From: Lachnospiraceae bacterium
GTDB taxonomy: Bacteria; Bacillota; Clostridia; Lachnospirales; Lachnospiraceae
Length of the DNA stretch: 64,000 nt
Reading direction: 5' to 3'
Assembly (NCBI GenBank): GCA_017525525.1
Contig: JAFXSQ010000054.1
Span: 1 to 64,000, forward strand
The position numbers were made by a program, and so were the translations under genes. Each line of letters begins with the position of its first letter. Within the stretch, counting starts at the first letter, position 1. The notes below the pieces were generated by a model. That model did no database searches. It had not been told where the DNA came from and saw only the letters and a program-made list of their open reading frames with translations. This document shows positions 1 to 64,000 of the stretch, piece after piece.

Positions 1-218
1 AGGAAAAGGAAAAGGATAAGGCATCGGACAAGGAGGTCGAAGAGCTTGTGAAAAAGCTTGAGGAGGGCGGATCTCTCGACGATTATCTGGAAGATAAGGA
101 AGTCAGCGATGCAGAGAAGAAGGCTGAAGAAGCATCGGATGATAATGATGTGGATCAGGATCCCGAGCTTGCGGAAATCCTGAGAAAGATTGAAAACGGA
201 GAGAAGCTGGATCTGTAG
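1..218 (+). CDS. C-terminal fragment of an unidentified acidic protein
   Basis: An open frame enters from the left edge (first full codon at base 3) and stops at TAG 216-218, giving about 71 residues. They are strongly charged (Glu, Asp and Lys rich), with stretches such as EELVKKLEEGGSLDDYLED and an end at ENGEKLDL. It looks like a low-complexity or helical tail, and no catalytic motif is visible. I do not recognise the family. It is on the same strand as ispH-rpsA but separated from it by a 13-bp perfect hairpin. The codon pattern and stop fit a real gene whose body lies outside the window. Confidence 0.55.
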   Translation, partial: EKEKDKASDKEVEELVKKLEEGGSLDDYLEDKEVSDAEKKAEEASDDNDVDQDPELAEILRKIENGEKLDL

Positions 219-247
219 GTATAAGCCGGGCACGTGCAGTATCATCC

Positions 248-277
248 GTCGGGGGCAAAATACCTTTTGCCCCCGAC
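248..277 (+). terminator. Perfect 13-bp hairpin with TACC loop, terminator-like repeat
   Basis: GTCGGGGGCAAAA (248-260) and TTTTGCCCCCGAC (265-277) are perfect inverted arms around a TACC loop. The A and T runs are inside the stem, so it could terminate in either direction, but no external T tract follows. A related hairpin with the same CAAAAyACCTTTTG core is at 41754-41776. Confidence 0.5.
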
Positions 278-304
278 ATCATTATATGAATGGAGGAGAA
301 AGAA

Positions 305-355
305 ATGGATGAACAGGTAGGAAGGCGAAGAGGAAGAGGAGATTCTTTGACATGA
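305..355 (+). CDS. Possible 16-codon upstream ORF coupled to ispH-rpsA
   Basis: A strong ribosome binding site (GGAGGAG just after base 290) precedes ATG 305. The frame encodes MDEQVGRRRGRGDSLT and stops at TGA 353-355, overlapping the ispH ATG at 352 as ATGA. The arginine-rich part comes from AGGAAGAGGAGA, which also serves as the ispH ribosome binding site. It may be a translated leader coupling translation into ispH-rpsA, or a chance frame. No peptide family is recognised. Confidence 0.35.
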   Translation: MDEQVGRRRGRGDSLT

Positions 356-2346
356 AGGTTATCCTGGCTAAAACCGCAGGCTTTTGCTTTGGCGTAAAGC
401 GAGCTTTAGACACGGCGTATGCTGCGGTTGAAAGGAATGCTGACAATGGCATAATGTATACCCTTGGCCCGATCATACACAACGAACAGGTTACGGAAGA
501 CCTGGAAAAAAGAGGTGTGGAGATACTTGCGGAGAAGGAGATGGATGAGGTGCTTACATCCATCCCGGAGGAAAAAAGGAAATCCGTTACCGTGATAACC
601 AGATCACACGGGATAGGAAAGGATGTGTATGATAAGCTTACCGGTTATGGTGTGAACATAGTGGATGCGACCTGCCCCTTCGTAAAGAAGATACACAGGA
701 TAGTGGAGGAAAAGAGCAGGGAGGGTAAAAGGATATACATAGCCGGCGATAAAACCCACCCGGAGGTACAGGGAATAGCAAAGTGGTGCGCGTCAAAACC
801 CGTTATTTTCAGCGATATTTCGGAGCTTGTGAACGATGAGGGTGACATAGATACGCCCGAGGGCGTTGTGCTATGTGCACAAACAACATTTAATGCCGAA
901 AAATTTAAGAAATTTGTTGAATTTTTTCAAAAAAAATATTATAATGCTGAAATATATAATACCATTTGTAATGCTACCGAGGAGCGACAGAGGGAAGCAA
1001 GGGCACTTGCAGCTGATGTTGATACCATGATAGTGATTGGCGGTAAGAACAGTTCGAACACTCAGAAGCTCTATGAAATATGCGCTTCTAAGTGCGAGCG
1101 GTCTTACTATATTCAGACACTTGTTGACCTGGATTTGGCTGTTTTGGAATCCGCTGATAGGGTAGGTATTACAGCTGGGGCATCTACCCCAAATCATATT
1201 ATTAAGGAGGTTCAAAACAGTATTATGGCAGAAGAAAGTTTTGAAGAGTTATTGAAGGCATCTGAGGAGAAGGAGAGCAAGATTAAGCCGGGCAGCATCG
1301 TAGAGGGCAAGATAATCAATGTTAAGCCGGACGAGATAACTGTTGACATTCAGTACAAGGCTGACGGTATCATCACAAGAAATGAGTATTCAAGCACTCC
1401 GAATCTTGATCTTACCACAGTTGCCAAGGAGGGAGATCCGATAACCGTTAAGGTTATCAAGACCAATGACGGCGAGGGACAGGTACTCCTCTCATACAGA
1501 AGAGTTGCTGCAGAGAAGTCTTATGCGGCACTTGAGGAAGCATATGAGAAGGAAGAAGTATTAAAGGGACGTGTTACCAAGGTTGTTGACGGTGGCTTGA
1601 CAGCGACTGTCAACGAGTGCGATGTATTCATTCCGGCAAGTCTTGTTTCTGACACTTATGAGAAGAATCTCTCTAAGTTCATGGATACGGAGGTTGAATT
1701 CGTAATTACCGAGTTCAATCCGAAGAAGAGAAGAGTTATAGGCAACAGAAAGCAGCTTATTGCGGCTCGGAAGGCTGAGATGGCAAAGGCGCTTTTCGAG
1801 CGCATTAATGTCGGTGATGTTGTTGAAGGAAAGGTTAAGAATGTTACACCTTTCGGAGCATTTATCGATCTTGGCGGAGCTGACGGTCTGCTTCACATCT
1901 CCGAGATGTCATGGGGCAGAATCGATGATCCCAAGAGTGTTGTTAAGGTAGGCGATACCGTTACAACCTTTATCAAGGAAATCAACGGTGAGAAGATAGC
2001 GCTTTCATTAAAGTTCGAGGACAAGAACCCTTGGGCTTCCGCAGCAGAGAGATACGCTGTCGGAACAGTTGTAAAGGGCAAGGTAGCAAGAATGGCAACC
2101 TTCGGCGCTTTTGTTGAGCTTGAGCCCGGCGTAGACGCGCTTCTTCATGTATCACAGATTTCCAACCAGAGAGTTGAGAAGCCGGAAGACGTATACAAGA
2201 TTGGCGATGAGATCGAGGCTAAGGTAGTTGACTTAAAGCTTGATGAGAAGAAGATATCTTTAAGCGTTAAGGCACTCAACGATAAGGCTGAGGAGGAAGC
2301 TCCTGCAGCAGACGATACAGCTGATGCTCCGGCAGAAGAAGAGTAA
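352..2346 (+). CDS. ispH: Fused 4-hydroxy-3-methylbut-2-enyl diphosphate reductase / ribosomal protein S1
   Basis: This 664-residue protein joins two enzymes or factors. Residues 1 to about 285 are IspH, the last step of the MEP isoprenoid pathway, with the three [4Fe-4S] cysteines at C12 (GFCFGV), C108 (DATCPF) and C206 (TICNAT), plus THPEV and SSNT substrate motifs. From about 310 there are four S1 RNA-binding domains; the last two carry the classic GxVVxGKV...FGAFV...GLLH(I/V)S pattern. It ends in an acidic Ala/Glu tail. IspH-S1 fusions are known in Clostridia. The start at 352 has GAGGAAGAGGAG upstream and overlaps a tiny upstream frame. cheR follows after 43 bases, so both may be cotranscribed. 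Confidence 0.95.
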   Translation: MKVILAKTAGFCFGVKRALDTAYAAVERNADNGIMYTLGPIIHNEQVTEDLEKRGVEILAEKEMDEVLTSIPEEKRKSVTVITRSHGIGKDVYDKLTGYGVNIVDATCPFVKKIHRIVEEKSREGKRIYIAGDKTHPEVQGIAKWCASKPVIFSDISELVNDEGDIDTPEGVVLCAQTTFNAEKFKKFVEFFQKKYYNAEIYNTICNATEERQREARALAADVDTMIVIGGKNSSNTQKLYEICASKCERSYYIQTLVDLDLAVLESADRVGITAGASTPNHIIKEVQNSIMAEESFEELLKASEEKESKIKPGSIVEGKIINVKPDEITVDIQYKADGIITRNEYSSTPNLDLTTVAKEGDPITVKVIKTNDGEGQVLLSYRRVAAEKSYAALEEAYEKEEVLKGRVTKVVDGGLTATVNECDVFIPASLVSDTYEKNLSKFMDTEVEFVITEFNPKKRRVIGNRKQLIAARKAEMAKALFERINVGDVVEGKVKNVTPFGAFIDLGGADGLLHISEMSWGRIDDPKSVVKVGDTVTTFIKEINGEKIALSLKFEDKNPWASAAERYAVGTVVKGKVARMATFGAFVELEPGVDALLHVSQISNQRVEKPEDVYKIGDEIEAKVVDLKLDEKKISLSVKALNDKAEEEAPAADDTADAPAEEE

Positions 2347-2389
2347 TTCAGAGAGTAATTCTTAATAGTAGTTTAAGGAGTAAGATATC

Positions 2390-3169
2390 ATGGCATATGA
2401 TTACGAACAGTTTAAAGCTGATGTCTACAAGCTTACCGACATAGATCTTAACTCATACAAAGAAAAGCAGATGAAGCGTCGTATAGAGACTCTCTTTAAG
2501 AGAAAGGGCCATAGCGGCTTTGATACTTTTATCGATGCTATGAGGAAGGATAAGGAGCTGCTTGCTGAATTTGTGGGTTACTTAACCATCAATGTATCGC
2601 AGTTCTACAGGAACCCGGAGCAGTGGGTGTACTTTGAGAAAGAGGTAGTTCCCTACCTCAGAGGTAAGTTCGGTGACAGGCTCCGTATATGGAGCTCGGC
2701 ATGTTCGACAGGCGATGAACCATACACGATAGCCATGATACTTGCGAAGTATATCCCACTTAATAAGGTGGAGATAATCGCAAGCGACATAGATGATGCG
2801 GTTCTTGCGTTTGCAAAGAACGGTGTTTATTCCGAGAAGAGCTTAGTGGATCTTCCGAAGGACCTTCTCGCGAAGAACTTTACAAAAGTAGACGCAACAC
2901 ACTATGCGATATCCGAGGAGATAAAGAAGCATATTACATTTAAGAAGAACAACCTTCTTAAGGATAATTATGATAAGAACCTCAATATGATAGTCTGTAG
3001 AAATGTGGTAATCTACTTTACCGATGAGGCGAAGGATGGCGTGTACAGACGCTTCCATAATTCGCTTGTGAAAGACGGGCTCTTGTTCATAGGAAGCACC
3101 GAGCAGATAATAAGATCGAAGGAGCTCGGTTTCGAGTCTATGGAGACCTTCTTTTATAAAAAAGTATAA
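2390..3169 (+). CDS. cheR: CheR-type protein-glutamate O-methyltransferase
   Basis: The 259 residues match the CheR family in length and layout. There is a helical N-terminal domain (about 1-75, with KEKQMKRRIETLF) and a SAM-dependent methyltransferase domain from about 95, with the SAM-binding SSACSTGDEPYT near residue 105 and CRNVVIYF near residue 203. CheR methylates glutamates on chemoreceptors. AAGGAG precedes the ATG. No chemoreceptor or other che gene is nearby, so it is an orphan here. It directly follows ispH-rpsA. The family call is secure; its receptor partners are unknown. Confidence 0.9.
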   Translation: MAYDYEQFKADVYKLTDIDLNSYKEKQMKRRIETLFKRKGHSGFDTFIDAMRKDKELLAEFVGYLTINVSQFYRNPEQWVYFEKEVVPYLRGKFGDRLRIWSSACSTGDEPYTIAMILAKYIPLNKVEIIASDIDDAVLAFAKNGVYSEKSLVDLPKDLLAKNFTKVDATHYAISEEIKKHITFKKNNLLKDNYDKNLNMIVCRNVVIYFTDEAKDGVYRRFHNSLVKDGLLFIGSTEQIIRSKELGFESMETFFYKKV

Positions 3170-3176
3170 GCAATGC

Positions 3177-3205
3177 TTGACAAATGAGATATCATTTGAT
3201 ATAGT
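3177..3205 (+). promoter_or_regulatory. Sigma-A-type promoter for rplS
   Basis: TTGACA (3177-3182), a 17-bp spacer and TATAGT (3200-3205) form a near-consensus promoter. It lies directly after the cheR stop and upstream of a structured leader leading to rplS. Confidence 0.8.
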
Positions 3206-3211
3206 ATCGGG

Positions 3212-3318
3212 GCTGCGTCTTTGGCAGCATATATCTGGACGGTCCTCTGTACCGCGGGAGTGATGACCCCGCTAACCTCTGATTACTCAGGGATATGGTG
3301 TAAGAACGTCCCCAAATT
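3212..3318 (+). ncRNA. Structured 5' leader of rplS (candidate L19 leader)
   Basis: About 110 transcribed bases separate the promoter from the rplS ribosome binding site. GGACG near 3238 can pair with CGTCC near 3306-3311, enclosing smaller stems including GCGGG...CCCGC around 3262-3284. Autoregulatory L19 leaders are known upstream of rplS in Firmicutes. Position and closing stem fit that class, but I could not align it to a covariance model. Confidence 0.45.
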
Positions 3319-3332
3319 AGGAGGAAATGAAA

Positions 3333-3683
3333 ATGAGCAACGATATCATCAAGAAGATTGAGGCCGCACAGCTTAAGGAGAATGTTACCGACTTTAACAT
3401 CGGTGATACCATCAGGGTTCACGCTAAGATTAAAGAGGGTAACAGAGAGAGAGTACAGGTATTCGAGGGTACTGTTCTTAAGAGACAGGGCGGAAGCAAC
3501 AGAGAGACCTTTACAGTAAGAAAGACATCAGGCGGTGTCGGAGTTGAGAAGACCTGGCCGCTTCACTCTCCTACACTCGAGAAGATCGAGGTTGTAAGAA
3601 GAGGTAAGGTAAGACGCGCTAAGCTTAACTACCTGAGACAGAGAGTAGGTAAGAAGGCTAAGGTTAAAGAAATTGTAAGGTAA
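3333..3683 (+). CDS. rplS: 50S ribosomal protein L19
   Basis: The product is a 116-residue L19, a large-subunit protein near the 30S-50S interface. Family features are [26 protein letters not shown], the [12 protein letters not shown] segment and the basic C-terminus [21 protein letters not shown]. An in-frame ATG also exists at 3327, but AGGAGG (3319-3324) is only 2 bases from it and 8 bases from ATG 3333, so 3333 is preferred; it also gives the family length. It has its own promoter and leader upstream, and a strong terminator right after the stop. Confidence 0.95.
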
Positions 3684-3690
3684 ACAATAA

Positions 3691-3724
3691 AAACCGGAGA
3701 TAGTAATTATCTCCGGTTTATTTC
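3691..3724 (+). terminator. Rho-independent terminator of rplS
   Basis: AAACCGGAGATA (3691-3702) pairs perfectly with TATCTCCGGTTT (3708-3719) around a 5-base loop, followed by a short T-rich stretch. It begins 7 bases after the rplS stop. Confidence 0.85.
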
Positions 3725-3728
3725 GTTA

Positions 3729-3878
3729 TATGCGCACGCCTGCGTAAGGAAAATAGTCACTACGTGACACGCAGGCGGCGCTGCGAGCAGAGTGCGACTG
3801 TGTCTTCCTGCTCGAAGAAAATGCGCACGCCTGCGTCTTCCTGCTCGAAGAAAGTGCGCACGCCTGCGTATATCCAGA
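3729..3878 (+). repeat. Composite palindromic repeat, copy A
   Basis: This fills most of the rplS-lepB gap. The first module has arms CGCCTGCGT (3737-3745) and ACGCAGGCG (3769-3777) with an inner GTCAC-TAC-GTGAC. The second is a hairpin GAGCAG (3785-3790) / CTGCTC (3808-3813) around a TGCGACTGTGTCTT loop. A piece resembling TGCGCACGCCTGCGTCTTCC is then repeated in tandem up to the lepB leader. Related copies are at 9619-9758, 16745-16919 and 28021-28064. It starts just after the rplS terminator. Confidence 0.75.
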
Positions 3879-3887
3879 GGAGAAAAA

Positions 3888-4466
3888 ATGGCTGATAAAA
3901 CCCCGGAGCTTTCGTTCGATCCTCCAAAGAAAAAACGTAAAAGAAAAAGTCTGTTCGGAAGGATTCTGAACTGGCTTTTACTTGTGTTTGCGGCAGCGGT
4001 TTTCGGCTATGCCGTTATAACCTTCGGAGTACAGACAGTTCAGGTAGTTGGGCCGTCTATGAATACGACTTTGGCAGATGGTGAAACCGTGCTTGTGAAC
4101 AAGCTGTACGGAACATTGCTACAGCCTAAAAGATATGACATAATAGCATTCAAGCAGATTGATTTCGGAAGCTATTATGAGATAAAGAGGGTTATCGGAC
4201 TTCCGGGCGAAACCGTGCAGATTAAAGACGGAAAGGTCTATATTAACGGAGAAGAGCTTGGCGATTCTCCGATAGAGGATAAAATCCGCGTGGCCGGACT
4301 TGCCGAAAGGGAGATAAAGCTTTCAAAGAGTGAGTATTTTGTACTCGGCGACAATGTTAATAACAGCGAGGACTCGAGGTATTCCAATGTGGGAAATGTG
4401 GCGAAGTCTGAGATACTGGGCAAGGTTATCTATCGAATAAAACCGGAAAAGGGTAAGGTGAAGTAG
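3888..4466 (+). CDS. lepB: Signal peptidase I (first of two)
   Basis: The 192-residue protein is a type I signal peptidase, which cleaves secretory signal peptides at the outer face of the membrane. It has a basic N-terminus (PKKKRKRKS), one membrane helix at about 28-47, the catalytic Ser57 in VGPSMNTTL, Lys100 in YEIKRVIGLPGE, and the late LGDNVNNSEDSR box. The frame is open back to 3792, but that part is translated intergenic repeat (three ARRKCARLR-like units). AGAGGAG before ATG 3888 sets the start. The rbgA ATG follows the stop directly. Confidence 0.92.
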   Translation: MADKTPELSFDPPKKKRKRKSLFGRILNWLLLVFAAAVFGYAVITFGVQTVQVVGPSMNTTLADGETVLVNKLYGTLLQPKRYDIIAFKQIDFGSYYEIKRVIGLPGETVQIKDGKVYINGEELGDSPIEDKIRVAGLAEREIKLSKSEYFVLGDNVNNSEDSRYSNVGNVAKSEILGKVIYRIKPEKGKVK

Positions 4467-5339
4467 ATGAATGTACAGTGGTATCCGGGGCATATGACCA
4501 AAGCTATGCGTCAGATGCAGGAGGATATAAAACTGATTGATATTATAATAGAACTGATCGATGCGAGGATTCCTTTGGCAAGCAAGAACCCGGACATTGA
4601 TAAGCTCAGCAACGGTAAGGCAAGACTTATCATTTTAAATAAATGTGACCTTGCCGATGAGCGCGAGACCAAGAGGTGGGAGGCTTACTACAGAGAGAAG
4701 GGCTTCTACACACTTAAGATGGATGCGAGAAAGAGCGGAAGCATGAAGCCGGTGGTGGATAAGATAGAGGAAGCTTGTGCCGAAAAGCTTGAAAAAAACC
4801 GTAGGAAGGGAATCATTAACAGACCGCTTCGAGCGATGATCGCCGGCATCCCTAATGTGGGTAAGTCAACCCTTATCAATTCCATAGTGAGAAAGGGCAG
4901 CGCAAAGGTTGGAGACAAGCCCGGAGTTACAAAGGGAAAGCAATGGATTAAGTTCGGCAAGACGGTGGAACTGCTCGACACACCGGGGGTTCTCTGGCCT
5001 AAGTTTGAGGACAAAGAGGTTGGGCTTAAATTAGCGTCCATCGGCTCCATCAACGACACGATACTCGATATGGGCGAGGTGGCCGCGTATGTTATAGAAT
5101 ATTTGCAAAATAATTATTGTAATGCGCTTAAAGAGCGTTATAATATAGAGGTCGACGGAGAACCTCACGAGATTACCGAGAGGATAGCTGTAATAAGAGG
5201 CGCACTAAAAAAAGGCGGAGAGCCTGATACGGATAAAGCGGCGCTTCTTCTGATAGATGACTTAAGGAGCGGACGACTGGGCAGAATCAGTTTGGAAAAG
5301 GCGGAAATAAAGGATGAAGAAGAAAAAGAACAAGAATGA
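4467..5339 (+). CDS. rbgA: Ribosome biogenesis GTPase RbgA (YlqF)
   Basis: RbgA is a GTPase needed for late 50S subunit maturation. The 290 residues show the circularly permuted GTPase order: the N-terminal QWYPGHMTKAMRQM signature, then G4 (LNKCDLAD), then G1 (GIPNVGKST, near residue 129) and G3 (DTPG, near residue 172), followed by the C-terminal helical domain. The ATG abuts the lepB stop, and the end overlaps the next signal peptidase gene by 26 bases, so lepB-rbgA-lepB2-rnhB is a tight operon. Placement near rplS and rnhB matches the Bacillus rplS-ylqF-rnhB order. Confidence 0.95.
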   Translation: MNVQWYPGHMTKAMRQMQEDIKLIDIIIELIDARIPLASKNPDIDKLSNGKARLIILNKCDLADERETKRWEAYYREKGFYTLKMDARKSGSMKPVVDKIEEACAEKLEKNRRKGIINRPLRAMIAGIPNVGKSTLINSIVRKGSAKVGDKPGVTKGKQWIKFGKTVELLDTPGVLWPKFEDKEVGLKLASIGSINDTILDMGEVAAYVIEYLQNNYCNALKERYNIEVDGEPHEITERIAVIRGALKKGGEPDTDKAALLLIDDLRSGRLGRISLEKAEIKDEEEKEQE

Positions 5340-6123
5340 CGAAGAAATGCTCTCGACTTCGGAGGGCGCTGAGCAGACCGTTACCGAAGATAAAGGAGAC
5401 ACTGAGACAGATAGTAAAGCAACGGGTGAAGAGAAACCGGAGGCTGATAATTCCGCTTCTGTGAAAACGACTACAGAAGAAGTTGTTTCTGAAGAAGGCG
5501 ATAATCCCGAGGACTATGAGTATGATGAGGAAGGCGAAGTAGTCCGAAAGAAGAAAAAAAAGAAAAAAACTCCGGAGAGAAAACCGGACGAGGTCAATAT
5601 AGTTAAGGAGCTTTTGGGCCTGATTATCTACGTGGGCGTTGTGATTCTGCTCTGCTTCCTAATCATAACCTTTGTTGGATGCAAGTCGAGGGTTGACGGA
5701 GATTCCATGAATCCTACTCTCGAGGACGGCGACCAGCTTTGGGTAAGCAAGATATCCTACACTCTTGGCAAACCGCATCGCTTCGATGTGATTATTTTTA
5801 AGTATGATGAGGATGATACTTATGTTAAGCGTATTATCGCTCTTCCGGGCGAAAGAATAAGGATAGACAACGAAGGCAATATCTATATCAATGACATGCT
5901 CATAGAAGAGCATTACGGCAAGGAGCCGATTATGGCTTATAATGTCGGTCGAGCCGGGCAGGATGTGCTACTCGGAGAAGATGAGTACTTTGTGCTCGGA
6001 GACAACCGAAACAACAGTCATGATTCCCGTTGGGCCGATGTGGGAAATGTATCGAGGGAGGATATAATCGGTAAGGTTGTTTTCAGGTTATACCCCTTCA
6101 GTAAATTCGGTAAGGTTAAATAA
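5314..6123 (+). CDS. lepB: Signal peptidase I (second) with long acidic cytoplasmic extension
   Basis: This 269-residue signal peptidase I has about 90 N-terminal residues that are highly charged, first Glu/Thr/Ser rich and then a basic VRKKKKKKKTPERK stretch, before one membrane helix (about 96-117). The catalytic Ser131 (VDGDSMNPTL), Lys172 (TYVKRIIALPGE) and the final LGDNRNNSHDSRW box are all present, so it should be active. It overlaps rbgA by 26 bases. The second peptidase may divide substrates with the first; the role of the extension is unknown. Confidence 0.92.
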   Translation: MKKKKNKNDEEMLSTSEGAEQTVTEDKGDTETDSKATGEEKPEADNSASVKTTTEEVVSEEGDNPEDYEYDEEGEVVRKKKKKKKTPERKPDEVNIVKELLGLIIYVGVVILLCFLIITFVGCKSRVDGDSMNPTLEDGDQLWVSKISYTLGKPHRFDVIIFKYDEDDTYVKRIIALPGERIRIDNEGNIYINDMLIEEHYGKEPIMAYNVGRAGQDVLLGEDEYFVLGDNRNNSHDSRWADVGNVSREDIIGKVVFRLYPFSKFGKVK

Positions 6124-6124
6124 T

Positions 6125-6895
6125 ATGCGTCAGATAGCCGATATAAAAAGTGAATTGGAAACGATAGCAAGTGACGATACAGAGCGCCTCAGAGCCTTCA
6201 TCCTAGACAACAGGGAGGATGGCCGAAAGGGCGTGGTGTCGCTTCTTAAGAGGGCCGACAAGCTTATCGAGGCTTATGAAGCAGAGCTTGCCCGTACCGA
6301 GGTTATGTACGCCTTTGAGGATAAGTACAAGGCCGAGGGCTTCTCGTGCATATGCGGAATAGACGAGGTGGGCCGGGGCCCCTTCGCAGGTCCGGTTGTT
6401 ACAGCGGCGGTCATTCTACCCTCTGACAGGCGGATTCCCTGGTTGAATGATTCCAAACAGGTTAAAAAGGAGAAGAGGGAAGAGCTTTACGATATTTTGG
6501 TAAAAGAAGCTGTGGCCTACGGCATAGGCATAGTCGGAGAGGAAACGATAGATGAGATTAATATCGCGAATGCCACTAAGAAAGCTATGTGCATGGCTGT
6601 GGAGAACCTTTCCGTAAAGCCGGATTTTCTGCTGGTTGACTCCGTGAACCTTGATATGTTGGGCCTCCCGTTAGAACACCCGGATAAGGGAGACACGCTT
6701 TCGGCTTCCATCGCGGCGGCAAGCATAGTGGCAAAGGTAACCCGTGACCGTATGATGGAGGAGTATGCCTCTGTTTACCCAGGCTATGGTTTTGAAAGAA
6801 ATGCGGGGTACGGCACTCCTGAGCATATCGCGGCTATTAAGCAGCTTGGGCCGTGTCCGTTACATCGTAGAACATTTATATCTAAATATATATAA
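6125..6895 (+). CDS. rnhB: Ribonuclease HII
   Basis: RNase HII removes ribonucleotides from DNA and cleaves RNA-DNA hybrids. The catalytic carboxylates are D80 and E81 (CGIDEVGRG), D172 (LLVDSV) and D190 (KGDTLSASIAAAS). Starting at ATG 6125, one base after the upstream stop, gives 256 residues including an N-terminal extension of about 70 residues as in Bacillus RnhB. An in-frame ATG at 6077 would overlap the upstream gene by 47 bases and add residues unlike the family. No strong ribosome binding site precedes 6125, so translational coupling is likely. Confidence 0.93.
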   Translation: MRQIADIKSELETIASDDTERLRAFILDNREDGRKGVVSLLKRADKLIEAYEAELARTEVMYAFEDKYKAEGFSCICGIDEVGRGPFAGPVVTAAVILPSDRRIPWLNDSKQVKKEKREELYDILVKEAVAYGIGIVGEETIDEINIANATKKAMCMAVENLSVKPDFLLVDSVNLDMLGLPLEHPDKGDTLSASIAAASIVAKVTRDRMMEEYASVYPGYGFERNAGYGTPEHIAAIKQLGPCPLHRRTFISKYI

Positions 6896-6910
6896 TATGA
6901 GGTAGACTGC

Positions 6911-8677
6911 ATGAACATCTCCGGTGGGAATATGAATATAGGCACGGTGCCGCAGAATGTAAGCTCTGTGGCGAAAACCGATGCCGTCACACCGGTAAAT
7001 CAGCAGACCTCCGGCAATGCAGATATAGTTTCCGTCAAAGAGGGTCAGGTGTTCAACGGAACCATCCTTGACGTTAACGGCAAGAATGTCAGCATTATGC
7101 TTGATAATAACAAAACTCTTATGGCGCAGATGGCCGAGAGTATGAATTTCTCGATAGGCGATGAGCTTCAGTTTCTCGTGCGTGAGAATTTGGGCTCGCT
7201 TGTCAATATAAGTCCCTACGGCGATAGCGCCGGACAGGTCAAGAATCAGACCATTCTCAATATTCTGGATGCTAATAATATCTCTCCGACAGAGAAAAAT
7301 TATAATATAGTCGATACCCTGATGCGGAACAATATGCCTGTGGACAAGGCGTCCATGCAGAAGCTCATGCAGCAGTCGTATAAATTTCCGGAGGCGAAGC
7401 TGGATACTCTGGTAGCGCTTAATAAGCTTGGCATACCGGTGACTGCGGAAAGTATAAATCAGTATGAATCTTATTTGAACGGCACCCATCAGCTGACGGG
7501 TGACATAAGCAATATGGCCTCCGGCGTTGCTGATATAGTCTCGGGGGATATAGCGTCGATGGGGGACGCCGGGCAGATGCTTGAAGCCTTGGGGAACCTG
7601 CTTGAGAGCATATCGGATGAGACCGATCTTCCGGTAATCGGAGAAAATATGGCGGCAGCAGAGGGTGAGGCGGTTGCAGAAAATGCAGTTTCCACAGGGG
7701 AGACGATAGCGGATAATGCGGCTGCAAAGACGGATGCGACTAATGTGTTAGACAAAATGTCTGCTGAAGTAAAAACAACTGCGCAACCGCAGGAAACGGC
7801 GGGGATGATTTCGACTGATTATATAGGCAGTCAGGCTGAGAGGCTCTCAATCAAGGAAGAAACATTGAAGAGTGTTACCGATTCTCTGAAGGGAATGGGT
7901 ATTCCGGAGGAAACAATCAAAAAGGCAGTGGATGAATCGGATTCATCCATGAAGCTGCTCAATAATATAAATGAACTGCTTAAGAATAACGATATTGCCA
8001 AGGACGTAAGCAGGGAGAGTTTGTCACAGCTGTTGTCATCGGATGGCTTTAAAGCGCTTACGGAGCAGGCGGTAAAAGAGAAATTTACACTTGATCCGAA
8101 TAAGATGCAGGATCCGAATGAGGTAAACGAGCTTTACAAGAGTATGTATGAGAAAGCGGGCAAGCTTATGGAGAGCTTCTCCGGCTCCGGCAGTCAGGCG
8201 GGAAGCAATATGGAGCAGGCGGCAAAGGGCATGCAGGAGAGAATTGATTTCATGCAGGACTTAAGCTCGCTTTACGGTTATGCCCAGCTTCCGGTCCGTT
8301 TTGAAGACAGGGAAGCGAATTCGGACCTCTTTGTATATATGAACAAAAAGAGCATAAAGCAGGCTAAGGATCAGGTAAGCGCGCTGCTTCACTTGGATAT
8401 GGACCATCTCGGGCCGACGGACTGTCATGTGAGTCTTAGGGGAACCGTGGTTCAGACGAAGTTCTATGTGGAGGATGCTCTTTCGGCCAAGCTCATAGAC
8501 CAACATATGAGCATGCTTGAACAGGCGGTGGCCGAGAACGGATTTACGCTCTCGAACGAGACTATTCTGCGCGAGCCGACACTTGATAAAGCCAAGGTTA
8601 ATCCCGTAGTGCAGGAGATAGTGGGCAACGACCTTGAAAAGAGCGTGAAGAGGTATTCCTTTGATGTTAGAATGTAA
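6911..8677 (+). CDS. FliK-like (Flg_hook domain) protein, YlqG-like
   Basis: This 588-residue protein has a long low-complexity N-terminal and middle part (Ala, Glu, Asn and Ser rich, no signal peptide). Its C-terminal domain (about 450-570, from LPVRFEDREANSDLFVYM to the TLSNETILREP region) resembles the hook-length-control domain of FliK. Position after rnhB and before an FlhB-C-like gene matches ylqG-ylqH of Bacillus. FliK and FlhB interact in flagellar export, so the pair may retain a related interaction, but no flagellar genes are in the window. GAGGTAG precedes ATG 6911; ATG 6932 is an alternative. Confidence 0.65.
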   Translation: MNISGGNMNIGTVPQNVSSVAKTDAVTPVNQQTSGNADIVSVKEGQVFNGTILDVNGKNVSIMLDNNKTLMAQMAESMNFSIGDELQFLVRENLGSLVNISPYGDSAGQVKNQTILNILDANNISPTEKNYNIVDTLMRNNMPVDKASMQKLMQQSYKFPEAKLDTLVALNKLGIPVTAESINQYESYLNGTHQLTGDISNMASGVADIVSGDIASMGDAGQMLEALGNLLESISDETDLPVIGENMAAAEGEAVAENAVSTGETIADNAAAKTDATNVLDKMSAEVKTTAQPQETAGMISTDYIGSQAERLSIKEETLKSVTDSLKGMGIPEETIKKAVDESDSSMKLLNNINELLKNNDIAKDVSRESLSQLLSSDGFKALTEQAVKEKFTLDPNKMQDPNEVNELYKSMYEKAGKLMESFSGSGSQAGSNMEQAAKGMQERIDFMQDLSSLYGYAQLPVRFEDREANSDLFVYMNKKSIKQAKDQVSALLHLDMDHLGPTDCHVSLRGTVVQTKFYVEDALSAKLIDQHMSMLEQAVAENGFTLSNETILREPTLDKAKVNPVVQEIVGNDLEKSVKRYSFDVRM

Positions 8678-8706
8678 GCGATTTGCAATGTGTTAAGCAG
8701 GAAACC

Positions 8707-8742
8707 GTGTCACTTAAGAGGGCGAAGCCCGAAGAATCTTTT
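8707..8742 (+). repeat. GTGTCA...GAAGAATCTT repeat, diverged copy
   Basis: The segment starts GTGTCAC and ends GAAGAATCTT, with GGGCGAAGCCC between, which forms a tiny hairpin. It ends 14 bases before the start of the FlhB-C-like gene. Other copies are listed separately. Confidence 0.5.
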
Positions 8743-8756
8743 ATATAGGACTAAAT

Positions 8757-9065
8757 ATGCAGAATTTTAATATAGGGAACAAGAAACCGAATAAGGACGA
8801 GAAGAAGAAGGCGGTCGCTCTTTTATATGAACCCGGGTCACAGGCTCCTCAGGTGGTTGCGTCGGGAAAGGGCGCGACTGCCGACAGGATCATAGAGACT
8901 GCGAAGCAGAGTGATGTACCGTTGTACAAGGATACGAACCTGACGGAGACGCTCTTAAAGCTGGACATTGGGGATTGTATTCCGCCCGAGCTTTATGGGG
9001 TTGTGGCAGAGATACTTGTGTATGTCGATAAGATGGACAAGATTAGGGCGAAGTTAAACGGATAG
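8757..9065 (+). CDS. FlhB C-terminal-domain-like protein (YlqH/FhlX family)
   Basis: The 102 residues correspond to the cytoplasmic C-terminal domain of FlhB, the export-switch protein of type III secretion: KKAVALLYEPGSQAPQVVASG, DVPLYKDTNLTETLLKL, IPPELYGVVAEILVYVDK. The autocleavage motif NPTH is absent, replaced at the equivalent N-terminal position by KKKAV. FlhB-C paralogues of this size are known in Firmicutes next to rnhB. It probably works with the FliK-like protein just upstream. The ATG at 8757 lacks a strong ribosome binding site. Confidence 0.8.
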   Translation: MQNFNIGNKKPNKDEKKKAVALLYEPGSQAPQVVASGKGATADRIIETAKQSDVPLYKDTNLTETLLKLDIGDCIPPELYGVVAEILVYVDKMDKIRAKLNG

Positions 9066-9071
9066 AGTGAT

Positions 9072-9196
9072 GCAATCAGCCGCAACAAAGAATGCTGGCT
9101 CGCCTCCCGGACATATTTTTTCAGAGGGATATTGTAATACCCTCTGAAAAAACATGGTCCTCGCGGCGAGAATATATGTTATTGGCGGCTGATTGC
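9072..9196 (+). repeat. 125-bp imperfect palindrome
   Basis: Outer arms GCAATCAGCCGC (9072-9083) and GCGGCTGATTGC (9185-9196) are perfect. The centre is a perfect 13-bp hairpin, TTTTTTCAGAGGG (9116-9128) / CCCTCTGAAAAAA (9140-9152), with an 11-base loop. Between them CTCGCC...GGCGAG can also pair. The whole segment can fold into one long stem. The central hairpin has A and T runs on both sides and could terminate transcription in both directions. Confidence 0.7.
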
Positions 9197-9231
9197 TGAT
9201 TGTGTAGTATCTAAAAATCTCAGAGTGACAT

Positions 9232-9260
9232 GTGTCATCCTGAACGAAGTGAAGGATCTT
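9232..9260 (+). repeat. GTGTCA...GAAGGATCTT repeat
   Basis: It begins GTGTCATCCTGAACGAAG and ends GAAGGATCTT, 14 bases before the yraN start. It is a clear member of the dispersed family also seen at 10705, 21997, 23544 and 41915. Confidence 0.7.
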
Positions 9261-9273
9261 TTAATGGTGGTTT

Positions 9274-9642
9274 ATGAATACAAGAGAAATCGGAACAAAA
9301 TACGAGAGTGTGGCGGCAGAATATCTTGAGAAAAAAGGATACGTAATACTCGAACGTAATTTTCGAGGGAGGGCCGCTGAGGCGGATATCGTGGCGAAGG
9401 ACGGGGACACATATGTGTTCGTGGAGGTTAAGTACAGGGAGAGCGCTGCAAGCGGGCATCCGTTAGAGGCGGTTACCTACGCAAAGCAAAAGAAGGTAAG
9501 CGCGGCCGCGGTTTATTATATGAGCATTCATAAGCTGGCGCCGGATGCGACTTCAATAAGGTTTGATGTAATAGGGATCAAAGGCGAAGAGATAACGCAT
9601 ATCGAAAACGCATTTTATTATGCACACGCCCGCGTGAGGTAG
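9274..9642 (+). CDS. yraN: UPF0102 / YraN-family endonuclease-fold protein
   Basis: The 122-residue protein has the YraN pattern: GTKYESVAAEYLEKKGYVILERNFR, then AEADIVAKDGDTYVFVEVKYR, which is the D-(E/V)xK core of the restriction-endonuclease-like fold. The biological role of the family is not settled. The last seven residues (YAHARVR) and the stop are encoded inside an intergenic repeat module (from base 9619), so the repeat has supplied the C-terminus. The ATG at 9274 has GGTGG just upstream. Confidence 0.85.
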   Translation: MNTREIGTKYESVAAEYLEKKGYVILERNFRGRAAEADIVAKDGDTYVFVEVKYRESAASGHPLEAVTYAKQKKVSAAAVYYMSIHKLAPDATSIRFDVIGIKGEEITHIENAFYYAHARVR

Positions 9643-9758
9643 AATGTCACTGCGTGACACGCGGGAGGCGCAGCGATAAGTGAGACAGGAAATCTTTGAT
9701 TTCCGTTGTCGAACTTATACAGAGTAGTATGGTGCGACTTCGTTTTCCATACTCGATT
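9619..9758 (+). repeat. Composite palindromic repeat, copy B
   Basis: Arms CCCGCGTG (9629-9636) and CACGCGGG (9658-9665) enclose GTCAC-TGC-GTGAC. Relative to copy A the stem shows a compensated T-A to C-G change. A middle hairpin GGAAATC-TTT-GATTTCC follows, then AGTATGG (9726-9732) / CCATACT (9747-9753) around TGCGACTTCGTTTT. It overlaps the 3' end of yraN and runs to the pgeF leader. Confidence 0.75.
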
Positions 9759-9777
9759 AAAATAGAGAGGTAGCGCA

Positions 9778-10686
9778 ATGCAGATGATAAAACCGAAAAT
9801 AAAACTAAACGAATGGACAGTCCTGAAAAACAACGAAGACAGTCTGCTTTACTTAGGGGAGCCGCGCGGCGAGAAGGAAACATACATTACCTACGGCAGG
9901 GTTCCGCTGATAAGACACAGGATATACGCGCCGTACGAGGGTGAGGTTAAGGCAGCCTTCACTACGAGGATGGGCGGTGTGAGCCGCGAGCATCTCGCAT
10001 CCCTGAACTTGAGTTCCTCGCGTGGGGATGATATAGAGAATGTAAGAGAGAATTACAGACGTTTTGCTGAGGCGCTTGATACAAGTCCCGAGAACATGGT
10101 ATCCTCGGACCAGGTTCACGAGACAACCATAAGGAGGGTTTACGGCGAGGATAAGGGTAAGGGAATTGTAAGGGAAAGTGACATTACCCAAACAGACGGA
10201 CTTACCACGAACGAGAGGGGCGTATGCCTTCTTACATTTTACGCGGACTGCGTGCCGGTATTCTTCTACGATCCGGTAAACAGGGCCATAGGACTTGCTC
10301 ACTCCGGTTGGCGCGGCACGGTTGCGGATATAGCGGGGAAGATGGTCAGGCGCATGGAGGATGAGTACGGAAGCAACGCTTACGACCTTGTATGCGCAAT
10401 AGGTCCGTCCATATGCAGGGCCTGCTATGAGATAGGGGAAGATGTTGCGGTTCAGATAAAGGAACGCTACGGTGAAGATACGGAGCATTTAAGGGACAAG
10501 CTTGACGGCAAGTATATGCTTGACCTGCACGGAGCCGTAAGGGAGAACCTGCTTAACGCAGGCGTATCTCCGGACAAGATAGGCATGCCGGATTTGTGTA
10601 CCTGCTGTAATCCCGCGCTTTTGTTCTCTCACAGGGCAAGCAAGGGACAGCGAGGCAACCTGGCCGGAGCCATGGAACTTATATAA
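9778..10686 (+). CDS. pgeF: Multicopper-oxidase-like laccase-domain protein (PgeF/YfiH family)
   Basis: The 302-residue protein belongs to the laccase-domain (DUF152) family, characterised elsewhere as a peptidoglycan-editing factor or purine nucleoside hydrolase. The metal site is visible: H114 (SDQVHETTI), C158 (YADCVPV) and H175 (LAHSGWRGT). AFTTRMGGVS and CAIGPSICRACYEIG are further family signatures. A GAGAGGTAG site precedes ATG 9778, and a second ATG lies 6 bases downstream. The leader comes from a repeat element. Confidence 0.88.
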   Translation: MQMIKPKIKLNEWTVLKNNEDSLLYLGEPRGEKETYITYGRVPLIRHRIYAPYEGEVKAAFTTRMGGVSREHLASLNLSSSRGDDIENVRENYRRFAEALDTSPENMVSSDQVHETTIRRVYGEDKGKGIVRESDITQTDGLTTNERGVCLLTFYADCVPVFFYDPVNRAIGLAHSGWRGTVADIAGKMVRRMEDEYGSNAYDLVCAIGPSICRACYEIGEDVAVQIKERYGEDTEHLRDKLDGKYMLDLHGAVRENLLNAGVSPDKIGMPDLCTCCNPALLFSHRASKGQRGNLAGAMELI

Positions 10687-10704
10687 ACAGATTATGAAAT
10701 TAAA

Positions 10705-10733
10705 GTGTCATTCTGCGCGAAGCGACGAATCTT
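10705..10733 (+). repeat. GTGTCA...GACGAATCTT repeat
   Basis: It begins GTGTCATTCTGCGCGAAG and ends GACGAATCTT, 13 bases before the ATG of the radical SAM gene. It lies in the 60-base gap after pgeF. Confidence 0.65.
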
Positions 10734-10746
10734 AAATAAAACTAAT

Positions 10747-12135
10747 ATGAAAAAACATTTGATCACGGGAATTGAAGAGGGAAGCATCGCCGGGGAGATG
10801 GAGATTTCTGCCGGTGATTTTCTTTGCGCAATCAACGGGCAGGAGATAAATGATATCTTTGACTATCACTACCTTGTGGATGATGAGGAGTTGGAAATCC
10901 TTATCGAAAAGGCGGATGGCGAGGAATGGCTTCTGGAGGTTGAGAAGGATCCGGATGAGGATTTGGGGCTTTGCTTTGGCGAGTCGCTGATGGACAGCTA
11001 CAAGAGCTGCCATAACAAATGTGTATTCTGTTTTATAGACCAGAACCCGCCCGGCATGCGCGAGACCATTTACTTCAAGGATGACGATACAAGGCTTTCC
11101 TTCCTTCAGGGCAATTATGTCACGCTCACGAACATGAAGGATGAGGACATAGACAGGATAATCAATTACAGGCTTGCGCCCATCAACATTTCCGTTCACA
11201 CGACAAACCCTAAGCTCAGGTGTGATATGCTCCACAACCGTTTTGCGGGAAATATTCTCGAGAGGATGAAGAAGCTTTATGACGCCGAGATACCGATGAA
11301 TGCCCAGATTGTTCTGTGCAAAGGCTATAACGACGGTACCGAGCTTGACAGAACCTTAAACGATCTGTTAGAATACGCGCCTGTCCTTCAGAGTGTGTCT
11401 GTTGTTCCGGTAGGTCTGACGAAGTATCGTGAGGGCTTGTGCGAGCTTGAACCCTTTGATAAGGAAGACGCCATAAAGGTGATAGGGCAGATAGAGGCGG
11501 TTCAGAAGAAGGCCTTTCCCAAACATGGAATATATTTTGCGCATGCCTCGGATGAGTGGTACATCAATGCGGGCATGGATTTTCCGGACGAGGAAAACTA
11601 CGACGGCTATATCCAGCTTGAAAACGGCGTGGGTATGTCGAGACTTTTTATAAATGAGACAAGAGATGCCCTTGATGACTACAAGGACAGACAAAATGAC
11701 GAAGACGGTAGTCAAAGTGATGCGTGCATTAAAACGCTTGAGGTATCAACCATAACGGGGGTGCTTGCCGAAGGAATAGTATCCGCGGTAGCGGATAGGA
11801 TTGGCGAGGCTATGCGCGGCGTAAGTGTAAATGTTTATCCGATAAAGAATGATTTCTTCGGCGAGAGGATAACGGTTACCGGTCTTCTTACCGGAGGGGA
11901 TATGGCGGCGCAGCTTAAAGGCAAAAGCCTCGGAAGGGCGCTTATCCTGCCCTCAAATGTGCTTAAAAGCGATGAGCAGCTCTTCCTTGATGACATGACC
12001 GTTGAGGAGCTTCAAAAGGCTTTACAAGTTCAGGTTATTATTGTACAATCAAGTGGTTTTAGTTTTGTGCAGGTGATTGAGGAACTGCTTTCGGGTGAGA
12101 TTACGGAAGCGGAACCCGTTATAGATTTGAGGTGA
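10747..12135 (+). CDS. Radical SAM / PDZ / DUF512 protein
   Basis: From ATG 10747 this is 462 residues. An N-terminal PDZ-like segment (about 1-70, ITGIEEGSIAGEMEISAGDFLCAINGQ) precedes a radical SAM core with the CxxxCxxC cluster at C88, C92 and C95 (CHNKCVFCF), then the DUF512 region to the end. Genes of this family often sit next to der in Firmicutes, as here. The substrate is unknown. A GTG at 10705 is in frame but would translate the intergenic repeat; neither start has a clear ribosome binding site, and 10747 matches the conserved start better. Confidence 0.82.
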   Translation: MKKHLITGIEEGSIAGEMEISAGDFLCAINGQEINDIFDYHYLVDDEELEILIEKADGEEWLLEVEKDPDEDLGLCFGESLMDSYKSCHNKCVFCFIDQNPPGMRETIYFKDDDTRLSFLQGNYVTLTNMKDEDIDRIINYRLAPINISVHTTNPKLRCDMLHNRFAGNILERMKKLYDAEIPMNAQIVLCKGYNDGTELDRTLNDLLEYAPVLQSVSVVPVGLTKYREGLCELEPFDKEDAIKVIGQIEAVQKKAFPKHGIYFAHASDEWYINAGMDFPDEENYDGYIQLENGVGMSRLFINETRDALDDYKDRQNDEDGSQSDACIKTLEVSTITGVLAEGIVSAVADRIGEAMRGVSVNVYPIKNDFFGERITVTGLLTGGDMAAQLKGKSLGRALILPSNVLKSDEQLFLDDMTVEELQKALQVQVIIVQSSGFSFVQVIEELLSGEITEAEPVIDLR

Positions 12136-12140
12136 TTTAA

Positions 12141-13460
12141 ATGAGACCTGTGGTAGCAATAGTTGGCAGGCCTAATGTAGGTAAATCAACGCTCTTTAAC
12201 TCGCTGGCGGGCGAGAGGATATCCATAGTCAAGGATACGCCGGGAGTTACAAGAGACAGAATATATGCCGATGTGAGTTGGCTCGACAAGAATTTCACAA
12301 TCGTCGACACCGGCGGTATCGAGCCGATGTCGGATGATGTGTTGCTTCGATCCATGCGTGAGCAGGCCGAGATAGCCGTATCCACATCAAATGTGATCAT
12401 GTTCCTGGTGGATGTCAGGGATGGGCTGGTGGAGTCCGACTACATGGTGGCGGATATGCTCAGGAAGTCGGGAAAGCCGATTGTCCTTGTGGTTAACAAG
12501 GTCGACAGCTTTGAGAAGTTTGAGAATGATGTGTACGAGTTCTATAATTTGGGACTCGGCGACCCGTTTCCGGTGTCTGCTGCTTCGAAGCTCGGTTTCG
12601 GAGATATGCTCGATGAGGTGGTGGCGCACTTTGAGAGCGGCAATACCGAGGAGGCTGAGGATGACAGGCCGAGGATAGCCATCATCGGTAAGCCTAATGT
12701 GGGTAAGTCTTCGCTTATTAACAAGCTTCTCGGCGAGGAGAGACTGATTGTGTCGGACATCGCCGGCACAACAAGGGATGCGGTTGATACCGCAATCAAG
12801 AGGAACGGCGAGGAGTATGTTTTTATCGACACAGCCGGCCTTAGAAGAAAGAACAAGATTAAGGAAGAGATAGAACGCTTTTCGATAATCAGAACTGTTG
12901 CGGCGGTTGAACGCTGTGATGTGGCTGTGCTTGTGATAGATGCTGTTGAGGGCGTGACCGAGCAGGATGCTAAGATTGCCGGTATCGCTCATGAGCGCGG
13001 CAAGGGTATGATAATCGTGGTTAATAAGTGGGACCTTATCGAGAAGGACAACAAGACCATGAATACCTATACCGATGAGATAAGGCAGAAGCTTTCTTAT
13101 ATGCCTTATGCGGAGATGATATTCGTCTCGGCAAAGTCGGGGCAGAGGCTTCCTAAACTGTTCGAGATGATTGACGCAGTCATAGCAAACTGCTCGCTTA
13201 GGATACAGACCGGAGTCTTGAACGAGATTCTTGCCGAGGCGACAGCCATGAACCAGCCGCCTTCGGACAAGGGCAAGAGGTTGAAGCTCTTCTACATGAC
13301 GCAGGTGTCTATCAAGCCACCTACGTTTGTTATATTCGTAAATGATAAGGAGCTGGCACATTTCTCATACATGCGCTACATAGAAAACAGGATAAGGGAT
13401 GCTTTCGGCTTCGCCGGAACACCCGTAAAGTTTATTATCAGAGAAAGGAAAGAATCATGA
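12141..13460 (+). CDS. der: Ribosome biogenesis GTPase Der (EngA)
   Basis: Der has two GTPase domains in tandem plus a KH-like C-terminal domain and is needed for 50S assembly. Domain 1 has GRPNVGKST (near residue 8), DTGG and NKVD. Domain 2 has GKPNVGKSS (near residue 183), DTAG and NKWD. The C-terminal region (about 350-439) is the KH-like part. The 439 residues fit the family. GAGGTGATTTAAATG places the ribosome binding site across the stop of the upstream gene, and the end overlaps plsY. Confidence 0.96.
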   Translation: MRPVVAIVGRPNVGKSTLFNSLAGERISIVKDTPGVTRDRIYADVSWLDKNFTIVDTGGIEPMSDDVLLRSMREQAEIAVSTSNVIMFLVDVRDGLVESDYMVADMLRKSGKPIVLVVNKVDSFEKFENDVYEFYNLGLGDPFPVSAASKLGFGDMLDEVVAHFESGNTEEAEDDRPRIAIIGKPNVGKSSLINKLLGEERLIVSDIAGTTRDAVDTAIKRNGEEYVFIDTAGLRRKNKIKEEIERFSIIRTVAAVERCDVAVLVIDAVEGVTEQDAKIAGIAHERGKGMIIVVNKWDLIEKDNKTMNTYTDEIRQKLSYMPYAEMIFVSAKSGQRLPKLFEMIDAVIANCSLRIQTGVLNEILAEATAMNQPPSDKGKRLKLFYMTQVSIKPPTFVIFVNDKELAHFSYMRYIENRIRDAFGFAGTPVKFIIRERKES

Positions 13461-14110
13461 TACCTGCAAGGATAATATGCCTTTTGGGCGGTTATTGCAT
13501 AGGGCTTTTGCAGACGGCTTACATATACGGCAAGATGCACGGGATAGATATCCGCGAGCATGGCAGCGGAAATGCGGGAACGACCAATGCGCTCCGCGTG
13601 CTCGGCAAGAAGGCAGGGCTTATAGTGTTCCTCGGCGATTTCTTGAAAGGATTTCTCACCTGCCTTGTGATCAGACTTGTTGTGCAGAATATCTATCCTG
13701 ATGAGTTGTATCTCTTCGTTGCATACGGCGCGCTCGGAGTTGTACTCGGACATAACTTCCCGTTCTATATGAACTTCAAGGGAGGAAAGGGAATCGCGGC
13801 TACCGGCGGCGCAATCCTCGGCTTCTTGGATCCGATTATGATTATCGCCTGCATACTCGCGTTTTTCGTGGTAGTGCCCATCTGCCGTTATGTATCGGTC
13901 GGCTCGATACTTCTTGTGCTTACCTTCGCGGTAACCTATACAATACGCGCGTTAACAGGGTGTTACATGTTCAAGCTTGATGACCCGACATCAAAGGAAG
14001 CGATGATTGAAAGTATAATTATTGTATGCTTCTTGGCAGGCATGGCTATCTACCGCCACAAAGCGAATATAGTACGACTTATACATCACGAAGAAAATAA
14101 ACTGTTTTAA
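13457..14110 (+). CDS. plsY: Acyl-phosphate:glycerol-3-phosphate acyltransferase PlsY
   Basis: PlsY is a polytopic membrane enzyme that makes lysophosphatidic acid from acyl phosphate and glycerol-3-phosphate. The family motifs are HGSGNAGTTNALRVLGKKAG (near residue 35), GHNFPFYMNFKGGKGIAATGG (near residue 100) and several hydrophobic helices. Length (217) is normal. The ATG overlaps the der stop (ATGA). gpsA, which makes the glycerol-3-phosphate substrate, is the next gene, giving a der-plsY-gpsA block common in Firmicutes. Confidence 0.95.
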   Translation: MIPARIICLLGGYCIGLLQTAYIYGKMHGIDIREHGSGNAGTTNALRVLGKKAGLIVFLGDFLKGFLTCLVIRLVVQNIYPDELYLFVAYGALGVVLGHNFPFYMNFKGGKGIAATGGAILGFLDPIMIIACILAFFVVVPICRYVSVGSILLVLTFAVTYTIRALTGCYMFKLDDPTSKEAMIESIIIVCFLAGMAIYRHKANIVRLIHHEENKLF

Positions 14111-14129
14111 TAATCGAAGTAAACAGCGA

Positions 14130-14262
14130 CTCGGGCATATGTGTTTGGGTTAAGCAGGCTATAGAGCGACGTCCCTTCTTAGCGAGGTTTCTCACGAGCT
14201 TAGAAGGGCTACGTCGTGAAATAGAGCGCGAGCGTCCTGCGTACCCAATACATATGCCCGAG
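14130..14262 (+). repeat. 133-bp imperfect palindrome between plsY and gpsA
   Basis: CTCGGGCATATGT (14130-14142) pairs with ACATATGCCCGAG at 14250-14262. The pairing continues inward through TTTGGGT / ACCCAA, then GACGT / ACGTC and CCCTTCT / AGAAGGG, so almost the whole gap folds on itself. No T tract follows. The gpsA ribosome binding site (AGGAGGT) comes right after it. Confidence 0.7.
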
Positions 14263-14288
14263 GAGCGTAATATTAGGAGGTACACAAC

Positions 14289-15284
14289 ATGAAGATCGGT
14301 ATACTCGGAGCGGGCAGCTGGGGCACGGCCCTTGCAAAGCTCCTTAACGGTAACGGCCACGAGGTAACTGTGTGGTCAATAGATGCGGAAGAAATTGTAA
14401 TGCTCAATGAGTACCATGAGCACAGATCTAAGCTTCCGGGCGTTATGCTTGCGGGAGACGTGAGATTTACCACAGATGTTCAGATAGTCGTGGAGGGCGC
14501 TGACATGCTTGTTATGGTAGTGCCGTCACCCTTCGTAAGGAGCACGGCGAAGACCATAGCTCCCTACGTGGCGCAAGGCCAGCTTATCGTGAACGCCTCA
14601 AAGGGTATCGAGGAGAGTACCCTGATGCTGCTTGATGAGGTGATAAAGAGTGAGGTTCCGCAGGCGAAGGTGGGCGTAATCTCGGGACCGAGCCATGCGG
14701 AGGAGGTCGGCCTTTCGATGCCGACAACCGTAGTTGCGGGCTCAAAAGACGAGGAGGTCGCAAAGCATATCCAGGATACATTTATGAATGACTTCTTCAG
14801 AGTGTACACAAGCACAGATGTGCTTGGAATAGAGCTTGGCGCTGCATTAAAGAATGTCATAGCGCTTGCGGCCGGAATGGCCGACGGAGCAGGCTGCGGC
14901 GATAATACGAAGGCTGCGCTTATTACGAGAGGCATAGCTGAGATAGCAAGATTAGGCGTAAAAATGGGCGGCAAGCCTGATACATTTTCGGGACTTTCGG
15001 GTATAGGTGACCTGATAGTGACCTGTGAGTCAAAGCACAGTCGCAACAGGAGAGCGGGTTTCCTGATCGGACAGGGCAAGACCTACCACGAGGCCATGGA
15101 CGAGGTCCAGATGGTGGTTGAGGGCGTGTACTCAGCCAAGGCCGCACTTGCGCTTGCGAAGAAGTACGAGGCTGAGATGCCTATAGTTGAGGTTGTTAAC
15201 AAGGTTCTCTTCGAGGATCTTAAGATAGACGAGGCCATAAAGCTTCTGCTCACAAGAGAAAAGACCGCGGAGGTTCACGGTTAA
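14289..15284 (+). CDS. gpsA: NAD(P)-dependent glycerol-3-phosphate dehydrogenase
   Basis: GpsA reduces dihydroxyacetone phosphate to sn-glycerol-3-phosphate for phospholipids. The Rossmann motif is at the N-terminus (GILGAGSWGTALAKLL). The catalytic-domain signature GAALKNVIALAAGMADG (near residue 183) contains the conserved lysine, and ARLGVKMGGKPDTFSGLSG follows. 331 residues is usual. AGGAGG sits 8 bases before the ATG. scpA begins two bases after the stop. Confidence 0.96.
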   Translation: MKIGILGAGSWGTALAKLLNGNGHEVTVWSIDAEEIVMLNEYHEHRSKLPGVMLAGDVRFTTDVQIVVEGADMLVMVVPSPFVRSTAKTIAPYVAQGQLIVNASKGIEESTLMLLDEVIKSEVPQAKVGVISGPSHAEEVGLSMPTTVVAGSKDEEVAKHIQDTFMNDFFRVYTSTDVLGIELGAALKNVIALAAGMADGAGCGDNTKAALITRGIAEIARLGVKMGGKPDTFSGLSGIGDLIVTCESKHSRNRRAGFLIGQGKTYHEAMDEVQMVVEGVYSAKAALALAKKYEAEMPIVEVVNKVLFEDLKIDEAIKLLLTREKTAEVHG

Positions 15285-15286
15285 AG

Positions 15287-16048
15287 ATGGCTTACTACAC
15301 CGATGAGCTTAAATTTAAGATAAATGAGTTCGAAGGTCCTCTTGACCTGCTGTTGCATCTGATAGACAAGAATAAGTATTCTATCTTCGATATACCCATA
15401 GTTGAGATAACTGAGCAGTATCTTGATTATGTCTCTCAGATGGAAAAAGAGGACTTGAACATCATGAGCGAGTTTCTCGTGATGGCCGGAACCCTGCTTG
15501 CGATAAAGGCGAAGATGCTTCTTCCGAAGCAGGAGGAGCCTGAGGAGGAAGAGGAGGATCCGAGGGCAGAGCTTGTAAGAAGATTGCTTGAGTACAAGAT
15601 GTACAAGTACGCGGCTATAGAGTTAAAGGACATGGAGCTTGACGCCGGCAAGTCGCTCTATCATAGCCAGGATATCCCCAAAGAGGTAAAGAACTACAAG
15701 GAGGAGATAGATCCTGCGGATGTGGTGGGAGATGCGACTCTGGTAAAGCTAAAGGAGATATTCGACCAGGTCATGAGGCGCACGGCCGACAGGGTGGATC
15801 CGATAAGAAGCAAGTTCGGAACCATCGAGAAGGAGGAAGTGCGCATAGAGGATAAGATGGCCGAGATAAGGGGCAAGGTGTGCGGCTTAAAGGGCATAAG
15901 CTTTGTTACCCTGCTTGAGCAGGAGGCCAGCAAGATCAATATAATCGTAACATTTCTTGCGATACTCGAGCTTATGAAGGTCGGGGATATAACTATAAGA
16001 CAGGAGGAGCTTTTCGGGGATATAGTGATAGACTCCCTGGAGGGTTAA
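15287..16048 (+). CDS. scpA: Segregation and condensation protein A
   Basis: ScpA is the kleisin subunit of the SMC-ScpA-ScpB condensin. The 253 residues begin with the N-terminal kleisin signature (FEGPLDLLLHLIDKNKYSIFDIPI), followed by an acidic EEEEEDPRAELVRRLLEYK region and the C-terminal winged-helix part ending with FLAILELMKVGDI...QEELFGDI. It is packed between gpsA and scpB (5-base gap), so the three are probably cotranscribed. Confidence 0.95.
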   Translation: MAYYTDELKFKINEFEGPLDLLLHLIDKNKYSIFDIPIVEITEQYLDYVSQMEKEDLNIMSEFLVMAGTLLAIKAKMLLPKQEEPEEEEEDPRAELVRRLLEYKMYKYAAIELKDMELDAGKSLYHSQDIPKEVKNYKEEIDPADVVGDATLVKLKEIFDQVMRRTADRVDPIRSKFGTIEKEEVRIEDKMAEIRGKVCGLKGISFVTLLEQEASKINIIVTFLAILELMKVGDITIRQEELFGDIVIDSLEG

Positions 16049-16053
16049 GCAAT

Positions 16054-16728
16054 ATGGACGAACAGGAATTAAAGACGGAGCAGATAACTGAGGCCGGAGC
16101 CGTTCAGGAGGCAGAGACAACCGAAGATACGGAAGAAACCGGGGAGGTTGTAAACACCAGAACGGACGAGGAGCTCAAAGGCGTGATAGAGGCGACGCTT
16201 TTTGCGATGGGTGAGGCGGTAGAGACCGACAGACTCGCGAAGGCAATAGGAATAAAGTCAAAAGAGCTTGAAGCGCTGATGGAGCAGCTTGAGAAGGATT
16301 ACGAGGCGGAGAACAGGGGAATAAAGCTCATAAAGCTTGAAAATGCGTGGCAGCTTGCCACGAAGCCCGATTATTATGATGTGCTGACAAGACTTGTAAA
16401 TATTCCGAAGAAGCACAGTTTAACTGATACTCTGATGGAGACGCTTTCAATAATAGCCTACAAGCAGCCGATAACCAGACAGGAGATAGAGGCGATAAGA
16501 GGCGTGTCCTGCGTGCATGCGGTTAATAAGCTTGTTGAGTATAATCTGATAACCGAGGTCGGAAGACTAGATGCGGTGGGAAGACCGATACTATTCGGAA
16601 CGACAGAGGATTTCCTTAGATGCTTTGGGGTATCTTCGATGGATGAGCTTCCGATGATAACGCCGGATAAGATTGAAGACTTTAAGAAAGAAGCTATGGA
16701 AGAGGTAAACATAAGGGTGGAGACCTAA
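16054..16728 (+). CDS. scpB: Segregation and condensation protein B
   Basis: ScpB binds ScpA as a dimer in the SMC complex. After a non-conserved acidic N-terminus of about 45 residues come two winged-helix domains. Typical segments are GVIEATLFAMGEAV, LSIIAYKQPITRQEIEAIRGV (near residue 130) and GRLDAVGRPILFGTTEDFLR (near residue 170). 224 residues is slightly long because of the extension. The stop codon lies inside the left arm of the terminator hairpin. Confidence 0.93.
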   Translation: MDEQELKTEQITEAGAVQEAETTEDTEETGEVVNTRTDEELKGVIEATLFAMGEAVETDRLAKAIGIKSKELEALMEQLEKDYEAENRGIKLIKLENAWQLATKPDYYDVLTRLVNIPKKHSLTDTLMETLSIIAYKQPITRQEIEAIRGVSCVHAVNKLVEYNLITEVGRLDAVGRPILFGTTEDFLRCFGVSSMDELPMITPDKIEDFKKEAMEEVNIRVET

Positions 16729-16745
16729 AAGGTCTCCACCCTTTT
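16715..16745 (+). terminator. Terminator overlapping the scpB stop codon
   Basis: GGGTGGAGACCT (16715-16726) pairs perfectly with AGGTCTCCACCC (16730-16741) around a 3-base AAA loop and is followed by TTTT. The scpB TAA (16726-16728) is inside the hairpin. Confidence 0.85.
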
Positions 16746-16919
16746 ATGCACACGACCGCGTAATGTAATCAGCCGCTTTGCGGCGCGCGAGTAGGGTGCG
16801 ACTGCGTCTTCCCTACTCGATTATATATCGCAGAGCCGCCGTATGGAAAAATGTCGGCTGAAGCCAACCGGCGGCTCGCGCGCGAGTAGGGTGCGACTGC
16901 GTCTTCCCTACTCGATTAT
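16745..16919 (+). repeat. Composite palindromic repeat, copy C, with duplicated hairpin
   Basis: It starts with TATGCACACGACCGCGT directly after the scpB terminator. A 42-bp segment (16783-16824) is exactly repeated at 16878-16919. Each holds GAGTAGGG / CCCTACTC around TGCGACTGCGTCTT. Between them GAGCCGCCG...CGGCGGCTC forms another stem. The right end reaches the stop of the convergent HD-GYP gene. Confidence 0.8.
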
Positions 16920-16922
16920 TAA

Positions 16923-18005
16923 TTAACTCTGTACACTCTCTATGCTGATGTCCGATGAACGGCTAAGGTCGATAAAGTTATCACTTGTCTTAATCATCGG
17001 CTTTGAAAGTCTTACCTTGTTGATGTAGACTATATCGCCTTCTACTCCGTTAGACAGCTTAACCTTGCAATTCATGTAGGAATTTACCACATGCTCAAGG
17101 AAGGTAAGCAGGTACTCGGGGTTGTATTTCTTTAAACCGTCCTCCTCAAACATGCTTATAACCTTGAAGGGATTGATTGGTCCTCTGTAGACGCGGGTTG
17201 CGGTCAGAGCCTCGTAGATATCCGCGATAGTCACAATCTGAGCGGCCCAGTCTATCTTGTCGGCGGTTAAGCCTAAGGGATAACCGGAGCCGTCCGCTTT
17301 CTCGTGGTGCATTAAAGCGGCGAGCTGGATGTGAGGATCCATCTTCTTGTCTTTTAATACGTTGTAGCCGAGGGTCGGGTGCGTTTTGATAACCTTGAAT
17401 TCCTCGTCGGTAAGCTTGCCCGGCTTTTTGATTATCTCAGGCGGAATCAAAAGCTTTCCGATATCGTGGAAGAGCCCGCACAGTGTTAAGAGCTCGCATA
17501 CCTTTTCTTCAAAGCCGAGCCACCCGGCGAAGATGTTGCATATAAGTGATACATTTAACGAATGATGGAAAGTTGAGTCGTCGTAATTCTGCAATGTGGC
17601 CATCATGCTCATAACCGAAAGGGGTGAGCCGGCGGCGTGAACTATGGTAAGTGTGTTGTTCAGCATGGCGTCAACCTGGATGGGAGCGTTCTTGGTAACT
17701 ATATCATTTAAGTGGTCTTCCAAATCCCGTACCTGGTTTTCGTAACGTCGCTTGAACTTCTTGTACTCGGGCTTCTTTAAGAGTTCCTCGTTGACGAGCT
17801 GGAAGGGCTCTTCGGCCTCATCTGCCTTGCTTGCCTCCTCGCCGTCGGAAATCTCGACATTTAACACGCCCAGATTGACAAGCCTGGTAATAAGGTTCTT
17901 GGTAAGGACCGTATCCTTGGGCACGATCATTTTACCGTCGTCGGAATAAGTGTCGTCGGCGGTAATCATTCCCTCTTGTAATTCAGATGTAAGAACCTGA
18001 GCCAT
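16923..18005 (-). CDS. HD-GYP domain protein, probable c-di-GMP phosphodiesterase
   Basis: The 360-residue protein has a DUF3391-like N-terminal part (about 1-130) and an HD-GYP domain. HDIGK (H180, D181), THPTLGYNVL, LMHHEKADGSGYP and later EALTATRVYR match the metal-binding and GYP signatures of c-di-GMP hydrolases. It is cytoplasmic with no receiver or membrane segment. An in-frame ATG at 18014 touches the GGGAGG site, whereas ATG 18005 is 9 bases from it, so 18005 is chosen. As c-di-GMP often controls pili, a link to the pilus genes is possible but not shown. Confidence 0.9.
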   Translation of the reverse strand: MAQVLTSELQEGMITADDTYSDDGKMIVPKDTVLTKNLITRLVNLGVLNVEISDGEEASKADEAEEPFQLVNEELLKKPEYKKFKRRYENQVRDLEDHLNDIVTKNAPIQVDAMLNNTLTIVHAAGSPLSVMSMMATLQNYDDSTFHHSLNVSLICNIFAGWLGFEEKVCELLTLCGLFHDIGKLLIPPEIIKKPGKLTDEEFKVIKTHPTLGYNVLKDKKMDPHIQLAALMHHEKADGSGYPLGLTADKIDWAAQIVTIADIYEALTATRVYRGPINPFKVISMFEEDGLKKYNPEYLLTFLEHVVNSYMNCKVKLSNGVEGDIVYINKVRLSKPMIKTSDNFIDLSRSSDISIESVQS

Positions 18006-18035
18006 AGCGTTCATCCTCCCTGATGCAATGAATGT

Positions 18036-18064
18036 AGTATAACCTAAAATCGTTAAAATTTCAA
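18036..18064 (-). promoter_or_regulatory. Promoter of the HD-GYP gene
   Basis: Read on the minus strand, TTGAAA (18064-18059), a 17-bp spacer and TATACT (18041-18036) lie about 30 bases upstream of the start codon. Confidence 0.75.
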
Positions 18065-18169
18065 GAGTGCAAGACAGGGAACGGGCTATGTATTATGTTT
18101 CATTATGTAACATAGGTGACAGGGTTGCGACCGCTGTCTTATGATAAAGCCGCGTCGATTGCCTTGTAC

Positions 18170-18198
18170 TTGACAAAGAGAGTCGGTTTTGTTATCGT
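18170..18198 (+). promoter_or_regulatory. Promoter of the O-acetyltransferase genes
   Basis: TTGACA (18170-18175), a 17-bp spacer and TATCGT (18193-18198) lie 37 bases before the MBOAT start; GGGAGG follows at 18219-18224. Confidence 0.6.
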
Positions 18199-18234
18199 GA
18201 CAATGATTTACAGTATACGGGAGGACAAATTGAA

Positions 18235-19734
18235 ATGGTTTTTTCATCTGTAATATTCTTGACGGCCTTTCTGCCGGCTTCGATAGCGCTTTATTATCTC
18301 CCGTTTTCCATTCATTACAAGAATGCAATTCTTATAATTATGAGCCTTTTGTTCTACGCCTTCGGAGAGCCGGTGTATGTTATCCTGATGATAGCCTCGG
18401 CTTTGTATAATTATGTCTTCGGAAGGCTGCTTGGTTCGGAAAAGCTCGGAGAAGGAAAAAGCGGAAAGAGAAAACTTGTTCTTGCTCTGGCCGTAAGCGT
18501 AAATCTTCTTATGCTCGGAGTGTTCAAATATGCAGGCTTTGTGACAGGCGTGATAAATGATTGCTTTCATACGTCGATTCCGGTGCCTGATATTGCGCTT
18601 CCGATAGGCATATCCTTCTATACATTTCAGGCTATGTCCTATGTGATAGATGTCTACCGTGATAGACAACAATGTCAGAAGAGCTTTCCGGCGCTGCTTT
18701 TATACATAGCTTTCTTTCCGCAGCTGATAGCGGGACCGATAGTAAGATATGGCGATATAGATGCGCAGCTGAAGAACAGGGGAAAGAACGGAGCTGCATC
18801 GCCGGAGCTTATTACGGAGGGCATGATCAGGTTCACAAAGGGACTTGCCAAAAAGGTGATTCTGGCAAATCCCATGGGGCAGATAGCGGATGCGGTTTAT
18901 GCTCTTGATCCGTCGTCATGCAGCGCGCTTTTGCTGTGGTTCGGAACCTTGGGATATGCGTTCCAGATATATTATGATTTCTCGGGTTATTCGGATATGG
19001 CCATAGGGCTTGCGAAGATGTTCGGGTTTTCCTTCAAGGAGAATTTCGACCATCCGTACTGCTCGGGCTCCATAAAGGAATTTTGGCGCAGGTGGCACAT
19101 CTCACTTTCAACCTGGTTCAAGGAGTATGTGTATATCCCTCTCGGAGGAAACAGAAGGGGCAGGGCAAGAACATGGATAAACAAGCTTAAGGTATTCTTC
19201 CTGACCGGCTTCTGGCACGGCGCAAACTGGACCTTTGTCCTCTGGGGGCTTTTCCATGGGCTGTTCCTTATCATAGAGGACCTTGTTGCCATGGGAACCG
19301 CAAAGCAAAAGAGTATTCGCGGCGCTTCTGAGAAAAACAATTCTAAAAAAAATGCTTTTGGGAATAAGATTTTTTCACCGCTTTATATATTGAAAAATAT
19401 TTATGTGTGGCTCGTGTTCCTTGTGGGATGGGTATTCTTCAGGGCAGAGAATGTCAGCGATGCATTCTGTGCAATAGGAAGGATGTTTACGGCCTTTGGA
19501 GCGGACCGGCATTCGCTCTCGATGGTATTACGGCAGCTTAACGGATATAATATATTCATCTTAGTGACAGCATTTGTTTTTGCTTACCCGGTATCAGGGA
19601 AGGTTAAGACTTTGCTTGAAGGCAATAAAATATACAAGCCCTTAGCTGCTTTGGGAAGCCTGGCGCTGCTTGCGCTCTGTGTTCTTAACCTTGCTTCGGC
19701 GGCGTATAATCCGTTTATTTACTTTAGGTTTTAA
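18235..19734 (+). CDS. MBOAT-family membrane O-acyltransferase (AlgI-like)
   Basis: The 499-residue polytopic protein matches the AlgI/DltB group of membrane-bound O-acyltransferases. Conserved parts are FFPQLIAGPIVRY, FWRRWHISLSTWFKEYVYIPLGGNRRG and LTGFWHGANWTFVLWGLFHG with the active-site histidine. Such proteins move acetyl groups across the membrane for O-acetylation of extracellular glycans. GGGAGG is 10 bases before ATG 18235. The partner esterase-like gene follows after 12 bases, giving an AlgI/AlgJ-type pair. The target polymer is unknown. Confidence 0.9.
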   Translation: MVFSSVIFLTAFLPASIALYYLPFSIHYKNAILIIMSLLFYAFGEPVYVILMIASALYNYVFGRLLGSEKLGEGKSGKRKLVLALAVSVNLLMLGVFKYAGFVTGVINDCFHTSIPVPDIALPIGISFYTFQAMSYVIDVYRDRQQCQKSFPALLLYIAFFPQLIAGPIVRYGDIDAQLKNRGKNGAASPELITEGMIRFTKGLAKKVILANPMGQIADAVYALDPSSCSALLLWFGTLGYAFQIYYDFSGYSDMAIGLAKMFGFSFKENFDHPYCSGSIKEFWRRWHISLSTWFKEYVYIPLGGNRRGRARTWINKLKVFFLTGFWHGANWTFVLWGLFHGLFLIIEDLVAMGTAKQKSIRGASEKNNSKKNAFGNKIFSPLYILKNIYVWLVFLVGWVFFRAENVSDAFCAIGRMFTAFGADRHSLSMVLRQLNGYNIFILVTAFVFAYPVSGKVKTLLEGNKIYKPLAALGSLALLALCVLNLASAAYNPFIYFRF

Positions 19735-19746
19735 TAGGAGCTGTAA

Positions 19747-21156
19747 ATGAAGAAAAATATATGGTACATAATCTATATAATCGTCTTCGTGGGTGCGCTT
19801 GCGTCCCTCTCTCTTTTGATGCCGTTTGTTAAGTCGGACATGAGCAAGGAAAAGAGAACCGCTGCAGCTTTTCCGAAGCCGGTGACCGAAAAGGGTATCA
19901 ATCTAAAGTTCTTCAAGCAGCTTGACGATTACTTCTCCGATAACTTTGCTTTCAGGCAGGAGCTTTCTACAGCCGATGCGCTTCTTAAGGCGAAGCTTTT
20001 CAAAACGTCAAACCAGGAGAGAGTAGTGCTCGGGAGCGACGGCTGGCTTTATTACAGCGAGAGCATGCATGATTATCTCGGCGATGATGTGATAAGCAAA
20101 AGGCGCGCGTGGCGTACCGCGAGGGTAATGAAGCTGTTGCAGGAGCATTGTGAGAAAAAAGGGATAAAGTTCCTGTTCACGGTTGCGCCGAACAAGCATA
20201 CATTATATCCGGAGCATATGCCGGCCAATTATCTTAAGACGGATACGGAGACAAATTATGATTTGATGCTTAATGCTGTCGGTGAGCTTGAGGTCAACTT
20301 CATAGATTTAAGAGCAGCCTTCTTAAGCGACGACAGGGTAATGTATCACAAGTATGACAGTCACTGGAACAACGAGGGTGCGACTTATGCGGTAGACAAA
20401 ATGCTTAATGCGGTAGACAAAACTCATTATTCGTATGAGAGCGAACCGTACCGTACCGAGAAGGTTCATCGTGGTGATCTGTACAATATCATCTATCCGT
20501 CAATAGACGAGCTTGACGAGAACGTGATTTATGATAAAGAGCATGAATACGTGTACATCGGTCCTTACAGTGACGTGGAGGATCCGATGCTCATGACAAA
20601 GTGTGCAGGCAAGGAGGGCTCGCTTGTGATGTTCAGGGATTCCTACGGCAACGCCTCAATTCCGTACATAGCGGATGAGTACGGAGACGGTACATTTACC
20701 AAGGGGCAGCCTGCGGACTTGGATCTTGTCGACACTAAGAATGCGGATACGGTAATCTACGAGATAGTTGAGAGAAATATACCCTGGATTACGGAGTACG
20801 TGCCCTACATGGACGCGCCGGAGAGGGAGATTGAGGGGATGATAGAAGAGGCTGAGCATTCGGATACCACGGCGCATGTTGAGGACAGAGGAAAGAGATA
20901 TCTGATATACGGGCATGTGGAGGATGCGTTCTGCAACAGGGATTCATCGATATACGTGCGGATTACCGATGGAGACGGAAACGCACATTTTTATGAGGCC
21001 TTTCCTGCGGAGTATGAGCAGTCGAAGGAAGACTATGAAGGGGATAATCCTTACGGCATGTACATAGATAAAACGCTCCTTCCCGAGGGCGCGGCAATAA
21101 GCGTTATAACTTACAAAAACGGGATTTATTATAACCATTCGGTTGAGGTAAATTAA
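19747..21156 (+). CDS. AlgJ/AlgX-like (DHHW family) SGNH-type acetylation partner
   Basis: The 469-residue protein has one N-terminal membrane anchor (about 5-28) and an extracytoplasmic domain. YDSHWNNEGATYAVD (near residue 208) is the DxHW-type signature and FRDSYGNASIPYIADEY (near residue 298) holds the catalytic-type serine. The region before it (LGSDGWLYYSES) is also typical of AlgJ/AlgX relatives. Together with the upstream MBOAT protein it likely O-acetylates a surface glycan. The C-terminal 100 residues form an extra beta-rich region. Confidence 0.82.
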   Translation: MKKNIWYIIYIIVFVGALASLSLLMPFVKSDMSKEKRTAAAFPKPVTEKGINLKFFKQLDDYFSDNFAFRQELSTADALLKAKLFKTSNQERVVLGSDGWLYYSESMHDYLGDDVISKRRAWRTARVMKLLQEHCEKKGIKFLFTVAPNKHTLYPEHMPANYLKTDTETNYDLMLNAVGELEVNFIDLRAAFLSDDRVMYHKYDSHWNNEGATYAVDKMLNAVDKTHYSYESEPYRTEKVHRGDLYNIIYPSIDELDENVIYDKEHEYVYIGPYSDVEDPMLMTKCAGKEGSLVMFRDSYGNASIPYIADEYGDGTFTKGQPADLDLVDTKNADTVIYEIVERNIPWITEYVPYMDAPEREIEGMIEEAEHSDTTAHVEDRGKRYLIYGHVEDAFCNRDSSIYVRITDGDGNAHFYEAFPAEYEQSKEDYEGDNPYGMYIDKTLLPEGAAISVITYKNGIYYNHSVEVN

Positions 21157-21180
21157 GCCTGTGATAAAAGGAAATTGTTA

Positions 21181-21209
21181 TTGCTTAAACCCGGGAAAAA
21201 TGCTATGAT
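21181..21209 (+). promoter_or_regulatory. Extended -10 promoter of the lipoprotein gene
   Basis: TTGCTT (21181-21186), a 17-bp spacer and TGC-TATGAT (-10 at 21204-21209) lie 42 bases before the lipoprotein start. Confidence 0.6.
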
Positions 21210-21250
21210 TTTCGAGTATGATTTTTTAATAAACGGAGGATATAACAGTA

Positions 21251-21814
21251 ATGAGAAAGCTTAAATACATGTTATGCGCAGCTGCGCTCGGAGTGGCTCT
21301 TACCGGCTGCGGAAGCGATGGCAGCAAGGAGGCTTCAACTACTCAGGCAGCCCAGGAAACTACTAAAGAAACTACAAAAGAAGCTACGACGGAAAAGGCT
21401 GCGGAGAAGACAACGGAAAAGGCAACGGAAAAAACAACAGAAAAGACAACGGAGAAGACGACAGAGAAAACAACAGAGGCAACGACTGAGAAGGCAACCG
21501 AGGCCTCTGCGACCGAGACTGCCGCAACAACCGCACCGACCGAAGCGCCTACGGAGGCACCTACCGAGGCACCTACGGAAGCGCCGACCGAAGCGCCTAC
21601 AGAGGCTCCGGCGCAGGATGTGGCTTCAATCGCGGCAAATTACATAGGACAGGATGCATACTCGCTGATTGCGGTATGCGGCGGTAACCTTACGGTTGTC
21701 AATGCATGTGTGAATGACCAGGCCGGTTACGCGCTTATATATTACGATACCTGTACGGTACAGTGCGAGCAGGCAACACCTGACAGCCCGTGGATAGTAA
21801 CGGCAGTATTCTGA
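21251..21814 (+). CDS. Lipoprotein with Thr-Glu-Lys and Thr-Glu-Ala-Pro repeats
   Basis: The 187-residue protein has a lipoprotein signal peptide with lipobox LTGC (C20). Residues about 28-80 are (K/A)TTEK-type repeats and about 95-122 are (TEAP)n, an extended spacer such as wall-spanning stalks have. A small globular C-terminal domain of about 60 residues (DVASIAANYIGQDAYSLIAV...) follows, with two cysteines after the repeats. I do not recognise that domain. GGAGGA precedes the ATG. The gene has its own promoter and seems monocistronic. Confidence 0.8.
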   Translation: MRKLKYMLCAAALGVALTGCGSDGSKEASTTQAAQETTKETTKEATTEKAAEKTTEKATEKTTEKTTEKTTEKTTEATTEKATEASATETAATTAPTEAPTEAPTEAPTEAPTEAPTEAPAQDVASIAANYIGQDAYSLIAVCGGNLTVVNACVNDQAGYALIYYDTCTVQCEQATPDSPWIVTAVF

Positions 21815-21848
21815 TAGTAATATTCTGAAAGTAATATTCTGATAGTAA
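21805..21848 (+). repeat. 14-bp tandem repeats across the lipoprotein stop codon
   Basis: Two near-exact copies of AGTAATATTCTGAW (21816-21829, 21830-21843) are flanked by partial copies. The first partial copy contains the last codons and stop (TTC TGA). Confidence 0.7.
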
Positions 21849-21874
21849 AAAGGCATTATACAGTAGATGGTAAT

Positions 21875-22027
21875 AAGATTCTTCGTGCTAAAGAAATAAG
21901 TATTGACCCGACTCGTTCTTTGCCGTGTCATGTCGTCGAAACGCACTGAAAAAAAAGACTTTGTCATTTGTGTTTCTCCGCTCAGAATGACATAAGGCGT
22001 CATGTCTTTCGCGAAGCGAAGGATCTT
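21875..22027 (+). repeat. GTGTCA-type repeat region, opposing copies
   Basis: The forward copy at 21997-22027 starts GCGTCATGTC and ends GCGAAGCGAAGGATCTT. Just upstream, CCGCTCAGAATGACA (about 21978-21992) is the start of a reverse-strand copy, and AAGATTCTTCG near 21886 is the end of another. The gap of about 230 bases between the lipoprotein and the next gene thus consists mostly of repeat fragments. Confidence 0.55.
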
Positions 22028-22049
22028 AATACAGGGGGAGGGTTACGTT

Positions 22050-23537
22050 ATGAAGAAGCATTCAGGGAGACTGCTTGCATTATTACTTGTTATGGCGATG
22101 CTTGCCGGTACATTTTTTATAAAGCCATTAGAAACAAGGGCTGCCGGTACAAGTATCAGCCTCATTTACGACGGTTTGAATTACGCTTGTGTGTTTGATC
22201 CGGTCTACTACGCAAAGACTTACCCGGACGTGAAGCGTGCCTACGGCAACAATCAAAAAGCGGCTTTTGACCACTTTCTTCTGTGCGGCATGAAGGAGGG
22301 AAGGATAGGAAAGGCAAGCTTCAATGTGTTCGCTTACATTAACAGGTACAAGGATTTAAGAGACCTCTACGGTTGTGACCTGGTAGCTTATTACAAGCAT
22401 TACATGACCTATGGATGGCTTCAGGGAAGGAATACAAAGCCCTACAGCGGAAAGAATAATCTGAGAAATAAGAGAATTAATTACGTGTTGATTGACAGGG
22501 TGTATAACGGTGTGGATTACGCGGCGGTATTTAACCCGATACATTACATAGACAAGTACCCGGATGTCAAGGCAGCCTACGGCTTTGATCAGAAGAAGGC
22601 CTTTGACCACTTCATCCTTTGCGGAATGAGAGAGGGCAGGCAGGGGAAGCAGAATGCCGCAACGAATTATATTAAGGCCATAAAGACCGGGGATGGTCGC
22701 TACAAGGTCAGCATAATCAATCCGAGAAGCACTTCGGGTGAGGTTACGGATGTCTATATGCCGACATGGACCACGGAGGACGGCGCGGACGATATCAACT
22801 GGCTGCATGCGCAGAAGACTTCGGGCGATATATGGGTTACAGAGGTAAACGGCCCGGCATTTAATGTGAGCGGTGAATACAATACCGCGGTTTACGGTGT
22901 TGCGGGCGGCAGCATGGTCTGCCTCGGCAAGGTAACTTACATAAATGAATTCGAGGTGATAAAGCGCCACGGCTGGTATCAGATTAACGGCGATTACTAT
23001 TATTTCGACCGCACGACGGGAGTTATGCAAAAGGGCGGAGAGGCCTGCGGCATAAGCTTGAATTCGGACGGCTCGGCGCAGATGAACCAGTATGCAAGGG
23101 AGAAGGTTCCGATGATGGTGCGCTCCCGTGAGATAGTGGAGCAGATTACAAATTCATGGGATGATATAGAGACTAAAAAGGAAAAATGCTATAAATATGT
23201 TGCTGATATGCCCTACCTTCTTAAGGACTATCCGGTAGGAGATCATATTCACGACTGGGCATGTCTTGATGCGCATTATGCGAATAACCTGTTAAACGGC
23301 TACGGAAACCAGAAGGCCTGCGGAGGAGACTGTGTGGCTGAGGCGGCTGCGCTTGCGTACCTTTATGCGGAGCTTAACTTCGGTGAAGTGTACCTTTACA
23401 GCTCGGATATCCACGGCTGGGTATGCGCCGCGGGACGTCATTACGATCCTCTCTGCCGTGAGGCGGAAGGAGCAGCAAAGTGGTGGAACTTAAACCAGTA
23501 CTACGCGCAGCCGACATACGTATATAAGATAAACTAA
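22050..23537 (+). CDS. Secreted protein with YPDV repeats and transglutaminase-like domain
   Basis: From ATG 22050 (GGGGGAGGG upstream) this is 495 residues with a signal peptide ending near ETRAAG. Two copies of a repeat (VFDPVYYAKTYPDVKRAYG...FLLCGMKEGR and VFNPIHYIDKYPDVKAAYG...FILCGMREGR) flank a third, weaker one. A GWYQINGDYYYFDRTTGVM wall-binding-type repeat follows. The C-terminus has a transglutaminase-like triad order: CGGDCVAEAAALAYLY, DIHGWVCAA, YDPL. It may crosslink, cleave or modify wall proteins. The frame extends back to 22002 only through the intergenic repeat. Confidence 0.8.
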   Translation: MKKHSGRLLALLLVMAMLAGTFFIKPLETRAAGTSISLIYDGLNYACVFDPVYYAKTYPDVKRAYGNNQKAAFDHFLLCGMKEGRIGKASFNVFAYINRYKDLRDLYGCDLVAYYKHYMTYGWLQGRNTKPYSGKNNLRNKRINYVLIDRVYNGVDYAAVFNPIHYIDKYPDVKAAYGFDQKKAFDHFILCGMREGRQGKQNAATNYIKAIKTGDGRYKVSIINPRSTSGEVTDVYMPTWTTEDGADDINWLHAQKTSGDIWVTEVNGPAFNVSGEYNTAVYGVAGGSMVCLGKVTYINEFEVIKRHGWYQINGDYYYFDRTTGVMQKGGEACGISLNSDGSAQMNQYAREKVPMMVRSREIVEQITNSWDDIETKKEKCYKYVADMPYLLKDYPVGDHIHDWACLDAHYANNLLNGYGNQKACGGDCVAEAAALAYLYAELNFGEVYLYSSDIHGWVCAAGRHYDPLCREAEGAAKWWNLNQYYAQPTYVYKIN

Positions 23538-23543
23538 TACTAT

Positions 23544-23599
23544 GTGTCATTCTGAGCGAAGCGAAGAATCTTATCCTTCTTCTCTTCGCTCTTTTTTTT
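23544..23599 (+). terminator. Terminator built from a GTGTCA-type repeat
   Basis: The repeat (23544-23573) supplies GAGCGAAG (23554-23561), which pairs with CTTCGCTC (23584-23591), with further AGAA/TTCT pairing inside, followed by eight Ts (23592-23599). It ends the transglutaminase-like gene. The rest of the 426-base gap holds the 183-bp inverted-repeat element and the pilB promoter. Confidence 0.8.
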
Positions 23600-23634
23600 C
23601 TTGTGCCGGTTTTGTTCATGTTTCATAATTCTAT

Positions 23635-23817
23635 GTTACTATTCACAGCCGCGTAACCCACGACCCGTCCGCTGCGCGTCCGTCGCGGCTGCGCTACTTA
23701 TGGTCATGGGTATGCGCGGAGTTACTGCTTCGCAGTATTATCAAAAAAGCAAGTGTTGGTTCTTATGTGCAAGCACAACGAACATACACTTGCTTTTTGA
23801 TAACTGTGAATAGTAAC
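23635..23817 (+). mobile_element. 183-bp inverted-repeat element, possible MITE
   Basis: Perfect 14-bp terminal inverted repeats GTTACTATTCACAG (23635-23648) and CTGTGAATAGTAAC (23804-23817) bound the element. Inside are CAGCCGCG/CGCGGCTG and a long hairpin between ATCAAAAAAGCAAGTGT (23740-23756) and ACACTTGCTTTTTGAT (23786-23801) with a GTGC-AA-GCAC tip. No transposase is encoded. A 70-codon frame crosses it but looks spurious. No clear target-site duplication is seen. Confidence 0.55.
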
Positions 23818-23846
23818 AATTCTATACATTTTTAATAAAATGCTAT

Positions 23847-23874
23847 TTGAATTAGGAGACAAATGTGGTATAAT
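23847..23874 (+). promoter_or_regulatory. Promoter of pilB
   Basis: TTGAAT (23847-23852), a 16-bp spacer and an extended TGG-TATAAT (-10 at 23869-23874) precede an AT-rich leader of about 85 bases and the GGGAGG site of pilB. Confidence 0.75.
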
Positions 23875-23963
23875 CTCGTTAGTTATGTCCGTGTTATTAT
23901 AATACGAATTATAATATAATCAGCAGACGGGCAATCTTACATTTCTATTAGGGAGGTTTACTA

Positions 23964-25685
23964 ATGCGCATCAGCGGAGGAAGAAAGAAAATTCGTGTCG
24001 GTGATCTTCTGGTTGAAGCGGGAGCTATTACCGACGAGCAGCTCCAACAGGCTCTGGATCATCAGAAGGAGAACGGAGGCAGGCTCGGTAATGTGATAAT
24101 GGAGATGGGTTTCATCAGCCAGGAGCTCCTTATCACGGTGCTTACCACCCAGATGGGTATCGATTATATCGAGCTCAGATCCTGCAAGCTTGACGAGGAG
24201 CTCTTAAAGCAGCTTCCGGAGAACCTTGTACAGAAGTATAAGGCGATACCGATAGCATACGATGAGGAAAATCCCAATATCCTGAGGGTTGCTATGGCAG
24301 ACCCCATGGATCTTAATGCGATTGATGATATAGGTATAGCGCTCAACACACAGGTTGAGCCGCTGCTTGCCATGGAGGATGATATCGATAACGCCATAGG
24401 CAAGTATTACGGTAATGCCGAGGCCATGAAGGCGGCTGAGCAGTACCGACAGGAGATGGAGAGCAGCAGGATAGGAGATGACGAAGCGGATGCGCTTAAC
24501 GAAGATATCGAGAACTCCCCTGTGGTACTCCTTGTTAAGCAGATAATCGAGGGTGGTGTTCGTCAGAGGGCATCCGATATTCATATAGAGCCGCTTGAGT
24601 CAAGCGTTCGTGTCAGATACCGTATAGACGGCGCCTTGAGACAGGTTATGACCTACGACTACTCGCTGCTTTCGGCAATCAGCGCCCGTATCAAGATTAT
24701 CGGCGGTATGGATATCGCTGAGAAGCGTAAGCCTCAGGACGGTCGTATCACGATTATGGTCGACAGAAGAGAGTTTGATGTCCGTGTTTCCATTCTCCCG
24801 ACAGTGTACGGTGAGAAGACGGTTATGAGACTTACCTCCAAGGAAGGACTTACCAAGCCGAAGAGCGCGCTCGGTTTCGACGAAGAGCAGCTCAAGGTAT
24901 TCGATGGAATTCTTTCGAATCCGCACGGTATTATTCTTGTTACCGGTCCTACAGGTTCCGGTAAATCGACAACTCTATATACAAGCCTTTCAGAACTCAA
25001 CACCGAGGATGTTAACATCATCACTGTTGAGGACCCTGTCGAGGCGAATATAGACGGTATCAATCAGGTTCAGGTAAATGTCAAGGCAGAGCTTACCTTC
25101 GCGGCAGCGCTTAGGTCTATCCTCCGTCAGGACCCTGATATTATAATGATAGGAGAGATCCGAGACGGTGAGACGGCGAAGATAGCGGTTCAGGCGGCTA
25201 TCACCGGACACTTGGTTGTATCCACGCTCCACACCAACTCGGCTGCATCAACCGTAACACGTGTAATCGATATGGGAATTGAGTCTTACGTTGCCGGTGA
25301 CGCTTTGGTAGGCGTTATAGCACAGAGACTCGTAAGAAGACTTTGCAACTCCTGTAAGGCGCCGCGTCTTGCAGAGGATGATGAGAAGGTTATCCTTGGA
25401 GTTAAGAACTTAGATGATGATGTTATCATCTACGAGCCGGTAGGCTGCCCGCTCTGTGGTGATGCAGGCTATGCGGGACGTATCGGTGTGTATGAGATGA
25501 TGCCCGTATCAAAGGAGCTTCAGGCCGTTATCGCCAAGGGCTCGACTGCGGATGTCATAGAGAAGCAGGCTCTTTCAGAGGGTATGCTCACATTGAAGAT
25601 GGGTGCCGCAAAGCATGTGCTTAACGGTATCACATCCCTTTCGGAGATGAAGAAGATTACCTACGAGACCGGTGATGAGTACTAG
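23964..25685 (+). CDS. pilB: Type IV pilus extension ATPase PilB
   Basis: PilB powers pilus polymerisation. The 573 residues have the N-terminal T2SSE_N/MshEN domain (about 1-150: RVGDLLVEAGAITDEQLQQAL), then the GspE ATPase core with RASDIHIEPLE, Walker A GPTGSGKS (328-335), the Walker B region IIMIGEIRDGETA, and the tetracysteine zinc motif (CNSCK ... CPLCG) near residues 458-500. MshEN domains can bind c-di-GMP in some PilB proteins. GGGAGG precedes the ATG. pilT follows after a hairpin. Confidence 0.95.
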   Translation: MRISGGRKKIRVGDLLVEAGAITDEQLQQALDHQKENGGRLGNVIMEMGFISQELLITVLTTQMGIDYIELRSCKLDEELLKQLPENLVQKYKAIPIAYDEENPNILRVAMADPMDLNAIDDIGIALNTQVEPLLAMEDDIDNAIGKYYGNAEAMKAAEQYRQEMESSRIGDDEADALNEDIENSPVVLLVKQIIEGGVRQRASDIHIEPLESSVRVRYRIDGALRQVMTYDYSLLSAISARIKIIGGMDIAEKRKPQDGRITIMVDRREFDVRVSILPTVYGEKTVMRLTSKEGLTKPKSALGFDEEQLKVFDGILSNPHGIILVTGPTGSGKSTTLYTSLSELNTEDVNIITVEDPVEANIDGINQVQVNVKAELTFAAALRSILRQDPDIIMIGEIRDGETAKIAVQAAITGHLVVSTLHTNSAASTVTRVIDMGIESYVAGDALVGVIAQRLVRRLCNSCKAPRLAEDDEKVILGVKNLDDDVIIYEPVGCPLCGDAGYAGRIGVYEMMPVSKELQAVIAKGSTADVIEKQALSEGMLTLKMGAAKHVLNGITSLSEMKKITYETGDEY

Positions 25686-25689
25686 TTGT

Positions 25690-25715
25690 TAAAACAAGCG
25701 GCGCGAAGCGCGTGC
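25690..25715 (+). terminator. Hairpin between pilB and pilT
   Basis: ACAAGC and GCTTGT enclose GGCGCGAAGCGC, giving a stem with a GAA loop just after the pilB stop. No T tract follows, so it may be a processing or attenuation site within the operon. Confidence 0.4.
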
Positions 25716-25756
25716 TTGTGAGATTAGAAAAATAAGGGGTTAAAGGAGACTATATA

Positions 25757-26809
25757 ATGATTGATATGAAAGAATTGCTCGCCTTTGCGGTTGAGCAGAA
25801 TGCATCCGATGTTCACATTGCCTGCGGTATACCGCCGAAGCTTCGTATCCACGGCCGTCTTACCGAGGTAGAGGTTCCGAGTATGACTCCGCAGGACGTT
25901 GCCGAGGCAATCGGCTCCACCATGCACGAGCGTCATAAGCAGATTCTTAAGGAGAGAGGAGAGGTCGACTTCTCATACGCATCTGCCGAGACAGGCCGTT
26001 TCCGTGTAAATGTATACATGGACAGAGGTAACATGGCGGCTGCCTACAGAAAGGTCGATACCATAATTCCGAGACCTGATATGCTCGGTATTCCCGATGC
26101 CGTAGTTCAGCTCTACAAGAAGAAGAGAGGACTTGTGCTTGTCACAGGACCTACAGGTTCGGGAAAATCCACAACACTTGCCTCCATTATCAATAAGGCA
26201 AATGAGAACTTGACAGACCACATTATCACACTTGAGGACCCGATAGAGTATGTGCACAAGCACAAGAAGGCTATAGTTAACCAGCGAGAGATAGGTATGG
26301 ATACCCTCTCATATGCGAATGCCCTCCGTGCTGCGCTCCGTGAGGATCCCGATATCATCCTCGTAGGAGAGATGAGAGACCTTGAGACCATATCGACGGC
26401 CATAACCGCTGCCGAGACCGGTCACCTCGTATTCTCAACCCTTCATACAATCGGCGCCGCTTCAACCATCGACCGTATCGTCGACGTGTTCCCGCCGCAT
26501 CAGCAGCAGCAGACACGTATCCAGCTTGCGATGATCCTTGAGGGAGTTATCTCCCAGGCGCTTATCCCGACCGCAGACGGCAAGGGACGAGTTGCTGCAT
26601 TCGAGGTCATGCTCGGAAGCCCGGCTATTAAGTCGCTTATCCGTGAGGCAAAGACTCACCAGATTCAGTCTCATATCCAGACGAGCCGTGCACAGGGCAT
26701 GGTTACGCTCGATGACTTTATCCTTGAGCTTTACCGCGCAGGCAAGATCAGCCGTGATATGGCTCTTACATATGCTCAGGATCAGCCTGGTATGAAGAAA
26801 CAGATGTAA
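25757..26809 (+). CDS. pilT: Type IV pilus retraction ATPase PilT
   Basis: PilT depolymerises pili and drives twitching. The 350 residues match in length and motifs: the N-terminal ASDVHIACGIPPKLRIHGRL, Walker A GPTGSGKS (131-138), the Asp box region, Walker B IILVGEMRDLET (near residue 198), HLVFSTLHT, and the C-terminal RAQGMVTLDDFI close to the AIRNLIR-type helix. It sits 71 bases after pilB and AAAGGAG precedes the ATG. Having both ATPases implies dynamic, retractile pili. Confidence 0.95.
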   Translation: MIDMKELLAFAVEQNASDVHIACGIPPKLRIHGRLTEVEVPSMTPQDVAEAIGSTMHERHKQILKERGEVDFSYASAETGRFRVNVYMDRGNMAAAYRKVDTIIPRPDMLGIPDAVVQLYKKKRGLVLVTGPTGSGKSTTLASIINKANENLTDHIITLEDPIEYVHKHKKAIVNQREIGMDTLSYANALRAALREDPDIILVGEMRDLETISTAITAAETGHLVFSTLHTIGAASTIDRIVDVFPPHQQQQTRIQLAMILEGVISQALIPTADGKGRVAAFEVMLGSPAIKSLIREAKTHQIQSHIQTSRAQGMVTLDDFILELYRAGKISRDMALTYAQDQPGMKKQM

Positions 26810-26828
26810 TATATAATGAAAACACTAT

Positions 26829-26860
26829 AATACCGGGGTGGCTTGCGCTACCTCGGTATT
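26829..26860 (+). terminator. Hairpin after pilT
   Basis: AATACCGGGGTGGC and GCTACCTCGGTATT pair around a TTGC loop, with two G-T type mismatches. It lies just after the pilT stop and leads directly into a GTGTCA-type repeat. There is no real T tract. Confidence 0.5.
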
Positions 26861-27000
26861 GTGTCATTATGAGTGTAGCGACGCAGACCGTAATGCGAAG
26901 CGTTACGGTGCCGGCCTTCGATGTCATAAGGAATCCACCGCAAGCGGTACCCCTTATGACGAAATGCGAGGGCTTGCGAAGCAATAGGAAGAATCTTATA
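26861..27000 (+). repeat. Long variant of the GTGTCA...GAAGAATCTT repeat
   Basis: It begins GTGTCATTATGAGTGTAGCG and ends GAAGAATCTT. Inside are GACCGTAATGCG-AAG-CGTTACGG (a hairpin also hinted at in the 41915 copy) and CCTTATGACG. It ends 16 bases before the next start codon. Confidence 0.6.
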
Positions 27001-27016
27001 CTATAAGGTTGTCATT

Positions 27017-27925
27017 ATGAAGATATTCATCAAATTCCTTATCGCAATCATATTCATGGAGCTCGGCTTCTTCCTCTTCTTCGGTTCGGGCATAGGTTTT
27101 GCTGCCAATGATAAAGACCTGGTCAATTATCCGAACGAAGCTCTGCCCGAGAAAGGCGCCGAAGTGGAGGCGTACATCATAGACATAGGCGTTATGTTCT
27201 ACGAGGAGTCGGATATTTTGGGTCAGGGTTCGGATGAGGACAGGTATTATATAGCTCAGTTAAACGACGGCCGCTTCATGATGCTTAAGACCGAGGCGGA
27301 CAGCGACAGGGATATAGAGATAAACAATTTCATGGATCGATGCAACAGGTATTTTACCAAGAATAAAGGCGACAGGCCGAAGGCCATGTACCTCGAAGGC
27401 ATTGTCGGAACGGCGCCGAGTTCCGGCGATATATCATTTTCGGATGTGATTGACAAAGGCGCTAAGGAGATGATGAAGCTTCGAGGTTTTGCTCGGCTTG
27501 ACATCGCAGACCTGATATTAGATGTGCGTGAGTATGGGGAAGGTACCACCGCAAAGGGAGCTTTGCGCGATTCGGTTAGCCTGATTGCAACCTCGGCAAA
27601 TGTATTAAAGCGCGTGCTCGGAATAATCGCCACTATTTTCGGCATAAGACTGATTATACTGGCAATACAGGAGACCTTGAACGAGATGGCGCCTCACGGC
27701 GGCAATATCAAGGAACACCTTATAGCCGGAGGACGGGATGTGTTCAGTAATATCGACAAGGTGGTAACCGACTGGAGCACAGTTCCGGTGGAGAACGGTG
27801 AGTATGTATACGACCACGGAGGTTTTATGTTCGAGGTACCGGAGGATATAAGTCAGACGATTCAGCTTACATCGGCAGATATGCCCGAGTATATGAAAAA
27901 GGGTGATTTTAAACTAAAGAAATGA
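27017..27925 (+). CDS. Membrane protein of unknown function downstream of pilT
   Basis: The 302 residues have an N-terminal membrane segment (about 4-30), an extracytoplasmic-looking domain (about 31-190) with an EAYIIDIGVMFYEESD segment, a second membrane helix (about 198-218, IIATIFGIRLIILAI), and a cytoplasmic tail of about 80 residues. I do not recognise the family. It follows pilB and pilT on the same strand after a repeat and may be cotranscribed or pilus-related, but that is only by position. AAGGTT precedes the ATG. Confidence 0.7.
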   Translation: MKIFIKFLIAIIFMELGFFLFFGSGIGFAANDKDLVNYPNEALPEKGAEVEAYIIDIGVMFYEESDILGQGSDEDRYYIAQLNDGRFMMLKTEADSDRDIEINNFMDRCNRYFTKNKGDRPKAMYLEGIVGTAPSSGDISFSDVIDKGAKEMMKLRGFARLDIADLILDVREYGEGTTAKGALRDSVSLIATSANVLKRVLGIIATIFGIRLIILAIQETLNEMAPHGGNIKEHLIAGGRDVFSNIDKVVTDWSTVPVENGEYVYDHGGFMFEVPEDISQTIQLTSADMPEYMKKGDFKLKK

Positions 27926-27982
27926 GATTGATCGTTCTTGTGGTTGCGGCGATAATCTAAAACAAATTCAATCGATATACAA

Positions 27983-28018
27983 AAACCCCGGAATACCGTT
28001 CGGTAATCCGGGGTTTTG
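27983..28018. terminator. Bidirectional terminator between convergent genes
   Basis: AAACCCCGGAATACCG and CGGTAATCCGGGGTTT pair around a TT loop, with an A run on one side and a T run on the other. It separates the + strand membrane protein gene from - strand porB. Confidence 0.85.
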
Positions 28019-28020
28019 TT

Positions 28021-28064
28021 TGCGCATGCCCGCGTAATGTAGAATGTCACTTTATGACACTTTA
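28021..28064 (+). repeat. Composite palindromic repeat, copy D (truncated)
   Basis: TGCGCATGCCCGCGTAATG, then GAATGTCACTTTATGACAC matches the left module of copies A and B, but the right arm is lost. As in copies A and C it starts immediately after a terminator. Confidence 0.6.
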
Positions 28065-28072
28065 ACTCTGCT

Positions 28073-29005
28073 TTATCTCGAGCATCTGAACAACAGGTCT
28101 TCATACCTTCTGTCGACCTCAGCCTGATACTGCTCAATAAGGTGCTCGTTCTCGGGCTTGAAGAGGTGCTTGAAACGGCCCTGAGTTCTTAAGAAGTCTT
28201 CTATAGGAAGCTTCTTCTTGGGCTCATAGTTAAGAATCCATTTGCCCTCTACAACCTCAAAGAGCGGCCAGTAGCAGGTCTCGACTGCAAGCTTGCATAT
28301 GTTCATGATGTCTGACTCGTCATAGCGCCAGCCTCTCGGGCAGGGAGCCATGACATTTAAGAATGCGGCACCGGGGGTGTAGATTGCCTTCTCGGCCTTC
28401 TCGTACAGATCCTTCATGGTGCCGATAAGTGTGGTCTGCGCTACGTAAGGAACGTCGTGGTCGGCTATTATCTGAGCAAGGTCTTTCCTGTTCTGCATCT
28501 TTCCGACTGACTGGGTTCCTATGGGAGTTGTGGTTGTGTCTGCGTACATCGGAGTTGCCGACGAGCGCTGGATACCGGTGTTCATGTAAGCGCCGTTGTC
28601 GTAGCACACGTAAACCATGTCGTGATTTCTCTCCATAGCGCCGGAGAGTGACTGAAGTCCGATGTCGTAAGTACCGCCGTCACCTCCGAAGGTGATGAAC
28701 TTGTAAGTCTCGTCGAGCTTGCCCTTCTTTCTTAAAGCGTGGTAAGCGGTCTCGATTCCGGCGAGTGTTGAACCGGCGTTCTCGAATGCGTTGTGCATGT
28801 AGCTGTCTTGCCATGCGGTGTAGGGGTACATGAAGGTGGAAACCTCCATACAGCCCGTTGCATTTCCTATAACTGCCTTGTCCTCGGGCTTTAATGCGCG
28901 GAGCACCATGCGGGCAACTATTGTTCCGCCGCAGCCTGCACACATTCTGTGGCCGGGAGCGAGCCTTTCCGGCTTGTTCATAACTTCTCTGAATTTGTAT
29001 GCCAT
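28073..29005 (-). CDS. porB: Pyruvate:ferredoxin oxidoreductase, beta subunit
   Basis: PorB binds thiamine diphosphate and a [4Fe-4S] cluster in the enzyme that converts pyruvate, CoA and ferredoxin to acetyl-CoA. The 310 residues include HRMCAGCGGTIVARM with two cluster cysteines, NATGCMEV, and the TPP-binding FGGDGGTYDIGLQSLSGAMERNHDMVYVCYDN. It is the last gene of porG-porD-porA-porB. AAGGAGGTCGGGAAAATG gives a strong start. Pyruvate is the likely substrate; another 2-oxoacid cannot be excluded. Confidence 0.92.
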   Translation of the reverse strand: MAYKFREVMNKPERLAPGHRMCAGCGGTIVARMVLRALKPEDKAVIGNATGCMEVSTFMYPYTAWQDSYMHNAFENAGSTLAGIETAYHALRKKGKLDETYKFITFGGDGGTYDIGLQSLSGAMERNHDMVYVCYDNGAYMNTGIQRSSATPMYADTTTTPIGTQSVGKMQNRKDLAQIIADHDVPYVAQTTLIGTMKDLYEKAEKAIYTPGAAFLNVMAPCPRGWRYDESDIMNICKLAVETCYWPLFEVVEGKWILNYEPKKKLPIEDFLRTQGRFKHLFKPENEHLIEQYQAEVDRRYEDLLFRCSR

Positions 29006-29018
29006 TTTCCCGACCTCC

Positions 29019-30206
29019 TTATCTTCTTAATCCTATATACTTGTACTGCAGGCCCTTGACAGTAGCCTCGCCTGCGTCAAGCTTCTTTAAGTCTTCGTAT
29101 ACCGCAGATGCGTCCTCGACGGTGTAATCTCTTCCGCCGAGACCGTAGAAGTAGTTGATTACCTTTGCCTTGGTCTCTGCGTCGAGCAGAGCAGCCTTAA
29201 GCTCAGAACCGAGCGGTCCGCCCTGGCCGGAGAAGCTCTCGGCCCTGTCAAGGATAGCGGCAGCCTTAACATTCTTTAACGCTTCTGCCAGCTCCTCACC
29301 CGGGAACGGTCTGAACACTCTTACCTTGATCATGCCGGCCTTTACGCCGTCCTCACGAAGCTTGTCAACCGCATCCTTGGTGGTTCCGGCTGCTGAGCCC
29401 ATGATAACTATAGCGTACTCGGCATCTTCCATCTTATATTCCTCGAAAAGTCCGTAGGACCTTCCTGATATCTTTTCAAATTCCTTGGCAACCTCGAGGA
29501 TGACCTTCTTGGCGTTCTTCATAGCCACGCGCTGGTTCTTCTTGGTCTCCATATAGAAAGGAGAGTTGGCGTAGGGGCCTACAGCGAGAGGAAGCTCGGG
29601 ATTTAAAAGATAGTTCTCGGGCTCGTATTCGCCCACGAACTTCTTGACCGGCTCATCCTCCAAAAGCTCTATGTTCATAACAGCATGGCTTGTGATGAAT
29701 CCGTCCTGGCATACCATGAGTGGGAGCCTTACATCCGGATGCTCGGCAATCCTGAAGGACTGAATGTAGTTGTCATAAGCCTCCTGGTTTGTCTCGGCGT
29801 AGATTTGTATCCAGCCTGAATCCCTTGCGCCCATTGAATCCGAGTGGTCGCAGTTGATGTTGATCGGGCCTGTAAGCGCGCGGTTAACAACTGCCATTAC
29901 TATCGGAAGTCTGTCGGAAGCTGCCACGTAGAGCACCTCCCACATGAAGGCAAGTCCTGCTGATGATGTGGCAGTAATTGCTCTTGCGCCCGCGGCGCAT
30001 GCGCCCATGGTTGCACTCATAGAGCTGTGCTCTGATTCTACCGGGATGAACTCGGTGGTCATCTGGCCGTTTGCTATGTAGGTTGATACCATCTGAGGTA
30101 TCTCCGTTGACGGTGTTATGGGAAATGCTGCGCAGACGTCGGGGTTGACCTGTCTGATAGCGTAAGCTGTCGCTTCATTTCCTGACATTCTCTCTCTTAT
30201 GGACAT
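29019..30206 (-). CDS. porA: Pyruvate:ferredoxin oxidoreductase, alpha subunit
   Basis: PorA carries the pyrimidine-binding half of the TPP site. The 395 residues show MSGNEATAYAIRQVNPDVCAAFPITPSTEIPQ at the start, VESEHSSMSATMGACAAGARAITATSSAG, and DHSDSMGARDSGWIQ, all typical of the family. AGGAGGTGTG precedes the ATG. It starts two bases after the porD stop and ends 13 bases before porB, consistent with one transcript. Confidence 0.93.
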   Translation of the reverse strand: MSIRERMSGNEATAYAIRQVNPDVCAAFPITPSTEIPQMVSTYIANGQMTTEFIPVESEHSSMSATMGACAAGARAITATSSAGLAFMWEVLYVAASDRLPIVMAVVNRALTGPININCDHSDSMGARDSGWIQIYAETNQEAYDNYIQSFRIAEHPDVRLPLMVCQDGFITSHAVMNIELLEDEPVKKFVGEYEPENYLLNPELPLAVGPYANSPFYMETKKNQRVAMKNAKKVILEVAKEFEKISGRSYGLFEEYKMEDAEYAIVIMGSAAGTTKDAVDKLREDGVKAGMIKVRVFRPFPGEELAEALKNVKAAAILDRAESFSGQGGPLGSELKAALLDAETKAKVINYFYGLGGRDYTVEDASAVYEDLKKLDAGEATVKGLQYKYIGLRR

Positions 30207-30208
30207 CT

Positions 30209-30535
30209 TTACACACCTCCTGTCGGGCTGACGCCGTCCACCATGGTTATCGCACCGAAGCTGCAGACCTTTGAGCAGATGCCGCAGCCCTTGCAGTGGT
30301 CGTAGTCAAAGTCCTGACGCTTGCCGTCCTTTACCGGGATGGAGCTGTCGGGACAACAGGGTGTGCAAAGCAGGCACTGGGTGCATTTGTTCCAATCCAT
30401 AACCGGAGTCTTGGTGCGCCATTCGCCTGTGTTAAAATGTACCGAACCGCCACCGCCTAAGATCTGATTGCCGGCGGTGATGTCGTAGTACGGACTCTTT
30501 TCGTTTATCTTTGTAATATCGGTTTCTCTACCCAA
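30209..30535 (-). CDS. porD: Pyruvate:ferredoxin oxidoreductase, delta subunit (2[4Fe-4S])
   Basis: PorD is the ferredoxin-like electron-transfer subunit. The 108 residues hold two cluster motifs, CTQCLLCTPCCP and CKGCGICSKVC, after a conserved N-terminal region ending WRTKTPVMDWNKC. The frame begins at TTG 30535, which has AGGAGG 8 bases upstream; no ATG lies nearby in frame. It sits between porG and porA. Confidence 0.9.
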   Translation of the reverse strand: MGRETDITKINEKSPYYDITAGNQILGGGGSVHFNTGEWRTKTPVMDWNKCTQCLLCTPCCPDSSIPVKDGKRQDFDYDHCKGCGICSKVCSFGAITMVDGVSPTGGV

Positions 30536-30567
30536 CTATGCCACCTCCTTGGTATTGACATGATTGC

Positions 30568-30622
30568 TTCGCAATCCTGTCCTGTCGTCGGTGGCCATTT
30601 AAGAATGCTTCGCATTAGGCCA
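30568..30622 (-). repeat. Hairpins in the porG-porD gap
   Basis: On the minus strand GGTGGCC and GGCCACC enclose AATGCGAAGCATT, and GATTGCGAAGCAATC follows. The first stem starts within the last codons of porG. This could set the porG to porDAB ratio by processing or attenuation. The core resembles the AATGCGAAGC piece inside the repeats at 26861 and 41915. Confidence 0.5.
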
Positions 30623-31187
30623 CCTCCTCAAAAGCTCTGGCGAGCGCCTTCATATTGCCCTCGATAACCTCGGGCTTCTTGGCGAATTTATGCTTGTAGG
30701 ACGCCTCCATCTGTGAGAGGAAGACCTCCTTGTCCATGATGTCCGCAACCTTTACTATTGCGGCGAGCATCGGTGAGTTAGGGAAGTATTTGCCGAGTGT
30801 CTCCACCGATATCTTTCTTGCGTCTATCGTGTAGACCTTTCCGGGATAGCCTTTGAGCAAGGGGATTATCTCTTCCTTCGGTCTGGCGGTGTTGATGATG
30901 ATTGCGCCGTCTTCTTTAAGTCCTTTGGTTACATCCACTGCGTGGAGAAGGGTTTCGTCCACTACCACGACGAAGTCGGGATCGTAGATGTTAGAGTGCA
31001 CGCGGATCTCCTCATGGTTGAGGCGGTTGTATGCCGTGATCGGAGCGCCCATTCTCTCGGGACCGTACTCGGGAAAGCCCTGCACGAAAAGCCCTTCGTT
31101 AAAGGCTACGTCCGCAAGCAGAAGAGCCGCTGTTTTGGCTCCCTGGCCACCGCGTCCGTGCCATCTGATTTCAACGCTTTTCTTCAT
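30615..31187 (-). CDS. porG: Pyruvate:ferredoxin oxidoreductase, gamma subunit
   Basis: PorG is the small subunit of the four-subunit enzyme. From ATG 31187 it has 190 residues, with EIRWHGRGGQGAKTAALLLADVAF at the N-terminus and FPEYGPERMGAPITAYNR, both family signatures. An upstream in-frame ATG at 31232 adds 15 residues lacking similarity; AAGGAGAC is correctly spaced for 31187. It is the first gene of the por operon, with a promoter near 31243-31271. Confidence 0.92.
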   Translation of the reverse strand: MKKSVEIRWHGRGGQGAKTAALLLADVAFNEGLFVQGFPEYGPERMGAPITAYNRLNHEEIRVHSNIYDPDFVVVVDETLLHAVDVTKGLKEDGAIIINTARPKEEIIPLLKGYPGKVYTIDARKISVETLGKYFPNSPMLAAIVKVADIMDKEVFLSQMEASYKHKFAKKPEVIEGNMKALARAFEEVA

Positions 31188-31242
31188 AATAAATGTCTCC
31201 TTATGAAAAACTTCTATAAATATGTAGTGCAAAACTTACAAT

Positions 31243-31271
31243 AGTATAATTACTTAAGCCGAAAAAGTAAA
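31243..31271 (-). promoter_or_regulatory. Probable promoter of the por operon
   Basis: On the minus strand TTTACT (31271-31266), a 17-bp spacer and TATACT (31248-31243) lie about 55 bases before the porG start. Confidence 0.6.
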
Positions 31272-31320
31272 GTATTTCTTTATATTTCCTGTGTTTGTTT
31301 ATCGGAATCTGTCGTTTCGG

Positions 31321-31349
31321 TTGTGCGTCCGTGCGCGATATAGTATAAT
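31321..31349 (+). promoter_or_regulatory. Probable promoter of the DUF4317-like gene
   Basis: TTGTGC (31321-31326), a 17-bp spacer and TATAAT (31344-31349) precede a repeat-containing leader of about 90 bases. Confidence 0.5.
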
Positions 31350-31354
31350 GTAAA

Positions 31355-31424
31355 GCGTCACTAAATTAAAAAAGATTCTTCGGTCTAAATAGGCAGTACT
31401 GACACGAAGAGTCTTAGTGTAATA
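31355..31424 (+). repeat. GTGTCA-type repeat, inverted variant
   Basis: GCGTCACT starts the segment; AGATTCTTCG (31373-31382) and CGAAGAGTCT (about 31405-31414) then form an imperfect hairpin. It ends in GTCTTAGTG, about 22 bases before the start of the next gene, like other family copies. Confidence 0.45.
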
Positions 31425-31445
31425 TGGATTGAGGATTGAGATAAA

Positions 31446-32663
31446 ATGACTAAAAAAGAGATAAATGAGATAAAAGCCTTATATGATTCCGTTCAGGACT
31501 GCGGTATACGCAAGCTTTGCGGTTGCTACGTGAACAGCGACAAGGAGACGGTAAAGGTATTCGGCGATGAATTTTACAATTTTCCCGAGGAGGAGATGTA
31601 CAAATATCTTGAGATATTCAGGAAGACGCTGTCGGGAACGCCGGGAAAGAATCTGATGGATATGGAGTTCGTGCACCGAGAGGAGCAGGAAATAACCGTC
31701 GGAAGGGCGATGCTTGAGAAGCTTAAGGTAAGCGGGCTTGAAGACGAGGCCGCAATCAATGCATTTTATGATGCGGTAATTACCGAATATGACTATACCG
31801 GCAACTACATTATCCTGCTGATATTCCAAAGCTATGATGTGCCCGGCATGACCGAGGACGGCATAGAGATGGAGGATGCCTCGGATGAGGTTTACAGCTA
31901 TATCCTGTGCAGTATCTGCCCGATGAAGCTCACAAAGCCGGGGCTTGGCTTCGACGATGACAGAGGAGAGATACATACATTAAAACAACTCTTTGCGGTG
32001 GAGCTTCCGGATGCGGGTTTCCTGTATCCGGCATTTTCGGGAAGGAGCAGCGACGACTCTATGCTGCTTAGCTATTCCCGCAAACCGGACGAGCCGGCCG
32101 GGGCATATCTGAAAAATGTACTCGATGTCAGGGTACCGATTCCGGTAAAGCAGCAAAAGCAGGGCTTCACGGAGCTGGTGTCGGAGGTTCTCGGAGACGA
32201 GCCTTCGTTTAAGACTGTGCTTGAGATACATGAGAACTTAAGTGATATAGCAAAGATAGAGAAGAATGAAGCACAGGGGGAGACGGTGTTCCTGGACAAG
32301 GATGCCGTCAGAGAAGCTTTCTCGGCAAGCGGCGTGTCAAAAGAAAAACTGAGCAGCTTTGACACAAAGTTTGATGAGCATTTCAGCGGAAGAAGAAAAA
32401 AAGATGTCGATGAAGAAGAGGGCGCCGAGCCGATGCAGGAGATATATGAGAAGCCTGAGGATGCGGCTTATGTCCCCGAGAAGAAGCTCTTCGCCGATAA
32501 TGTAGTTCCCACGAGAAATTACGAGGTCAGGACAGATGATATGGTATTGAAGATCAACAGCAGGCAGATAGACAAGCTGGACACCAGGGTAATAGACGGC
32601 AAACGCTATCTGATGATAGAGATAACCAAAGATCTTACCGTGAATGGAATACCGGTAGCATAG
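31446..32663 (+). CDS. DUF4317-like protein of unknown function
   Basis: The 405 residues start with MTKKEINEIKALYDSVQDCGIRKLCGCYVN, which resembles DUF4317 proteins common in Lachnospiraceae and related Clostridia. It is acidic, with no signal peptide or membrane helix. A central LCSICPMKLTKPGLGFD segment and a C-terminal VLKINSRQIDKLDTRVIDGKRYLMI region are visible. Function is not known. GAGGATTGAG precedes the ATG. It is followed by the flavin reductase-rubredoxin gene with an 18-base gap. Confidence 0.65.
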   Translation: MTKKEINEIKALYDSVQDCGIRKLCGCYVNSDKETVKVFGDEFYNFPEEEMYKYLEIFRKTLSGTPGKNLMDMEFVHREEQEITVGRAMLEKLKVSGLEDEAAINAFYDAVITEYDYTGNYIILLIFQSYDVPGMTEDGIEMEDASDEVYSYILCSICPMKLTKPGLGFDDDRGEIHTLKQLFAVELPDAGFLYPAFSGRSSDDSMLLSYSRKPDEPAGAYLKNVLDVRVPIPVKQQKQGFTELVSEVLGDEPSFKTVLEIHENLSDIAKIEKNEAQGETVFLDKDAVREAFSASGVSKEKLSSFDTKFDEHFSGRRKKDVDEEEGAEPMQEIYEKPEDAAYVPEKKLFADNVVPTRNYEVRTDDMVLKINSRQIDKLDTRVIDGKRYLMIEITKDLTVNGIPVA

Positions 32664-32681
32664 GGAGGAGGAAGAACAATT

Positions 32682-33326
32682 ATGGGAAATGAAATGAACA
32701 CAAAAGCGATGTACAAGCTATCATACGGACTTTTCGTGTGTACGGCGGTAGACGGAGAGAAAAAAAACGGTTGCATAATCAACACGGCCATACAGGTCGC
32801 TTCCGAGCCTAATCTCATATCCGTTGCAGTGAACAAGGCGAATTTGACACGGGATATGATACATAATACAGGAAGGTGTAACGTATCCGTAATCAGCCGT
32901 GAGGCGGACTTTGCTCTGTTCAAGCATTTCGGCTTTCAGTCAGGCAGGGATGTGGACAAGTTCGGCGCGGATTTTGCGCAGTCCTCTTACGCTATGGCGG
33001 AGAACGGAATTCCGTATATTACAACCGGTACAAACGCGTATTTTTCTCTGAAGGTTAAGCAGGAGGTTGATCTTGGGTCGCATACGCTGTTTATATGCGA
33101 GGTTGAGTTCATGACCGTTCTTTCGGAGGAGGCATCCTGCACCTACGAATATTATCAGAGCGATATCAAGCCCAAGCCCGAAAAGGTTGGTACCACGCCG
33201 GATGGTCAGACGGTATGGCGCTGCAAAATCTGCGGATACGAGTATGTAGGAGAGGAGCTGCCCGATGACTTCATCTGTCCCATCTGCAAGCACCCGAAGG
33301 CGGATTTTGAAAAATTAGAAAGATAG
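32682..33326 (+). CDS. Flavin reductase-like / rubredoxin fusion protein
   Basis: The 214 residues join an FMN-binding flavin-reductase-like domain (about 1-155, with KLSYGLFVCTAVDGEKKNGCIINTA and NKANLTRDMI) to a C-terminal rubredoxin (about 168-212) with CKICGYEYVG and CPICKHPKADFE iron ligands. Similar high-molecular-weight rubredoxins act in anaerobes in electron transfer to oxygen- or NO-reducing flavodiiron proteins. GGAGGAGG lies upstream; ATG 32694 is an alternative start. A double terminator follows. Confidence 0.88.
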   Translation: MGNEMNTKAMYKLSYGLFVCTAVDGEKKNGCIINTAIQVASEPNLISVAVNKANLTRDMIHNTGRCNVSVISREADFALFKHFGFQSGRDVDKFGADFAQSSYAMAENGIPYITTGTNAYFSLKVKQEVDLGSHTLFICEVEFMTVLSEEASCTYEYYQSDIKPKPEKVGTTPDGQTVWRCKICGYEYVGEELPDDFICPICKHPKADFEKLER

Positions 33327-33351
33327 GATGGTAAGATGTAAATAACGATTT

Positions 33352-33424
33352 ATTCACGCCCGCATTTTACAGATGCTGTAAAATGCGGGTGTACAATTTG
33401 CACAATTAAGTTTGTGCTTTTTTT
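33352..33424 (+). terminator. Two consecutive terminator hairpins
   Basis: CACGCCCGCATTTTACAG / CTGTAAAATGCGGGTG is a long stem with an ATG loop. It is followed by GCACAA-TTAAGT-TTGTGC with eight Ts (about 33399-33424), a standard intrinsic terminator. Confidence 0.8.
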
Positions 33425-33448
33425 TGTGAAGAATTGACGAATTTTTGC

Positions 33449-33477
33449 TTGAAAAAACAAAGATGTGCATATATAAT
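33449..33477 (+). promoter_or_regulatory. Promoter of the first solitary pilin gene
   Basis: TTGAAA (33449-33454), a 17-bp spacer and TATAAT (33472-33477) form a strong promoter about 100 bases before the pilin start. Confidence 0.75.
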
Positions 33478-33478
33478 A

Positions 33479-33520
33479 TGAACGAAATATGAACAAAATG
33501 AAAACAAAGTGAAAACAAAG
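33479..33520 (+). repeat. TGAAAACAAAG tandem repeats in the pilin leader
   Basis: TGAACGAAATA, TGAACAAAA, TGAAAACAAAG and TGAAAACAAAG lie head to tail directly after the -10 box. The last two are identical. They would be in the earliest transcribed bases or form an operator. Confidence 0.6.
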
Positions 33521-33582
33521 AGGCGACTAACTGTTAACAAACTATTCATAAATGTATAAATCACCTGGGAGGGGAGAAAGAA

Positions 33583-34287
33583 ATGGATATATGTGAAAGA
33601 GAAAAAAGATTTCGAAGTAAAAAAGGCCTTATAAACAAAGGCTTTACTATGGTTGAGCTGATAATAGTAATTGCAATAATAGCGATTCTTGCTACAGCCG
33701 TAACACCGGCTGTCCTAAGATATATCGAAAAGGCAAGAATAGCGATAGATATCAATAATGCCGTCTTGATTAAGGATGCCCTCACAGCGTACGCATATCC
33801 CAGTGATTTCCAGGGTGAGGATGTGTATTATACGGATCCTAACACCGGCGTAACCGAGCATTTTGAGAGAGGCTGGGTATATGTTGACCAAACTGAGATA
33901 AGGTGTTCAAATCCCAGCATGGCGCTTGCTCTGATACAGGCAGGTCTCGTAGAGGTCGGTCCGGGGACGGAAGGTAAGCTTAAGGCTGCTGAAATCAGCG
34001 GCACTACCTGGCATCCGAGCGCACCGGAAGGAGATTACATCAGATTTTCGGGCATAAATGAGTATGTGTTTAATAATAAGATGTGTGTTAAGGCAAGAAC
34101 TACCTGGAATACATATCAGCTGGATGTGTATATGATAGGAGGAGAGCCGCGGTTAGGCGGAAGCGCGTCGAATACCATACGAACGAACGGACATGCCAAG
34201 GATGAAGAGGCGGCAACTTATTTCCAGGAACAGCTTGGCTTTGACGGTTCCAGGGTCACTCCTATTGGAGAACAGAATAGTAACTAA
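33583..34287 (+). CDS. Type IV pilin-like protein with long leader
   Basis: The 234-residue protein has a prepilin leader of 20 residues ending in NKG, cleaved before FTMVELIIVIAIIAILATAVTPAVLRYIEKA, so PilD should process it. Glu at mature position 5 is present. The C-terminal part is globular, without obvious repeats. GGGAGGGGAG precedes the ATG. It has its own promoter and is followed by a weak terminator, then rfbG. It is separated from the pilus operon by about 18 kb and may be a minor or alternative pilin. Confidence 0.9.
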   Translation: MDICEREKRFRSKKGLINKGFTMVELIIVIAIIAILATAVTPAVLRYIEKARIAIDINNAVLIKDALTAYAYPSDFQGEDVYYTDPNTGVTEHFERGWVYVDQTEIRCSNPSMALALIQAGLVEVGPGTEGKLKAAEISGTTWHPSAPEGDYIRFSGINEYVFNNKMCVKARTTWNTYQLDVYMIGGEPRLGGSASNTIRTNGHAKDEEAATYFQEQLGFDGSRVTPIGEQNSN

Positions 34288-34300
34288 GGATTTATAAGGA

Positions 34301-34331
34301 GGCTGTCGGCACCTGTCGGCAGCTTTCTTTT
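34301..34331 (+). terminator. Terminator after the solitary pilin gene
   Basis: GGCTG...CAGCT encloses a direct repeat of CTGTCGGCA and is followed by TTTCTTTT. The stem is short but position and T tract fit an intrinsic terminator. Confidence 0.5.
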
Positions 34332-34342
34332 CGCATTTTCGG

Positions 34343-34371
34343 TTTACAAGCTTTGATGAAAATGGTAACAT
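34343..34371 (+). promoter_or_regulatory. Promoter of rfbG, twin of the rfbF promoter
   Basis: TTTACA (34343-34348), a 17-bp spacer and TAACAT (34366-34371). TTTACAAG and the later AAAATGGTA are identical to the rfbF upstream region at 41860-41888, suggesting shared control. Confidence 0.6.
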
Positions 34372-34410
34372 AAAAAGATACAGATTGAACAGATTGCAGG
34401 GTGGCTTAAG

Positions 34411-35487
34411 ATGAAAACAGATTATTCGTTTTACAAAGGCAAAAGGGTACTTATAACGGGACACACGGGCTTTAAAGGCTCGTGGATGTCTAAGCTTCTT
34501 TTAATGCAGGGCGCAGAGGTTACCGGCTACGCTTTGGAACCGCCTGCGGAGCCGGCATTATTCGATATACTGCAGCTTGACAAGGATATGGATTCGGTAA
34601 CAGGTGATGTAAGAGACCTGGCTTCGCTGAAGGAGTGCTTTGACAGAGTCAAGCCCGAGATAGTAATACACATGGCGGCTCAGCCGATAGTCAGAGAGTC
34701 CTACAAGAATCCTGTTTATACTTATGAGACAAATGTCATGGGCACGGTAAACCTTCTTGAGTGCATAAGGCTGTCTGATGACGTTCGTTCGGTGGTCAAT
34801 GTCACGACCGACAAGGTTTACTTAAACCGTGAGTGGGAGTGGGGATATCGTGAGAATGAACAGCTGGACGGTTATGATCCGTATTCTAATTCCAAGTCGT
34901 GCTCTGAGCTGGTTACGGGAAGCTATATCAGAAGCTTTTTAAAGGACAAGGGAATAGCTGTATCCACCATGCGAGCCGGGAACGTGATAGGCGGCGGAGA
35001 TTACGCGGCCGACAGGATAATCCCGGACTGTGTAAGGGCAGCCTGCAAGGGAGAAAGCATAATCGTAAGAAATCCTTATTCCGTCAGACCTTACCAGCAT
35101 GTTCTTGAACCTGTTAATGCCTATCTGATGGTTGCCATGAAGCAGTATGAGGACGCGGCATACGCAGGCAATTATAATGTAGGACCGGATGAAGACGGAG
35201 CCGTGAGCACCGGCAATCTGGTGGATGAGTTCACGAAGCTGTGGACCGAACGGTCGGGGCGTGAACTGAAATGGATAAACAAGAACGAGGGCGGGCCTCA
35301 CGAGGCGGGGTATCTGAGGCTTGATTGCTCTAAGCTTAAAGCAACATTTGGCTGGAAGCCTAAGTGGGACATAAACAATGCGGTAGGAAAATCGGTTGAG
35401 TGGTATTATGCTTTTGATGAAGGAGCTGATGTAATAAAGCTTACGGAAAAGCAGATATCGGAATATATAGATATGGGGACGGAGTAA
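34411..35487 (+). CDS. rfbG: CDP-glucose 4,6-dehydratase
   Basis: RfbG converts CDP-glucose to CDP-4-keto-6-deoxyglucose. The 358 residues form an extended SDR enzyme: NAD-binding ITGHTGFKGSW near residue 14, the VTTDKVY active-site region, and the YDPYSNSK catalytic Tyr-Lys pair near residue 155. Long matches to the CDP-glucose dehydratase type include HMAAQPIVRESYKNPVYTYE and NPYSVRPYQHVLEP. rfbH follows after 4 bases. The rfbF gene that makes its substrate is 6.5 kb downstream. Confidence 0.93.
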   Translation: MKTDYSFYKGKRVLITGHTGFKGSWMSKLLLMQGAEVTGYALEPPAEPALFDILQLDKDMDSVTGDVRDLASLKECFDRVKPEIVIHMAAQPIVRESYKNPVYTYETNVMGTVNLLECIRLSDDVRSVVNVTTDKVYLNREWEWGYRENEQLDGYDPYSNSKSCSELVTGSYIRSFLKDKGIAVSTMRAGNVIGGGDYAADRIIPDCVRAACKGESIIVRNPYSVRPYQHVLEPVNAYLMVAMKQYEDAAYAGNYNVGPDEDGAVSTGNLVDEFTKLWTERSGRELKWINKNEGGPHEAGYLRLDCSKLKATFGWKPKWDINNAVGKSVEWYYAFDEGADVIKLTEKQISEYIDMGTE

Positions 35488-35491
35488 GAAG

Positions 35492-36832
35492 ATGTCAGAG
35501 TGGAAAACAGAACAGGAACTTAGAGAACATATAAAGGATTTGGTAGGTGAATACTACCGGGAATTCAAAAAAAATGATAAAGAGTTTAAACCCGGTGACA
35601 GGGTTGCGTACGCCTCAAGGGTGTTTGATGAAAAGGAGATGCAAAGCTTAGTTGATTCAGCGCTTGAATTCTGGCTTACTGCGGGAAAGTACGCAAATGA
35701 GTTCGAAAAAGATTTTGCATCGTGGCTCGGAGTGAAAAAGGCGCATCTGGTAAACTCCGGTTCATCCGCGAATCTGCTTGCGTTTATGACGCTTACCGCG
35801 CAGGAACTCGGGGACAGACAGATAAAGCGGGGAGATGAGGTTATAACAGTCGCTTGCGGGTTTCCGACCACGGTTTCGCCTGTTCTTCAGTACGGAGCGG
35901 TTCCGGTCTTTGTTGATGTAGATATACCCTCTTATAATGTAAAGGTTTCGGAGCTTGAGAAGGCCTTAAGCGATAAGACAAAAGCCGTCATGCTTGCGCA
36001 TACGCTCGGCAATCCCTTTAACCTAAAGGCGGTAAAGGAATTCTGCGAAGCGCATAATCTGTGGCTGATAGAGGATAATTGCGATGCTCTCGGTTCGGAA
36101 TATACTATTGACGGTATTACGAAGCCTACCGGCACCTGGGGCGATATCGGCACAAGCTCTTTTTATCCGCCGCATCATATGACCATGGGTGAGGGCGGTT
36201 GCGTGTATACGGACAATCCTTTGCTGAGCAAGCTGGCTCTTTCTTTCAGGGACTGGGGAAGGGATTGCGTGTGTCCTTCCGGTGTGGACGGAATATGCGG
36301 AAAGCGCTTTACCGGACAGAGGGGAGAGCTTCCCGAAGGATATGATCATAAGTACACCTACAGTCATTTCGGATACAACTTAAAAGCAACTGATATGCAG
36401 GCAGCAATCGGCGTTGAGCAGTTGAAGAAGCTTGACGGATTTACAGGCAGGAGACGAGAAAACTGGGCGTATCTCAAAGAGAAGCTCACTCCTTTGTCGG
36501 ACAGGCTTATTCTTCCGGAACCAGAAGAGGGCAGCAATCCGTCATGGTTTGGTTTTATGATTACGGTACGGGAAGGCAGCGGTTTGAAAAGAAATGATAT
36601 CACAAGAAAGCTGGAAGAAGCCAATATTCAGACCAGGCTTCTCTTCTCGGGCAATCTGATAAAGCATCCGGCCTTTGACGGAATAAGGGGAACGGATGCC
36701 TACAGGGTAGTCGGCGAGTTAACCAACACCGATTACATCATGAATAACAGCTTCTGGATAGGGGTATATCCGGGAATGACGCAGGAAATGCTTGATTATA
36801 TGGCAAAAAATATAATCAATGCAGTTGCATAA
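35492..36832 (+). CDS. rfbH: CDP-4-keto-6-deoxy-glucose 3-dehydrase (E1)
   Basis: RfbH (also DdhC) removes the 3-OH of CDP-4-keto-6-deoxyglucose, using PMP and a [2Fe-2S] cluster. The 446 residues have the DegT fold. The usual PLP lysine is replaced by histidine in SSFYPPHHMTMGEGGC, a hallmark of this enzyme, and the nearby DCVCPSGVDGICG cysteines can hold the cluster. The E3 reductase partner is not in the window. Expected product after reduction is CDP-4-keto-3,6-dideoxyglucose. It forms an operon with rfbG. Confidence 0.93.
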   Translation: MSEWKTEQELREHIKDLVGEYYREFKKNDKEFKPGDRVAYASRVFDEKEMQSLVDSALEFWLTAGKYANEFEKDFASWLGVKKAHLVNSGSSANLLAFMTLTAQELGDRQIKRGDEVITVACGFPTTVSPVLQYGAVPVFVDVDIPSYNVKVSELEKALSDKTKAVMLAHTLGNPFNLKAVKEFCEAHNLWLIEDNCDALGSEYTIDGITKPTGTWGDIGTSSFYPPHHMTMGEGGCVYTDNPLLSKLALSFRDWGRDCVCPSGVDGICGKRFTGQRGELPEGYDHKYTYSHFGYNLKATDMQAAIGVEQLKKLDGFTGRRRENWAYLKEKLTPLSDRLILPEPEEGSNPSWFGFMITVREGSGLKRNDITRKLEEANIQTRLLFSGNLIKHPAFDGIRGTDAYRVVGELTNTDYIMNNSFWIGVYPGMTQEMLDYMAKNIINAVA

Positions 36833-36852
36833 TTGAAAAAAAGTTATATAAT
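36825..36852 (+). promoter_or_regulatory. Probable promoter of the second solitary pilin gene
   Basis: TTGCAT (36825-36830), a 16-bp spacer and TATAAT (36847-36852). The -35 box overlaps the last codons of rfbH. Confidence 0.5.
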
Positions 36853-36896
36853 TATAAAGATATAGCACGTTGTTTTGTTTGCTGTGAGGTGACGGG

Positions 36897-37661
36897 ATGA
36901 AAATTGACATCAATAGAAAACAGAAACTGAATAAAGGCTTTACCTTGATAGAACTTATAATAGTAATGGCGATTATGGCCATACTTGCAAGTATTATCGG
37001 TCTTAATGTTGTCCGTTACATAGACATGACCAGAAAGCAGATGGATGTGCAGACTGCGGAGCACCTGTATAAGGCAACGCAGCTCGCAATGGCCAGCGCC
37101 AATGATGATGCTTTTAACGGATGGTCGGTGTGTGAATATGCAGGTTATCCTGCTCAGTATCGCGCAACCGAGGACGGATACCCGACCAGCAGCTCGGGAG
37201 CGGGAACCTACAACATGCGTCCGGTTGCATGGTGCAGAGGAATAAAGTACAGGAATTATGAAAATTCATATTTCAAGGCTACATTGGATTATACTCCGGG
37301 GCCGGGTGATGACGGAACGGTAAAGCCTACCGACAGCCTGGCTACCAAGCGCGCGAAGCAGCAGAGAATGTTTACCAACGAGATGCTTCATTGCTTTATG
37401 CAGGACAATGCAAAGGGCGGTACCTATACGGGTACAGACAGAACCAATTATACTTTTGATGGCGCGGAAGGACTTAAGAATTTCGGTTTCAAATACAAGA
37501 AGCCGATAAAAGATATTAATGGCGGAACAAGGGAACCCGAGTGCTGGATTATATACAGACGTGATGACAACGGCTCGCCGGAGATTTGGATAGGATACAA
37601 ACAGGGCTCCGTCAGGCCTATCTGCCGTGTGTATCCGGACCCTGCGGAAGAGTATCAGTAG
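36897..37661 (+). CDS. Type IV pilin-like protein
   Basis: The 254-residue protein has a short basic leader ending KLNKG, then mature FTLIELIIVMAIMAILASIIGLNVVRYIDMTRKQM. Glu5 is present, so prepilin peptidase should process it. The globular part is about 210 residues, with GTYNMRPVAWCRGIKYRNYE and ECWIIYRRDDNGSPEIWIGY near the end, and three cysteines before the final CRVYPD. GAGGTGACGGG precedes the ATG. Placement between rfbH and the LRR protein gene is unusual for a pilin. Confidence 0.88.
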   Translation: MKIDINRKQKLNKGFTLIELIIVMAIMAILASIIGLNVVRYIDMTRKQMDVQTAEHLYKATQLAMASANDDAFNGWSVCEYAGYPAQYRATEDGYPTSSSGAGTYNMRPVAWCRGIKYRNYENSYFKATLDYTPGPGDDGTVKPTDSLATKRAKQQRMFTNEMLHCFMQDNAKGGTYTGTDRTNYTFDGAEGLKNFGFKYKKPIKDINGGTREPECWIIYRRDDNGSPEIWIGYKQGSVRPICRVYPDPAEEYQ

Positions 37662-37708
37662 GGAAAGGGATTGCTTCAAATAAGCGATATTGTTTAAGAA
37701 AAAGTAGG

Positions 37709-37744
37709 AGAATCGTCGACTTAAAAAGTTGACGATTCTTTTTT
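37709..37744 (+). terminator. Terminator of the second solitary pilin gene
   Basis: AGAATCGTCGACTT and AAGTTGACGATTCT pair with one mismatch around AAA, followed by six or more Ts. Its right arm contains the -35 box of the next promoter. Confidence 0.85.
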
Positions 37745-37757
37745 ATCATTGTATAAT
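37729..37757 (+). promoter_or_regulatory. Promoter of the LRR surface protein gene, overlapping a terminator
   Basis: TTGACG (37729-37734), a 17-bp spacer and TATAAT (37752-37757). The -35 box and part of the spacer are the terminator arm and T tract of the upstream gene. Confidence 0.7.
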
Positions 37758-37832
37758 TATGCGCAGTAGTGCGTCATTTTATAAGTAACATGAAAGCAAG
37801 ACTATGCAGTAAAAAAAGGAGGATTTGTTACG

Positions 37833-40800
37833 ATGAGAAAAAAGGCGGCAAAGAGGCTGTTTACACTTGCTCTTGCTTTGTCGGTAGCTGTTTCGGGAGT
37901 GTCACCGAACGGTATCGTTAAGGCTGAAGAAGCACAGGAGGAAATAGTCGCTGAGATGCTTTCGGAAGAAGGTTCAGAAGAGACTTCTGAAGAAGTGTCA
38001 GAAGACATTTCGGAAGATAATTCCGGGGAAAGCACGCAGGAAGAAGTGACGGAGGCGGTTACGGAGGCCCCGGAGGCAGAAGCTTTTGAGGGAGAAGCTT
38101 TTGAAGGAGAGTCAATCAATGCGGCTCCGGAAGAGTCATTATCGGCTGAAGAAGCGATAGTGGCTACAAGTAATTATGAGACATACTGGCCGGTAGGACA
38201 GAAGTATGGTTTTGATTATCAGATTGACGAGAATGGTATAACTATTCTCCATCTTTCTTATGCAGATCCCAACAATCAATCGGATCATTATGCACACAAG
38301 TCCATAATAGAGGGAGAGATAGTGATTCCCGAAAGCATTACGGCTAAGGACGGAAAGACCTATAAGGTTACTTCTCTCGGAGAGTCGGCCTTTAACTATA
38401 AGACTATCACAACCTTTGCGGTCGACAGAACAGCAACGGCAAATGTTCCCGCGCCGAGTGCGGAGACTCAGTACTTCAGGACCAACCCTATCTTTGTTAC
38501 CATTCCTTCTTCGATTCAGAAAATCGAAGCATATTGCTTTAACGAAGAAATAAAGTTTATGTTCTATGATAAGAATGAAGAAGATGTAAACAAAAGAAAG
38601 CTTGAGCTTCCCTCAAGCCTGGTATCGGTAGGAAACTATGCGTTTTATGGCTGCAGTCTGAATGACGGACATTTTGTATTCCCCGAAGGTCTTAAGGAAA
38701 TCGGAAATTATGCTTTCTTCGGCATGGCTACCATGAAGGGCGGACTGGATATTCCGGGAACCGTAGTTTCGATAGGTAATTACGCCTTCAGCGGTTTGGG
38801 CGGAATCAGTGAAGAGGTTGTTATAAATAATGGCAGCGATGCGCTTTCGATAGGCGAGTATGCATTTAACGGACTTCAGGCTAAGAGTCTGGCAATCAAG
38901 AGAACCACGATATCATCGATTGGCAAGTATGCATTCAACGGTATGTCGAGAGCAGTGGCGGATGAATCGATAACGACGCTCTTCCCCGAAAATGCATCGG
39001 TAAAGGTGATAGATGATTATGCCTTCCAGGGTTGTCGAGAGCTCGGATATGCGCTTAATCTCCCGAAGGATCTTACATATTTGGGCGCAAGTGCTTTCCA
39101 AAACTGTGAGTCGTTCTCTATTCCCGTAGTGTCGGGGGCTCAGAAGCTTGTTATACCGGATGCCATAACAGAGCTCAAGGATTATACCTTCTGTGAGTGC
39201 TCGACAATGTCCGGAAAGCTTGATCTTAACAACGTAACAACTATTGGCAGATATACCTTTTATGATTGCTATTATCTGTATGGTGACCTGGATCTTTCTA
39301 AGGTTGACAAGCTTGGCGAGAGCGCCTTCGAGCTCAGGTTTATAAGGACTAAACCGGGAGCTGTAGATGAGAAGGAAAAGGATTTGACAAGCACGACCAT
39401 GATCAATGAACTCATGGAGAACCTTAGCGACGGCGCCGCAACCATGATTGAGGACGCTTACCTTACCGGCTTTACCGGCAAATTGATCTTATCAAAGAAG
39501 ATTGATAACATTCCGGCAAAGTGCTTTGCAGGCCAGGCAAGACTGGGCGGACTTCAGTACAGCCTCGAGATTCCCGATACGGTTAAGTCTATAGGCGCAA
39601 GCGCTTTCTATACATGCCCTTCCTTTGTGGGTGACCTCGAGATACCTGACAGTGTAACTGTTATCGGAGCAGGCGCATTCATGAACATGAGAGGAATCAA
39701 CGGAAAGCTTACACTTCCCAAGGATTTAAAGAGAATAGAGTCAAATACTTTCGAGAACGATTATAACATGAAGAGTACACTTGTCATTCCCGAAGGTGTG
39801 TCGGATATAGGTTATAAGGCGTTCTCAAGATGCCGCAGCCTGTACGGAAGTCTTGAGTTCCCGAAGGAATTGAAGACACTCGGCGAGGCAGCGTTCTACA
39901 GATGCCGCAGCTTTACCGGAGATCTTATATTCCCGGATACCGTTACCAACATCGGCGCAAGCTGCTTCTATGAGGCTCAGGGCTTTGACGGCGACTTAAA
40001 GCTTCCGGCAAACCCTGCCTTCACAAGAATTAACGAGAAAGTATTCTACAATGTTGAGTTGATAGAATCAAAAGGCACCAAGCTTTCGGACGGCGAGGAC
40101 AAGCTTATGGCAGAGGGCTGGCTGAATAAGCCGAACGAGGTTGCCGATGGCGGTGTGGTTATACCGGACAACATAATGTACATAGGAGATACGGCTTTCT
40201 ATAACTGTATCAATATCGCCAACATTCAGATGAAGGGTAATGTCGACACCATTTCGGACACCGCGTTTGACTCAACCATAAGCAGTCAGATGAGAATGCA
40301 GTATCATACCTATAAGAATGATGAATGTCCGTGCTACAACTTCCTTAAGAAGGAGTATCCGGTTGACTTTGAGCAGAGAATTCTGTATCCGTTGCCGGAG
40401 GTATCAATCAACGTATATAAGGTAACAAAGAATGGCGACAAGGAAGAGAAGGAACTTCTCTATGAGGATAAGACCTATGATATTGTGGCCGGCACAAATA
40501 TACAGCTTGCGGTTGAAGCAACCGATGAAAACGGCGAGTCCGTCGATTCACCTATTGCCTATACTTCGGAGGAGCCTGCGACCCTGGGTGTCGGAGCTAA
40601 CGGAGTGGTTTCAGCAAGACTTCTCGAATCCTCAAAGGAAGTCGGAGCGCTTGTAAAGACCAGGGACGGAAGCGGAGCTAAATTCAGGGTTAACTTCAAG
40701 GTTTACGGCACTGATGAGCTGGTAAGCTCCTTCAATATCAAGGATTCACTTACGGCAGAGGCTCCTGCTACAAGCATAAGCTTAAAGAGAACCGCAACCG

Positions 40801-41750
40801 GAGGAGAGACCAAGAAGCTTTACATTACCGATATAGAAAAGGGTCCTGTTGCCGACGAGTACAAGGAAGCCTTTGAATGGATACCGTCTGCAGAGGGTAT
40901 CGTAAAGATTACGCCTGTTGACAAGCTCGGAAAGCAGATAAAGATTACTCCGATTAAGACCGCATCCACTGCGTATGTTACATTGACGGCAAAGGGTGTC
41001 TACAGTAATAATGTAAGAAGGAGTATCAGCGTTGCGCTTACGACAGAGAATATCTACGCTGCCGAAGTAACCGTTGCCGAGGCTATATACACAGGCAAAG
41101 CGCTTACTCCGAAGGTAACCGTTAAGTACAACGGTAAGACTCTTAAGAAGGGAACGGATTATACCGTTGCTTATACAAACAATGTAAATATCGGTTACGG
41201 CACAGTTACCATAACAGGTATAGGAGCTTACTCAGGAGCAAAGGCTATGAGCTTCCAGATTAAGCCTATACAGATTCAGTACAGAGCTTATGTTCAGAAG
41301 AAAAACTGGATGAACTTTGTTACAGAGGGAATTGCCGGTACTACCGATGATTTAAGAATGGAGACCATTCAGCTCAGAGTTAAGAATAAGGGAACGCTCT
41401 CGGGTGGCTTCCAGTACCGCGCTTATGTTCAGAAGATGAACTGGACACATTATGCGGACACTGCTGCAACGACAGGCGATAAGACCTATGCCGGCACCAA
41501 GGGTATGTCGAGAAGAGTTGAGGCAATTCAGATTAAGGCCTATGGTGATGTGGCTAAGGTTTATGATGTGTACTACAGAGCATATTCTGATAACTTCGGC
41601 TGGCTTGCGTGGGCAAAGAACGGTAAGCCTGCAGGTACGGCAGGATATGCTTACAAGCTCAGAGCGTTTGATTTAAAGATTGTTCCGAAGGGATCGGCAG
41701 CGCCTTACGAGACCTCCGCGCATAAGGCTTACGAACAGAAAACAAAGTAG
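37833..41750 (+). CDS. Secreted BspA-like leucine-rich-repeat protein with ChW-type repeats
   Basis: The 1305-residue protein has a signal peptide (about 1-31), an acidic Glu/Ser/Thr stretch (about 32-110), many LRR_5 (BspA/TpLRR) repeats from about 170 to 820 with patterns such as IPDSVTVIGAGAFMN and LPKDLKRIESNTFEN, and a Big-like region. A clostridial 'YTGKALTPKVTVKYNGKTL' type module follows near residue 1090. Three tryptophan repeats (YRAYVQKKNWMNF, YRAYVQKMNWTHY, YRAYSDNFGWLAW) resemble ChW repeats that bind cell walls. There is no LPXTG motif. It is probably a surface adhesin. GGAGG is 10 bases before the ATG. Confidence 0.88.
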   Translation: MRKKAAKRLFTLALALSVAVSGVSPNGIVKAEEAQEEIVAEMLSEEGSEETSEEVSEDISEDNSGESTQEEVTEAVTEAPEAEAFEGEAFEGESINAAPEESLSAEEAIVATSNYETYWPVGQKYGFDYQIDENGITILHLSYADPNNQSDHYAHKSIIEGEIVIPESITAKDGKTYKVTSLGESAFNYKTITTFAVDRTATANVPAPSAETQYFRTNPIFVTIPSSIQKIEAYCFNEEIKFMFYDKNEEDVNKRKLELPSSLVSVGNYAFYGCSLNDGHFVFPEGLKEIGNYAFFGMATMKGGLDIPGTVVSIGNYAFSGLGGISEEVVINNGSDALSIGEYAFNGLQAKSLAIKRTTISSIGKYAFNGMSRAVADESITTLFPENASVKVIDDYAFQGCRELGYALNLPKDLTYLGASAFQNCESFSIPVVSGAQKLVIPDAITELKDYTFCECSTMSGKLDLNNVTTIGRYTFYDCYYLYGDLDLSKVDKLGESAFELRFIRTKPGAVDEKEKDLTSTTMINELMENLSDGAATMIEDAYLTGFTGKLILSKKIDNIPAKCFAGQARLGGLQYSLEIPDTVKSIGASAFYTCPSFVGDLEIPDSVTVIGAGAFMNMRGINGKLTLPKDLKRIESNTFENDYNMKSTLVIPEGVSDIGYKAFSRCRSLYGSLEFPKELKTLGEAAFYRCRSFTGDLIFPDTVTNIGASCFYEAQGFDGDLKLPANPAFTRINEKVFYNVELIESKGTKLSDGEDKLMAEGWLNKPNEVADGGVVIPDNIMYIGDTAFYNCINIANIQMKGNVDTISDTAFDSTISSQMRMQYHTYKNDECPCYNFLKKEYPVDFEQRILYPLPEVSINVYKVTKNGDKEEKELLYEDKTYDIVAGTNIQLAVEATDENGESVDSPIAYTSEEPATLGVGANGVVSARLLESSKEVGALVKTRDGSGAKFRVNFKVYGTDELVSSFNIKDSLTAEAPATSISLKRTATGGETKKLYITDIEKGPVADEYKEAFEWIPSAEGIVKITPVDKLGKQIKITPIKTASTAYVTLTAKGVYSNNVRRSISVALTTENIYAAEVTVAEAIYTGKALTPKVTVKYNGKTLKKGTDYTVAYTNNVNIGYGTVTITGIGAYSGAKAMSFQIKPIQIQYRAYVQKKNWMNFVTEGIAGTTDDLRMETIQLRVKNKGTLSGGFQYRAYVQKMNWTHYADTAATTGDKTYAGTKGMSRRVEAIQIKAYGDVAKVYDVYYRAYSDNFGWLAWAKNGKPAGTAGYAYKLRAFDLKIVPKGSAAPYETSAHKAYEQKTK

Positions 41751-41753
41751 TTG

Positions 41754-41776
41754 AGGGCAAAACACCTTTTGACCCT
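41754..41776 (+). repeat. GGGCAAAACACCTTTTG hairpin
   Basis: AGGGCAAAA and TTTTGACCCT pair with one bulged A around CACC, just after the LRR gene stop. It resembles the hairpin at 248-277 and a terminator is likely its role. Confidence 0.5.
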
Positions 41777-41811
41777 GCATAATAAAATTAAGTGTTAATT
41801 ATAAGAAAACC

Positions 41812-41855
41812 ATCGTTGAACGCTTAGGCGTTTCGCGGTGGTTTTCTTTCTTTTT
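41812..41855 (+). terminator. Terminator upstream of rfbF
   Basis: AGAAAACCATCG and CGGTGGTTTTCT pair around the inner AACGCTTAGGCGTT hairpin, followed by TTCTTTTT. It ends the LRR protein transcript. Confidence 0.8.
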
Positions 41856-41859
41856 GTGG

Positions 41860-41888
41860 TTTACAAGTTCATGTGAAAATGGTACTAT
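41860..41888 (+). promoter_or_regulatory. Promoter of the rfbF operon
   Basis: TTTACA (41860-41865), a 17-bp spacer and TACTAT (41883-41888). It is nearly identical to the rfbG promoter at 34343-34371, in a similar position after a terminator. Confidence 0.65.
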
Positions 41889-41914
41889 ACAAAAGGACAA
41901 AAGCACACTTTTAA

Positions 41915-41966
41915 GTGTCACTCTGAGCGACGCTGACCGCAATGCGAAGCAACAGGAAGAGTCTTA
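41915..41966 (+). repeat. GTGTCA...GAAGAGTCTT repeat
   Basis: It begins GTGTCACTCTGAGCGACGC, has CGCAATGCGAAGC inside, and ends GAAGAGTCTT, 20 bases before the rfbF start. It is in the transcribed leader. Confidence 0.65.
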
Positions 41967-41985
41967 AATACATGAGGTGCAAATT

Positions 41986-42762
41986 ATGAAGGTAGTTCTT
42001 TTAGCGGGCGGTTTGGGAACGCGAATCTCGGAAGAATCGGAATTCGTTCCGAAGCCCATGATCAAGATAGGCGGAATGCCGATATTGTGGCACATAATGA
42101 AGGGGTATTCTTACTATGGCTTCAATGAATTTGTTGTCTGTGCCGGTTATAAGCAGCATCTTGTGAAGGAGTGGTTCGCAGATTATTTTCTTCACACATC
42201 GGATATAACCTTTGATTTTACCGAAGATAACAAGATGATAGTTCACGACAAGCATACCGAACCGTGGAAGGTAACCGTTGTGAATACGGGTTATAATACA
42301 ATGACCGGAGGCCGTATAAAAAGGATACAAAAGTATATAGGTGACGAGCGTTTTATGATGACCTACGGTGATGGCGTCTGTGACGTAGACCTGAATGAAT
42401 TACTCAAATTCCATGAGCAGCATGGGAAAATGGCCACGTTGACATCTGTAATTATAGAACAGCAAAAGGGAGTCCTCGACATAGGCGGCGACAACGCGGT
42501 CAGATCCTTCAGAGAAAAGAGTGCGTTGGACGGAAGCCCGATAAATGCTGGATTTATGGTGTTTGAACCGCAGGTGTTTGATTACATAGAGGACGATGAA
42601 ACGGTTCTTGAAAGAGACACCCTGGTAAAGCTGGCTGATGAAGGACAGCTTATGTCATACAAGCACAGCGGCTTTTGGCAGTGCATGGATACAAAGAGAG
42701 AGAAGGACATTCTTGAAAAAATGTGGTCCGAAGGAAAAGCGCCCTGGAAATTGTGGAATTAG
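41986..42762 (+). CDS. rfbF: Glucose-1-phosphate cytidylyltransferase
   Basis: RfbF makes CDP-glucose from CTP and glucose-1-phosphate, the entry to CDP-dideoxy sugars. From ATG 41986 (GAGGTG 7 bases upstream) it has 258 residues. LAGGLGTRISEESEFVPKPMIKIGG and MPILWHIMKGYSYYGFNEF near the N-terminus and FMMTYGDGVCDVDL near residue 124 are strong family matches. A GTG at 41977 is in frame but overlaps the ribosome binding site. It heads an operon of eight genes. Confidence 0.93.
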   Translation: MKVVLLAGGLGTRISEESEFVPKPMIKIGGMPILWHIMKGYSYYGFNEFVVCAGYKQHLVKEWFADYFLHTSDITFDFTEDNKMIVHDKHTEPWKVTVVNTGYNTMTGGRIKRIQKYIGDERFMMTYGDGVCDVDLNELLKFHEQHGKMATLTSVIIEQQKGVLDIGGDNAVRSFREKSALDGSPINAGFMVFEPQVFDYIEDDETVLERDTLVKLADEGQLMSYKHSGFWQCMDTKREKDILEKMWSEGKAPWKLWN

Positions 42763-42828
42763 TAATTTTTAGGATTTGAAAACTATAAATCCCATAGCTT
42801 TGGACCTGGCAGAAAGTGAGATATAACC

Positions 42829-43785
42829 TTGAATAATAAATGTGTTAGTGTCGTGATTCCGACTTACAATGAAGTGGAGAATGTAAAAGCAATTGCGGAA
42901 GCGGTTAAGGAGGAGTTCAAGAAGGAGCTTGCCGATTACGCATACGAGATACTGTTTATAGATAATTATTCCACGGACGGTACAAGGGATATAATAAGAC
43001 AGCTGTGCGAAGAGGATGAGAATGTAAAGGCGATATTTAATATAAAGAATTTCGGACCGGATAACTCTCCGTATTACGGCATGCTTCAGGCGACGGGTGA
43101 CTGTGTGATTTTGCTCTGCGCCGATTTTCAGGACCCCGTAGATATGATTCACAGGATGGTCAGGGAATGGGAAAAGGGCAGCTATAAGGTTATAACCGCA
43201 ATCAAGAAGACCAGCAAGGAGAATAAACTCGGACGATTCTTCAGAAGCGTGTATTATAAAACAATCTGTAAATTATCGGACACGAAGATAATAGAGCATT
43301 TTACAGGCTTCGGACTGTATGACAAAAGCTTCCTGGATGTTTTAAGAAAGCTTGACGAACCGATTCCTTTTTTGAGAGGCCTGGTGGCCGAGTTCTCGGA
43401 GAACAGGCTCGAGATGCCGTATGAACAGCAAAAAAGAAGAGCCGGAAAAAGCCATATTCGCTTTTTTGCGTTGTATGATATAGCGATGAGAAGTGTAACT
43501 TCATATACAAGGATAACGCTCAGGATAGCGACTATGTTCGGCTTTATCATGGGCTTTTTCTCTTTCCTGATTGCTCTGGTTTATCTTATATACAAGCTTG
43601 TGAATTGGAACAACTTCGATACGGGTATGGCGCCTATAGTAATAGGAATGTTTTTTATAGGGGCTGTGCAGCTTATATTCCTCGGTTTGCTCGGAGAGTA
43701 TGTTATGAGCATCAATCAAAGGGTGATGAACCGACCCTTGGTTGTGGAGGAGGAAAGGATTAATCTGCCTAATGATAAAAAATGA
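42829..43785 (+). CDS. Family 2 glycosyltransferase (DPM1/GtrB-like)
   Basis: The 318 residues have a GT2 domain (VVIPTYNEVENVKAI at the start, ILFIDNYSTDGT, LLCADFQDP) and two C-terminal membrane helices (about 225-295), the layout of GtrB/DPM-type enzymes that load a sugar onto polyprenyl phosphate. The start is TTG 42829, with GTGAG upstream and no suitable ATG. Loaded sugars are used by membrane glycosyltransferases outside the cell, and two polytopic candidates end the same operon. The donor sugar is not known. Confidence 0.85.
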   Translation: MNNKCVSVVIPTYNEVENVKAIAEAVKEEFKKELADYAYEILFIDNYSTDGTRDIIRQLCEEDENVKAIFNIKNFGPDNSPYYGMLQATGDCVILLCADFQDPVDMIHRMVREWEKGSYKVITAIKKTSKENKLGRFFRSVYYKTICKLSDTKIIEHFTGFGLYDKSFLDVLRKLDEPIPFLRGLVAEFSENRLEMPYEQQKRRAGKSHIRFFALYDIAMRSVTSYTRITLRIATMFGFIMGFFSFLIALVYLIYKLVNWNNFDTGMAPIVIGMFFIGAVQLIFLGLLGEYVMSINQRVMNRPLVVEEERINLPNDKK

Positions 43786-44830
43786 TTGCATAGATAGAGA
43801 TTTTAACGGAAAGACGGTATTGGTAACCGGAGCCACCGGACTTATCGGAAATGTGCTTACCAAAAAGCTGCTTGAACAGGGAGCGGCCGTATATGCTGTC
43901 GGCAGAAGGATGTCTAAACTCAGTGAAGTATTTAAGGACTATGCTGACAACGACCAGCTTTTTTTGTGTGAATCGGATGTATCGGATGAACTGCCTTGCA
44001 AGGAAGTGTATTTTGATTACATATTTCATGCGGCAGGTCCTATATCGGGTCGTCTGATAAAGGAAAAGCCGGCGGATATGGTAAAGGTAAATGTATCGGG
44101 TGTCGAAAACTGTTTGAAGCGCCTTCTTTATCAAAAAGAAAGGCTTCAAAAGAATGAACCTCAAAAAAAAGCGTCCGGCGGTCGACTTATCGTATTCTCT
44201 TCGGCAACCGTATATGGCGATAGCGAGGGCGAACTCATAGGCGTGTCCGAGGAGGACGGTTGCAGTCTGTGCAATCCCGCTTCCGTGGCTGCGGTATATC
44301 CGGAGACCAAGAGGATGGTTGAGGTGCTGGCCGGGGCTTATGCAAGGCAGTACGGGCTTGATGTATGCATAGCAAGAATTGCGTATGTATACGGATACTC
44401 TCCGGTTATGCCCGATACGGCATTTTATGAATTTGTCAGACGGATATTAAACAACGAAGACATAAAGATAAATGCAACTGTGATGAACAGGAGAGACAAT
44501 ATATATGTTGAAGATGCGGTAAGCGGAATACTTACGGTTGCGCTTCGGGGCGAAAGCAAAGAAGCGTATAATGTGAGCTTGAGCGGAGAAAACGGCAATT
44601 GCGCTTCGGCAAGTGAAATCGCGGAATGCATGGCGGAGTGCGCAAGGGAGGCCGGACATTATAATAAGAAGGTTCTGTTTGGTGAACAAGGCTGTTCGTC
44701 GCTTGACGGAATCATGCTGAAGAATGATAAACTGAAGGCGTTGGGCTGGAATCCCGAAACAGGCCTTAAGGCCGGAATAAAGAAGACGCTTGAATATTAC
44801 TTTGCTTACGGAACGGAAAAAACGATATGA
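43772..44830 (+). CDS. NAD-dependent epimerase/dehydratase (SDR), possible CDP-sugar reductase
   Basis: From ATG 43772 the product has 352 residues, with an NAD-binding TGATGLIGNVL near residue 16, FSSATVYGD, and the catalytic YPETK near residue 176. It is an extended SDR. An in-frame GTG at 43742 lies inside the upstream gene with no better binding site. The start overlaps the GT2 gene stop and the end overlaps the next gene by 4 bases. In this operon it could act like YerF, reducing a branched keto sugar, but the substrate is inferred only from context. Confidence 0.75.
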   Translation: MIKNDCIDRDFNGKTVLVTGATGLIGNVLTKKLLEQGAAVYAVGRRMSKLSEVFKDYADNDQLFLCESDVSDELPCKEVYFDYIFHAAGPISGRLIKEKPADMVKVNVSGVENCLKRLLYQKERLQKNEPQKKASGGRLIVFSSATVYGDSEGELIGVSEEDGCSLCNPASVAAVYPETKRMVEVLAGAYARQYGLDVCIARIAYVYGYSPVMPDTAFYEFVRRILNNEDIKINATVMNRRDNIYVEDAVSGILTVALRGESKEAYNVSLSGENGNCASASEIAECMAECAREAGHYNKKVLFGEQGCSSLDGIMLKNDKLKALGWNPETGLKAGIKKTLEYYFAYGTEKTI

Positions 44831-45867
44831 CTGATAGAATAATGACTCTTGATTGTACGCTGAGGGATGGAGGTTTTGCTCTGGAGGATGCTTACAAAAA
44901 CGATATCAGACCGGGGCAATTCACAAAGCAGGAAAGAGATACCATAAAAGAACATATGGAAAAGGCGGGGCTTGATATTATAGAGATAGGCGCCGTCGAA
45001 AAAACAGGCACCGACAAAACGGGTTTTGCCATATATAACAGAATAGAAGATGCGGGTTCGGCGCTTGGCAAAAAAAACGACGATGTTCTTTATGCGGTTT
45101 TTTACAGGGGGCCGGATATTTCTATGGATGAGATACCTGACCGGGCGCCGGGGCTTCCGGATATTACGAGAGTTTGCATAAGGTATTCGGAGTTGGAAAA
45201 GTCCCTGGATTTCTGCGAGGGTTTGTGCAAAAAGGGCTATAAAGTCTTTATTCAGCCGATGGTTACCGTAAGATACACAAGGGAGGAGCTTACGCTCCTT
45301 GCAAACCGGGCCAATGACATGGGGGCTTATGCGCTTTATTTTGTGGATAGCTACGGTTATATGACGCCCGAGGATGTGAAGGCGTATTTTGATTTTTATG
45401 ATTCGATTCTTCGTGATGATATAAGGATAGGTTTTCATGCGCATAACAATATGGAGATGGCTTTTGCGAATGTTCTTGAATTCATTTCCTGCAGCGGCGC
45501 AAGAAATATAGTTATTGATTCCTGCGCGTCGGGCATGGGACAGGGCACGGGAAATCTGCAGACCGAGGTTATACTGAATTATCTCAACAACGCTCACGCA
45601 AAGAGTTATAAGACGGGGCATGTGTATGAGGTATGCGAGCTGATTGATAAATACAACGAAGGGCGTCTGTGGGGCTATCATCCGGTCAGGTTTATCCCGG
45701 CGGCGAATAAGACGGCGTATAAATTCGCCATGGCGCTGAAGAACAACTATGATTGCAGCTACAGGGAGATAGATGAGATACTGTCCGATATTCCGGAGAG
45801 TATGAGATACAGATATACACCGGATGACACAAAGAAGCTGATTGCTATGAGAAACGGGGAAGTATGA
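44827..45867 (+). CDS. HMGL-like / 4-hydroxy-2-oxovalerate-type aldolase
   Basis: The 346-residue protein has the HMGL TIM-barrel pattern: LDCTLRDGGFALED at the N-terminus, YFVDSYGYMTPEDV near residue 175 and GFHAHNNMEMAFAN near residue 203. The latter carries the metal-binding HxH. Such enzymes cleave or form C-C bonds next to a 2-keto acid. It overlaps both neighbours by 4 bases (ATGA), including the TPP enzyme that follows, so the two products are probably made together. The substrate is unknown. Confidence 0.8.
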   Translation: MTDRIMTLDCTLRDGGFALEDAYKNDIRPGQFTKQERDTIKEHMEKAGLDIIEIGAVEKTGTDKTGFAIYNRIEDAGSALGKKNDDVLYAVFYRGPDISMDEIPDRAPGLPDITRVCIRYSELEKSLDFCEGLCKKGYKVFIQPMVTVRYTREELTLLANRANDMGAYALYFVDSYGYMTPEDVKAYFDFYDSILRDDIRIGFHAHNNMEMAFANVLEFISCSGARNIVIDSCASGMGQGTGNLQTEVILNYLNNAHAKSYKTGHVYEVCELIDKYNEGRLWGYHPVRFIPAANKTAYKFAMALKNNYDCSYREIDEILSDIPESMRYRYTPDDTKKLIAMRNGEV

Positions 45868-47576
45868 CAGGGGCAGAGCTTGTTGTAAAAAAACTTATAG
45901 ATGAGGGGATAACGGATGTCTTCGGAGTGCCGGGAGGAGTAGTCCTTCCGCTTTTGTATGCTCTCGAAGACTGTGAAGGCATAAGCCCGAGGTTAGGATA
46001 TAACGAGCAGGCCTCCGGCTTCGCGGCGATAGGATATGCGCAGGCCTCCGGAAGACCGGGCGCGGCTTATGCAACCAGAGGTCCGGGGATAATGAATATG
46101 CTTACCGCTATGGCGGAGGCGTATTATGAGTCTGCTCCCGTAGTGTTTCTGACGGCGCATGCGAACGCGTCAAAGAAAAGTGAAAGACGAACCGACTATG
46201 ATCAGGAAACGGATATAATCTCGGTTGCCGCTTCATTTACAAAATATGCGGCTGCGGTAGAAAAAAGCAGCGATTTGGGCCCGGCTCTCGACAAAGCGAT
46301 AAAGCTAGCGAAAGACGGAAGGAAAGGGCCGGCGCTGCTTGATATAGCGCACAAGGTTCTTGTAAATGCGGCGGAGCTTGAATGCGATTTGCAGGACGAA
46401 ATTGCGCTTTCGGACAAAAACGATGAAGGACTGCCGGAGAAATCCGCCGGAGATAAAGAGGACGAAGCGGCAGCGCGCTTTAAGGAACTGCTTCTTAAGA
46501 GCAAAAGACCGGTTTTCCTTATAGGGGACGGAGTCAGGCAGGCCGGAGCTGTCCAAGTCATGAGGAGGATATCAGCAAAGTGCGGCATACCGGCTGTTTC
46601 GAGCAGGGGAGCCCAGGATATCCTGACAGGCTCTGAACTGTATTTCGGATATATCGGAAGTCATGGGGTTCGGTATGCAAATTGCATTCTTGACAGCGCA
46701 GACTGTGTTATAGCGCTTGGAAACAGGCTTTCTTTTCCTTTGGAGTCGGAGAGCTACGGACATTTTTTTGAGAATAGAGAGCTTCTGCATATCGATATAG
46801 ATCCGGCGGAACTGACGAGGTTTGGAAAGGGGCGGTCCTTTTGCATGGATGTAAAGTCTTTTCTGGAAAAGCTGTCGGAGGAAGAGTATGAATATCCGGT
46901 TCGTAAGGAGTGGCTTTCGGAATGCAAGAGATATAAGGAAGCATATCGTATGGTGGATATGCCTGTTGTGGTTAAGGATATAATCGGCCTGCTTGAAGAC
47001 TGCGGCGACTGCAGGGCATTGGTGTGTGATGTGGGCAATACAGAGTTCTGGGTGGCAAGAGCTTATGAATATCTGAGACCCGCAGCCCCCATGTATGTAT
47101 CTAAAAGCTTCGGGACACTCGGGAGCGGCGTGGGCAAAGCAATCGGCGCATATTATGCCTTAAGAAAGCCGGTTGTGCTTATATCGGGAGATCAGGGGCT
47201 GCAGTTTGGAGTGAATGAATTGATGCATATCGGTAAGCATAAGCTGCCGATACGGGTGGTGATAGTAAACAACGGCGCATCCGGCATGATACGTGACAGC
47301 GAGCGCAGAAAGCATAAAGCGGATGTGCATACAACGGATGACACGGGCTACGGCACTCCGGATTTTGAGAGTCTTGCCGCGGCTTACGGCCTTAGCTATA
47401 TCTGTGTCGAAGAGGGTAAAGCGTTGGAAGGAAGGACCGGGCTTGCCGGCTGCGGCGGGAATCCGATTCTTTTAGAGCTTAAGGTTGATCGGGACGAAGA
47501 GCTTACGCCTTATCTGCCTCGAGGTAATAAGCTGAGCGGGCAGTATCCTCATTATAATAATCAGATTATTGAATAA
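45864..47576 (+). CDS. Thiamine-diphosphate enzyme, acetolactate-synthase-like
   Basis: The 570 residues have the three-domain layout of acetohydroxyacid synthases: an N-terminal Pyr domain with GVPGGVVLPLL and the catalytic Glu in YNEQASGFAAIGYAQ, a central domain, and a C-terminal PP domain with SGDQGLQFGVNEL and VIVNNGASG binding TPP-Mg. It lies next to an aldolase and CDP-sugar genes instead of ilv genes. YerE of Yersinia, from this family, transfers acetyl from pyruvate to CDP-4-keto-3,6-dideoxyglucose, which is a plausible role here. Confidence 0.8.
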   Translation: MTGAELVVKKLIDEGITDVFGVPGGVVLPLLYALEDCEGISPRLGYNEQASGFAAIGYAQASGRPGAAYATRGPGIMNMLTAMAEAYYESAPVVFLTAHANASKKSERRTDYDQETDIISVAASFTKYAAAVEKSSDLGPALDKAIKLAKDGRKGPALLDIAHKVLVNAAELECDLQDEIALSDKNDEGLPEKSAGDKEDEAAARFKELLLKSKRPVFLIGDGVRQAGAVQVMRRISAKCGIPAVSSRGAQDILTGSELYFGYIGSHGVRYANCILDSADCVIALGNRLSFPLESESYGHFFENRELLHIDIDPAELTRFGKGRSFCMDVKSFLEKLSEEEYEYPVRKEWLSECKRYKEAYRMVDMPVVVKDIIGLLEDCGDCRALVCDVGNTEFWVARAYEYLRPAAPMYVSKSFGTLGSGVGKAIGAYYALRKPVVLISGDQGLQFGVNELMHIGKHKLPIRVVIVNNGASGMIRDSERRKHKADVHTTDDTGYGTPDFESLAAAYGLSYICVEEGKALEGRTGLAGCGGNPILLELKVDRDEELTPYLPRGNKLSGQYPHYNNQIIE

Positions 47577-47644
47577 TGGATTACTGAAAATATATTGTTG
47601 ATAATTAGGCTGTTAATGAGTGGAAGATTCATAAGGAGGATTAA

Positions 47645-49405
47645 ATGTATATCGAAAAGATTAACGGTCCCGAGGACCTTAAAAAACTGACGATGGATGA
47701 GTGTATGGTTCTTGCGGGAGAAATCCGGGAGCTTATTCTTAAGAGAACCTCTGACATAGGCGGCCATGTGGCATCAAACTTAGGAATAGTGGAAATAGCT
47801 ATCGCCCTTCATTATGTATTTGATTCTCCGAAGGACAAGATGGTTTTCGACGTGTCGCATCAGTCCTATGCTCACAAGATACTTACGGGCAGGAAAGAGG
47901 GCTTTGCGGACTCGGATAAATACAGCGAGATAAGCGGATATACAAATCCAAATGAAAGCGCGCATGACCATTTCTTTGTCGGCCATACATCCACCTCCGT
48001 GAGTCTTGCCTGCGGTCTTGCCAAGGCAAGGGATTTGGCCGGAGGCAAAGAAAATGTGATTGCTGTCATAGGTGACGGTTCCCTTAGCGGAGGAGAAGCT
48101 TTTGAAGGTCTGGATTTTGCCGGCGGTGAGCTTAAGAGTAATTTTATAGTTATAGTAAATGATAACGAGATGTCTATAGCTGAGAATCACGGTGGTATAT
48201 ATGGAAGTTTAAAGGCCTTAAAAGACGGAAATGGCAGGGCGGAGAATAATTACTTCAAAGCACTTGGCTTTGATTACAGATTTGTGGCTGACGGGAACGA
48301 TGTGGCTGCCGTAACGGAGGCGTTGAAGGAAGTAAAGGACATCGATCATCCGGTGGTGGTGCATATATCTACCAAGAAGGGAAAAGGGTATTCCTTTGCT
48401 GAAGAGGATGAGGAAGCATGGCATTGGAGGAAACCATATAACCTTGAAACCGGCGAGCTGAAGAGTGACTTTAACGGCGAGCGCTATGACAGGGTGGTGC
48501 GCGATCACATTTTGGAAAGGATAAAGACCGATGACAGGATAGTAGCGATGCTGGCGGCAGTCCCGGATTCGCTATCCTTTACTCCGGACATGAGAAAACA
48601 GGCGGGGAAGCAGTTTGTTGATGTCGGCATAGCAGAGGAGCATGCCATAGCTATGGCGGCAGGCATTGCGAGGAACGGAGGCAAACCTGTTTTTGCGACG
48701 CTCAGTACATTCTTCCAGCGCACATACGATCAGATGTCGCAGGAGCTTTGCATAAACAAATGCGCGGCAACGCTGCTTGTCATAAATGCCTCGGTGTATG
48801 CCGTAAATGACATATCGCACATAGGCATATTCGATATTCCGCTGATATCCGGGATGCCTAATATGATTTATCTTGCTCCGACCAACAAGCAGGAGTACTT
48901 AGCGATGCTTGACTGGAGCATAGACCAGGATGAATACCCGGTTGCAATAAGGGCTCCGAGAAACGGAGTGTTCTATGCCGAGGGTGAGGTTGAATGTGAA
49001 TATGGCATAAATCCTGAGTACAGGATACAAAAGCAGGGCGAAAAGGTTGCCGTTCTTGCCTTGGGAGATTTCTATCAGATGGGCGAAGAGGTTGTAGAAA
49101 AGCTTAAGGCCGACAAAGGCATAGAGGCTACTCTGGTTAACCCGAGATACATAACGGGGCTTGACAGGAACACGCTTGATGAGCTCGCGAAGACGCATGA
49201 GGTTATAATAACTCTCGAGGACGGTGTGCTCGACGGCGGCTTCGGACAGAGAGTGGCGGGCTATCTTGGACGGTATAAGGGAGTGGGAGTGCTAAACTTT
49301 GGCTTGAAGACCGAGTTTTTGGACAGATATAACCTTAAGGCGGTTATGGAAAGCAATCATCTTACTCCGGAGCTTATCTGTGAGGATATATATAAAATAT
49401 TATAA
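47645..49405 (+). CDS. DXS-like thiamine-diphosphate transketolase-family protein
   Basis: The 586 residues resemble 1-deoxy-D-xylulose-5-phosphate synthase: GGHVASNLGIVEIAIALHYVF, VFDVSHQSYAHKILTGR, GHTSTSVSLACGLA, GDGSLSGGEAFE near residue 144, then DVGIAEEHAIAMAAGIA in the second domain. It is shorter than usual DXS (about 620) and diverges at several conserved spots (DVSHQ for DVGHQ). Its place in a sugar operon suggests a specialised paralogue. True DXS activity cannot be excluded. AAGGAGG precedes the ATG. Confidence 0.7.
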   Translation: MYIEKINGPEDLKKLTMDECMVLAGEIRELILKRTSDIGGHVASNLGIVEIAIALHYVFDSPKDKMVFDVSHQSYAHKILTGRKEGFADSDKYSEISGYTNPNESAHDHFFVGHTSTSVSLACGLAKARDLAGGKENVIAVIGDGSLSGGEAFEGLDFAGGELKSNFIVIVNDNEMSIAENHGGIYGSLKALKDGNGRAENNYFKALGFDYRFVADGNDVAAVTEALKEVKDIDHPVVVHISTKKGKGYSFAEEDEEAWHWRKPYNLETGELKSDFNGERYDRVVRDHILERIKTDDRIVAMLAAVPDSLSFTPDMRKQAGKQFVDVGIAEEHAIAMAAGIARNGGKPVFATLSTFFQRTYDQMSQELCINKCAATLLVINASVYAVNDISHIGIFDIPLISGMPNMIYLAPTNKQEYLAMLDWSIDQDEYPVAIRAPRNGVFYAEGEVECEYGINPEYRIQKQGEKVAVLALGDFYQMGEEVVEKLKADKGIEATLVNPRYITGLDRNTLDELAKTHEVIITLEDGVLDGGFGQRVAGYLGRYKGVGVLNFGLKTEFLDRYNLKAVMESNHLTPELICEDIYKIL

Positions 49406-49485
49406 ATATAATTATTCTAAATGAATTATTATAAAAAAAACGATTATTATAAAAAACAATTATTATTATAATAGGAATGAATGAG

Positions 49486-51303
49486 ATGAAAAAATTTGTT
49501 GAGAAAAGATACATACCGATTCTTGCGGTTATTATAATTGCGCAGCTTATCCTGTCGGCGCTGCTGTTTAATTTCAAAAAACAGAGCTTTCATTCGGACG
49601 AGCTGTGGTCGTATGGCTTTGCAGCCAGCTCCGAGGGCGGGTATGTCTATGCGAACCCTACGCATGATGATTATATGAATTATTTTGAGTGGGAGGATTG
49701 TGATGTTTTAAAAGACTATATAGTGGTGGATAAAAGTGAGATTTTTGACTATAAGAGCGTCTACGACAACTGTGCCAACGATCTTCATGCGCCGCTTTAT
49801 TTCTACATTCTTCATTTTATCCTTTCGCTGTTTTGTGGAACCTGGAGTAAGTGGTTTGCCTTTATTATAAATGCGGTGGCCTTTGCTCTGATACAGGTTT
49901 ACCTGCATAAGCTTGTGATGCTTATTACGAAGGACAGATTTTTTGCCACGATGTGCAGCCTTTATTACGGCTTTACCATGGGGCTTATCAATATGACAAT
50001 CTATCTTCGAACCTATGCTTTGGGCGCGGCCTTCATATTGATGTTTATCTATTATTCCACGAGGCTTTATTATAATCATGAGAACGGCTATTGGAAAGAT
50101 ATTATCCGCTCGGCGGTATTCATGCTGCTTGCGGTGCTGACGGTAAACCTGAATCTGGTTGCGGCCTTTGTGGTTACCTTGCTTTACTGCGTGTATTATC
50201 TTGAGAAAAAGAAGTTTGTCGTGATGTTCAGGTACGGCTCGGCCATGCTTATTGCCGTGTTGCTTGCCTTTGGGCTTTTTCCCGCAACCATCAAACAGCT
50301 TTTTGCGGCGGGGGAGAGATCTACGCTTGACGGATATCCGCCGGGATGGCAGTTTAAGATATATTGGGCTTATATACAGCACGATATAATAGGCTTCAGG
50401 AATTCGATATGGCCGGAGATGACCTTCACTTATATAGGGGTGGGCATCCTTGTTCTGATTCTGATAACCGTGCCGCTTTATTTCGTATTCAGAAAGGAAA
50501 CCTGGCTTCAGAAGGCAAAGGCCGGTGTAAAAAAAGGCTGCAGCGCGTTGTGGGAGAAGAGGAAACACTTTCAGTATCCGATTGTGGTTGCCTTTGCGAC
50601 GGTCTTCTTTGTGCTTTTGGCGGATGCTTACGTTACGAACATCTCGACCATGATTGAGCACAGCAGAAGATACATTTTCATAGTGTATGCCGTATATGCC
50701 TGCTTTATTACGACCTTTTTCTATTATCCGGTTAAGTGGATATTTAAACAGCGCTGGGGCGGATATGCTTTGCTTGCCGCAGCGATGTGCGTGTGCATGT
50801 GCGTGGTTCACTTTGACAGATCGGAAGCCTTCTTTTTTGAATATGCAAAGGACGGGGTGCATCTTGATGAACTGGAGGATAATGCGGACGTTATGCTCAC
50901 GCTTGACGACGCTTTTGTGCTGGTCTGCGCGACGGACAAGCTTATGGACAAGGGCAGATTTTTTACGACCACCAACAGTTATATTATGATACACGGACAT
51001 GATGAGTATGCGGATGAAAGCATAGGAAAGAATCCTATGTACCTGGCGCTGTCGGTGGGATACCTCGAATATGATGAGGAACCGAAGTTCGATGAGGATG
51101 AGAATGGCGTCAAAAAAAGAAATGAAGCTATAGCTAAGGTTTACAGGGAGGATATGGAAGAAAGAGGTTCCATATCAGGCATAAAGCTGAGTGAGCTCAA
51201 AAAGACCTTTATGGACACTTCGGGAGCAAAATCACTTGAGTATGTGGGCACGGATTCTTTGTTCGGAAGAAGAATAGAGATATACAGAGTGCATTTTGAG
51301 TGA
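49486..51303 (+). CDS. Polytopic membrane protein, GT-C-type glycosyltransferase candidate
   Basis: The product (605 residues from ATG 49486; ATG 49477 is only one base from the AGGA site) has about ten hydrophobic helices. The first extracytoplasmic loop carries SFHSDELWSYGFA with a DE pair, and later NDLHAPLYFYILHF, features seen in GT-C enzymes such as ArnT/PMT relatives that use polyprenyl-linked sugars. The C-terminal 150 residues are mostly soluble. It follows the DXS-like gene in the operon. The acceptor is unknown. Confidence 0.65.
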   Translation: MKKFVEKRYIPILAVIIIAQLILSALLFNFKKQSFHSDELWSYGFAASSEGGYVYANPTHDDYMNYFEWEDCDVLKDYIVVDKSEIFDYKSVYDNCANDLHAPLYFYILHFILSLFCGTWSKWFAFIINAVAFALIQVYLHKLVMLITKDRFFATMCSLYYGFTMGLINMTIYLRTYALGAAFILMFIYYSTRLYYNHENGYWKDIIRSAVFMLLAVLTVNLNLVAAFVVTLLYCVYYLEKKKFVVMFRYGSAMLIAVLLAFGLFPATIKQLFAAGERSTLDGYPPGWQFKIYWAYIQHDIIGFRNSIWPEMTFTYIGVGILVLILITVPLYFVFRKETWLQKAKAGVKKGCSALWEKRKHFQYPIVVAFATVFFVLLADAYVTNISTMIEHSRRYIFIVYAVYACFITTFFYYPVKWIFKQRWGGYALLAAAMCVCMCVVHFDRSEAFFFEYAKDGVHLDELEDNADVMLTLDDAFVLVCATDKLMDKGRFFTTTNSYIMIHGHDEYADESIGKNPMYLALSVGYLEYDEEPKFDEDENGVKKRNEAIAKVYREDMEERGSISGIKLSELKKTFMDTSGAKSLEYVGTDSLFGRRIEIYRVHFE

Positions 51304-51321
51304 TGACAGAAGCGAGGAAGC

Positions 51322-52716
51322 ATGAACGGATTCATAGACAGATTCAGGAAGAGAACAGCAGAACTGCTCGGGACAACGGCGGCTCCGTATATTATATACG
51401 GAGCGCTTGTTCTTGTTATGCATGTAGTGTTTTTTATCTATCACGGGGATGATATAAGAGCGCTGAACTCGCTTGAATCCTCGACGGGGTTTTCCGACTG
51501 GGGGTTTAAGGAGGAGAATGCAAGGAATATCATAAATTTTTTAACGTATTATGTTTTGAAGGCAGGGACAGCGGTCTTCATTGTTCTGGATACAATAATA
51601 ATGGTGGTGATTTATAACACGCTACATTATCTCGTATTTTCGAAAAGAACCGTTTATACGAGATACATTATGCTTCTGTGTCTTCTGCTTTTTCCTTTTC
51701 ATCTCAGTGTGTCGGTCGGGTGGGTGCTTACGCCGATAGCATATATCTGGACCTTTATGTGTGCGTGTATCGCCTGTATTACCGTCAGGAGGTATTTTGA
51801 GCACAAAGAAAACGGCTTGATAATATGCGTACTAATCACCCCGTTTCTGATCTTTGCCTCCGACAAGGAGGATCTTGCGGTTGTGATGTTTGTTGTGTTC
51901 GCATATATGTTTGCAAGGTCTGTGAAGGACAAGCGCATAAGCGCGGCTTTCGCCTACGAAGCGCTTGTATCCGCAGGATTTATTGCTCACGCGCTCACAC
52001 AGAGGAATATCGACAGACTTGAGGTTACTACGGAGCGACTTCATTTCTATGAATACCTGGACATAGGCTTTACGGGTACATTGCAGGAAATGATATTTGA
52101 TTATGATTTTGTGTTTTTCGTTGTTCTTCTTTTAATAAGCGCTCTTGTAATTGTAGGAATCAAGAAGACGGCTTTGGGTGGCGGGAAAAAATATGCCGGC
52201 ATCGCGGCTGCTCTGCTCTCGGTGGCGCTGTGGATAGTGTTCGGTTTTTATTTGGGGCTTGTGCGGGCCGATATATTTGACGAATATGTATATGACGGGT
52301 TGATAGATTCGCGCACGATAACCGAGGGAAAATATGATTCTGCCGTGAATATATTCTATGAATTGGCGGTTTTGGTTATCTGGATTCTGCTTTTTGTGAA
52401 TATTTACCATGCCTTTGATGCCTCTTTTAAAGCTCGGCTTTTGTCAGTGTTGTTGTTTGCCGGCATCTGCGGCAGGACTACGGTGGGCTTTGCGGGTAAT
52501 CACCAGTTTTATTTTGAAAGGACGTTTTTGTTCCTTTATTACATTTTCATAATTATTGCCTCGGTAGCCTCCTCGGAGATATACGAGCGGGTCGGAACGA
52601 AGGGGAGACAGAGATTGTTTGAATTCCTGGGCTTTGCAGCCTTGTGTGTTGTTGTGGGAATTGTATATAATCTGGAAAAGTACTATAGGCTATCTATTAT
52701 GTATTACGGAGGTTGA
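51322..52716 (+). CDS. Polytopic membrane protein of unknown function
   Basis: The 464-residue protein has about ten to twelve hydrophobic segments and little soluble mass. An early loop has FIYHGDDIRALNSLESSTGFSDWGF, with a DD pair after the first helix. This is a position where GT-C glycosyltransferases hold acidic residues, so a related role is possible. I do not recognise the family. It begins 18 bases after the preceding membrane protein gene and is the last gene before the pilC promoter. Confidence 0.65.
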   Translation: MNGFIDRFRKRTAELLGTTAAPYIIYGALVLVMHVVFFIYHGDDIRALNSLESSTGFSDWGFKEENARNIINFLTYYVLKAGTAVFIVLDTIIMVVIYNTLHYLVFSKRTVYTRYIMLLCLLLFPFHLSVSVGWVLTPIAYIWTFMCACIACITVRRYFEHKENGLIICVLITPFLIFASDKEDLAVVMFVVFAYMFARSVKDKRISAAFAYEALVSAGFIAHALTQRNIDRLEVTTERLHFYEYLDIGFTGTLQEMIFDYDFVFFVVLLLISALVIVGIKKTALGGGKKYAGIAAALLSVALWIVFGFYLGLVRADIFDEYVYDGLIDSRTITEGKYDSAVNIFYELAVLVIWILLFVNIYHAFDASFKARLLSVLLFAGICGRTTVGFAGNHQFYFERTFLFLYYIFIIIASVASSEIYERVGTKGRQRLFEFLGFAALCVVVGIVYNLEKYYRLSIMYYGG

Positions 52717-52771
52717 GTTGCAATAACATTTGTGCAATTTGCCCAAAATCTGTGAAAGAATTTAATTTATA

Positions 52772-52800
52772 TTGCAAAACTGCCGATATGGTGGTATAAG
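52772..52800 (+). promoter_or_regulatory. Promoter of the pilC operon
   Basis: TTGCAA (52772-52777), a 17-bp spacer and extended TGG-TATAAG (-10 at 52795-52800). The extended TGG resembles the pilB promoter. Confidence 0.65.
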
Positions 52801-52839
52801 TAGAAATAGCAAATTATGAACAGTTTGTAAACTTTTTAT

Positions 52840-52865
52840 GTATCTGTCGGGGAGACGTCAGATAC
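52840..52865 (+). promoter_or_regulatory. Hairpin in the pilC leader
   Basis: GTATCTG (52840-52846) and CAGATAC (52859-52865) form a 7-bp stem with a 12-base loop in the leader, 23 bases before the pilC start. It could stabilise the mRNA or limit access to the binding site. Confidence 0.45.
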
Positions 52866-52888
52866 AGGGAAGGGGCGAGGGAGACAAG

Positions 52889-54094
52889 ATGGCTATTTAC
52901 AATTGCAAAGTAATGGACAAGAGCGGCAAGGCCAAGAAGGTCAATGTCGATGCCCAGAATGAGGACAAGGCCAGGGAGAAGCTGAAGTCCGAGGGCTACA
53001 TTGTCCAGCAGATCAAGGAACAGGGCAAGAGCGGACCGGGTAAGGCGCGCGGCAGAGTTAAGGATAAGGACTTGGCTGTGTTCTGTAAGCAGTTCGGTTC
53101 GGTGCTTAATGCCGGTGTTACCATCATCAATGCACTTGAGATGATGGCAGAGCAGATGGATAACAAGGCTCTGCAGGCGGCAGTAAGAGAAGCTCAGGCT
53201 TATGTTCAAAAGGGTGGTACCTTAGCGGATGCGTTTAAGCTTAATCCTAAGATATTCCCACCGATCATGATCAACATGGTTGCGGCAGGTGAGATGTCCG
53301 GTAACCTTGAGGTCAGTTTCGAAAGACTTACAACGCACTTTGAAAATTCAAATAAGTTGAAGTCAAAGGTCAAGGGTGCCATGACCTACCCGATAGTAAT
53401 ATTGGTAGTCGTATTAATCGTAGTTATAGTGTTGCTTATGACAGTTATACCGCAGTTTGCCGATATGTTCGCCGACATGGGCACAGAGCTTCCGGCGGCA
53501 ACTCAGACGTTGGTTAACCTGTCAGAGTTTATGCAGACTAAGTGGTATATCGTTATAGGTATTGTGGCTGCGATAATTATTGCAATCAAGTTATTCAAGA
53601 AGACAGATGCCGGCTCGATGCTTTTTGCAAAGATGGGCATCAAAGCTCCGCTCTTTGGTAATCTTACCATAAAGAGTGCGGCAGCAAGCTTTTCAAGAAC
53701 ACTTTCAACACTTCTTGCTTCAGGTATCCCGCTTGTGGATGCTGTTGAGCAGGTAGCAAAGATGCAGAACAACCGTATAATCAGAGAAGGCCTCCTGGAT
53801 GCGAAGGTTCAGATTACAAAGGGTGTTCCGCTTTCGAAGCCTATCAGGGATATGGAGCTTTTCCCGCCGATGCTTCCGCAGATGATTCGTATCGGTGAGG
53901 AGACAGGTAACATAGAAGACATGATGGATAAGGTAGCTGACTACTATGAGATGGAAGTAAACGATGCTACCGATGCGCTTACAGCTATGATGGAGCCTAT
54001 GATAATCGTGCTTATGGCGGTTGTTGTAGGTGGTATAGTCATAGCGATTTACTCACCGATGTTATCAATGTATGACGCTGTTGATAACTACTAA
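52889..54094 (+). CDS. pilC: Type IV pilus inner-membrane platform protein PilC
   Basis: PilC is the polytopic platform on which PilB and PilT act. From ATG 52889 it has 401 residues with two T2SSF domains: FCKQFGSVLNAGVTIINALEMM near residue 67 and FSRTLSTLLASGIPLVDAVEQV near residue 270. Helices lie near residues 170-192, 220-240 and at the C-terminus. The frame is open back to a start at 52838, which would translate the leader hairpin; GAGGGAGACAAG before 52889 and the conserved MAIYNCKVMD start argue for 52889. Confidence 0.93.
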   Translation: MAIYNCKVMDKSGKAKKVNVDAQNEDKAREKLKSEGYIVQQIKEQGKSGPGKARGRVKDKDLAVFCKQFGSVLNAGVTIINALEMMAEQMDNKALQAAVREAQAYVQKGGTLADAFKLNPKIFPPIMINMVAAGEMSGNLEVSFERLTTHFENSNKLKSKVKGAMTYPIVILVVVLIVVIVLLMTVIPQFADMFADMGTELPAATQTLVNLSEFMQTKWYIVIGIVAAIIIAIKLFKKTDAGSMLFAKMGIKAPLFGNLTIKSAAASFSRTLSTLLASGIPLVDAVEQVAKMQNNRIIREGLLDAKVQITKGVPLSKPIRDMELFPPMLPQMIRIGEETGNIEDMMDKVADYYEMEVNDATDALTAMMEPMIIVLMAVVVGGIVIAIYSPMLSMYDAVDNY

Positions 54095-54178
54095 TTACGG
54101 ATATTACCGCAGGCGACTATGCGGCATTATCATAAAAGAGAGAATTTTATTAACAAAGAAAGAAGGAGAGTTAAAGTT

Positions 54179-54763
54179 ATGAAGAAGACTAACAAAGGTT
54201 TCTCACTTGTTGAGCTTATAATCGTTATCGCGATTATGGCTATCCTTGCAGGTGCTATCGCACCGGCACTTATCCGTTACATCGATAAGTCAAGAAGATC
54301 AAACGACGTTTCTGCAGCTAAGACAATCAAGACAGCTATCGAGACCACAATGGCTAAGGAAAGAGCTTACGAGGGTCTTACAATCGGTGCTGACCAGTCT
54401 ACAAGCGATGCAGACTCACAGACAATCAACTATTCAACAAAGATCACAGTTAGCGGCCAGGGCGTAGAGACAAGTGGTTCAGGTGCAAGCATCATCCAGT
54501 TCAGTGGTGACAGCTTCACAGGTTCTACAGCATCTGCAGATAAGAGCAACGCTCAGCAGGAAATCGCTACAAACATCGGCGAGAAGACACCTAGAGTTAA
54601 GTATAAGAAGAACGCAGCAGACGGAAGCAGCGCAACATCACAGGAGTTCACAGCTTACGTTTCTAAGGGCGGTTCAGTAGTTGTTGGTGTTACTGTTACA
54701 CCTTCATCAGGTACAGCTGTATTCTATCAGCTTGCTCCGACAGTATCACAGTACTATCAGTAA
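54179..54763 (+). CDS. pilA: Major type IV pilin, cysteine-free and Ser/Thr rich
   Basis: The 194-residue protein has the short leader MKKTNKG and mature FSLVELIIVIAIMAILAGAIAPALIRYIDKSRRS with Glu5. The globular part has no cysteine, so no disulfide loop, and is rich in Ser, Thr and Ala. Start 54179 is set by AAGGAGAG upstream; an earlier in-frame start at 54119 adds basic residues of no known use. Position after pilC, before pilD, and uniform codon use suggest the main pilin. The family is sure, the 'major' label is inference. Confidence 0.85.
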   Translation: MKKTNKGFSLVELIIVIAIMAILAGAIAPALIRYIDKSRRSNDVSAAKTIKTAIETTMAKERAYEGLTIGADQSTSDADSQTINYSTKITVSGQGVETSGSGASIIQFSGDSFTGSTASADKSNAQQEIATNIGEKTPRVKYKKNAADGSSATSQEFTAYVSKGGSVVVGVTVTPSSGTAVFYQLAPTVSQYYQ

Positions 54764-54779
54764 AATAATAATTGCAGTA

Positions 54780-54810
54780 ATATCCCGTCGGAGTCGCCCG
54801 GCGGGATATA
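54780..54810 (+). terminator. Hairpin between pilA and pilD (attenuator type)
   Basis: TATCCCGTCGG and CCGGCGGGATA form a stem with one G-T type mismatch about 17 bases after the pilin stop, without a T tract. It may protect the pilin mRNA or reduce read-through to downstream genes. Confidence 0.6.
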
Positions 54811-54844
54811 CTGTTGATTAAAAGAGAGCAGAAAGGAAATTACA

Positions 54845-55645
54845 ATGACAGGCGGGTATTATGCTTCATATATCATCATCGGAGTGATTTTTTTTCTGTA
54901 TGGACTTGTTATCGGTAGTTTTCTCAATGTTGTCATTCTGAGAATCCCAATACACGAGAACATAACCTTAACCAGGTCTCATTGCATGACCTGCGGTCAT
55001 ACGCTTGCATGGTATGATCTTTTTCCTCTGTTCAGTTATCTTTTTTTGAAGGGAAAGTGCAGGTATTGCAAAGAACATATATCGATACAGTATCCTATCA
55101 TCGAGGGAGTCAACGGCCTTTTGTGGCTGACTGTTTACCTTGTGTGCGGTGATTCTATGTCAACGTTAAAGGTAGTGCTGTATTGTCTGTGTTCTTCGGC
55201 GTTGGTAGCTTTAAGCGTCATAGACTGGCGCACACAGGAGATACCCTTTGGTATCAATGTATTTATCTTTATCCTCGGGCTGATACGGCTTATAACCGAC
55301 AGGGAGAATTGGCTCGAGTATGTACTTGGTTTTTTTGCGGTCAGTGGGTTTTTGACTCTCTTGATAATCGTCACACGTCTGTTAATAAAAAAGGACGCGA
55401 TGGGCTGGGGAGATGTAAAGCTTATGGCGGCGGCCGGCTTACTGCTGGGTTGGAAACTTATTATCATAGCATTCTTTTTGGGATGTATACTCGGTTCGAT
55501 TATCCATCTTATTAGAATGAAGGTGCAAAAAGGCGTGGATCATGTCCTGGCCTTTGGTCCCTATCTGAGCATGGGGATATTCATAACTATGTTATGGGGT
55601 GAACAGCTTGTAAGCTGGTACCTTAAGATGTGGACGTTTGAGTAA
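54845..55645 (+). CDS. pilD: Prepilin peptidase PilD
   Basis: PilD cleaves prepilin leaders after Gly and methylates the new N-terminus. The 266-residue polytopic protein has GSFLNVVILRIP at the start, two CxxC pairs (CMTCGH, CRYCKE) for zinc, and the aspartate catalytic sites VIDWRTQEIP (near residue 126) and GWGDVKLMAAAGL (near residue 187). GAAAGGAA precedes the ATG. It would process every FSLVE/FTLIE pilin in the window. Confidence 0.94.
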   Translation: MTGGYYASYIIIGVIFFLYGLVIGSFLNVVILRIPIHENITLTRSHCMTCGHTLAWYDLFPLFSYLFLKGKCRYCKEHISIQYPIIEGVNGLLWLTVYLVCGDSMSTLKVVLYCLCSSALVALSVIDWRTQEIPFGINVFIFILGLIRLITDRENWLEYVLGFFAVSGFLTLLIIVTRLLIKKDAMGWGDVKLMAAAGLLLGWKLIIIAFFLGCILGSIIHLIRMKVQKGVDHVLAFGPYLSMGIFITMLWGEQLVSWYLKMWTFE

Positions 55646-55682
55646 GTCCTACACACATTATTAGCGAGGGAGGCTATAAAGT

Positions 55683-57350
55683 ATGGCAAAGAACGGTAAG
55701 GTGTTATCGATAGATATCACCAATGAAAGCATTACAATCATCGAGATTACTGCTTCTGCCAAGAAGCAGACCTTAATCCACAATGTCCTTATATTCGAGA
55801 CTCCGGAGGATTCTTTTGAGGACGGCAACATCAAAGATGCGGGAGCGATAGCTCAGGCAATCAGACAGCAGCTCACAAGCAGAGGAATTAATAATAAGAA
55901 TGCAATATTCACTCTTTCCTCTACCAAGATAGTTAACCGTGAGGTGCTTATACCATTTGTAAAGGAGAATAAGATCAGGGGAATCATCAATGCAAACTCA
56001 AGCGAGTACTTCCCTGTGAATATAGAAGATTATGTAGTATCGCATTCTATATTAGAGACAGTTACCGATGACGAGGGCAATAAGCAGTTGAGAATACTTG
56101 CTGTAGCGGCTCCGCGTCACATGGTCGGAGCATATTACGACCTTGCTTCCATGGCAGGTCTTACTGTTGTAGATATGGATTACATCGGTAATGCGATGCT
56201 CCAGTTGATAAAGACACAGACCACAGCTAATTCAACCACCATGGTTATTCAGCTTGGTTCTGAGTCAAGTGTGCTCAATATAGTTCAGGGCGACAACCTT
56301 TTGCTTCAGAGGACGGTTCCTTACGGTACAAACTCTGTAGTAAATGTAGTTATGGATGACAAGGGCGTTGACGCTACAACAGCTATGACGCTTCTTCAGA
56401 ATGAGAGAATAATCACTGTTGATTTTGATGACAACGAAGCAACCGGCGCGTTCAGATATCTCATCAACAACATAGGCCGTGTTATGGACTTCTATGCAAG
56501 CCGTAACCCGGACAAGCCGATTGAGGATGTGTTCCTTACCGGTGACGGCGCTCTTATAAAGGGAATTGACGGATTGTTCAAGATACAGCTCAATGTTCAG
56601 ACCAGAATCATGGACAATCTTTACAATATCAAGTTCGCAGACGGCATCGACCTTAAGGTTTACAACCCGGTATACTTAGTAACACCTATCGGCGCAGCTT
56701 TTGATCCGATGGGCTTCTCTCTCGATGAGAAGGCAAGCTCGTCAGGCGCAGCAGGCGGAGCCGGCGAGGGAAGCATAGCTCCTTTTGTGGCTATATTTGC
56801 AATAGCGGCAATCGGCGCGGCTGCCATGGCATTCTTCTCGATTACTCAGAAGAAGGAGCAGGAAGACAGAAAGAACAGGATAGAGCAGGATATAGCCAGA
56901 GTTCAGGATATTGAGAATGTATTGAATGAGCTTGAGGCTTCCAATCAGAAGCTTGCCGATGTTAAGACCATGGAAGCTTCGACATATCAGGCAAACGAGA
57001 ACTTCAATGCTTTCATCACACAGTTTGAGGCTTGCATCCCTGAGGAGATTGTTGTTCAGAGCATAAGCTCCAACAACTCCGGCGTAAACTTCCCTTGTGA
57101 AGCTGCAAGCCACGAAGCAATTGCCGACTTCATTATCCAGCTCAAGAATATGACCTATACCGACAAGCAGGGCAATGAGAGAAAGCTTGTAGAAGATGTA
57201 TATATCAATGGTGTAGCAAAGAACGGCGGCGAAGACGGAGAGCCTATGACATATGTCTTCAACCTTACTGCAAAGTATGTTGACAATAATCCGTACGTAG
57301 ACCAGCAGCCTGCGGATGAAGCGGCAGCTGAGCAGACGACAGAACAGTAA
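55683..57350 (+). CDS. pilM: PilM-PilN fusion pilus alignment protein
   Basis: The 555 residues combine two usually separate proteins. Residues 1 to about 345 are PilM, an actin-like cytoplasmic ATPase (KVLSIDITNESITIIEI, DMDYIGNAMLQLI, FLTGDGALIKG). One membrane helix at about 364-389 is followed by a PilN-like coiled segment and extracytoplasmic domain (about 390-555) ending FNLTAKYVDNNPY. PilM normally binds a PilN tail, so the fusion makes that link permanent. GGGAGG precedes the ATG. pilO follows 11 bases after the stop. Confidence 0.85.
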   Translation: MAKNGKVLSIDITNESITIIEITASAKKQTLIHNVLIFETPEDSFEDGNIKDAGAIAQAIRQQLTSRGINNKNAIFTLSSTKIVNREVLIPFVKENKIRGIINANSSEYFPVNIEDYVVSHSILETVTDDEGNKQLRILAVAAPRHMVGAYYDLASMAGLTVVDMDYIGNAMLQLIKTQTTANSTTMVIQLGSESSVLNIVQGDNLLLQRTVPYGTNSVVNVVMDDKGVDATTAMTLLQNERIITVDFDDNEATGAFRYLINNIGRVMDFYASRNPDKPIEDVFLTGDGALIKGIDGLFKIQLNVQTRIMDNLYNIKFADGIDLKVYNPVYLVTPIGAAFDPMGFSLDEKASSSGAAGGAGEGSIAPFVAIFAIAAIGAAAMAFFSITQKKEQEDRKNRIEQDIARVQDIENVLNELEASNQKLADVKTMEASTYQANENFNAFITQFEACIPEEIVVQSISSNNSGVNFPCEAASHEAIADFIIQLKNMTYTDKQGNERKLVEDVYINGVAKNGGEDGEPMTYVFNLTAKYVDNNPYVDQQPADEAAAEQTTEQ

Positions 57351-57361
57351 GAGGGAGGTAT

Positions 57362-58438
57362 ATGAACATGACTAAGAGCAATATTAAATTATTATTGGTT
57401 ATCCTTGCGGTAGCGGCACTTGGACTTACATATATGTATGTGTTCAAGCCTAACATGGAGGACAAGGACAATATTAAAGCCCAGGCTGATGGCCTTGAAG
57501 CAAAGTATAACGATCTTCAGGCAAAGAAAGCCCATGAGGCAGAGTACAAGCAGCAGATAGCGGACAATGAGGTTGAGTTCGAGGAAATAATCGCAAAGTT
57601 TCCGGCAGACCTTAATCAGGAAACAGAGGTTATGTTTGTTAAGAGCCTTGACAAGGATCAGGGTGTGTACCAGATGGACATCCAGAACGCTTCCTTCACA
57701 CAGGACAGTGTATTCTACACTCTCGGTGAGAGCGGCTATGAGTGCATAACCAATACTATGCCTCTTTCATACAAGGGTTCATACGAAGGTATAAAGGACC
57801 TTATGGTTTACCTTATGGACCAGGACAACGGCTTTAAGTACAGAATGAGTGTTGACTCGGTTAATATAGCATATAACGAGGCTGATGATACTTACACAGG
57901 CTCTGTAAATCTTCTTCAGTATGCTATAAAGGGCGAGGGCAGAACTCCCGAGAAGCCGGACGTAGATGTACCTAAGGGTGTTGAGAATCCGTTCCATGGC
58001 GGAAACGGAGCTCCCACGAATACAGCAAGCGCAAATGATATTGACAACGGTTCTTCGATAGAGACCAGTCATGACATCGAGGTTACGCTTATGAACGCAG
58101 GCAATGATGCGGGCAGTGGTATCGTAGTTTCAGGTACAAGCGGTTCTGAGATTTCAAGCTCAGATAACGCGGTTGTTGATGTAGACGTAGTTGTAGGCAA
58201 TGACAGTGTTACTTACGGAATAGGCGGTGACACAAGTGAGGTATCACTTGCGCAGGATAGCGAGGTTCGCATCTTTGTTCAGTCAAGCGCAAGAGTTGAT
58301 GCAGATGATAAGAACGGAATTACACTTAACATAAGCAACACAAGAGGAGTTCCGGTTTACATCTATGTAAAGGGTGATGATACAGCTTCACCGAGATTCA
58401 ATATGGGTTCAAGAGACGGTACAGTAAGAGTGTACTAA
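57362..58438 (+). CDS. pilO: PilO-like protein with extra C-terminal domain
   Basis: The first about 200 of 358 residues look like PilO: an N-terminal membrane helix (about 9-28), a coiled-coil (about 35-75) and a ferredoxin-like fold region. The remaining about 150 residues are Gly, Ser, Asp and Val rich with VVSGTSGSEISSSDNAVVDVDV and a final beta-rich part. This addition is not in usual PilO. It pairs with the upstream PilM-PilN. GAGGGAGG precedes the start; ATG 57368 is an alternative. Confidence 0.75.
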   Translation: MNMTKSNIKLLLVILAVAALGLTYMYVFKPNMEDKDNIKAQADGLEAKYNDLQAKKAHEAEYKQQIADNEVEFEEIIAKFPADLNQETEVMFVKSLDKDQGVYQMDIQNASFTQDSVFYTLGESGYECITNTMPLSYKGSYEGIKDLMVYLMDQDNGFKYRMSVDSVNIAYNEADDTYTGSVNLLQYAIKGEGRTPEKPDVDVPKGVENPFHGGNGAPTNTASANDIDNGSSIETSHDIEVTLMNAGNDAGSGIVVSGTSGSEISSSDNAVVDVDVVVGNDSVTYGIGGDTSEVSLAQDSEVRIFVQSSARVDADDKNGITLNISNTRGVPVYIYVKGDDTASPRFNMGSRDGTVRVY

Positions 58439-58454
58439 GAGAGGATGAGGATTT

Positions 58455-60518
58455 ATGGCTAAGAACAGCAACAAAGGTTTCAGCTTAATAGAGATCATTA
58501 TTGCGATAGCCGTTCTGACATTATTGCTAACACCGATTGTTAGGCAGTATACCCAGACGCTGCAGGTTACGAGAATAGCCAAAGAGCAGCAGGAGCAGAA
58601 CGAGCTGGCCGTGTATGAGCTTGAGGAGTTCCAGAGAGCTTCGATGGATGAACTCAAGACAAAGTATACCGACGGTTATTACGAGCATAATGATCAAACC
58701 TGTGATGTCTATACCTTTGTATTAGACGGAGGAACCGATGCCGCCAATCTTAAGCTCGAGAGAGTAACGGATAAGGATGATGCGACAAAGGAGGATCCTA
58801 TCCCCTATACAGTGCATGAGTATGTTCTTAATGATGTATCGAGTGCAGCATTGAAGGTGGATAACCCGGTTAAGCTTGGAACAAGACAGATTGAGTACAC
58901 CAACAAGGTATACTTAGACGATCTCAGCAACAAACTGAGAGACAAGGTTTTCACGGATGCTTCAACAAGCATAGAGTACAGCTACAAGGTAGCATACAAC
59001 AAGATAATCATTAAGGATTCAAGTGCTCCTTCGGGAGAGTATGAGTTTGACCTTGATTCGGTTGTAGCGGCAAAGGCTACGGCAGAAGGCTTCACACTTA
59101 CCAATGAAGGCTCACTTGTCAAGAAGAATGCACAGGGCTTCATAACAGCTGTTGTAGCCAACAAGGGTCTTGCTGAGGATTATAAGATTGAAGATCCCAA
59201 CCAGACAAACTTAGGTAATGTTCACAGCTTGAAGAAAAATCAGGTTGCCATGATCATGGGCGGTACCTCAAGCTTCGATGAGCAGGCAAGAGACGAGCTT
59301 TTCTCTCTTGCAATGCTGAGACTTAAGGAAGTAAGCCCGGCAGACTGGCAGCAGGCGTTGAAGCAGAGTGAAGGCGAGAGCGTGTTCACTATTCCTTCTT
59401 CGGGCAGTGACCCATACCTTATAAACCTTGACGAAGAGAACCAGAAGAGACTTATAAGAGTACATTGCAGTCAGGATGGGGCAACTCATGAATACTTGGT
59501 TAAGGTTGATGTATATTACGAATATCCCTTCAGTATATACGGTAACAGCTTTAACGAGCCGATAAGCTTCAATGTATTCACACAGAGATTTAAGACGGAG
59601 AAGGCGCCTGAGATATATATGGAATATCAGCCCTTCGCTATATTCCGTCAGGACGGTAATGACAGCATAGTAAAGTATGCAGATAATGATTACATACTCA
59701 TAGATAACACGGTAGACGAAGCAAAGCTCTATCTGTATATGCCTAAGTGGGACATGAGGAACAGCTATGAATTACAGAGTGCTTACTTAGCAAGCGGTAA
59801 TAAGGATGATATCATAGATGTTGATACAATCTGGAACACGTCTTCAAGTGAGGAGCTCCAGATGACTTATGACGAAGCATTTGACATGGCTTATTACGGG
59901 TATAAGAATTCCACGTACGCAGATGAGACAAGGGCATTGATCAAGAGAGCGGTTACTACCTACTACACAGAACCTGTGTATTATATAGGCGGCGATACGA
60001 TTGTAGTTCACACCACAGGAGAAGGCGCTGCGCAGACTATAGACGGAACCCCGGTAAGGATTAGACTTGCAAGCACCTATGACACCTCGGGTGAGATAGA
60101 GCTTGATGCGGACGGAAATCGTGTGAATTCGACAGATTACTGCAGAATGTTCATATTTACCAATATGAATATAGAGAATTACCATACACATGGGACAGTT
60201 AATCATGAAGAGTTCTGGGCATTTGACCCAAGCGGATTTACGGATTTTGCTTATGTCGGCAAGAGTTCGGATACCTACGATCCTTCCAACCCGGCGGCAA
60301 CCTATACAAGATACAGCTTAGGCGGAAGCGAAGGAGTATATAAGAGTATAAAGACAGGTGCAGCGGCGGTTACAAATCAGGATGTTCTCCTTCAGCCGCA
60401 GGATGATACCAGAACCAAAGACAGAATGTATACTGTAACAGTTACACTTGAGCCGGTAGATACGACTACCAATGGAAGCAACACGATTACATTAACAGGA
60501 GCAAAGGGGGAAGGTTAA
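58455..60518 (+). CDS. Large minor-pilin-like protein (PilV/GspI-type start)
   Basis: The 687 residues begin MAKNSNKG then FSLIEIIIAIAVLTLLLTPIVRQYTQTL, a prepilin signal with Glu5. Usual minor pilins have 150-250 residues. The body is a long extracytoplasmic region with a coil (about 30-60), no transmembrane segment and several beta-rich stretches. It may be a tip or adhesive subunit. GAGGATGAGG precedes the ATG. It is followed immediately by another very large pilus protein. Confidence 0.8.
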   Translation: MAKNSNKGFSLIEIIIAIAVLTLLLTPIVRQYTQTLQVTRIAKEQQEQNELAVYELEEFQRASMDELKTKYTDGYYEHNDQTCDVYTFVLDGGTDAANLKLERVTDKDDATKEDPIPYTVHEYVLNDVSSAALKVDNPVKLGTRQIEYTNKVYLDDLSNKLRDKVFTDASTSIEYSYKVAYNKIIIKDSSAPSGEYEFDLDSVVAAKATAEGFTLTNEGSLVKKNAQGFITAVVANKGLAEDYKIEDPNQTNLGNVHSLKKNQVAMIMGGTSSFDEQARDELFSLAMLRLKEVSPADWQQALKQSEGESVFTIPSSGSDPYLINLDEENQKRLIRVHCSQDGATHEYLVKVDVYYEYPFSIYGNSFNEPISFNVFTQRFKTEKAPEIYMEYQPFAIFRQDGNDSIVKYADNDYILIDNTVDEAKLYLYMPKWDMRNSYELQSAYLASGNKDDIIDVDTIWNTSSSEELQMTYDEAFDMAYYGYKNSTYADETRALIKRAVTTYYTEPVYYIGGDTIVVHTTGEGAAQTIDGTPVRIRLASTYDTSGEIELDADGNRVNSTDYCRMFIFTNMNIENYHTHGTVNHEEFWAFDPSGFTDFAYVGKSSDTYDPSNPAATYTRYSLGGSEGVYKSIKTGAAAVTNQDVLLQPQDDTRTKDRMYTVTVTLEPVDTTTNGSNTITLTGAKGEG

Positions 60519-63500
60519 TTGAAGAAGATAAGAAAGTTCTTTAAAAAACTCAATAATCGCGGCTCTTCTCTTGTTATGGTTATCATATCACTTGCTTTTA
60601 TAGGCATAGTTGTAGGAGCATTGCTTACAGCAGCAGGCTTCGCTTACAGAATGCGCCTGCAGGACCTTAACTCCCGCGATAATTTCTACTACTTAGAGCA
60701 GGCTATGAACGAGGTCTATACGGGTGTCGGCTCAGAGACCGTTAAGTGTATGCAGGATGCATACACTTACACAATTGAGAATATGGTCAGATATGACGTG
60801 AAGACAGGTTCATATCAGACCATAGACAAAGAAAAGGCAAACGAGATATTCTCCGATAAGTACATGAACAATATACAGAACAGTGAGTTCTTCAAGAACG
60901 GTCAGGTTGAGCTTGCGAAGAATATCAGAAACCTTATTAGCAACAGGTCGATTGATTTAGATGAGAAGCTTATGAAGATCGAGCTTGTGCCCGGTGCAAA
61001 GGCAGGCTCCATAAGCCAGCTCATCATAAGGAATGTTACCTTAAGAAGAACAGTGGATTATAACCGTGCCGCAGCAGGCCGGTACACACAGTCCATAACA
61101 ACAGACATAGTAATCGGTTCTCCGAAGTTTGATGTGAGCTTCGATGCGACTGATGATTCGGACCTTAACATCTTTACATATTCGTTAGTAGCGGATATGG
61201 GCGTCGAGGTTAAGTCGACTGTTCCTCTTTCGATAAGTGGTAACCTTTATGCAGCTTCCGATTTCTACAACAAGAAATACAATTACGCCGGTCTCGATCC
61301 TGAATTCACAACTTCGAGCGAAGAGGTACAGGTTAAGTACACAACAAAGGATGATGAAGGCAACGAGACACAGCATGTAAAGTATAAGCACAACGCGATA
61401 AGCTCCAGACAGAGCAATCCGGCTGATGCCAATACGCTTGTTGGATCGGATTACTACTACGAGGATGCCGACAGACATCTTCAGTATTACTTTGACGGTG
61501 GTACAGGAGAGACAGTTAAGACAATTACAGATCCAAACAATCAGAAGAGAAGTCTTTACTCAGGACTTTATGTGGACGGTTCGGATGTAAACATCCTCGC
61601 AGACTATGTGATAGTGCCCGGTACTGTGGCAGTTATGAATCACGGTTCGTTCTCGGTATTCGGCAGAAACGGAACAAGTACTTCGAATGCTGAGGTTTGG
61701 GCAGATAACATAGTGCTTGGCGGTTCTTCTCTAAAGAGAACTTATGAGAACACCGAGGGCAAGACGGTAACAAATTATGTAGGCGCCGACGGAGTATTCA
61801 GAGGCAACCTTTATATAAAGGATGATACAGAGATTAATGCTCCTGGATCAACCTTTGAATTAAAGGGTGGTTATTTTGGATACGGAGACAGCACCTCAAG
61901 GGATAACCGTGAATTCCTTCCTCAGATTGATGAGAATTTCCAGGTTGAGAACGCTGACGGAACCAAGACAAACAGAGGACACTATAACAGTTCTTCTATA
62001 GTAATCAACGGTGATGACAGTCATCTTGACTTAAGTACAGCTTCCACAATCTTCCTTGCAGGACGTTCATACATAGAGCTTTCCAAGAAGAGGACAGACA
62101 ATGTGGATGTTACTCCAAAGGATGAGGATGGTAACGTACTTCCTATAACAGCAAAGGATTCAAATGGTGTATCACACAATGATTACCATGATATAACCAA
62201 TACTTATGAATACAGAGTAGAGACAGAAGACTCTACTTCAGCCGAGAAGAAGATAATAAGAGATTACAAGACAGGTGAGAGTATATCGGTTAAGAGCAAC
62301 CAGCTTGCTTACGTACCTATCCAGGTCAAGACTACACCGTCTATGTACAAGTTTGAATTCAATGATTATGAGTCACTTGTAGTAGAGATAGATCCTGCTT
62401 TCGCAGTAGGTGGTATGAGCGCAAAGTCAGAGTATGTTGCCGGTTACTCAATGCGTCAGCTTGTGTACGGTTTCTTCTTCGGAAAGTACTTCCCGAGTGT
62501 TATTTTTGCAGCAGATGACGGTCCGGGCAAAACGACGGTTTACAGAATTCCTGTTATATCGCAGAAGGTTGACGGTAAGACAACTTATTACTATGACTTC
62601 GAGACTGCGTACAACATGATGCTTGATTACACTACAAGTACAGCAACCATGTTCGGAGACGATACTTTTAAGAATCTCTATCCGTCGCCTCAGCACTTTG
62701 CTCAGGCGTTCATCGAGGACTATGTAGCAGAGCTTAACAAGCCTGATTCAGAGATATCTGAGGATGAGAAGACTTTAAGAGCTTATCTTACAGACATAAG
62801 GGATTATGAGGATTTCAAGGTTGCAGAGGTAGTTGTGCCGGAGAATCCTACAGGCGGTATCTATGCGAGCGGCGCTATAACAGCAAGGGATGATGAGTCC
62901 TTCACTATTACAGCAGCAGACTCGTATTCAGAGCTTGCTCAGATTATAAATAATACACCTTATGATTCCGCAGCGACAGTAAGTACAACGGATGTGGGCA
63001 ATTGGCTTAATTCAAGCGTCAATGTTTCCAGCCGACGCGGTGAGCTTGTTAGTCTTTACAGCTTATCTGATGATATAGAGGCTGAGTACAACTACATGAA
63101 GTGGAATCTTGGACACTTTAATGTAGGAAACGCTGATGATATGAAGGAAAAGACTTATATCGATGAAGTCCTTGACGATTCCGATTACGGTGAGGCAGCG
63201 ATTACTCCTATTAACAGGTTCATCAATGTTGAAAAGCTCGCATCGAATATCGATATTAAGCCTTTGGCAGCCGATACAGAGACAACTGTTACCAATAACG
63301 GACTTCACCTTGATTCAGGCTATAAGGTATGGTTATCCGGAGCAAGGGATAACAAGAAGATTGAAATCAAGGCGGATGCTACGGATAACGGCGTGGTACG
63401 CGGAATAGTGGTAACTCGCGGTGATGTAATATTCAACAGCAATGTTAAGAGCTTTGAAGGACTTATAATAGCAGGTGGTAAGGTTGTTATAGATAATAAC

Positions 63501-63734
63501 TACCTCAGCCAGATTACAGCGAGCCCGGAGATATGTAAGGCAGTATTAAGAGAGTGTATGTTCTCGGGTGACCCGGATGCTAAGATTGTTCTTGCGGCAT
63601 TCAAGGGTTATGAGCAGTATGTAGGCATGGACAACTCCATATCCGAAGAGGATCAGGAAGCGGCCAAGAAGATTGAAAACATTGACTATTCAGATGTCGT
63701 ATGGTTCGACAACTGGAAGAAGAATGTGGAATAG
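60519..63734 (+). CDS. Very large PilX-like pilus protein, probable tip adhesin
   Basis: The product has 1071 residues and begins at TTG 60519, directly after the previous stop, with GGGGGAAGG as binding site. The N-terminus KKLNNRGSSLVMVIISLAFIGIVVGALLTAAGF is PilX-like: a Gly then a hydrophobic helix but no Glu5. The rest is extracellular, with parallel-beta-like runs (VIVPGTVAVMNHGSFSVFG, RGDVIFNSNVKSFEGLIIAGGKVVIDNN). PilX proteins are usually about 200 residues. A role as a pilus-tip adhesin is inferred. Confidence 0.75.
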   Translation: MKKIRKFFKKLNNRGSSLVMVIISLAFIGIVVGALLTAAGFAYRMRLQDLNSRDNFYYLEQAMNEVYTGVGSETVKCMQDAYTYTIENMVRYDVKTGSYQTIDKEKANEIFSDKYMNNIQNSEFFKNGQVELAKNIRNLISNRSIDLDEKLMKIELVPGAKAGSISQLIIRNVTLRRTVDYNRAAAGRYTQSITTDIVIGSPKFDVSFDATDDSDLNIFTYSLVADMGVEVKSTVPLSISGNLYAASDFYNKKYNYAGLDPEFTTSSEEVQVKYTTKDDEGNETQHVKYKHNAISSRQSNPADANTLVGSDYYYEDADRHLQYYFDGGTGETVKTITDPNNQKRSLYSGLYVDGSDVNILADYVIVPGTVAVMNHGSFSVFGRNGTSTSNAEVWADNIVLGGSSLKRTYENTEGKTVTNYVGADGVFRGNLYIKDDTEINAPGSTFELKGGYFGYGDSTSRDNREFLPQIDENFQVENADGTKTNRGHYNSSSIVINGDDSHLDLSTASTIFLAGRSYIELSKKRTDNVDVTPKDEDGNVLPITAKDSNGVSHNDYHDITNTYEYRVETEDSTSAEKKIIRDYKTGESISVKSNQLAYVPIQVKTTPSMYKFEFNDYESLVVEIDPAFAVGGMSAKSEYVAGYSMRQLVYGFFFGKYFPSVIFAADDGPGKTTVYRIPVISQKVDGKTTYYYDFETAYNMMLDYTTSTATMFGDDTFKNLYPSPQHFAQAFIEDYVAELNKPDSEISEDEKTLRAYLTDIRDYEDFKVAEVVVPENPTGGIYASGAITARDDESFTITAADSYSELAQIINNTPYDSAATVSTTDVGNWLNSSVNVSSRRGELVSLYSLSDDIEAEYNYMKWNLGHFNVGNADDMKEKTYIDEVLDDSDYGEAAITPINRFINVEKLASNIDIKPLAADTETTVTNNGLHLDSGYKVWLSGARDNKKIEIKADATDNGVVRGIVVTRGDVIFNSNVKSFEGLIIAGGKVVIDNNYLSQITASPEICKAVLRECMFSGDPDAKIVLAAFKGYEQYVGMDNSISEEDQEAAKKIENIDYSDVVWFDNWKKNVE

Positions 63735-63744
63735 GAGCGCGCCT

Positions 63745-64000
63745 ATGGGGAAGAAAGTGAGTACATCAAACAAAGGATTTTCATTGATTGAGTTGATTAT
63801 AGTAATAGCAATCATCTCAATCATGGCAGGAGCGGCGATGGTTACAGTTGCTGTAATGCATTCCGCTAAAGCAAAGGAGGCAGGTTCTACATTCGATATA
63901 GAGGTTGCCCAGCTCCAGGCAAATGCCAGAGGAAAGATGGTAGTTGTCGAAGGAGTTGACAAGGAAGATTACAGGTTTGCGATCTGTGTTTACCGTGACG
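63745..64000 (+). CDS. Minor pilin, truncated by the window edge
   Basis: From ATG 63745 (TAGGAG upstream) the frame reads MGKKVSTSNKG then FSLIELIIVIAIISIMAGAAMVTVAVMHSAKAKEAG, a standard prepilin start with Glu5. About 85 codons are visible before the window ends. It follows the 1071-residue gene after 10 bases, in the same operon. Confidence 0.85.
   Translation, partial: MGKKVSTSNKGFSLIELIIVIAIISIMAGAAMVTVAVMHSAKAKEAGSTFDIEVAQLQANARGKMVVVEGVDKEDYRFAICVYRD

Follow-up and report, generated by a model that had tools for sequence, protein, structure and literature searches.

A candidate type IV pilus decoration island with a predicted branched-sugar pathway and two polytopic, GT-C-like proteins in a Lachnospiraceae bacterium

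A gene island inside a type IV pilus locus

The window that we analysed is a stretch of 64,000 nucleotides from a gut-dwelling Lachnospiraceae bacterium (contig JAFXSQ010000054.1), in which all of the genes described here are read on the forward strand. It encodes the PilB extension ATPase (23964-25685; T2SSE, 440 bits, with MshEN), the PilT retraction ATPase (25757-26809; T2SSE, 158 bits), the platform protein PilC (52838-54094; T2SSF, 206 bits), the main pilin PilA, which is the predicted acceptor (54119-54763; N_methyl, 34.8 bits), the prepilin peptidase PilD (54845-55645; A24_N_bact and Peptidase_A24) and PilM (55683-57350; PilM_2, 98 bits). The genes by which a type IV pilus locus is recognized, namely those of PilB, PilT, PilC, PilD, PilM and N-methylated pilins, are all present. 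Of the loci retrieved with pilC, 34 were read across both genes, and in all of them pilT is located immediately 5' of pilC; in the window 26 kb separate the two. Relatives of PilA (44-57%) sit 3' of pilC at the loci of the genus. MBOAT/AlgX-type acylation genes are also found near pilB in the window.

The pilus-gene island, as delimited by reading the sequence, extends from 33583 to 52716. A pilin gene with an N-terminal methylation motif (33583-34287; N_methyl, 30.1 bits) and a second pilin gene (36897-37661; 35.9 bits) enclose rfbG-rfbH with spacers of 123, 4 and 64 bp; this group is preceded by a promoter-like site at 33449 and closed by a 17-pair terminator-like stem at 37706. The gene of a surface protein comes next, followed by rfbF and then by the genes of a GtrB-like loader, an SDR, an aldolase, two ThDP enzymes and two polytopic proteins, the last of which ends 121 bp before the start of pilC. 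An earlier note on this DNA had described this arrangement, with two pilin genes around rfbG-rfbH and an rfbF operon stopping just short of pilC, and the description holds: every gene lies at its position and in its frame, both pilins exceed the Pfam N_methyl cut-off of 21.2 bits, and rfbG and rfbH are identified by TIGR02622 and PRK15407, respectively. The surface-protein gene between the second pilin and rfbF (37833-41750; 1305 residues with LRR_5 repeats of the BspA type and ChW repeats), a possible alternative acceptor, was absent from that note.

The best 16 matches of the first pilin to the examined pilins are confined to its N-terminal part, and the non-self matches of the second, in 117 genomes including its own, are likewise N-terminal only and reach residue 123 at most. 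The main pilin had been noted to be devoid of cysteine and rich in Ser and Thr, which is true (0 Cys; Ser and Thr make up 27.7% of the part after the helix), but this composition does not split the genomes with transferases from those without: Ser/Thr content showed no difference according to what lies upstream of pilB (P = 0.41; 15 versus 13 pilins, with five pilins left out).

Predicted sugar and its putative loading onto a lipid carrier

RfbF (glucose-1-phosphate cytidylyltransferase, 41977-42762; TIGR02623, 370 bits, cut-off 300), RfbG (CDP-glucose 4,6-dehydratase, 34411-35487; TIGR02622, 448 bits, cut-off 278) and RfbH (CDP-4-keto-6-deoxyglucose 3-dehydrase, 35492-36832; PRK15407, 714 bits, cut-off 423) all score above their cut-offs, in agreement with the sugar synthesis previously ascribed to this gene set, to which an aldolase and two ThDP enzymes can now be added. 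RfbH contains an HHMTMGEGG stretch and cysteines 197, 259, 261 and 269, which we take to be the site where a His replaces the PLP lysine and four cysteines with Fe-S-like spacing, respectively; the score, the His in place of Lys and the four cysteines together are what is expected of an RfbH/E1 dehydrase.

An SDR-type NAD-dependent sugar epimerase/reductase (43742-44830; Pfam Epimerase, 122 bits, and motifs) precedes an HMGL/4-hydroxy-2-oxovalerate aldolase-like enzyme (44827-45867; Pfam HMGL-like, 73 bits, with RDGG and HAHN motifs; PRK08195, 105 bits, below the cut-off of 229). The adjoining IlvB-like ThDP enzyme (45864-47576; three TPP_enzyme domains) is a predicted sugar-branching enzyme of the YerE/ErwE kind. 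Its top PDB matches (6lpi, 206.2 bits; 5ahk, 205.9 bits) are both named acetolactate synthase, and its context of RfbF, RfbG and RfbH fits a YerE-like role. Its closest relative among the 117 genomes (45%) is in G013, where the gene order is conserved; another IlvB-like match is found in its own genome on C11. The DXS-like ThDP enzyme (47645-49405; PRK12315, 859 bits) is a second DXS-type copy in the genome, the other being at C19, and has a 65% relative at the equivalent position of locus L105 in G013.

Because the set also comprises the HMGL-type aldolase and the IlvB-like and DXS-like ThDP enzymes, we revised the predicted sugar. RfbF and RfbG would produce CDP-4-keto-6-deoxyglucose, from which, judging by gene identity, RfbH and a reductase would take off the 3-OH. 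The aldolase may provide a 4-hydroxy-2-oxo acid that the IlvB-like enzyme would decarboxylate, coupling the product to C4 of the keto-sugar, to give a C4-branched deoxy sugar of the yersiniose or erwiniose kind that the SDR would trim; the DXS-like enzyme perhaps supplies an aldehyde or ketose for the branch. YerE and the YerE-like ErwE are reported to use CDP-4-keto-3,6-dideoxyglucose, and ErwE to favour donors such as 4-hydroxy-2-oxo acids (PMC12247030), which agrees with the aldolase gene adjoining the ThDP gene. As in the yersiniose and erwiniose systems described there, an acetolactate-synthase-like ThDP enzyme is encoded with CDP-deoxysugar genes; the island differs by its HMGL aldolase and DXS-like enzyme, its place beside pilus rather than LPS genes, and a YerE-like function that is a prediction.

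The predicted loader is a GtrB/ArnC/PgfS-like GT2 (42829-43785) with a Glycos_transf_2 domain and two C-terminal hydrophobic spans. Its top NCBIfam match is PgfS (NF047588, 157.9 bits, under the cut-off of 500), and it matches sll0501 (134 bits) and ArnC-type chains (101 bits) in the PDB; the gene formerly proposed as a GtrB-like loader is present. No flippase gene was recognized inside the island; one GtrA is encoded elsewhere in the genome, at C62. The GT2 would pass the sugar to undecaprenyl phosphate and the GtrA-type flippase may then turn it outward.

Two polytopic proteins as candidate GT-C transferases

The proteins encoded at 49477-51303 and 51322-52716 have nine hydrophobic spans each in a simple scan, and mutual homology of their families was not detected. 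The first shows near-invariant H39, D41 and E42 after helix 1, with D41/E42 in at least 90% of the 28 rows of alignment A3, and its AlphaFold2 model (pLDDT 85.9, pTM 0.85) places a helix at residues 12-34, just before D41/E42. This protein thus has, past its first transmembrane helix, an acidic motif, which we take to be that of GT-C enzymes. Three of the 28 family members match PMT_2 and three match GT87 (E ≤ 0.01), two members from the genus exceeding the PMT_2 cut-off; because of these matches, and judged from sequence, the protein likely acts as a GT-C transferase. The second protein, possibly also GT-C, has an invariant GDD after helix 1 in the seven rows of alignment A2; one of seven members matches YfhO (2.8e-4), no PDB sequence match was found for it at E ≤ 1, and its relatives recur directly before pilB. 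The earlier reading of two GT-C-like polytopic proteins stands as regards their presence, their spans and the matches of relatives of the first, but neither window protein itself matches a GT-C family (no Pfam match at E ≤ 0.05 and no NCBIfam match).

Linkage to pilus genes in other genomes

With the first polytopic protein as single query, matches were found in 10 of 117 genomes, its own included. A copy adjoins pilB in six of the nine others (G004, G008, G014, G016, G025 and G038); such a copy was not seen in G013, G028 and G058. A second scan, with seven aligned members as query, gave 30 loci. At 16 of them the GT-C gene lies no more than three genes from a pilus or pilin gene; at the other 14 none is that close. 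The pilus-linked loci follow four patterns, with the GT-C gene ahead of pilB, ahead of pilC, behind pilB-pilT-pilin(-pilin), or next to one or two pilins. The binomial chance of 16 in 30 is 7e-20, 1e-13 or 4e-9 at assumed, unmeasured backgrounds of 2%, 5% or 10%, for loci that are non-independent. Profile A1 combined the window protein of the first family with six members adjoining or close to pilB, and profile A2 that of the second family with six loci fetched because of pilC; the counts lean to pilus-linked members because both were seeded mostly with such members.

Within the genus, the first family lies within 20 kb of pilC, or adjoins a cut pilB, in six of eight carrier genomes (own included), and the second lies within 20 kb of pilC for 10 of 20 matches. 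Two of the eight matches of a PMT_2 control belong to the first family; none of the remaining six shares a contig with the orthologous pilC. One or the other family is found upstream of pilB in 13 of 28 readable genus genomes; the remaining 15 have different cargo there or none.

Sugar genes accompany the transferase at several pilus loci. An Oscillospiraceae locus (L078) reads pilD-pilB-pilT-pilin-pilin, YfhO pieces, GT-C and then rfbG-rfbH-HMGL-ThDP, and sugar, ThDP and GtrB-like genes occur together with GT-C and pilB in G025 (L034/L065) and G038 (L060). In Ruminococcus albus 8 the GT-C gene lies between uvrB and uvrA. Modules of GT-C, rfbGH, ThDP and rfbF without visible pilus neighbours are found at L088, L091 and L092, the L091 sequence starting 114 bp ahead of its GT-C gene. 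In G013, rfbF-gtrB-SDR-HMGL-ThDP-DXS-rfbG (L105; rfbH was not seen in this stretch) sits on a different contig from pilC, in what reads as a polysaccharide-type cluster that also encodes an ABC-type ATPase and transferase-like proteins.

No relative was found that has the sugar operon but lacks pili, the case that the earlier note had named as a refutation: the genomes of L091 (G028) and L105 (G013) have orthologous pilC. T2SSF genes, which are also found in other secretion systems, are present in those of L088 and L092. No T2SSF match came from a Treponema genome that has a distant GT-C relative (L099), and no sugar genes were seen beside that GT-C gene. As for a pilin or pilus-linked glycan as the target, the tie of the polytopic families to type IV pilus genes elsewhere favours it, but L088, L091, L092 and L105 speak against an exclusive pilus role, as does the pilin Ser/Thr content, which does not track the transferases.

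A candidate pilus decoration system

We propose, with a probability of roughly 0.57, that the island serves to decorate the type IV pilus: undecaprenyl phosphate would receive a C4-branched, CDP-derived deoxy sugar, which a GT-C enzyme would transfer to the pilus, the acceptor being inferred. One or both GT-C-like proteins would move the sugar onto an exported acceptor, most probably a pilin, either PilA or the two pilins encoded with rfbG-rfbH. The pilus is likely to be the coated structure because some relatives have such gene sets at the same pilus locus.

On our best reading, the island would work like Pseudomonas TfpW and Streptococcus Pgf, a likeness of proposed operation that makes no claim to family membership. 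In group IV Pseudomonas aeruginosa, TfpW is a GT-C arabinosyltransferase encoded beside the type IV pilin gene, and it glycosylates the pilin (PMC11841053); the island GT-C-like gene also sits among type IV pilus genes. The differences are D-arabinofuranose instead of a predicted CDP-derived branched sugar, and, for the island, a place at pilB/pilC, a monoderm host and two polytopic proteins. The S. mutans PgfS-PgfM1-PgfE-PgfM2 set comprises a GT2, an SDR epimerase and a pair of polytopic proteins, all encoded near genes for surface proteins (PMC5856776). The island has the same complement and a GT2 with PgfS as top NCBIfam match, but this GT2 reaches 158 of the 500 bits that the PgfS cut-off requires, a CDP-sugar pathway comes in addition and the locus is that of a type IV pilus. 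GtrA-GtrB-Gtr is a three-part system; the island resembles it by its GtrB-like loader and predicted outside-acting GT-C, and differs in having no recognized GtrA of its own, one being found elsewhere in the genome.

The sugar could instead be destined for a cell-surface polysaccharide or teichoic-type polymer, the pilus locus being a mere gene location. GtrB/GT-C systems are known to decorate polymers as well, and the L105 module in its polysaccharide-type cluster and the three loci without visible pilus genes point the same way; we nevertheless consider this unlikely, as it leaves unexplained why two polytopic families without detected mutual homology recur at pilB/pilC, and why GT-C genes directly neighbour pilins in other families. 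More doubtful still is another surface protein as acceptor, such as the LRR_5/ChW protein, with the pilins as bystanders. Its gene does lie between two groups of sugar genes, and S. mutans Pgf is reported to modify the adhesin Cnm, encoded beside pgfS, as well as WapA (PMC5856776). Yet BLAST matched the LRR_5/ChW protein at just two loci, L089 and L095, at distances of about 3.5 and 1.7 kb from the GT-C gene; no pilus gene lies within three genes at either, and the loci around pilB/pilC gave no match.

The region upstream of pilB might also be a neutral insertion hotspot whose mixed cargo says nothing of pilus function. At least 13 changes of content are counted along the pilB-pilT-pilC tree (without shuffle control), and CAAX-protease-like proteins or a permease are among the cargo, which may also be absent. 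We judge this improbable given that one of two GT-C-like families is among the cargo in 13 of 28 genomes, that sulfatase-type and choline-kinase-type cargo likewise suggests surface modification, and that GT-C genes are pilus-linked in other families too, before pilC and after pilins. Somewhat short of even odds, we would suggest that the genus pilus locus holds, upstream of pilB, a slot for exchangeable decoration genes, with different outside-acting chemistries in related species: GT-C glycosylation with varying sugars, phosphocholine or glycerol phosphate as suggested by sulfatase-family plus choline-kinase/nucleotidyltransferase genes, and, near pilB in the window, MBOAT/AlgX-type acylation. 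The surface chemistry of the pilus would then change faster than its machinery, possibly through selection by pilus-specific phages.

To our knowledge, most pilin glycosylation enzymes have been described in Gram-negative bacteria. In Clostridia, an R. albus pilin is cited as post-translationally modified, with no enzyme named in the excerpt available (PMC3672088). An enzyme family that keeps recurring next to pilus genes of Clostridia would supply candidates for the missing transferases. It also predicts an unusual branched sugar on the pili of gut bacteria, and makes the swapping of pilus chemistry a testable model.

Organization of the pilus region

The window corresponds to bases 1–64000 of contig C7 of a 3.19 Mb genome in 75 contigs. 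Its main type IV pilus (T4P) parts are pilB (23964), pilT (25757), pilC (52838), the main pilin (54119), pilD (54845) and pilM (55683), and every gene named in the earlier note was found in it. After the pilM region come a large pilin-motif protein of 687 aa (starting at 58455) and a 1071-aa protein without a Pfam match, the pair spanning 58455–63734. The same genome carries a second, distant pilus system on contig C24 (20000–59999, loci L066/L067; PilC 33%, PilB 41%); it includes pilin-motif proteins 1136 and 2017 aa long.

pilT and pilC are neighbours, 6–292 bp apart, in each of the 34 pilC-centred loci where both could be read; these loci come from the genus and from a few other families. 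In the window the two genes are split by 26 kb (26809–52838) holding the sugar-gene island (33583–52716), opposite-strand PFOR-type genes and other genes. This split is not confined to the window: a GT-C gene lies directly before pilC in three fetched loci (L075, L084 and L085), and pilins, not pilC, come after pilT in four others (L077, L078, L079 and L082). A G+C anomaly marking the island was considered and rejected, the content varying from 42.8 to 52.0% across the window (2 kb steps) without a shift at either island end. MBOAT and AlgX-type genes at 18235–21156, about 3 kb upstream of pilB, are possibly O-acylation machinery.

Gene spacing suggests that the island consists of two transcription units. 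The first contains pilin 33583 (proteins are named by their start), rfbG, rfbH and pilin 36897, with gaps of 123, 4 and 64 bp; it is preceded by a promoter-like site at 33449–33477 (11 of 12 matches) and followed by a terminator-like stem of 17 pairs at 37706–37742. The second runs from rfbF to 51322 (gaps of 66, −44, −4, −4, 68, 71 and 18 bp) and stops 121 bp short of pilC. Such sites are weak evidence, since the window scan gave 44 promoter-like sites versus 35.1 in shuffles and 25 terminator-like stems versus 15.3. A 1305-aa LRR_5/ChW surface protein, absent from the earlier note, lies between the second pilin and rfbF.

The two island pilins were also considered as orthologues of GT-C-adjacent Oscillospiraceae pilins. 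First map scores of 33–40% identity were not upheld on closer look, and orthology was rejected: for 33583 the top-scoring matches listed, and for 36897 every match in the 117-genome comparison set except the protein itself, are confined to the N-terminal part. The Ser/Thr richness and missing cysteine of the main pilin were discarded as evidence, the Ser/Thr argument having failed.

The sugar module

Three carbon–carbon bond enzymes also escaped the first description of the island, namely an HMGL-type aldolase, an IlvB-like ThDP enzyme and a DXS-like ThDP enzyme, and their presence changes the predicted sugar. In passages of PMC12247030, YerE is described as using pyruvate as the source of an activated acetaldehyde that it adds to CDP-3,6-dideoxy-4-keto-D-glucose, and ErwE as favouring longer, functionalized donors such as 4-hydroxy-2-oxo acids. 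We infer that the island aldolase would supply 4-hydroxy-2-oxo acids to the ThDP enzyme.

The order rfbF–gtrB–SDR–HMGL–ThDP–DXS–rfbG recurs in genome G013 (locus L105), which makes the DXS-like gene part of the module; another DXS is present in the own genome. In L105 a GtrA-like protein, read from sequence, comes after rfbG, rfbH was not seen in the stretch, and the surroundings resemble a polysaccharide cluster. The only GtrA found in the own genome is on contig C62, outside the island, and is a candidate flippase. Loci L091 and L092 repeat GT-C, rfbG, rfbH, GtrB-like, HMGL, ThDP, SDR and rfbF without visible pilus genes, as does L088, with a weak HMGL match and the SDR aside. Versions with pilus genes occur in L078 (no GtrB-like gene or rfbF in the stretch) and L060/L098 (no rfbG/H in the stretch). 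The module can thus occur away from pili, whereas the transferase families are often tied to them.

TRANSFERASES

Pfam gives no match for protein 49477, the first polytopic protein, and a PDB search with its profile none either; three members of its family match PMT_2 and three match GT87. Judged by this GT-C protein, the closest public assemblies are Lachnospiraceae from rumen and gut. In a 28-row alignment (A3, which leaves out the cut proteins of L083 and L090 and the distant L099 from 30 loci), the invariant positions include F31, Y81, F90, D102, P106 and H113, and H39, D41, E42 and W44 are almost fully conserved. In the AF2 model (pLDDT 85.9, pTM 0.85) this H39/D41/E42/W44 motif starts a short helix right after the first long helix, and the C-terminal part is formed of helices and strands. 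In family 51322, that of the second polytopic protein, a GDD after helix 1 is invariant in seven rows and one of seven members matches YfhO; its GT-C identity is less certain than that of 49477. Homology between the two families was not confirmed (hhalign probability 4%), nor was homology of the polytopic families to two L031 polytopic proteins, in one comparison each.

Linkage of the two families to pilus genes

The least biased count uses window protein 49477 as sole query against the 117 genomes: ten match, own included, and a copy adjoins pilB in six of the nine others (G004, G008, G014, G016, G025 and G038). In G013, G028 and G058 no relative was seen near the orthologous pilC (the surroundings being unmapped for G013 and G058). 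Within the 37 genus genomes, profile A1 gives 11 matches in eight genomes, own included, six of which have a copy that adjoins a cut pilB or lies no more than 20 kb from the orthologous pilC. For family 51322, profile A2 gives 20 matches in 12 of the 37, and for ten of these pilC is no more than 20 kb away. Seven of the ten are there by construction, as A2 combines the window protein with six loci that had been collected on account of their pilC. Of eight genus matches to the control family PMT_2, two belong to family 49477, and not one of the remaining six shares a contig with the orthologous pilC. These genus counts are small and come from fragmented assemblies.

Searching genome contigs with A1 gave 30 loci, a scan that leans to pilus-linked relatives because A1 consists of the window protein and six members near pilB (without the cut L040 protein). 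Most are labelled as Clostridia and L085 as Alistipes, and seven genomes are common to both sets (L070 is G004, L071 G008, L072/L076 G025, L074 G014, L081/L090 G016, L091 G028 and L098 G038). Sixteen loci have a pilus or pilin gene no more than three genes away: the GT-C gene is directly before or beside pilB in L070, L071, L072, L074, L090 and L098, directly before pilC in the three loci with that arrangement, after pilB–pilT–pilin(–pilin) in L077, L078, L079 and L082, and adjoins one or two pilins in L080, L087 and L097. None was found within three genes in the other 14 (L073, L076, L081, L083, L086, L088, L089, L091–L096 and L099). Among these, L081 stops 573 bp downstream of the GT-C gene, L083 and L091 start close before it, L076 is the far copy in the G025 island, a pilin is found 9.4 kb from the gene in L093, and in Ruminococcus albus 8 (L086, 9995–11893) the relative lies between uvrB and uvrA. 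T2SSF genes, which are not limited to T4P, occur in 14 of 15 source genomes tested; the Treponema genome has none.

A variable slot upstream of pilB

We surveyed DNA around the orthologous pilC in the 36 other genus genomes, 28 of which are readable upstream of pilB; G010 was left out as its contig starts inside pilB, and G005, G007, G012, G018, G023, G026 and G030 as their best pilC match is distant, cut or absent. This slot was read to the limit of the stretch or contig (ORFs of at least 100 aa) and is bounded, where reached, by a conserved minus-strand gene of ~210 aa. Its content varies. Relatives of 49477 occupy it in five genomes (G004, G008, G014, G016 and G025) and relatives of 51322 in eight (G001, G003, G015, G019, G027, G034, G035 and G036), so that 13 of the 28 hold one of the two window families; G027 has two 51322-family copies, 13–16 kb upstream of pilB. 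The slot of G031 holds other polytopic proteins, of which one matches DUF6056. In four genomes (G011, G021, G022 and G029) it holds a group of sulfatase-type or choline-kinase/nucleotidyltransferase genes, and in seven a CAAX-protease-like protein is all that is present (the G002 contig starts at this point); three slots are without cargo. Sulfatase-type cargo is reminiscent of the phospho-group pilin modification known in Neisseria.

A 212–241-aa membrane protein lies directly before pilB in nine genomes (L031, L036, L037, L041, L042, L044, L046, L050 and L056). These nine proteins are the CAAX-protease-like cluster, and the one member tested against Pfam matches the Rce1-like CAAX-protease family. 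Before pilB, G022 (L048), G029 (L049) and G011 (L054) have a fusion of choline kinase and nucleotidyltransferase together with a permease-like protein (Pfam-tested in one member per cluster), and L048 and L054 also carry 60KD_IMP proteins of 930–944 aa, a cluster with a sulfatase match near the cut-off in two of four tested (one from L058). G029 yielded the kinase and permease genes, and no sulfatase-type gene was identified there.

On a PilB+PilT+PilC tree (34 rows, 30 labelled, quick method, no shuffle control), the slot type changes at least 13 times and GT-C-like presence or absence at least seven times, with L031 scored present. The nearest relative of the window on this tree is G027. For the RNase J-type gene that relatives have near the slot, the own genome offers no more than a weak, partial match; the left flank of the window therefore differs.

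Relation to known systems

Literature titles and abstracts, with subscription papers thinly covered, yielded no pilus-linked GT-C enzymes in Clostridia. According to passages of PMC3672088, the Ruminococcus flavefaciens pilus cluster comprises pilD, pilB, pilT and two pilins, its pilin is suggested to be modified (the authors favour phosphate groups) and the R. albus pilin is cited as modified; those passages name no transferase for either. Passages of PMC4471445 describe pilin modifications as most often glycans and R. albus PilA1 as mediating cellulose adhesion. The island would be a functional analogue, rather than a demonstrated member, of TfpW, a GT-C acting on pilin (passages of PMC11841053), and of PgfS-M1-E-M2 (abstract and passages of PMC5856776); its GtrB-like protein scores below the PgfS cut-off. 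On balance the island is somewhat more likely than not (about 0.57) to decorate the pilus.
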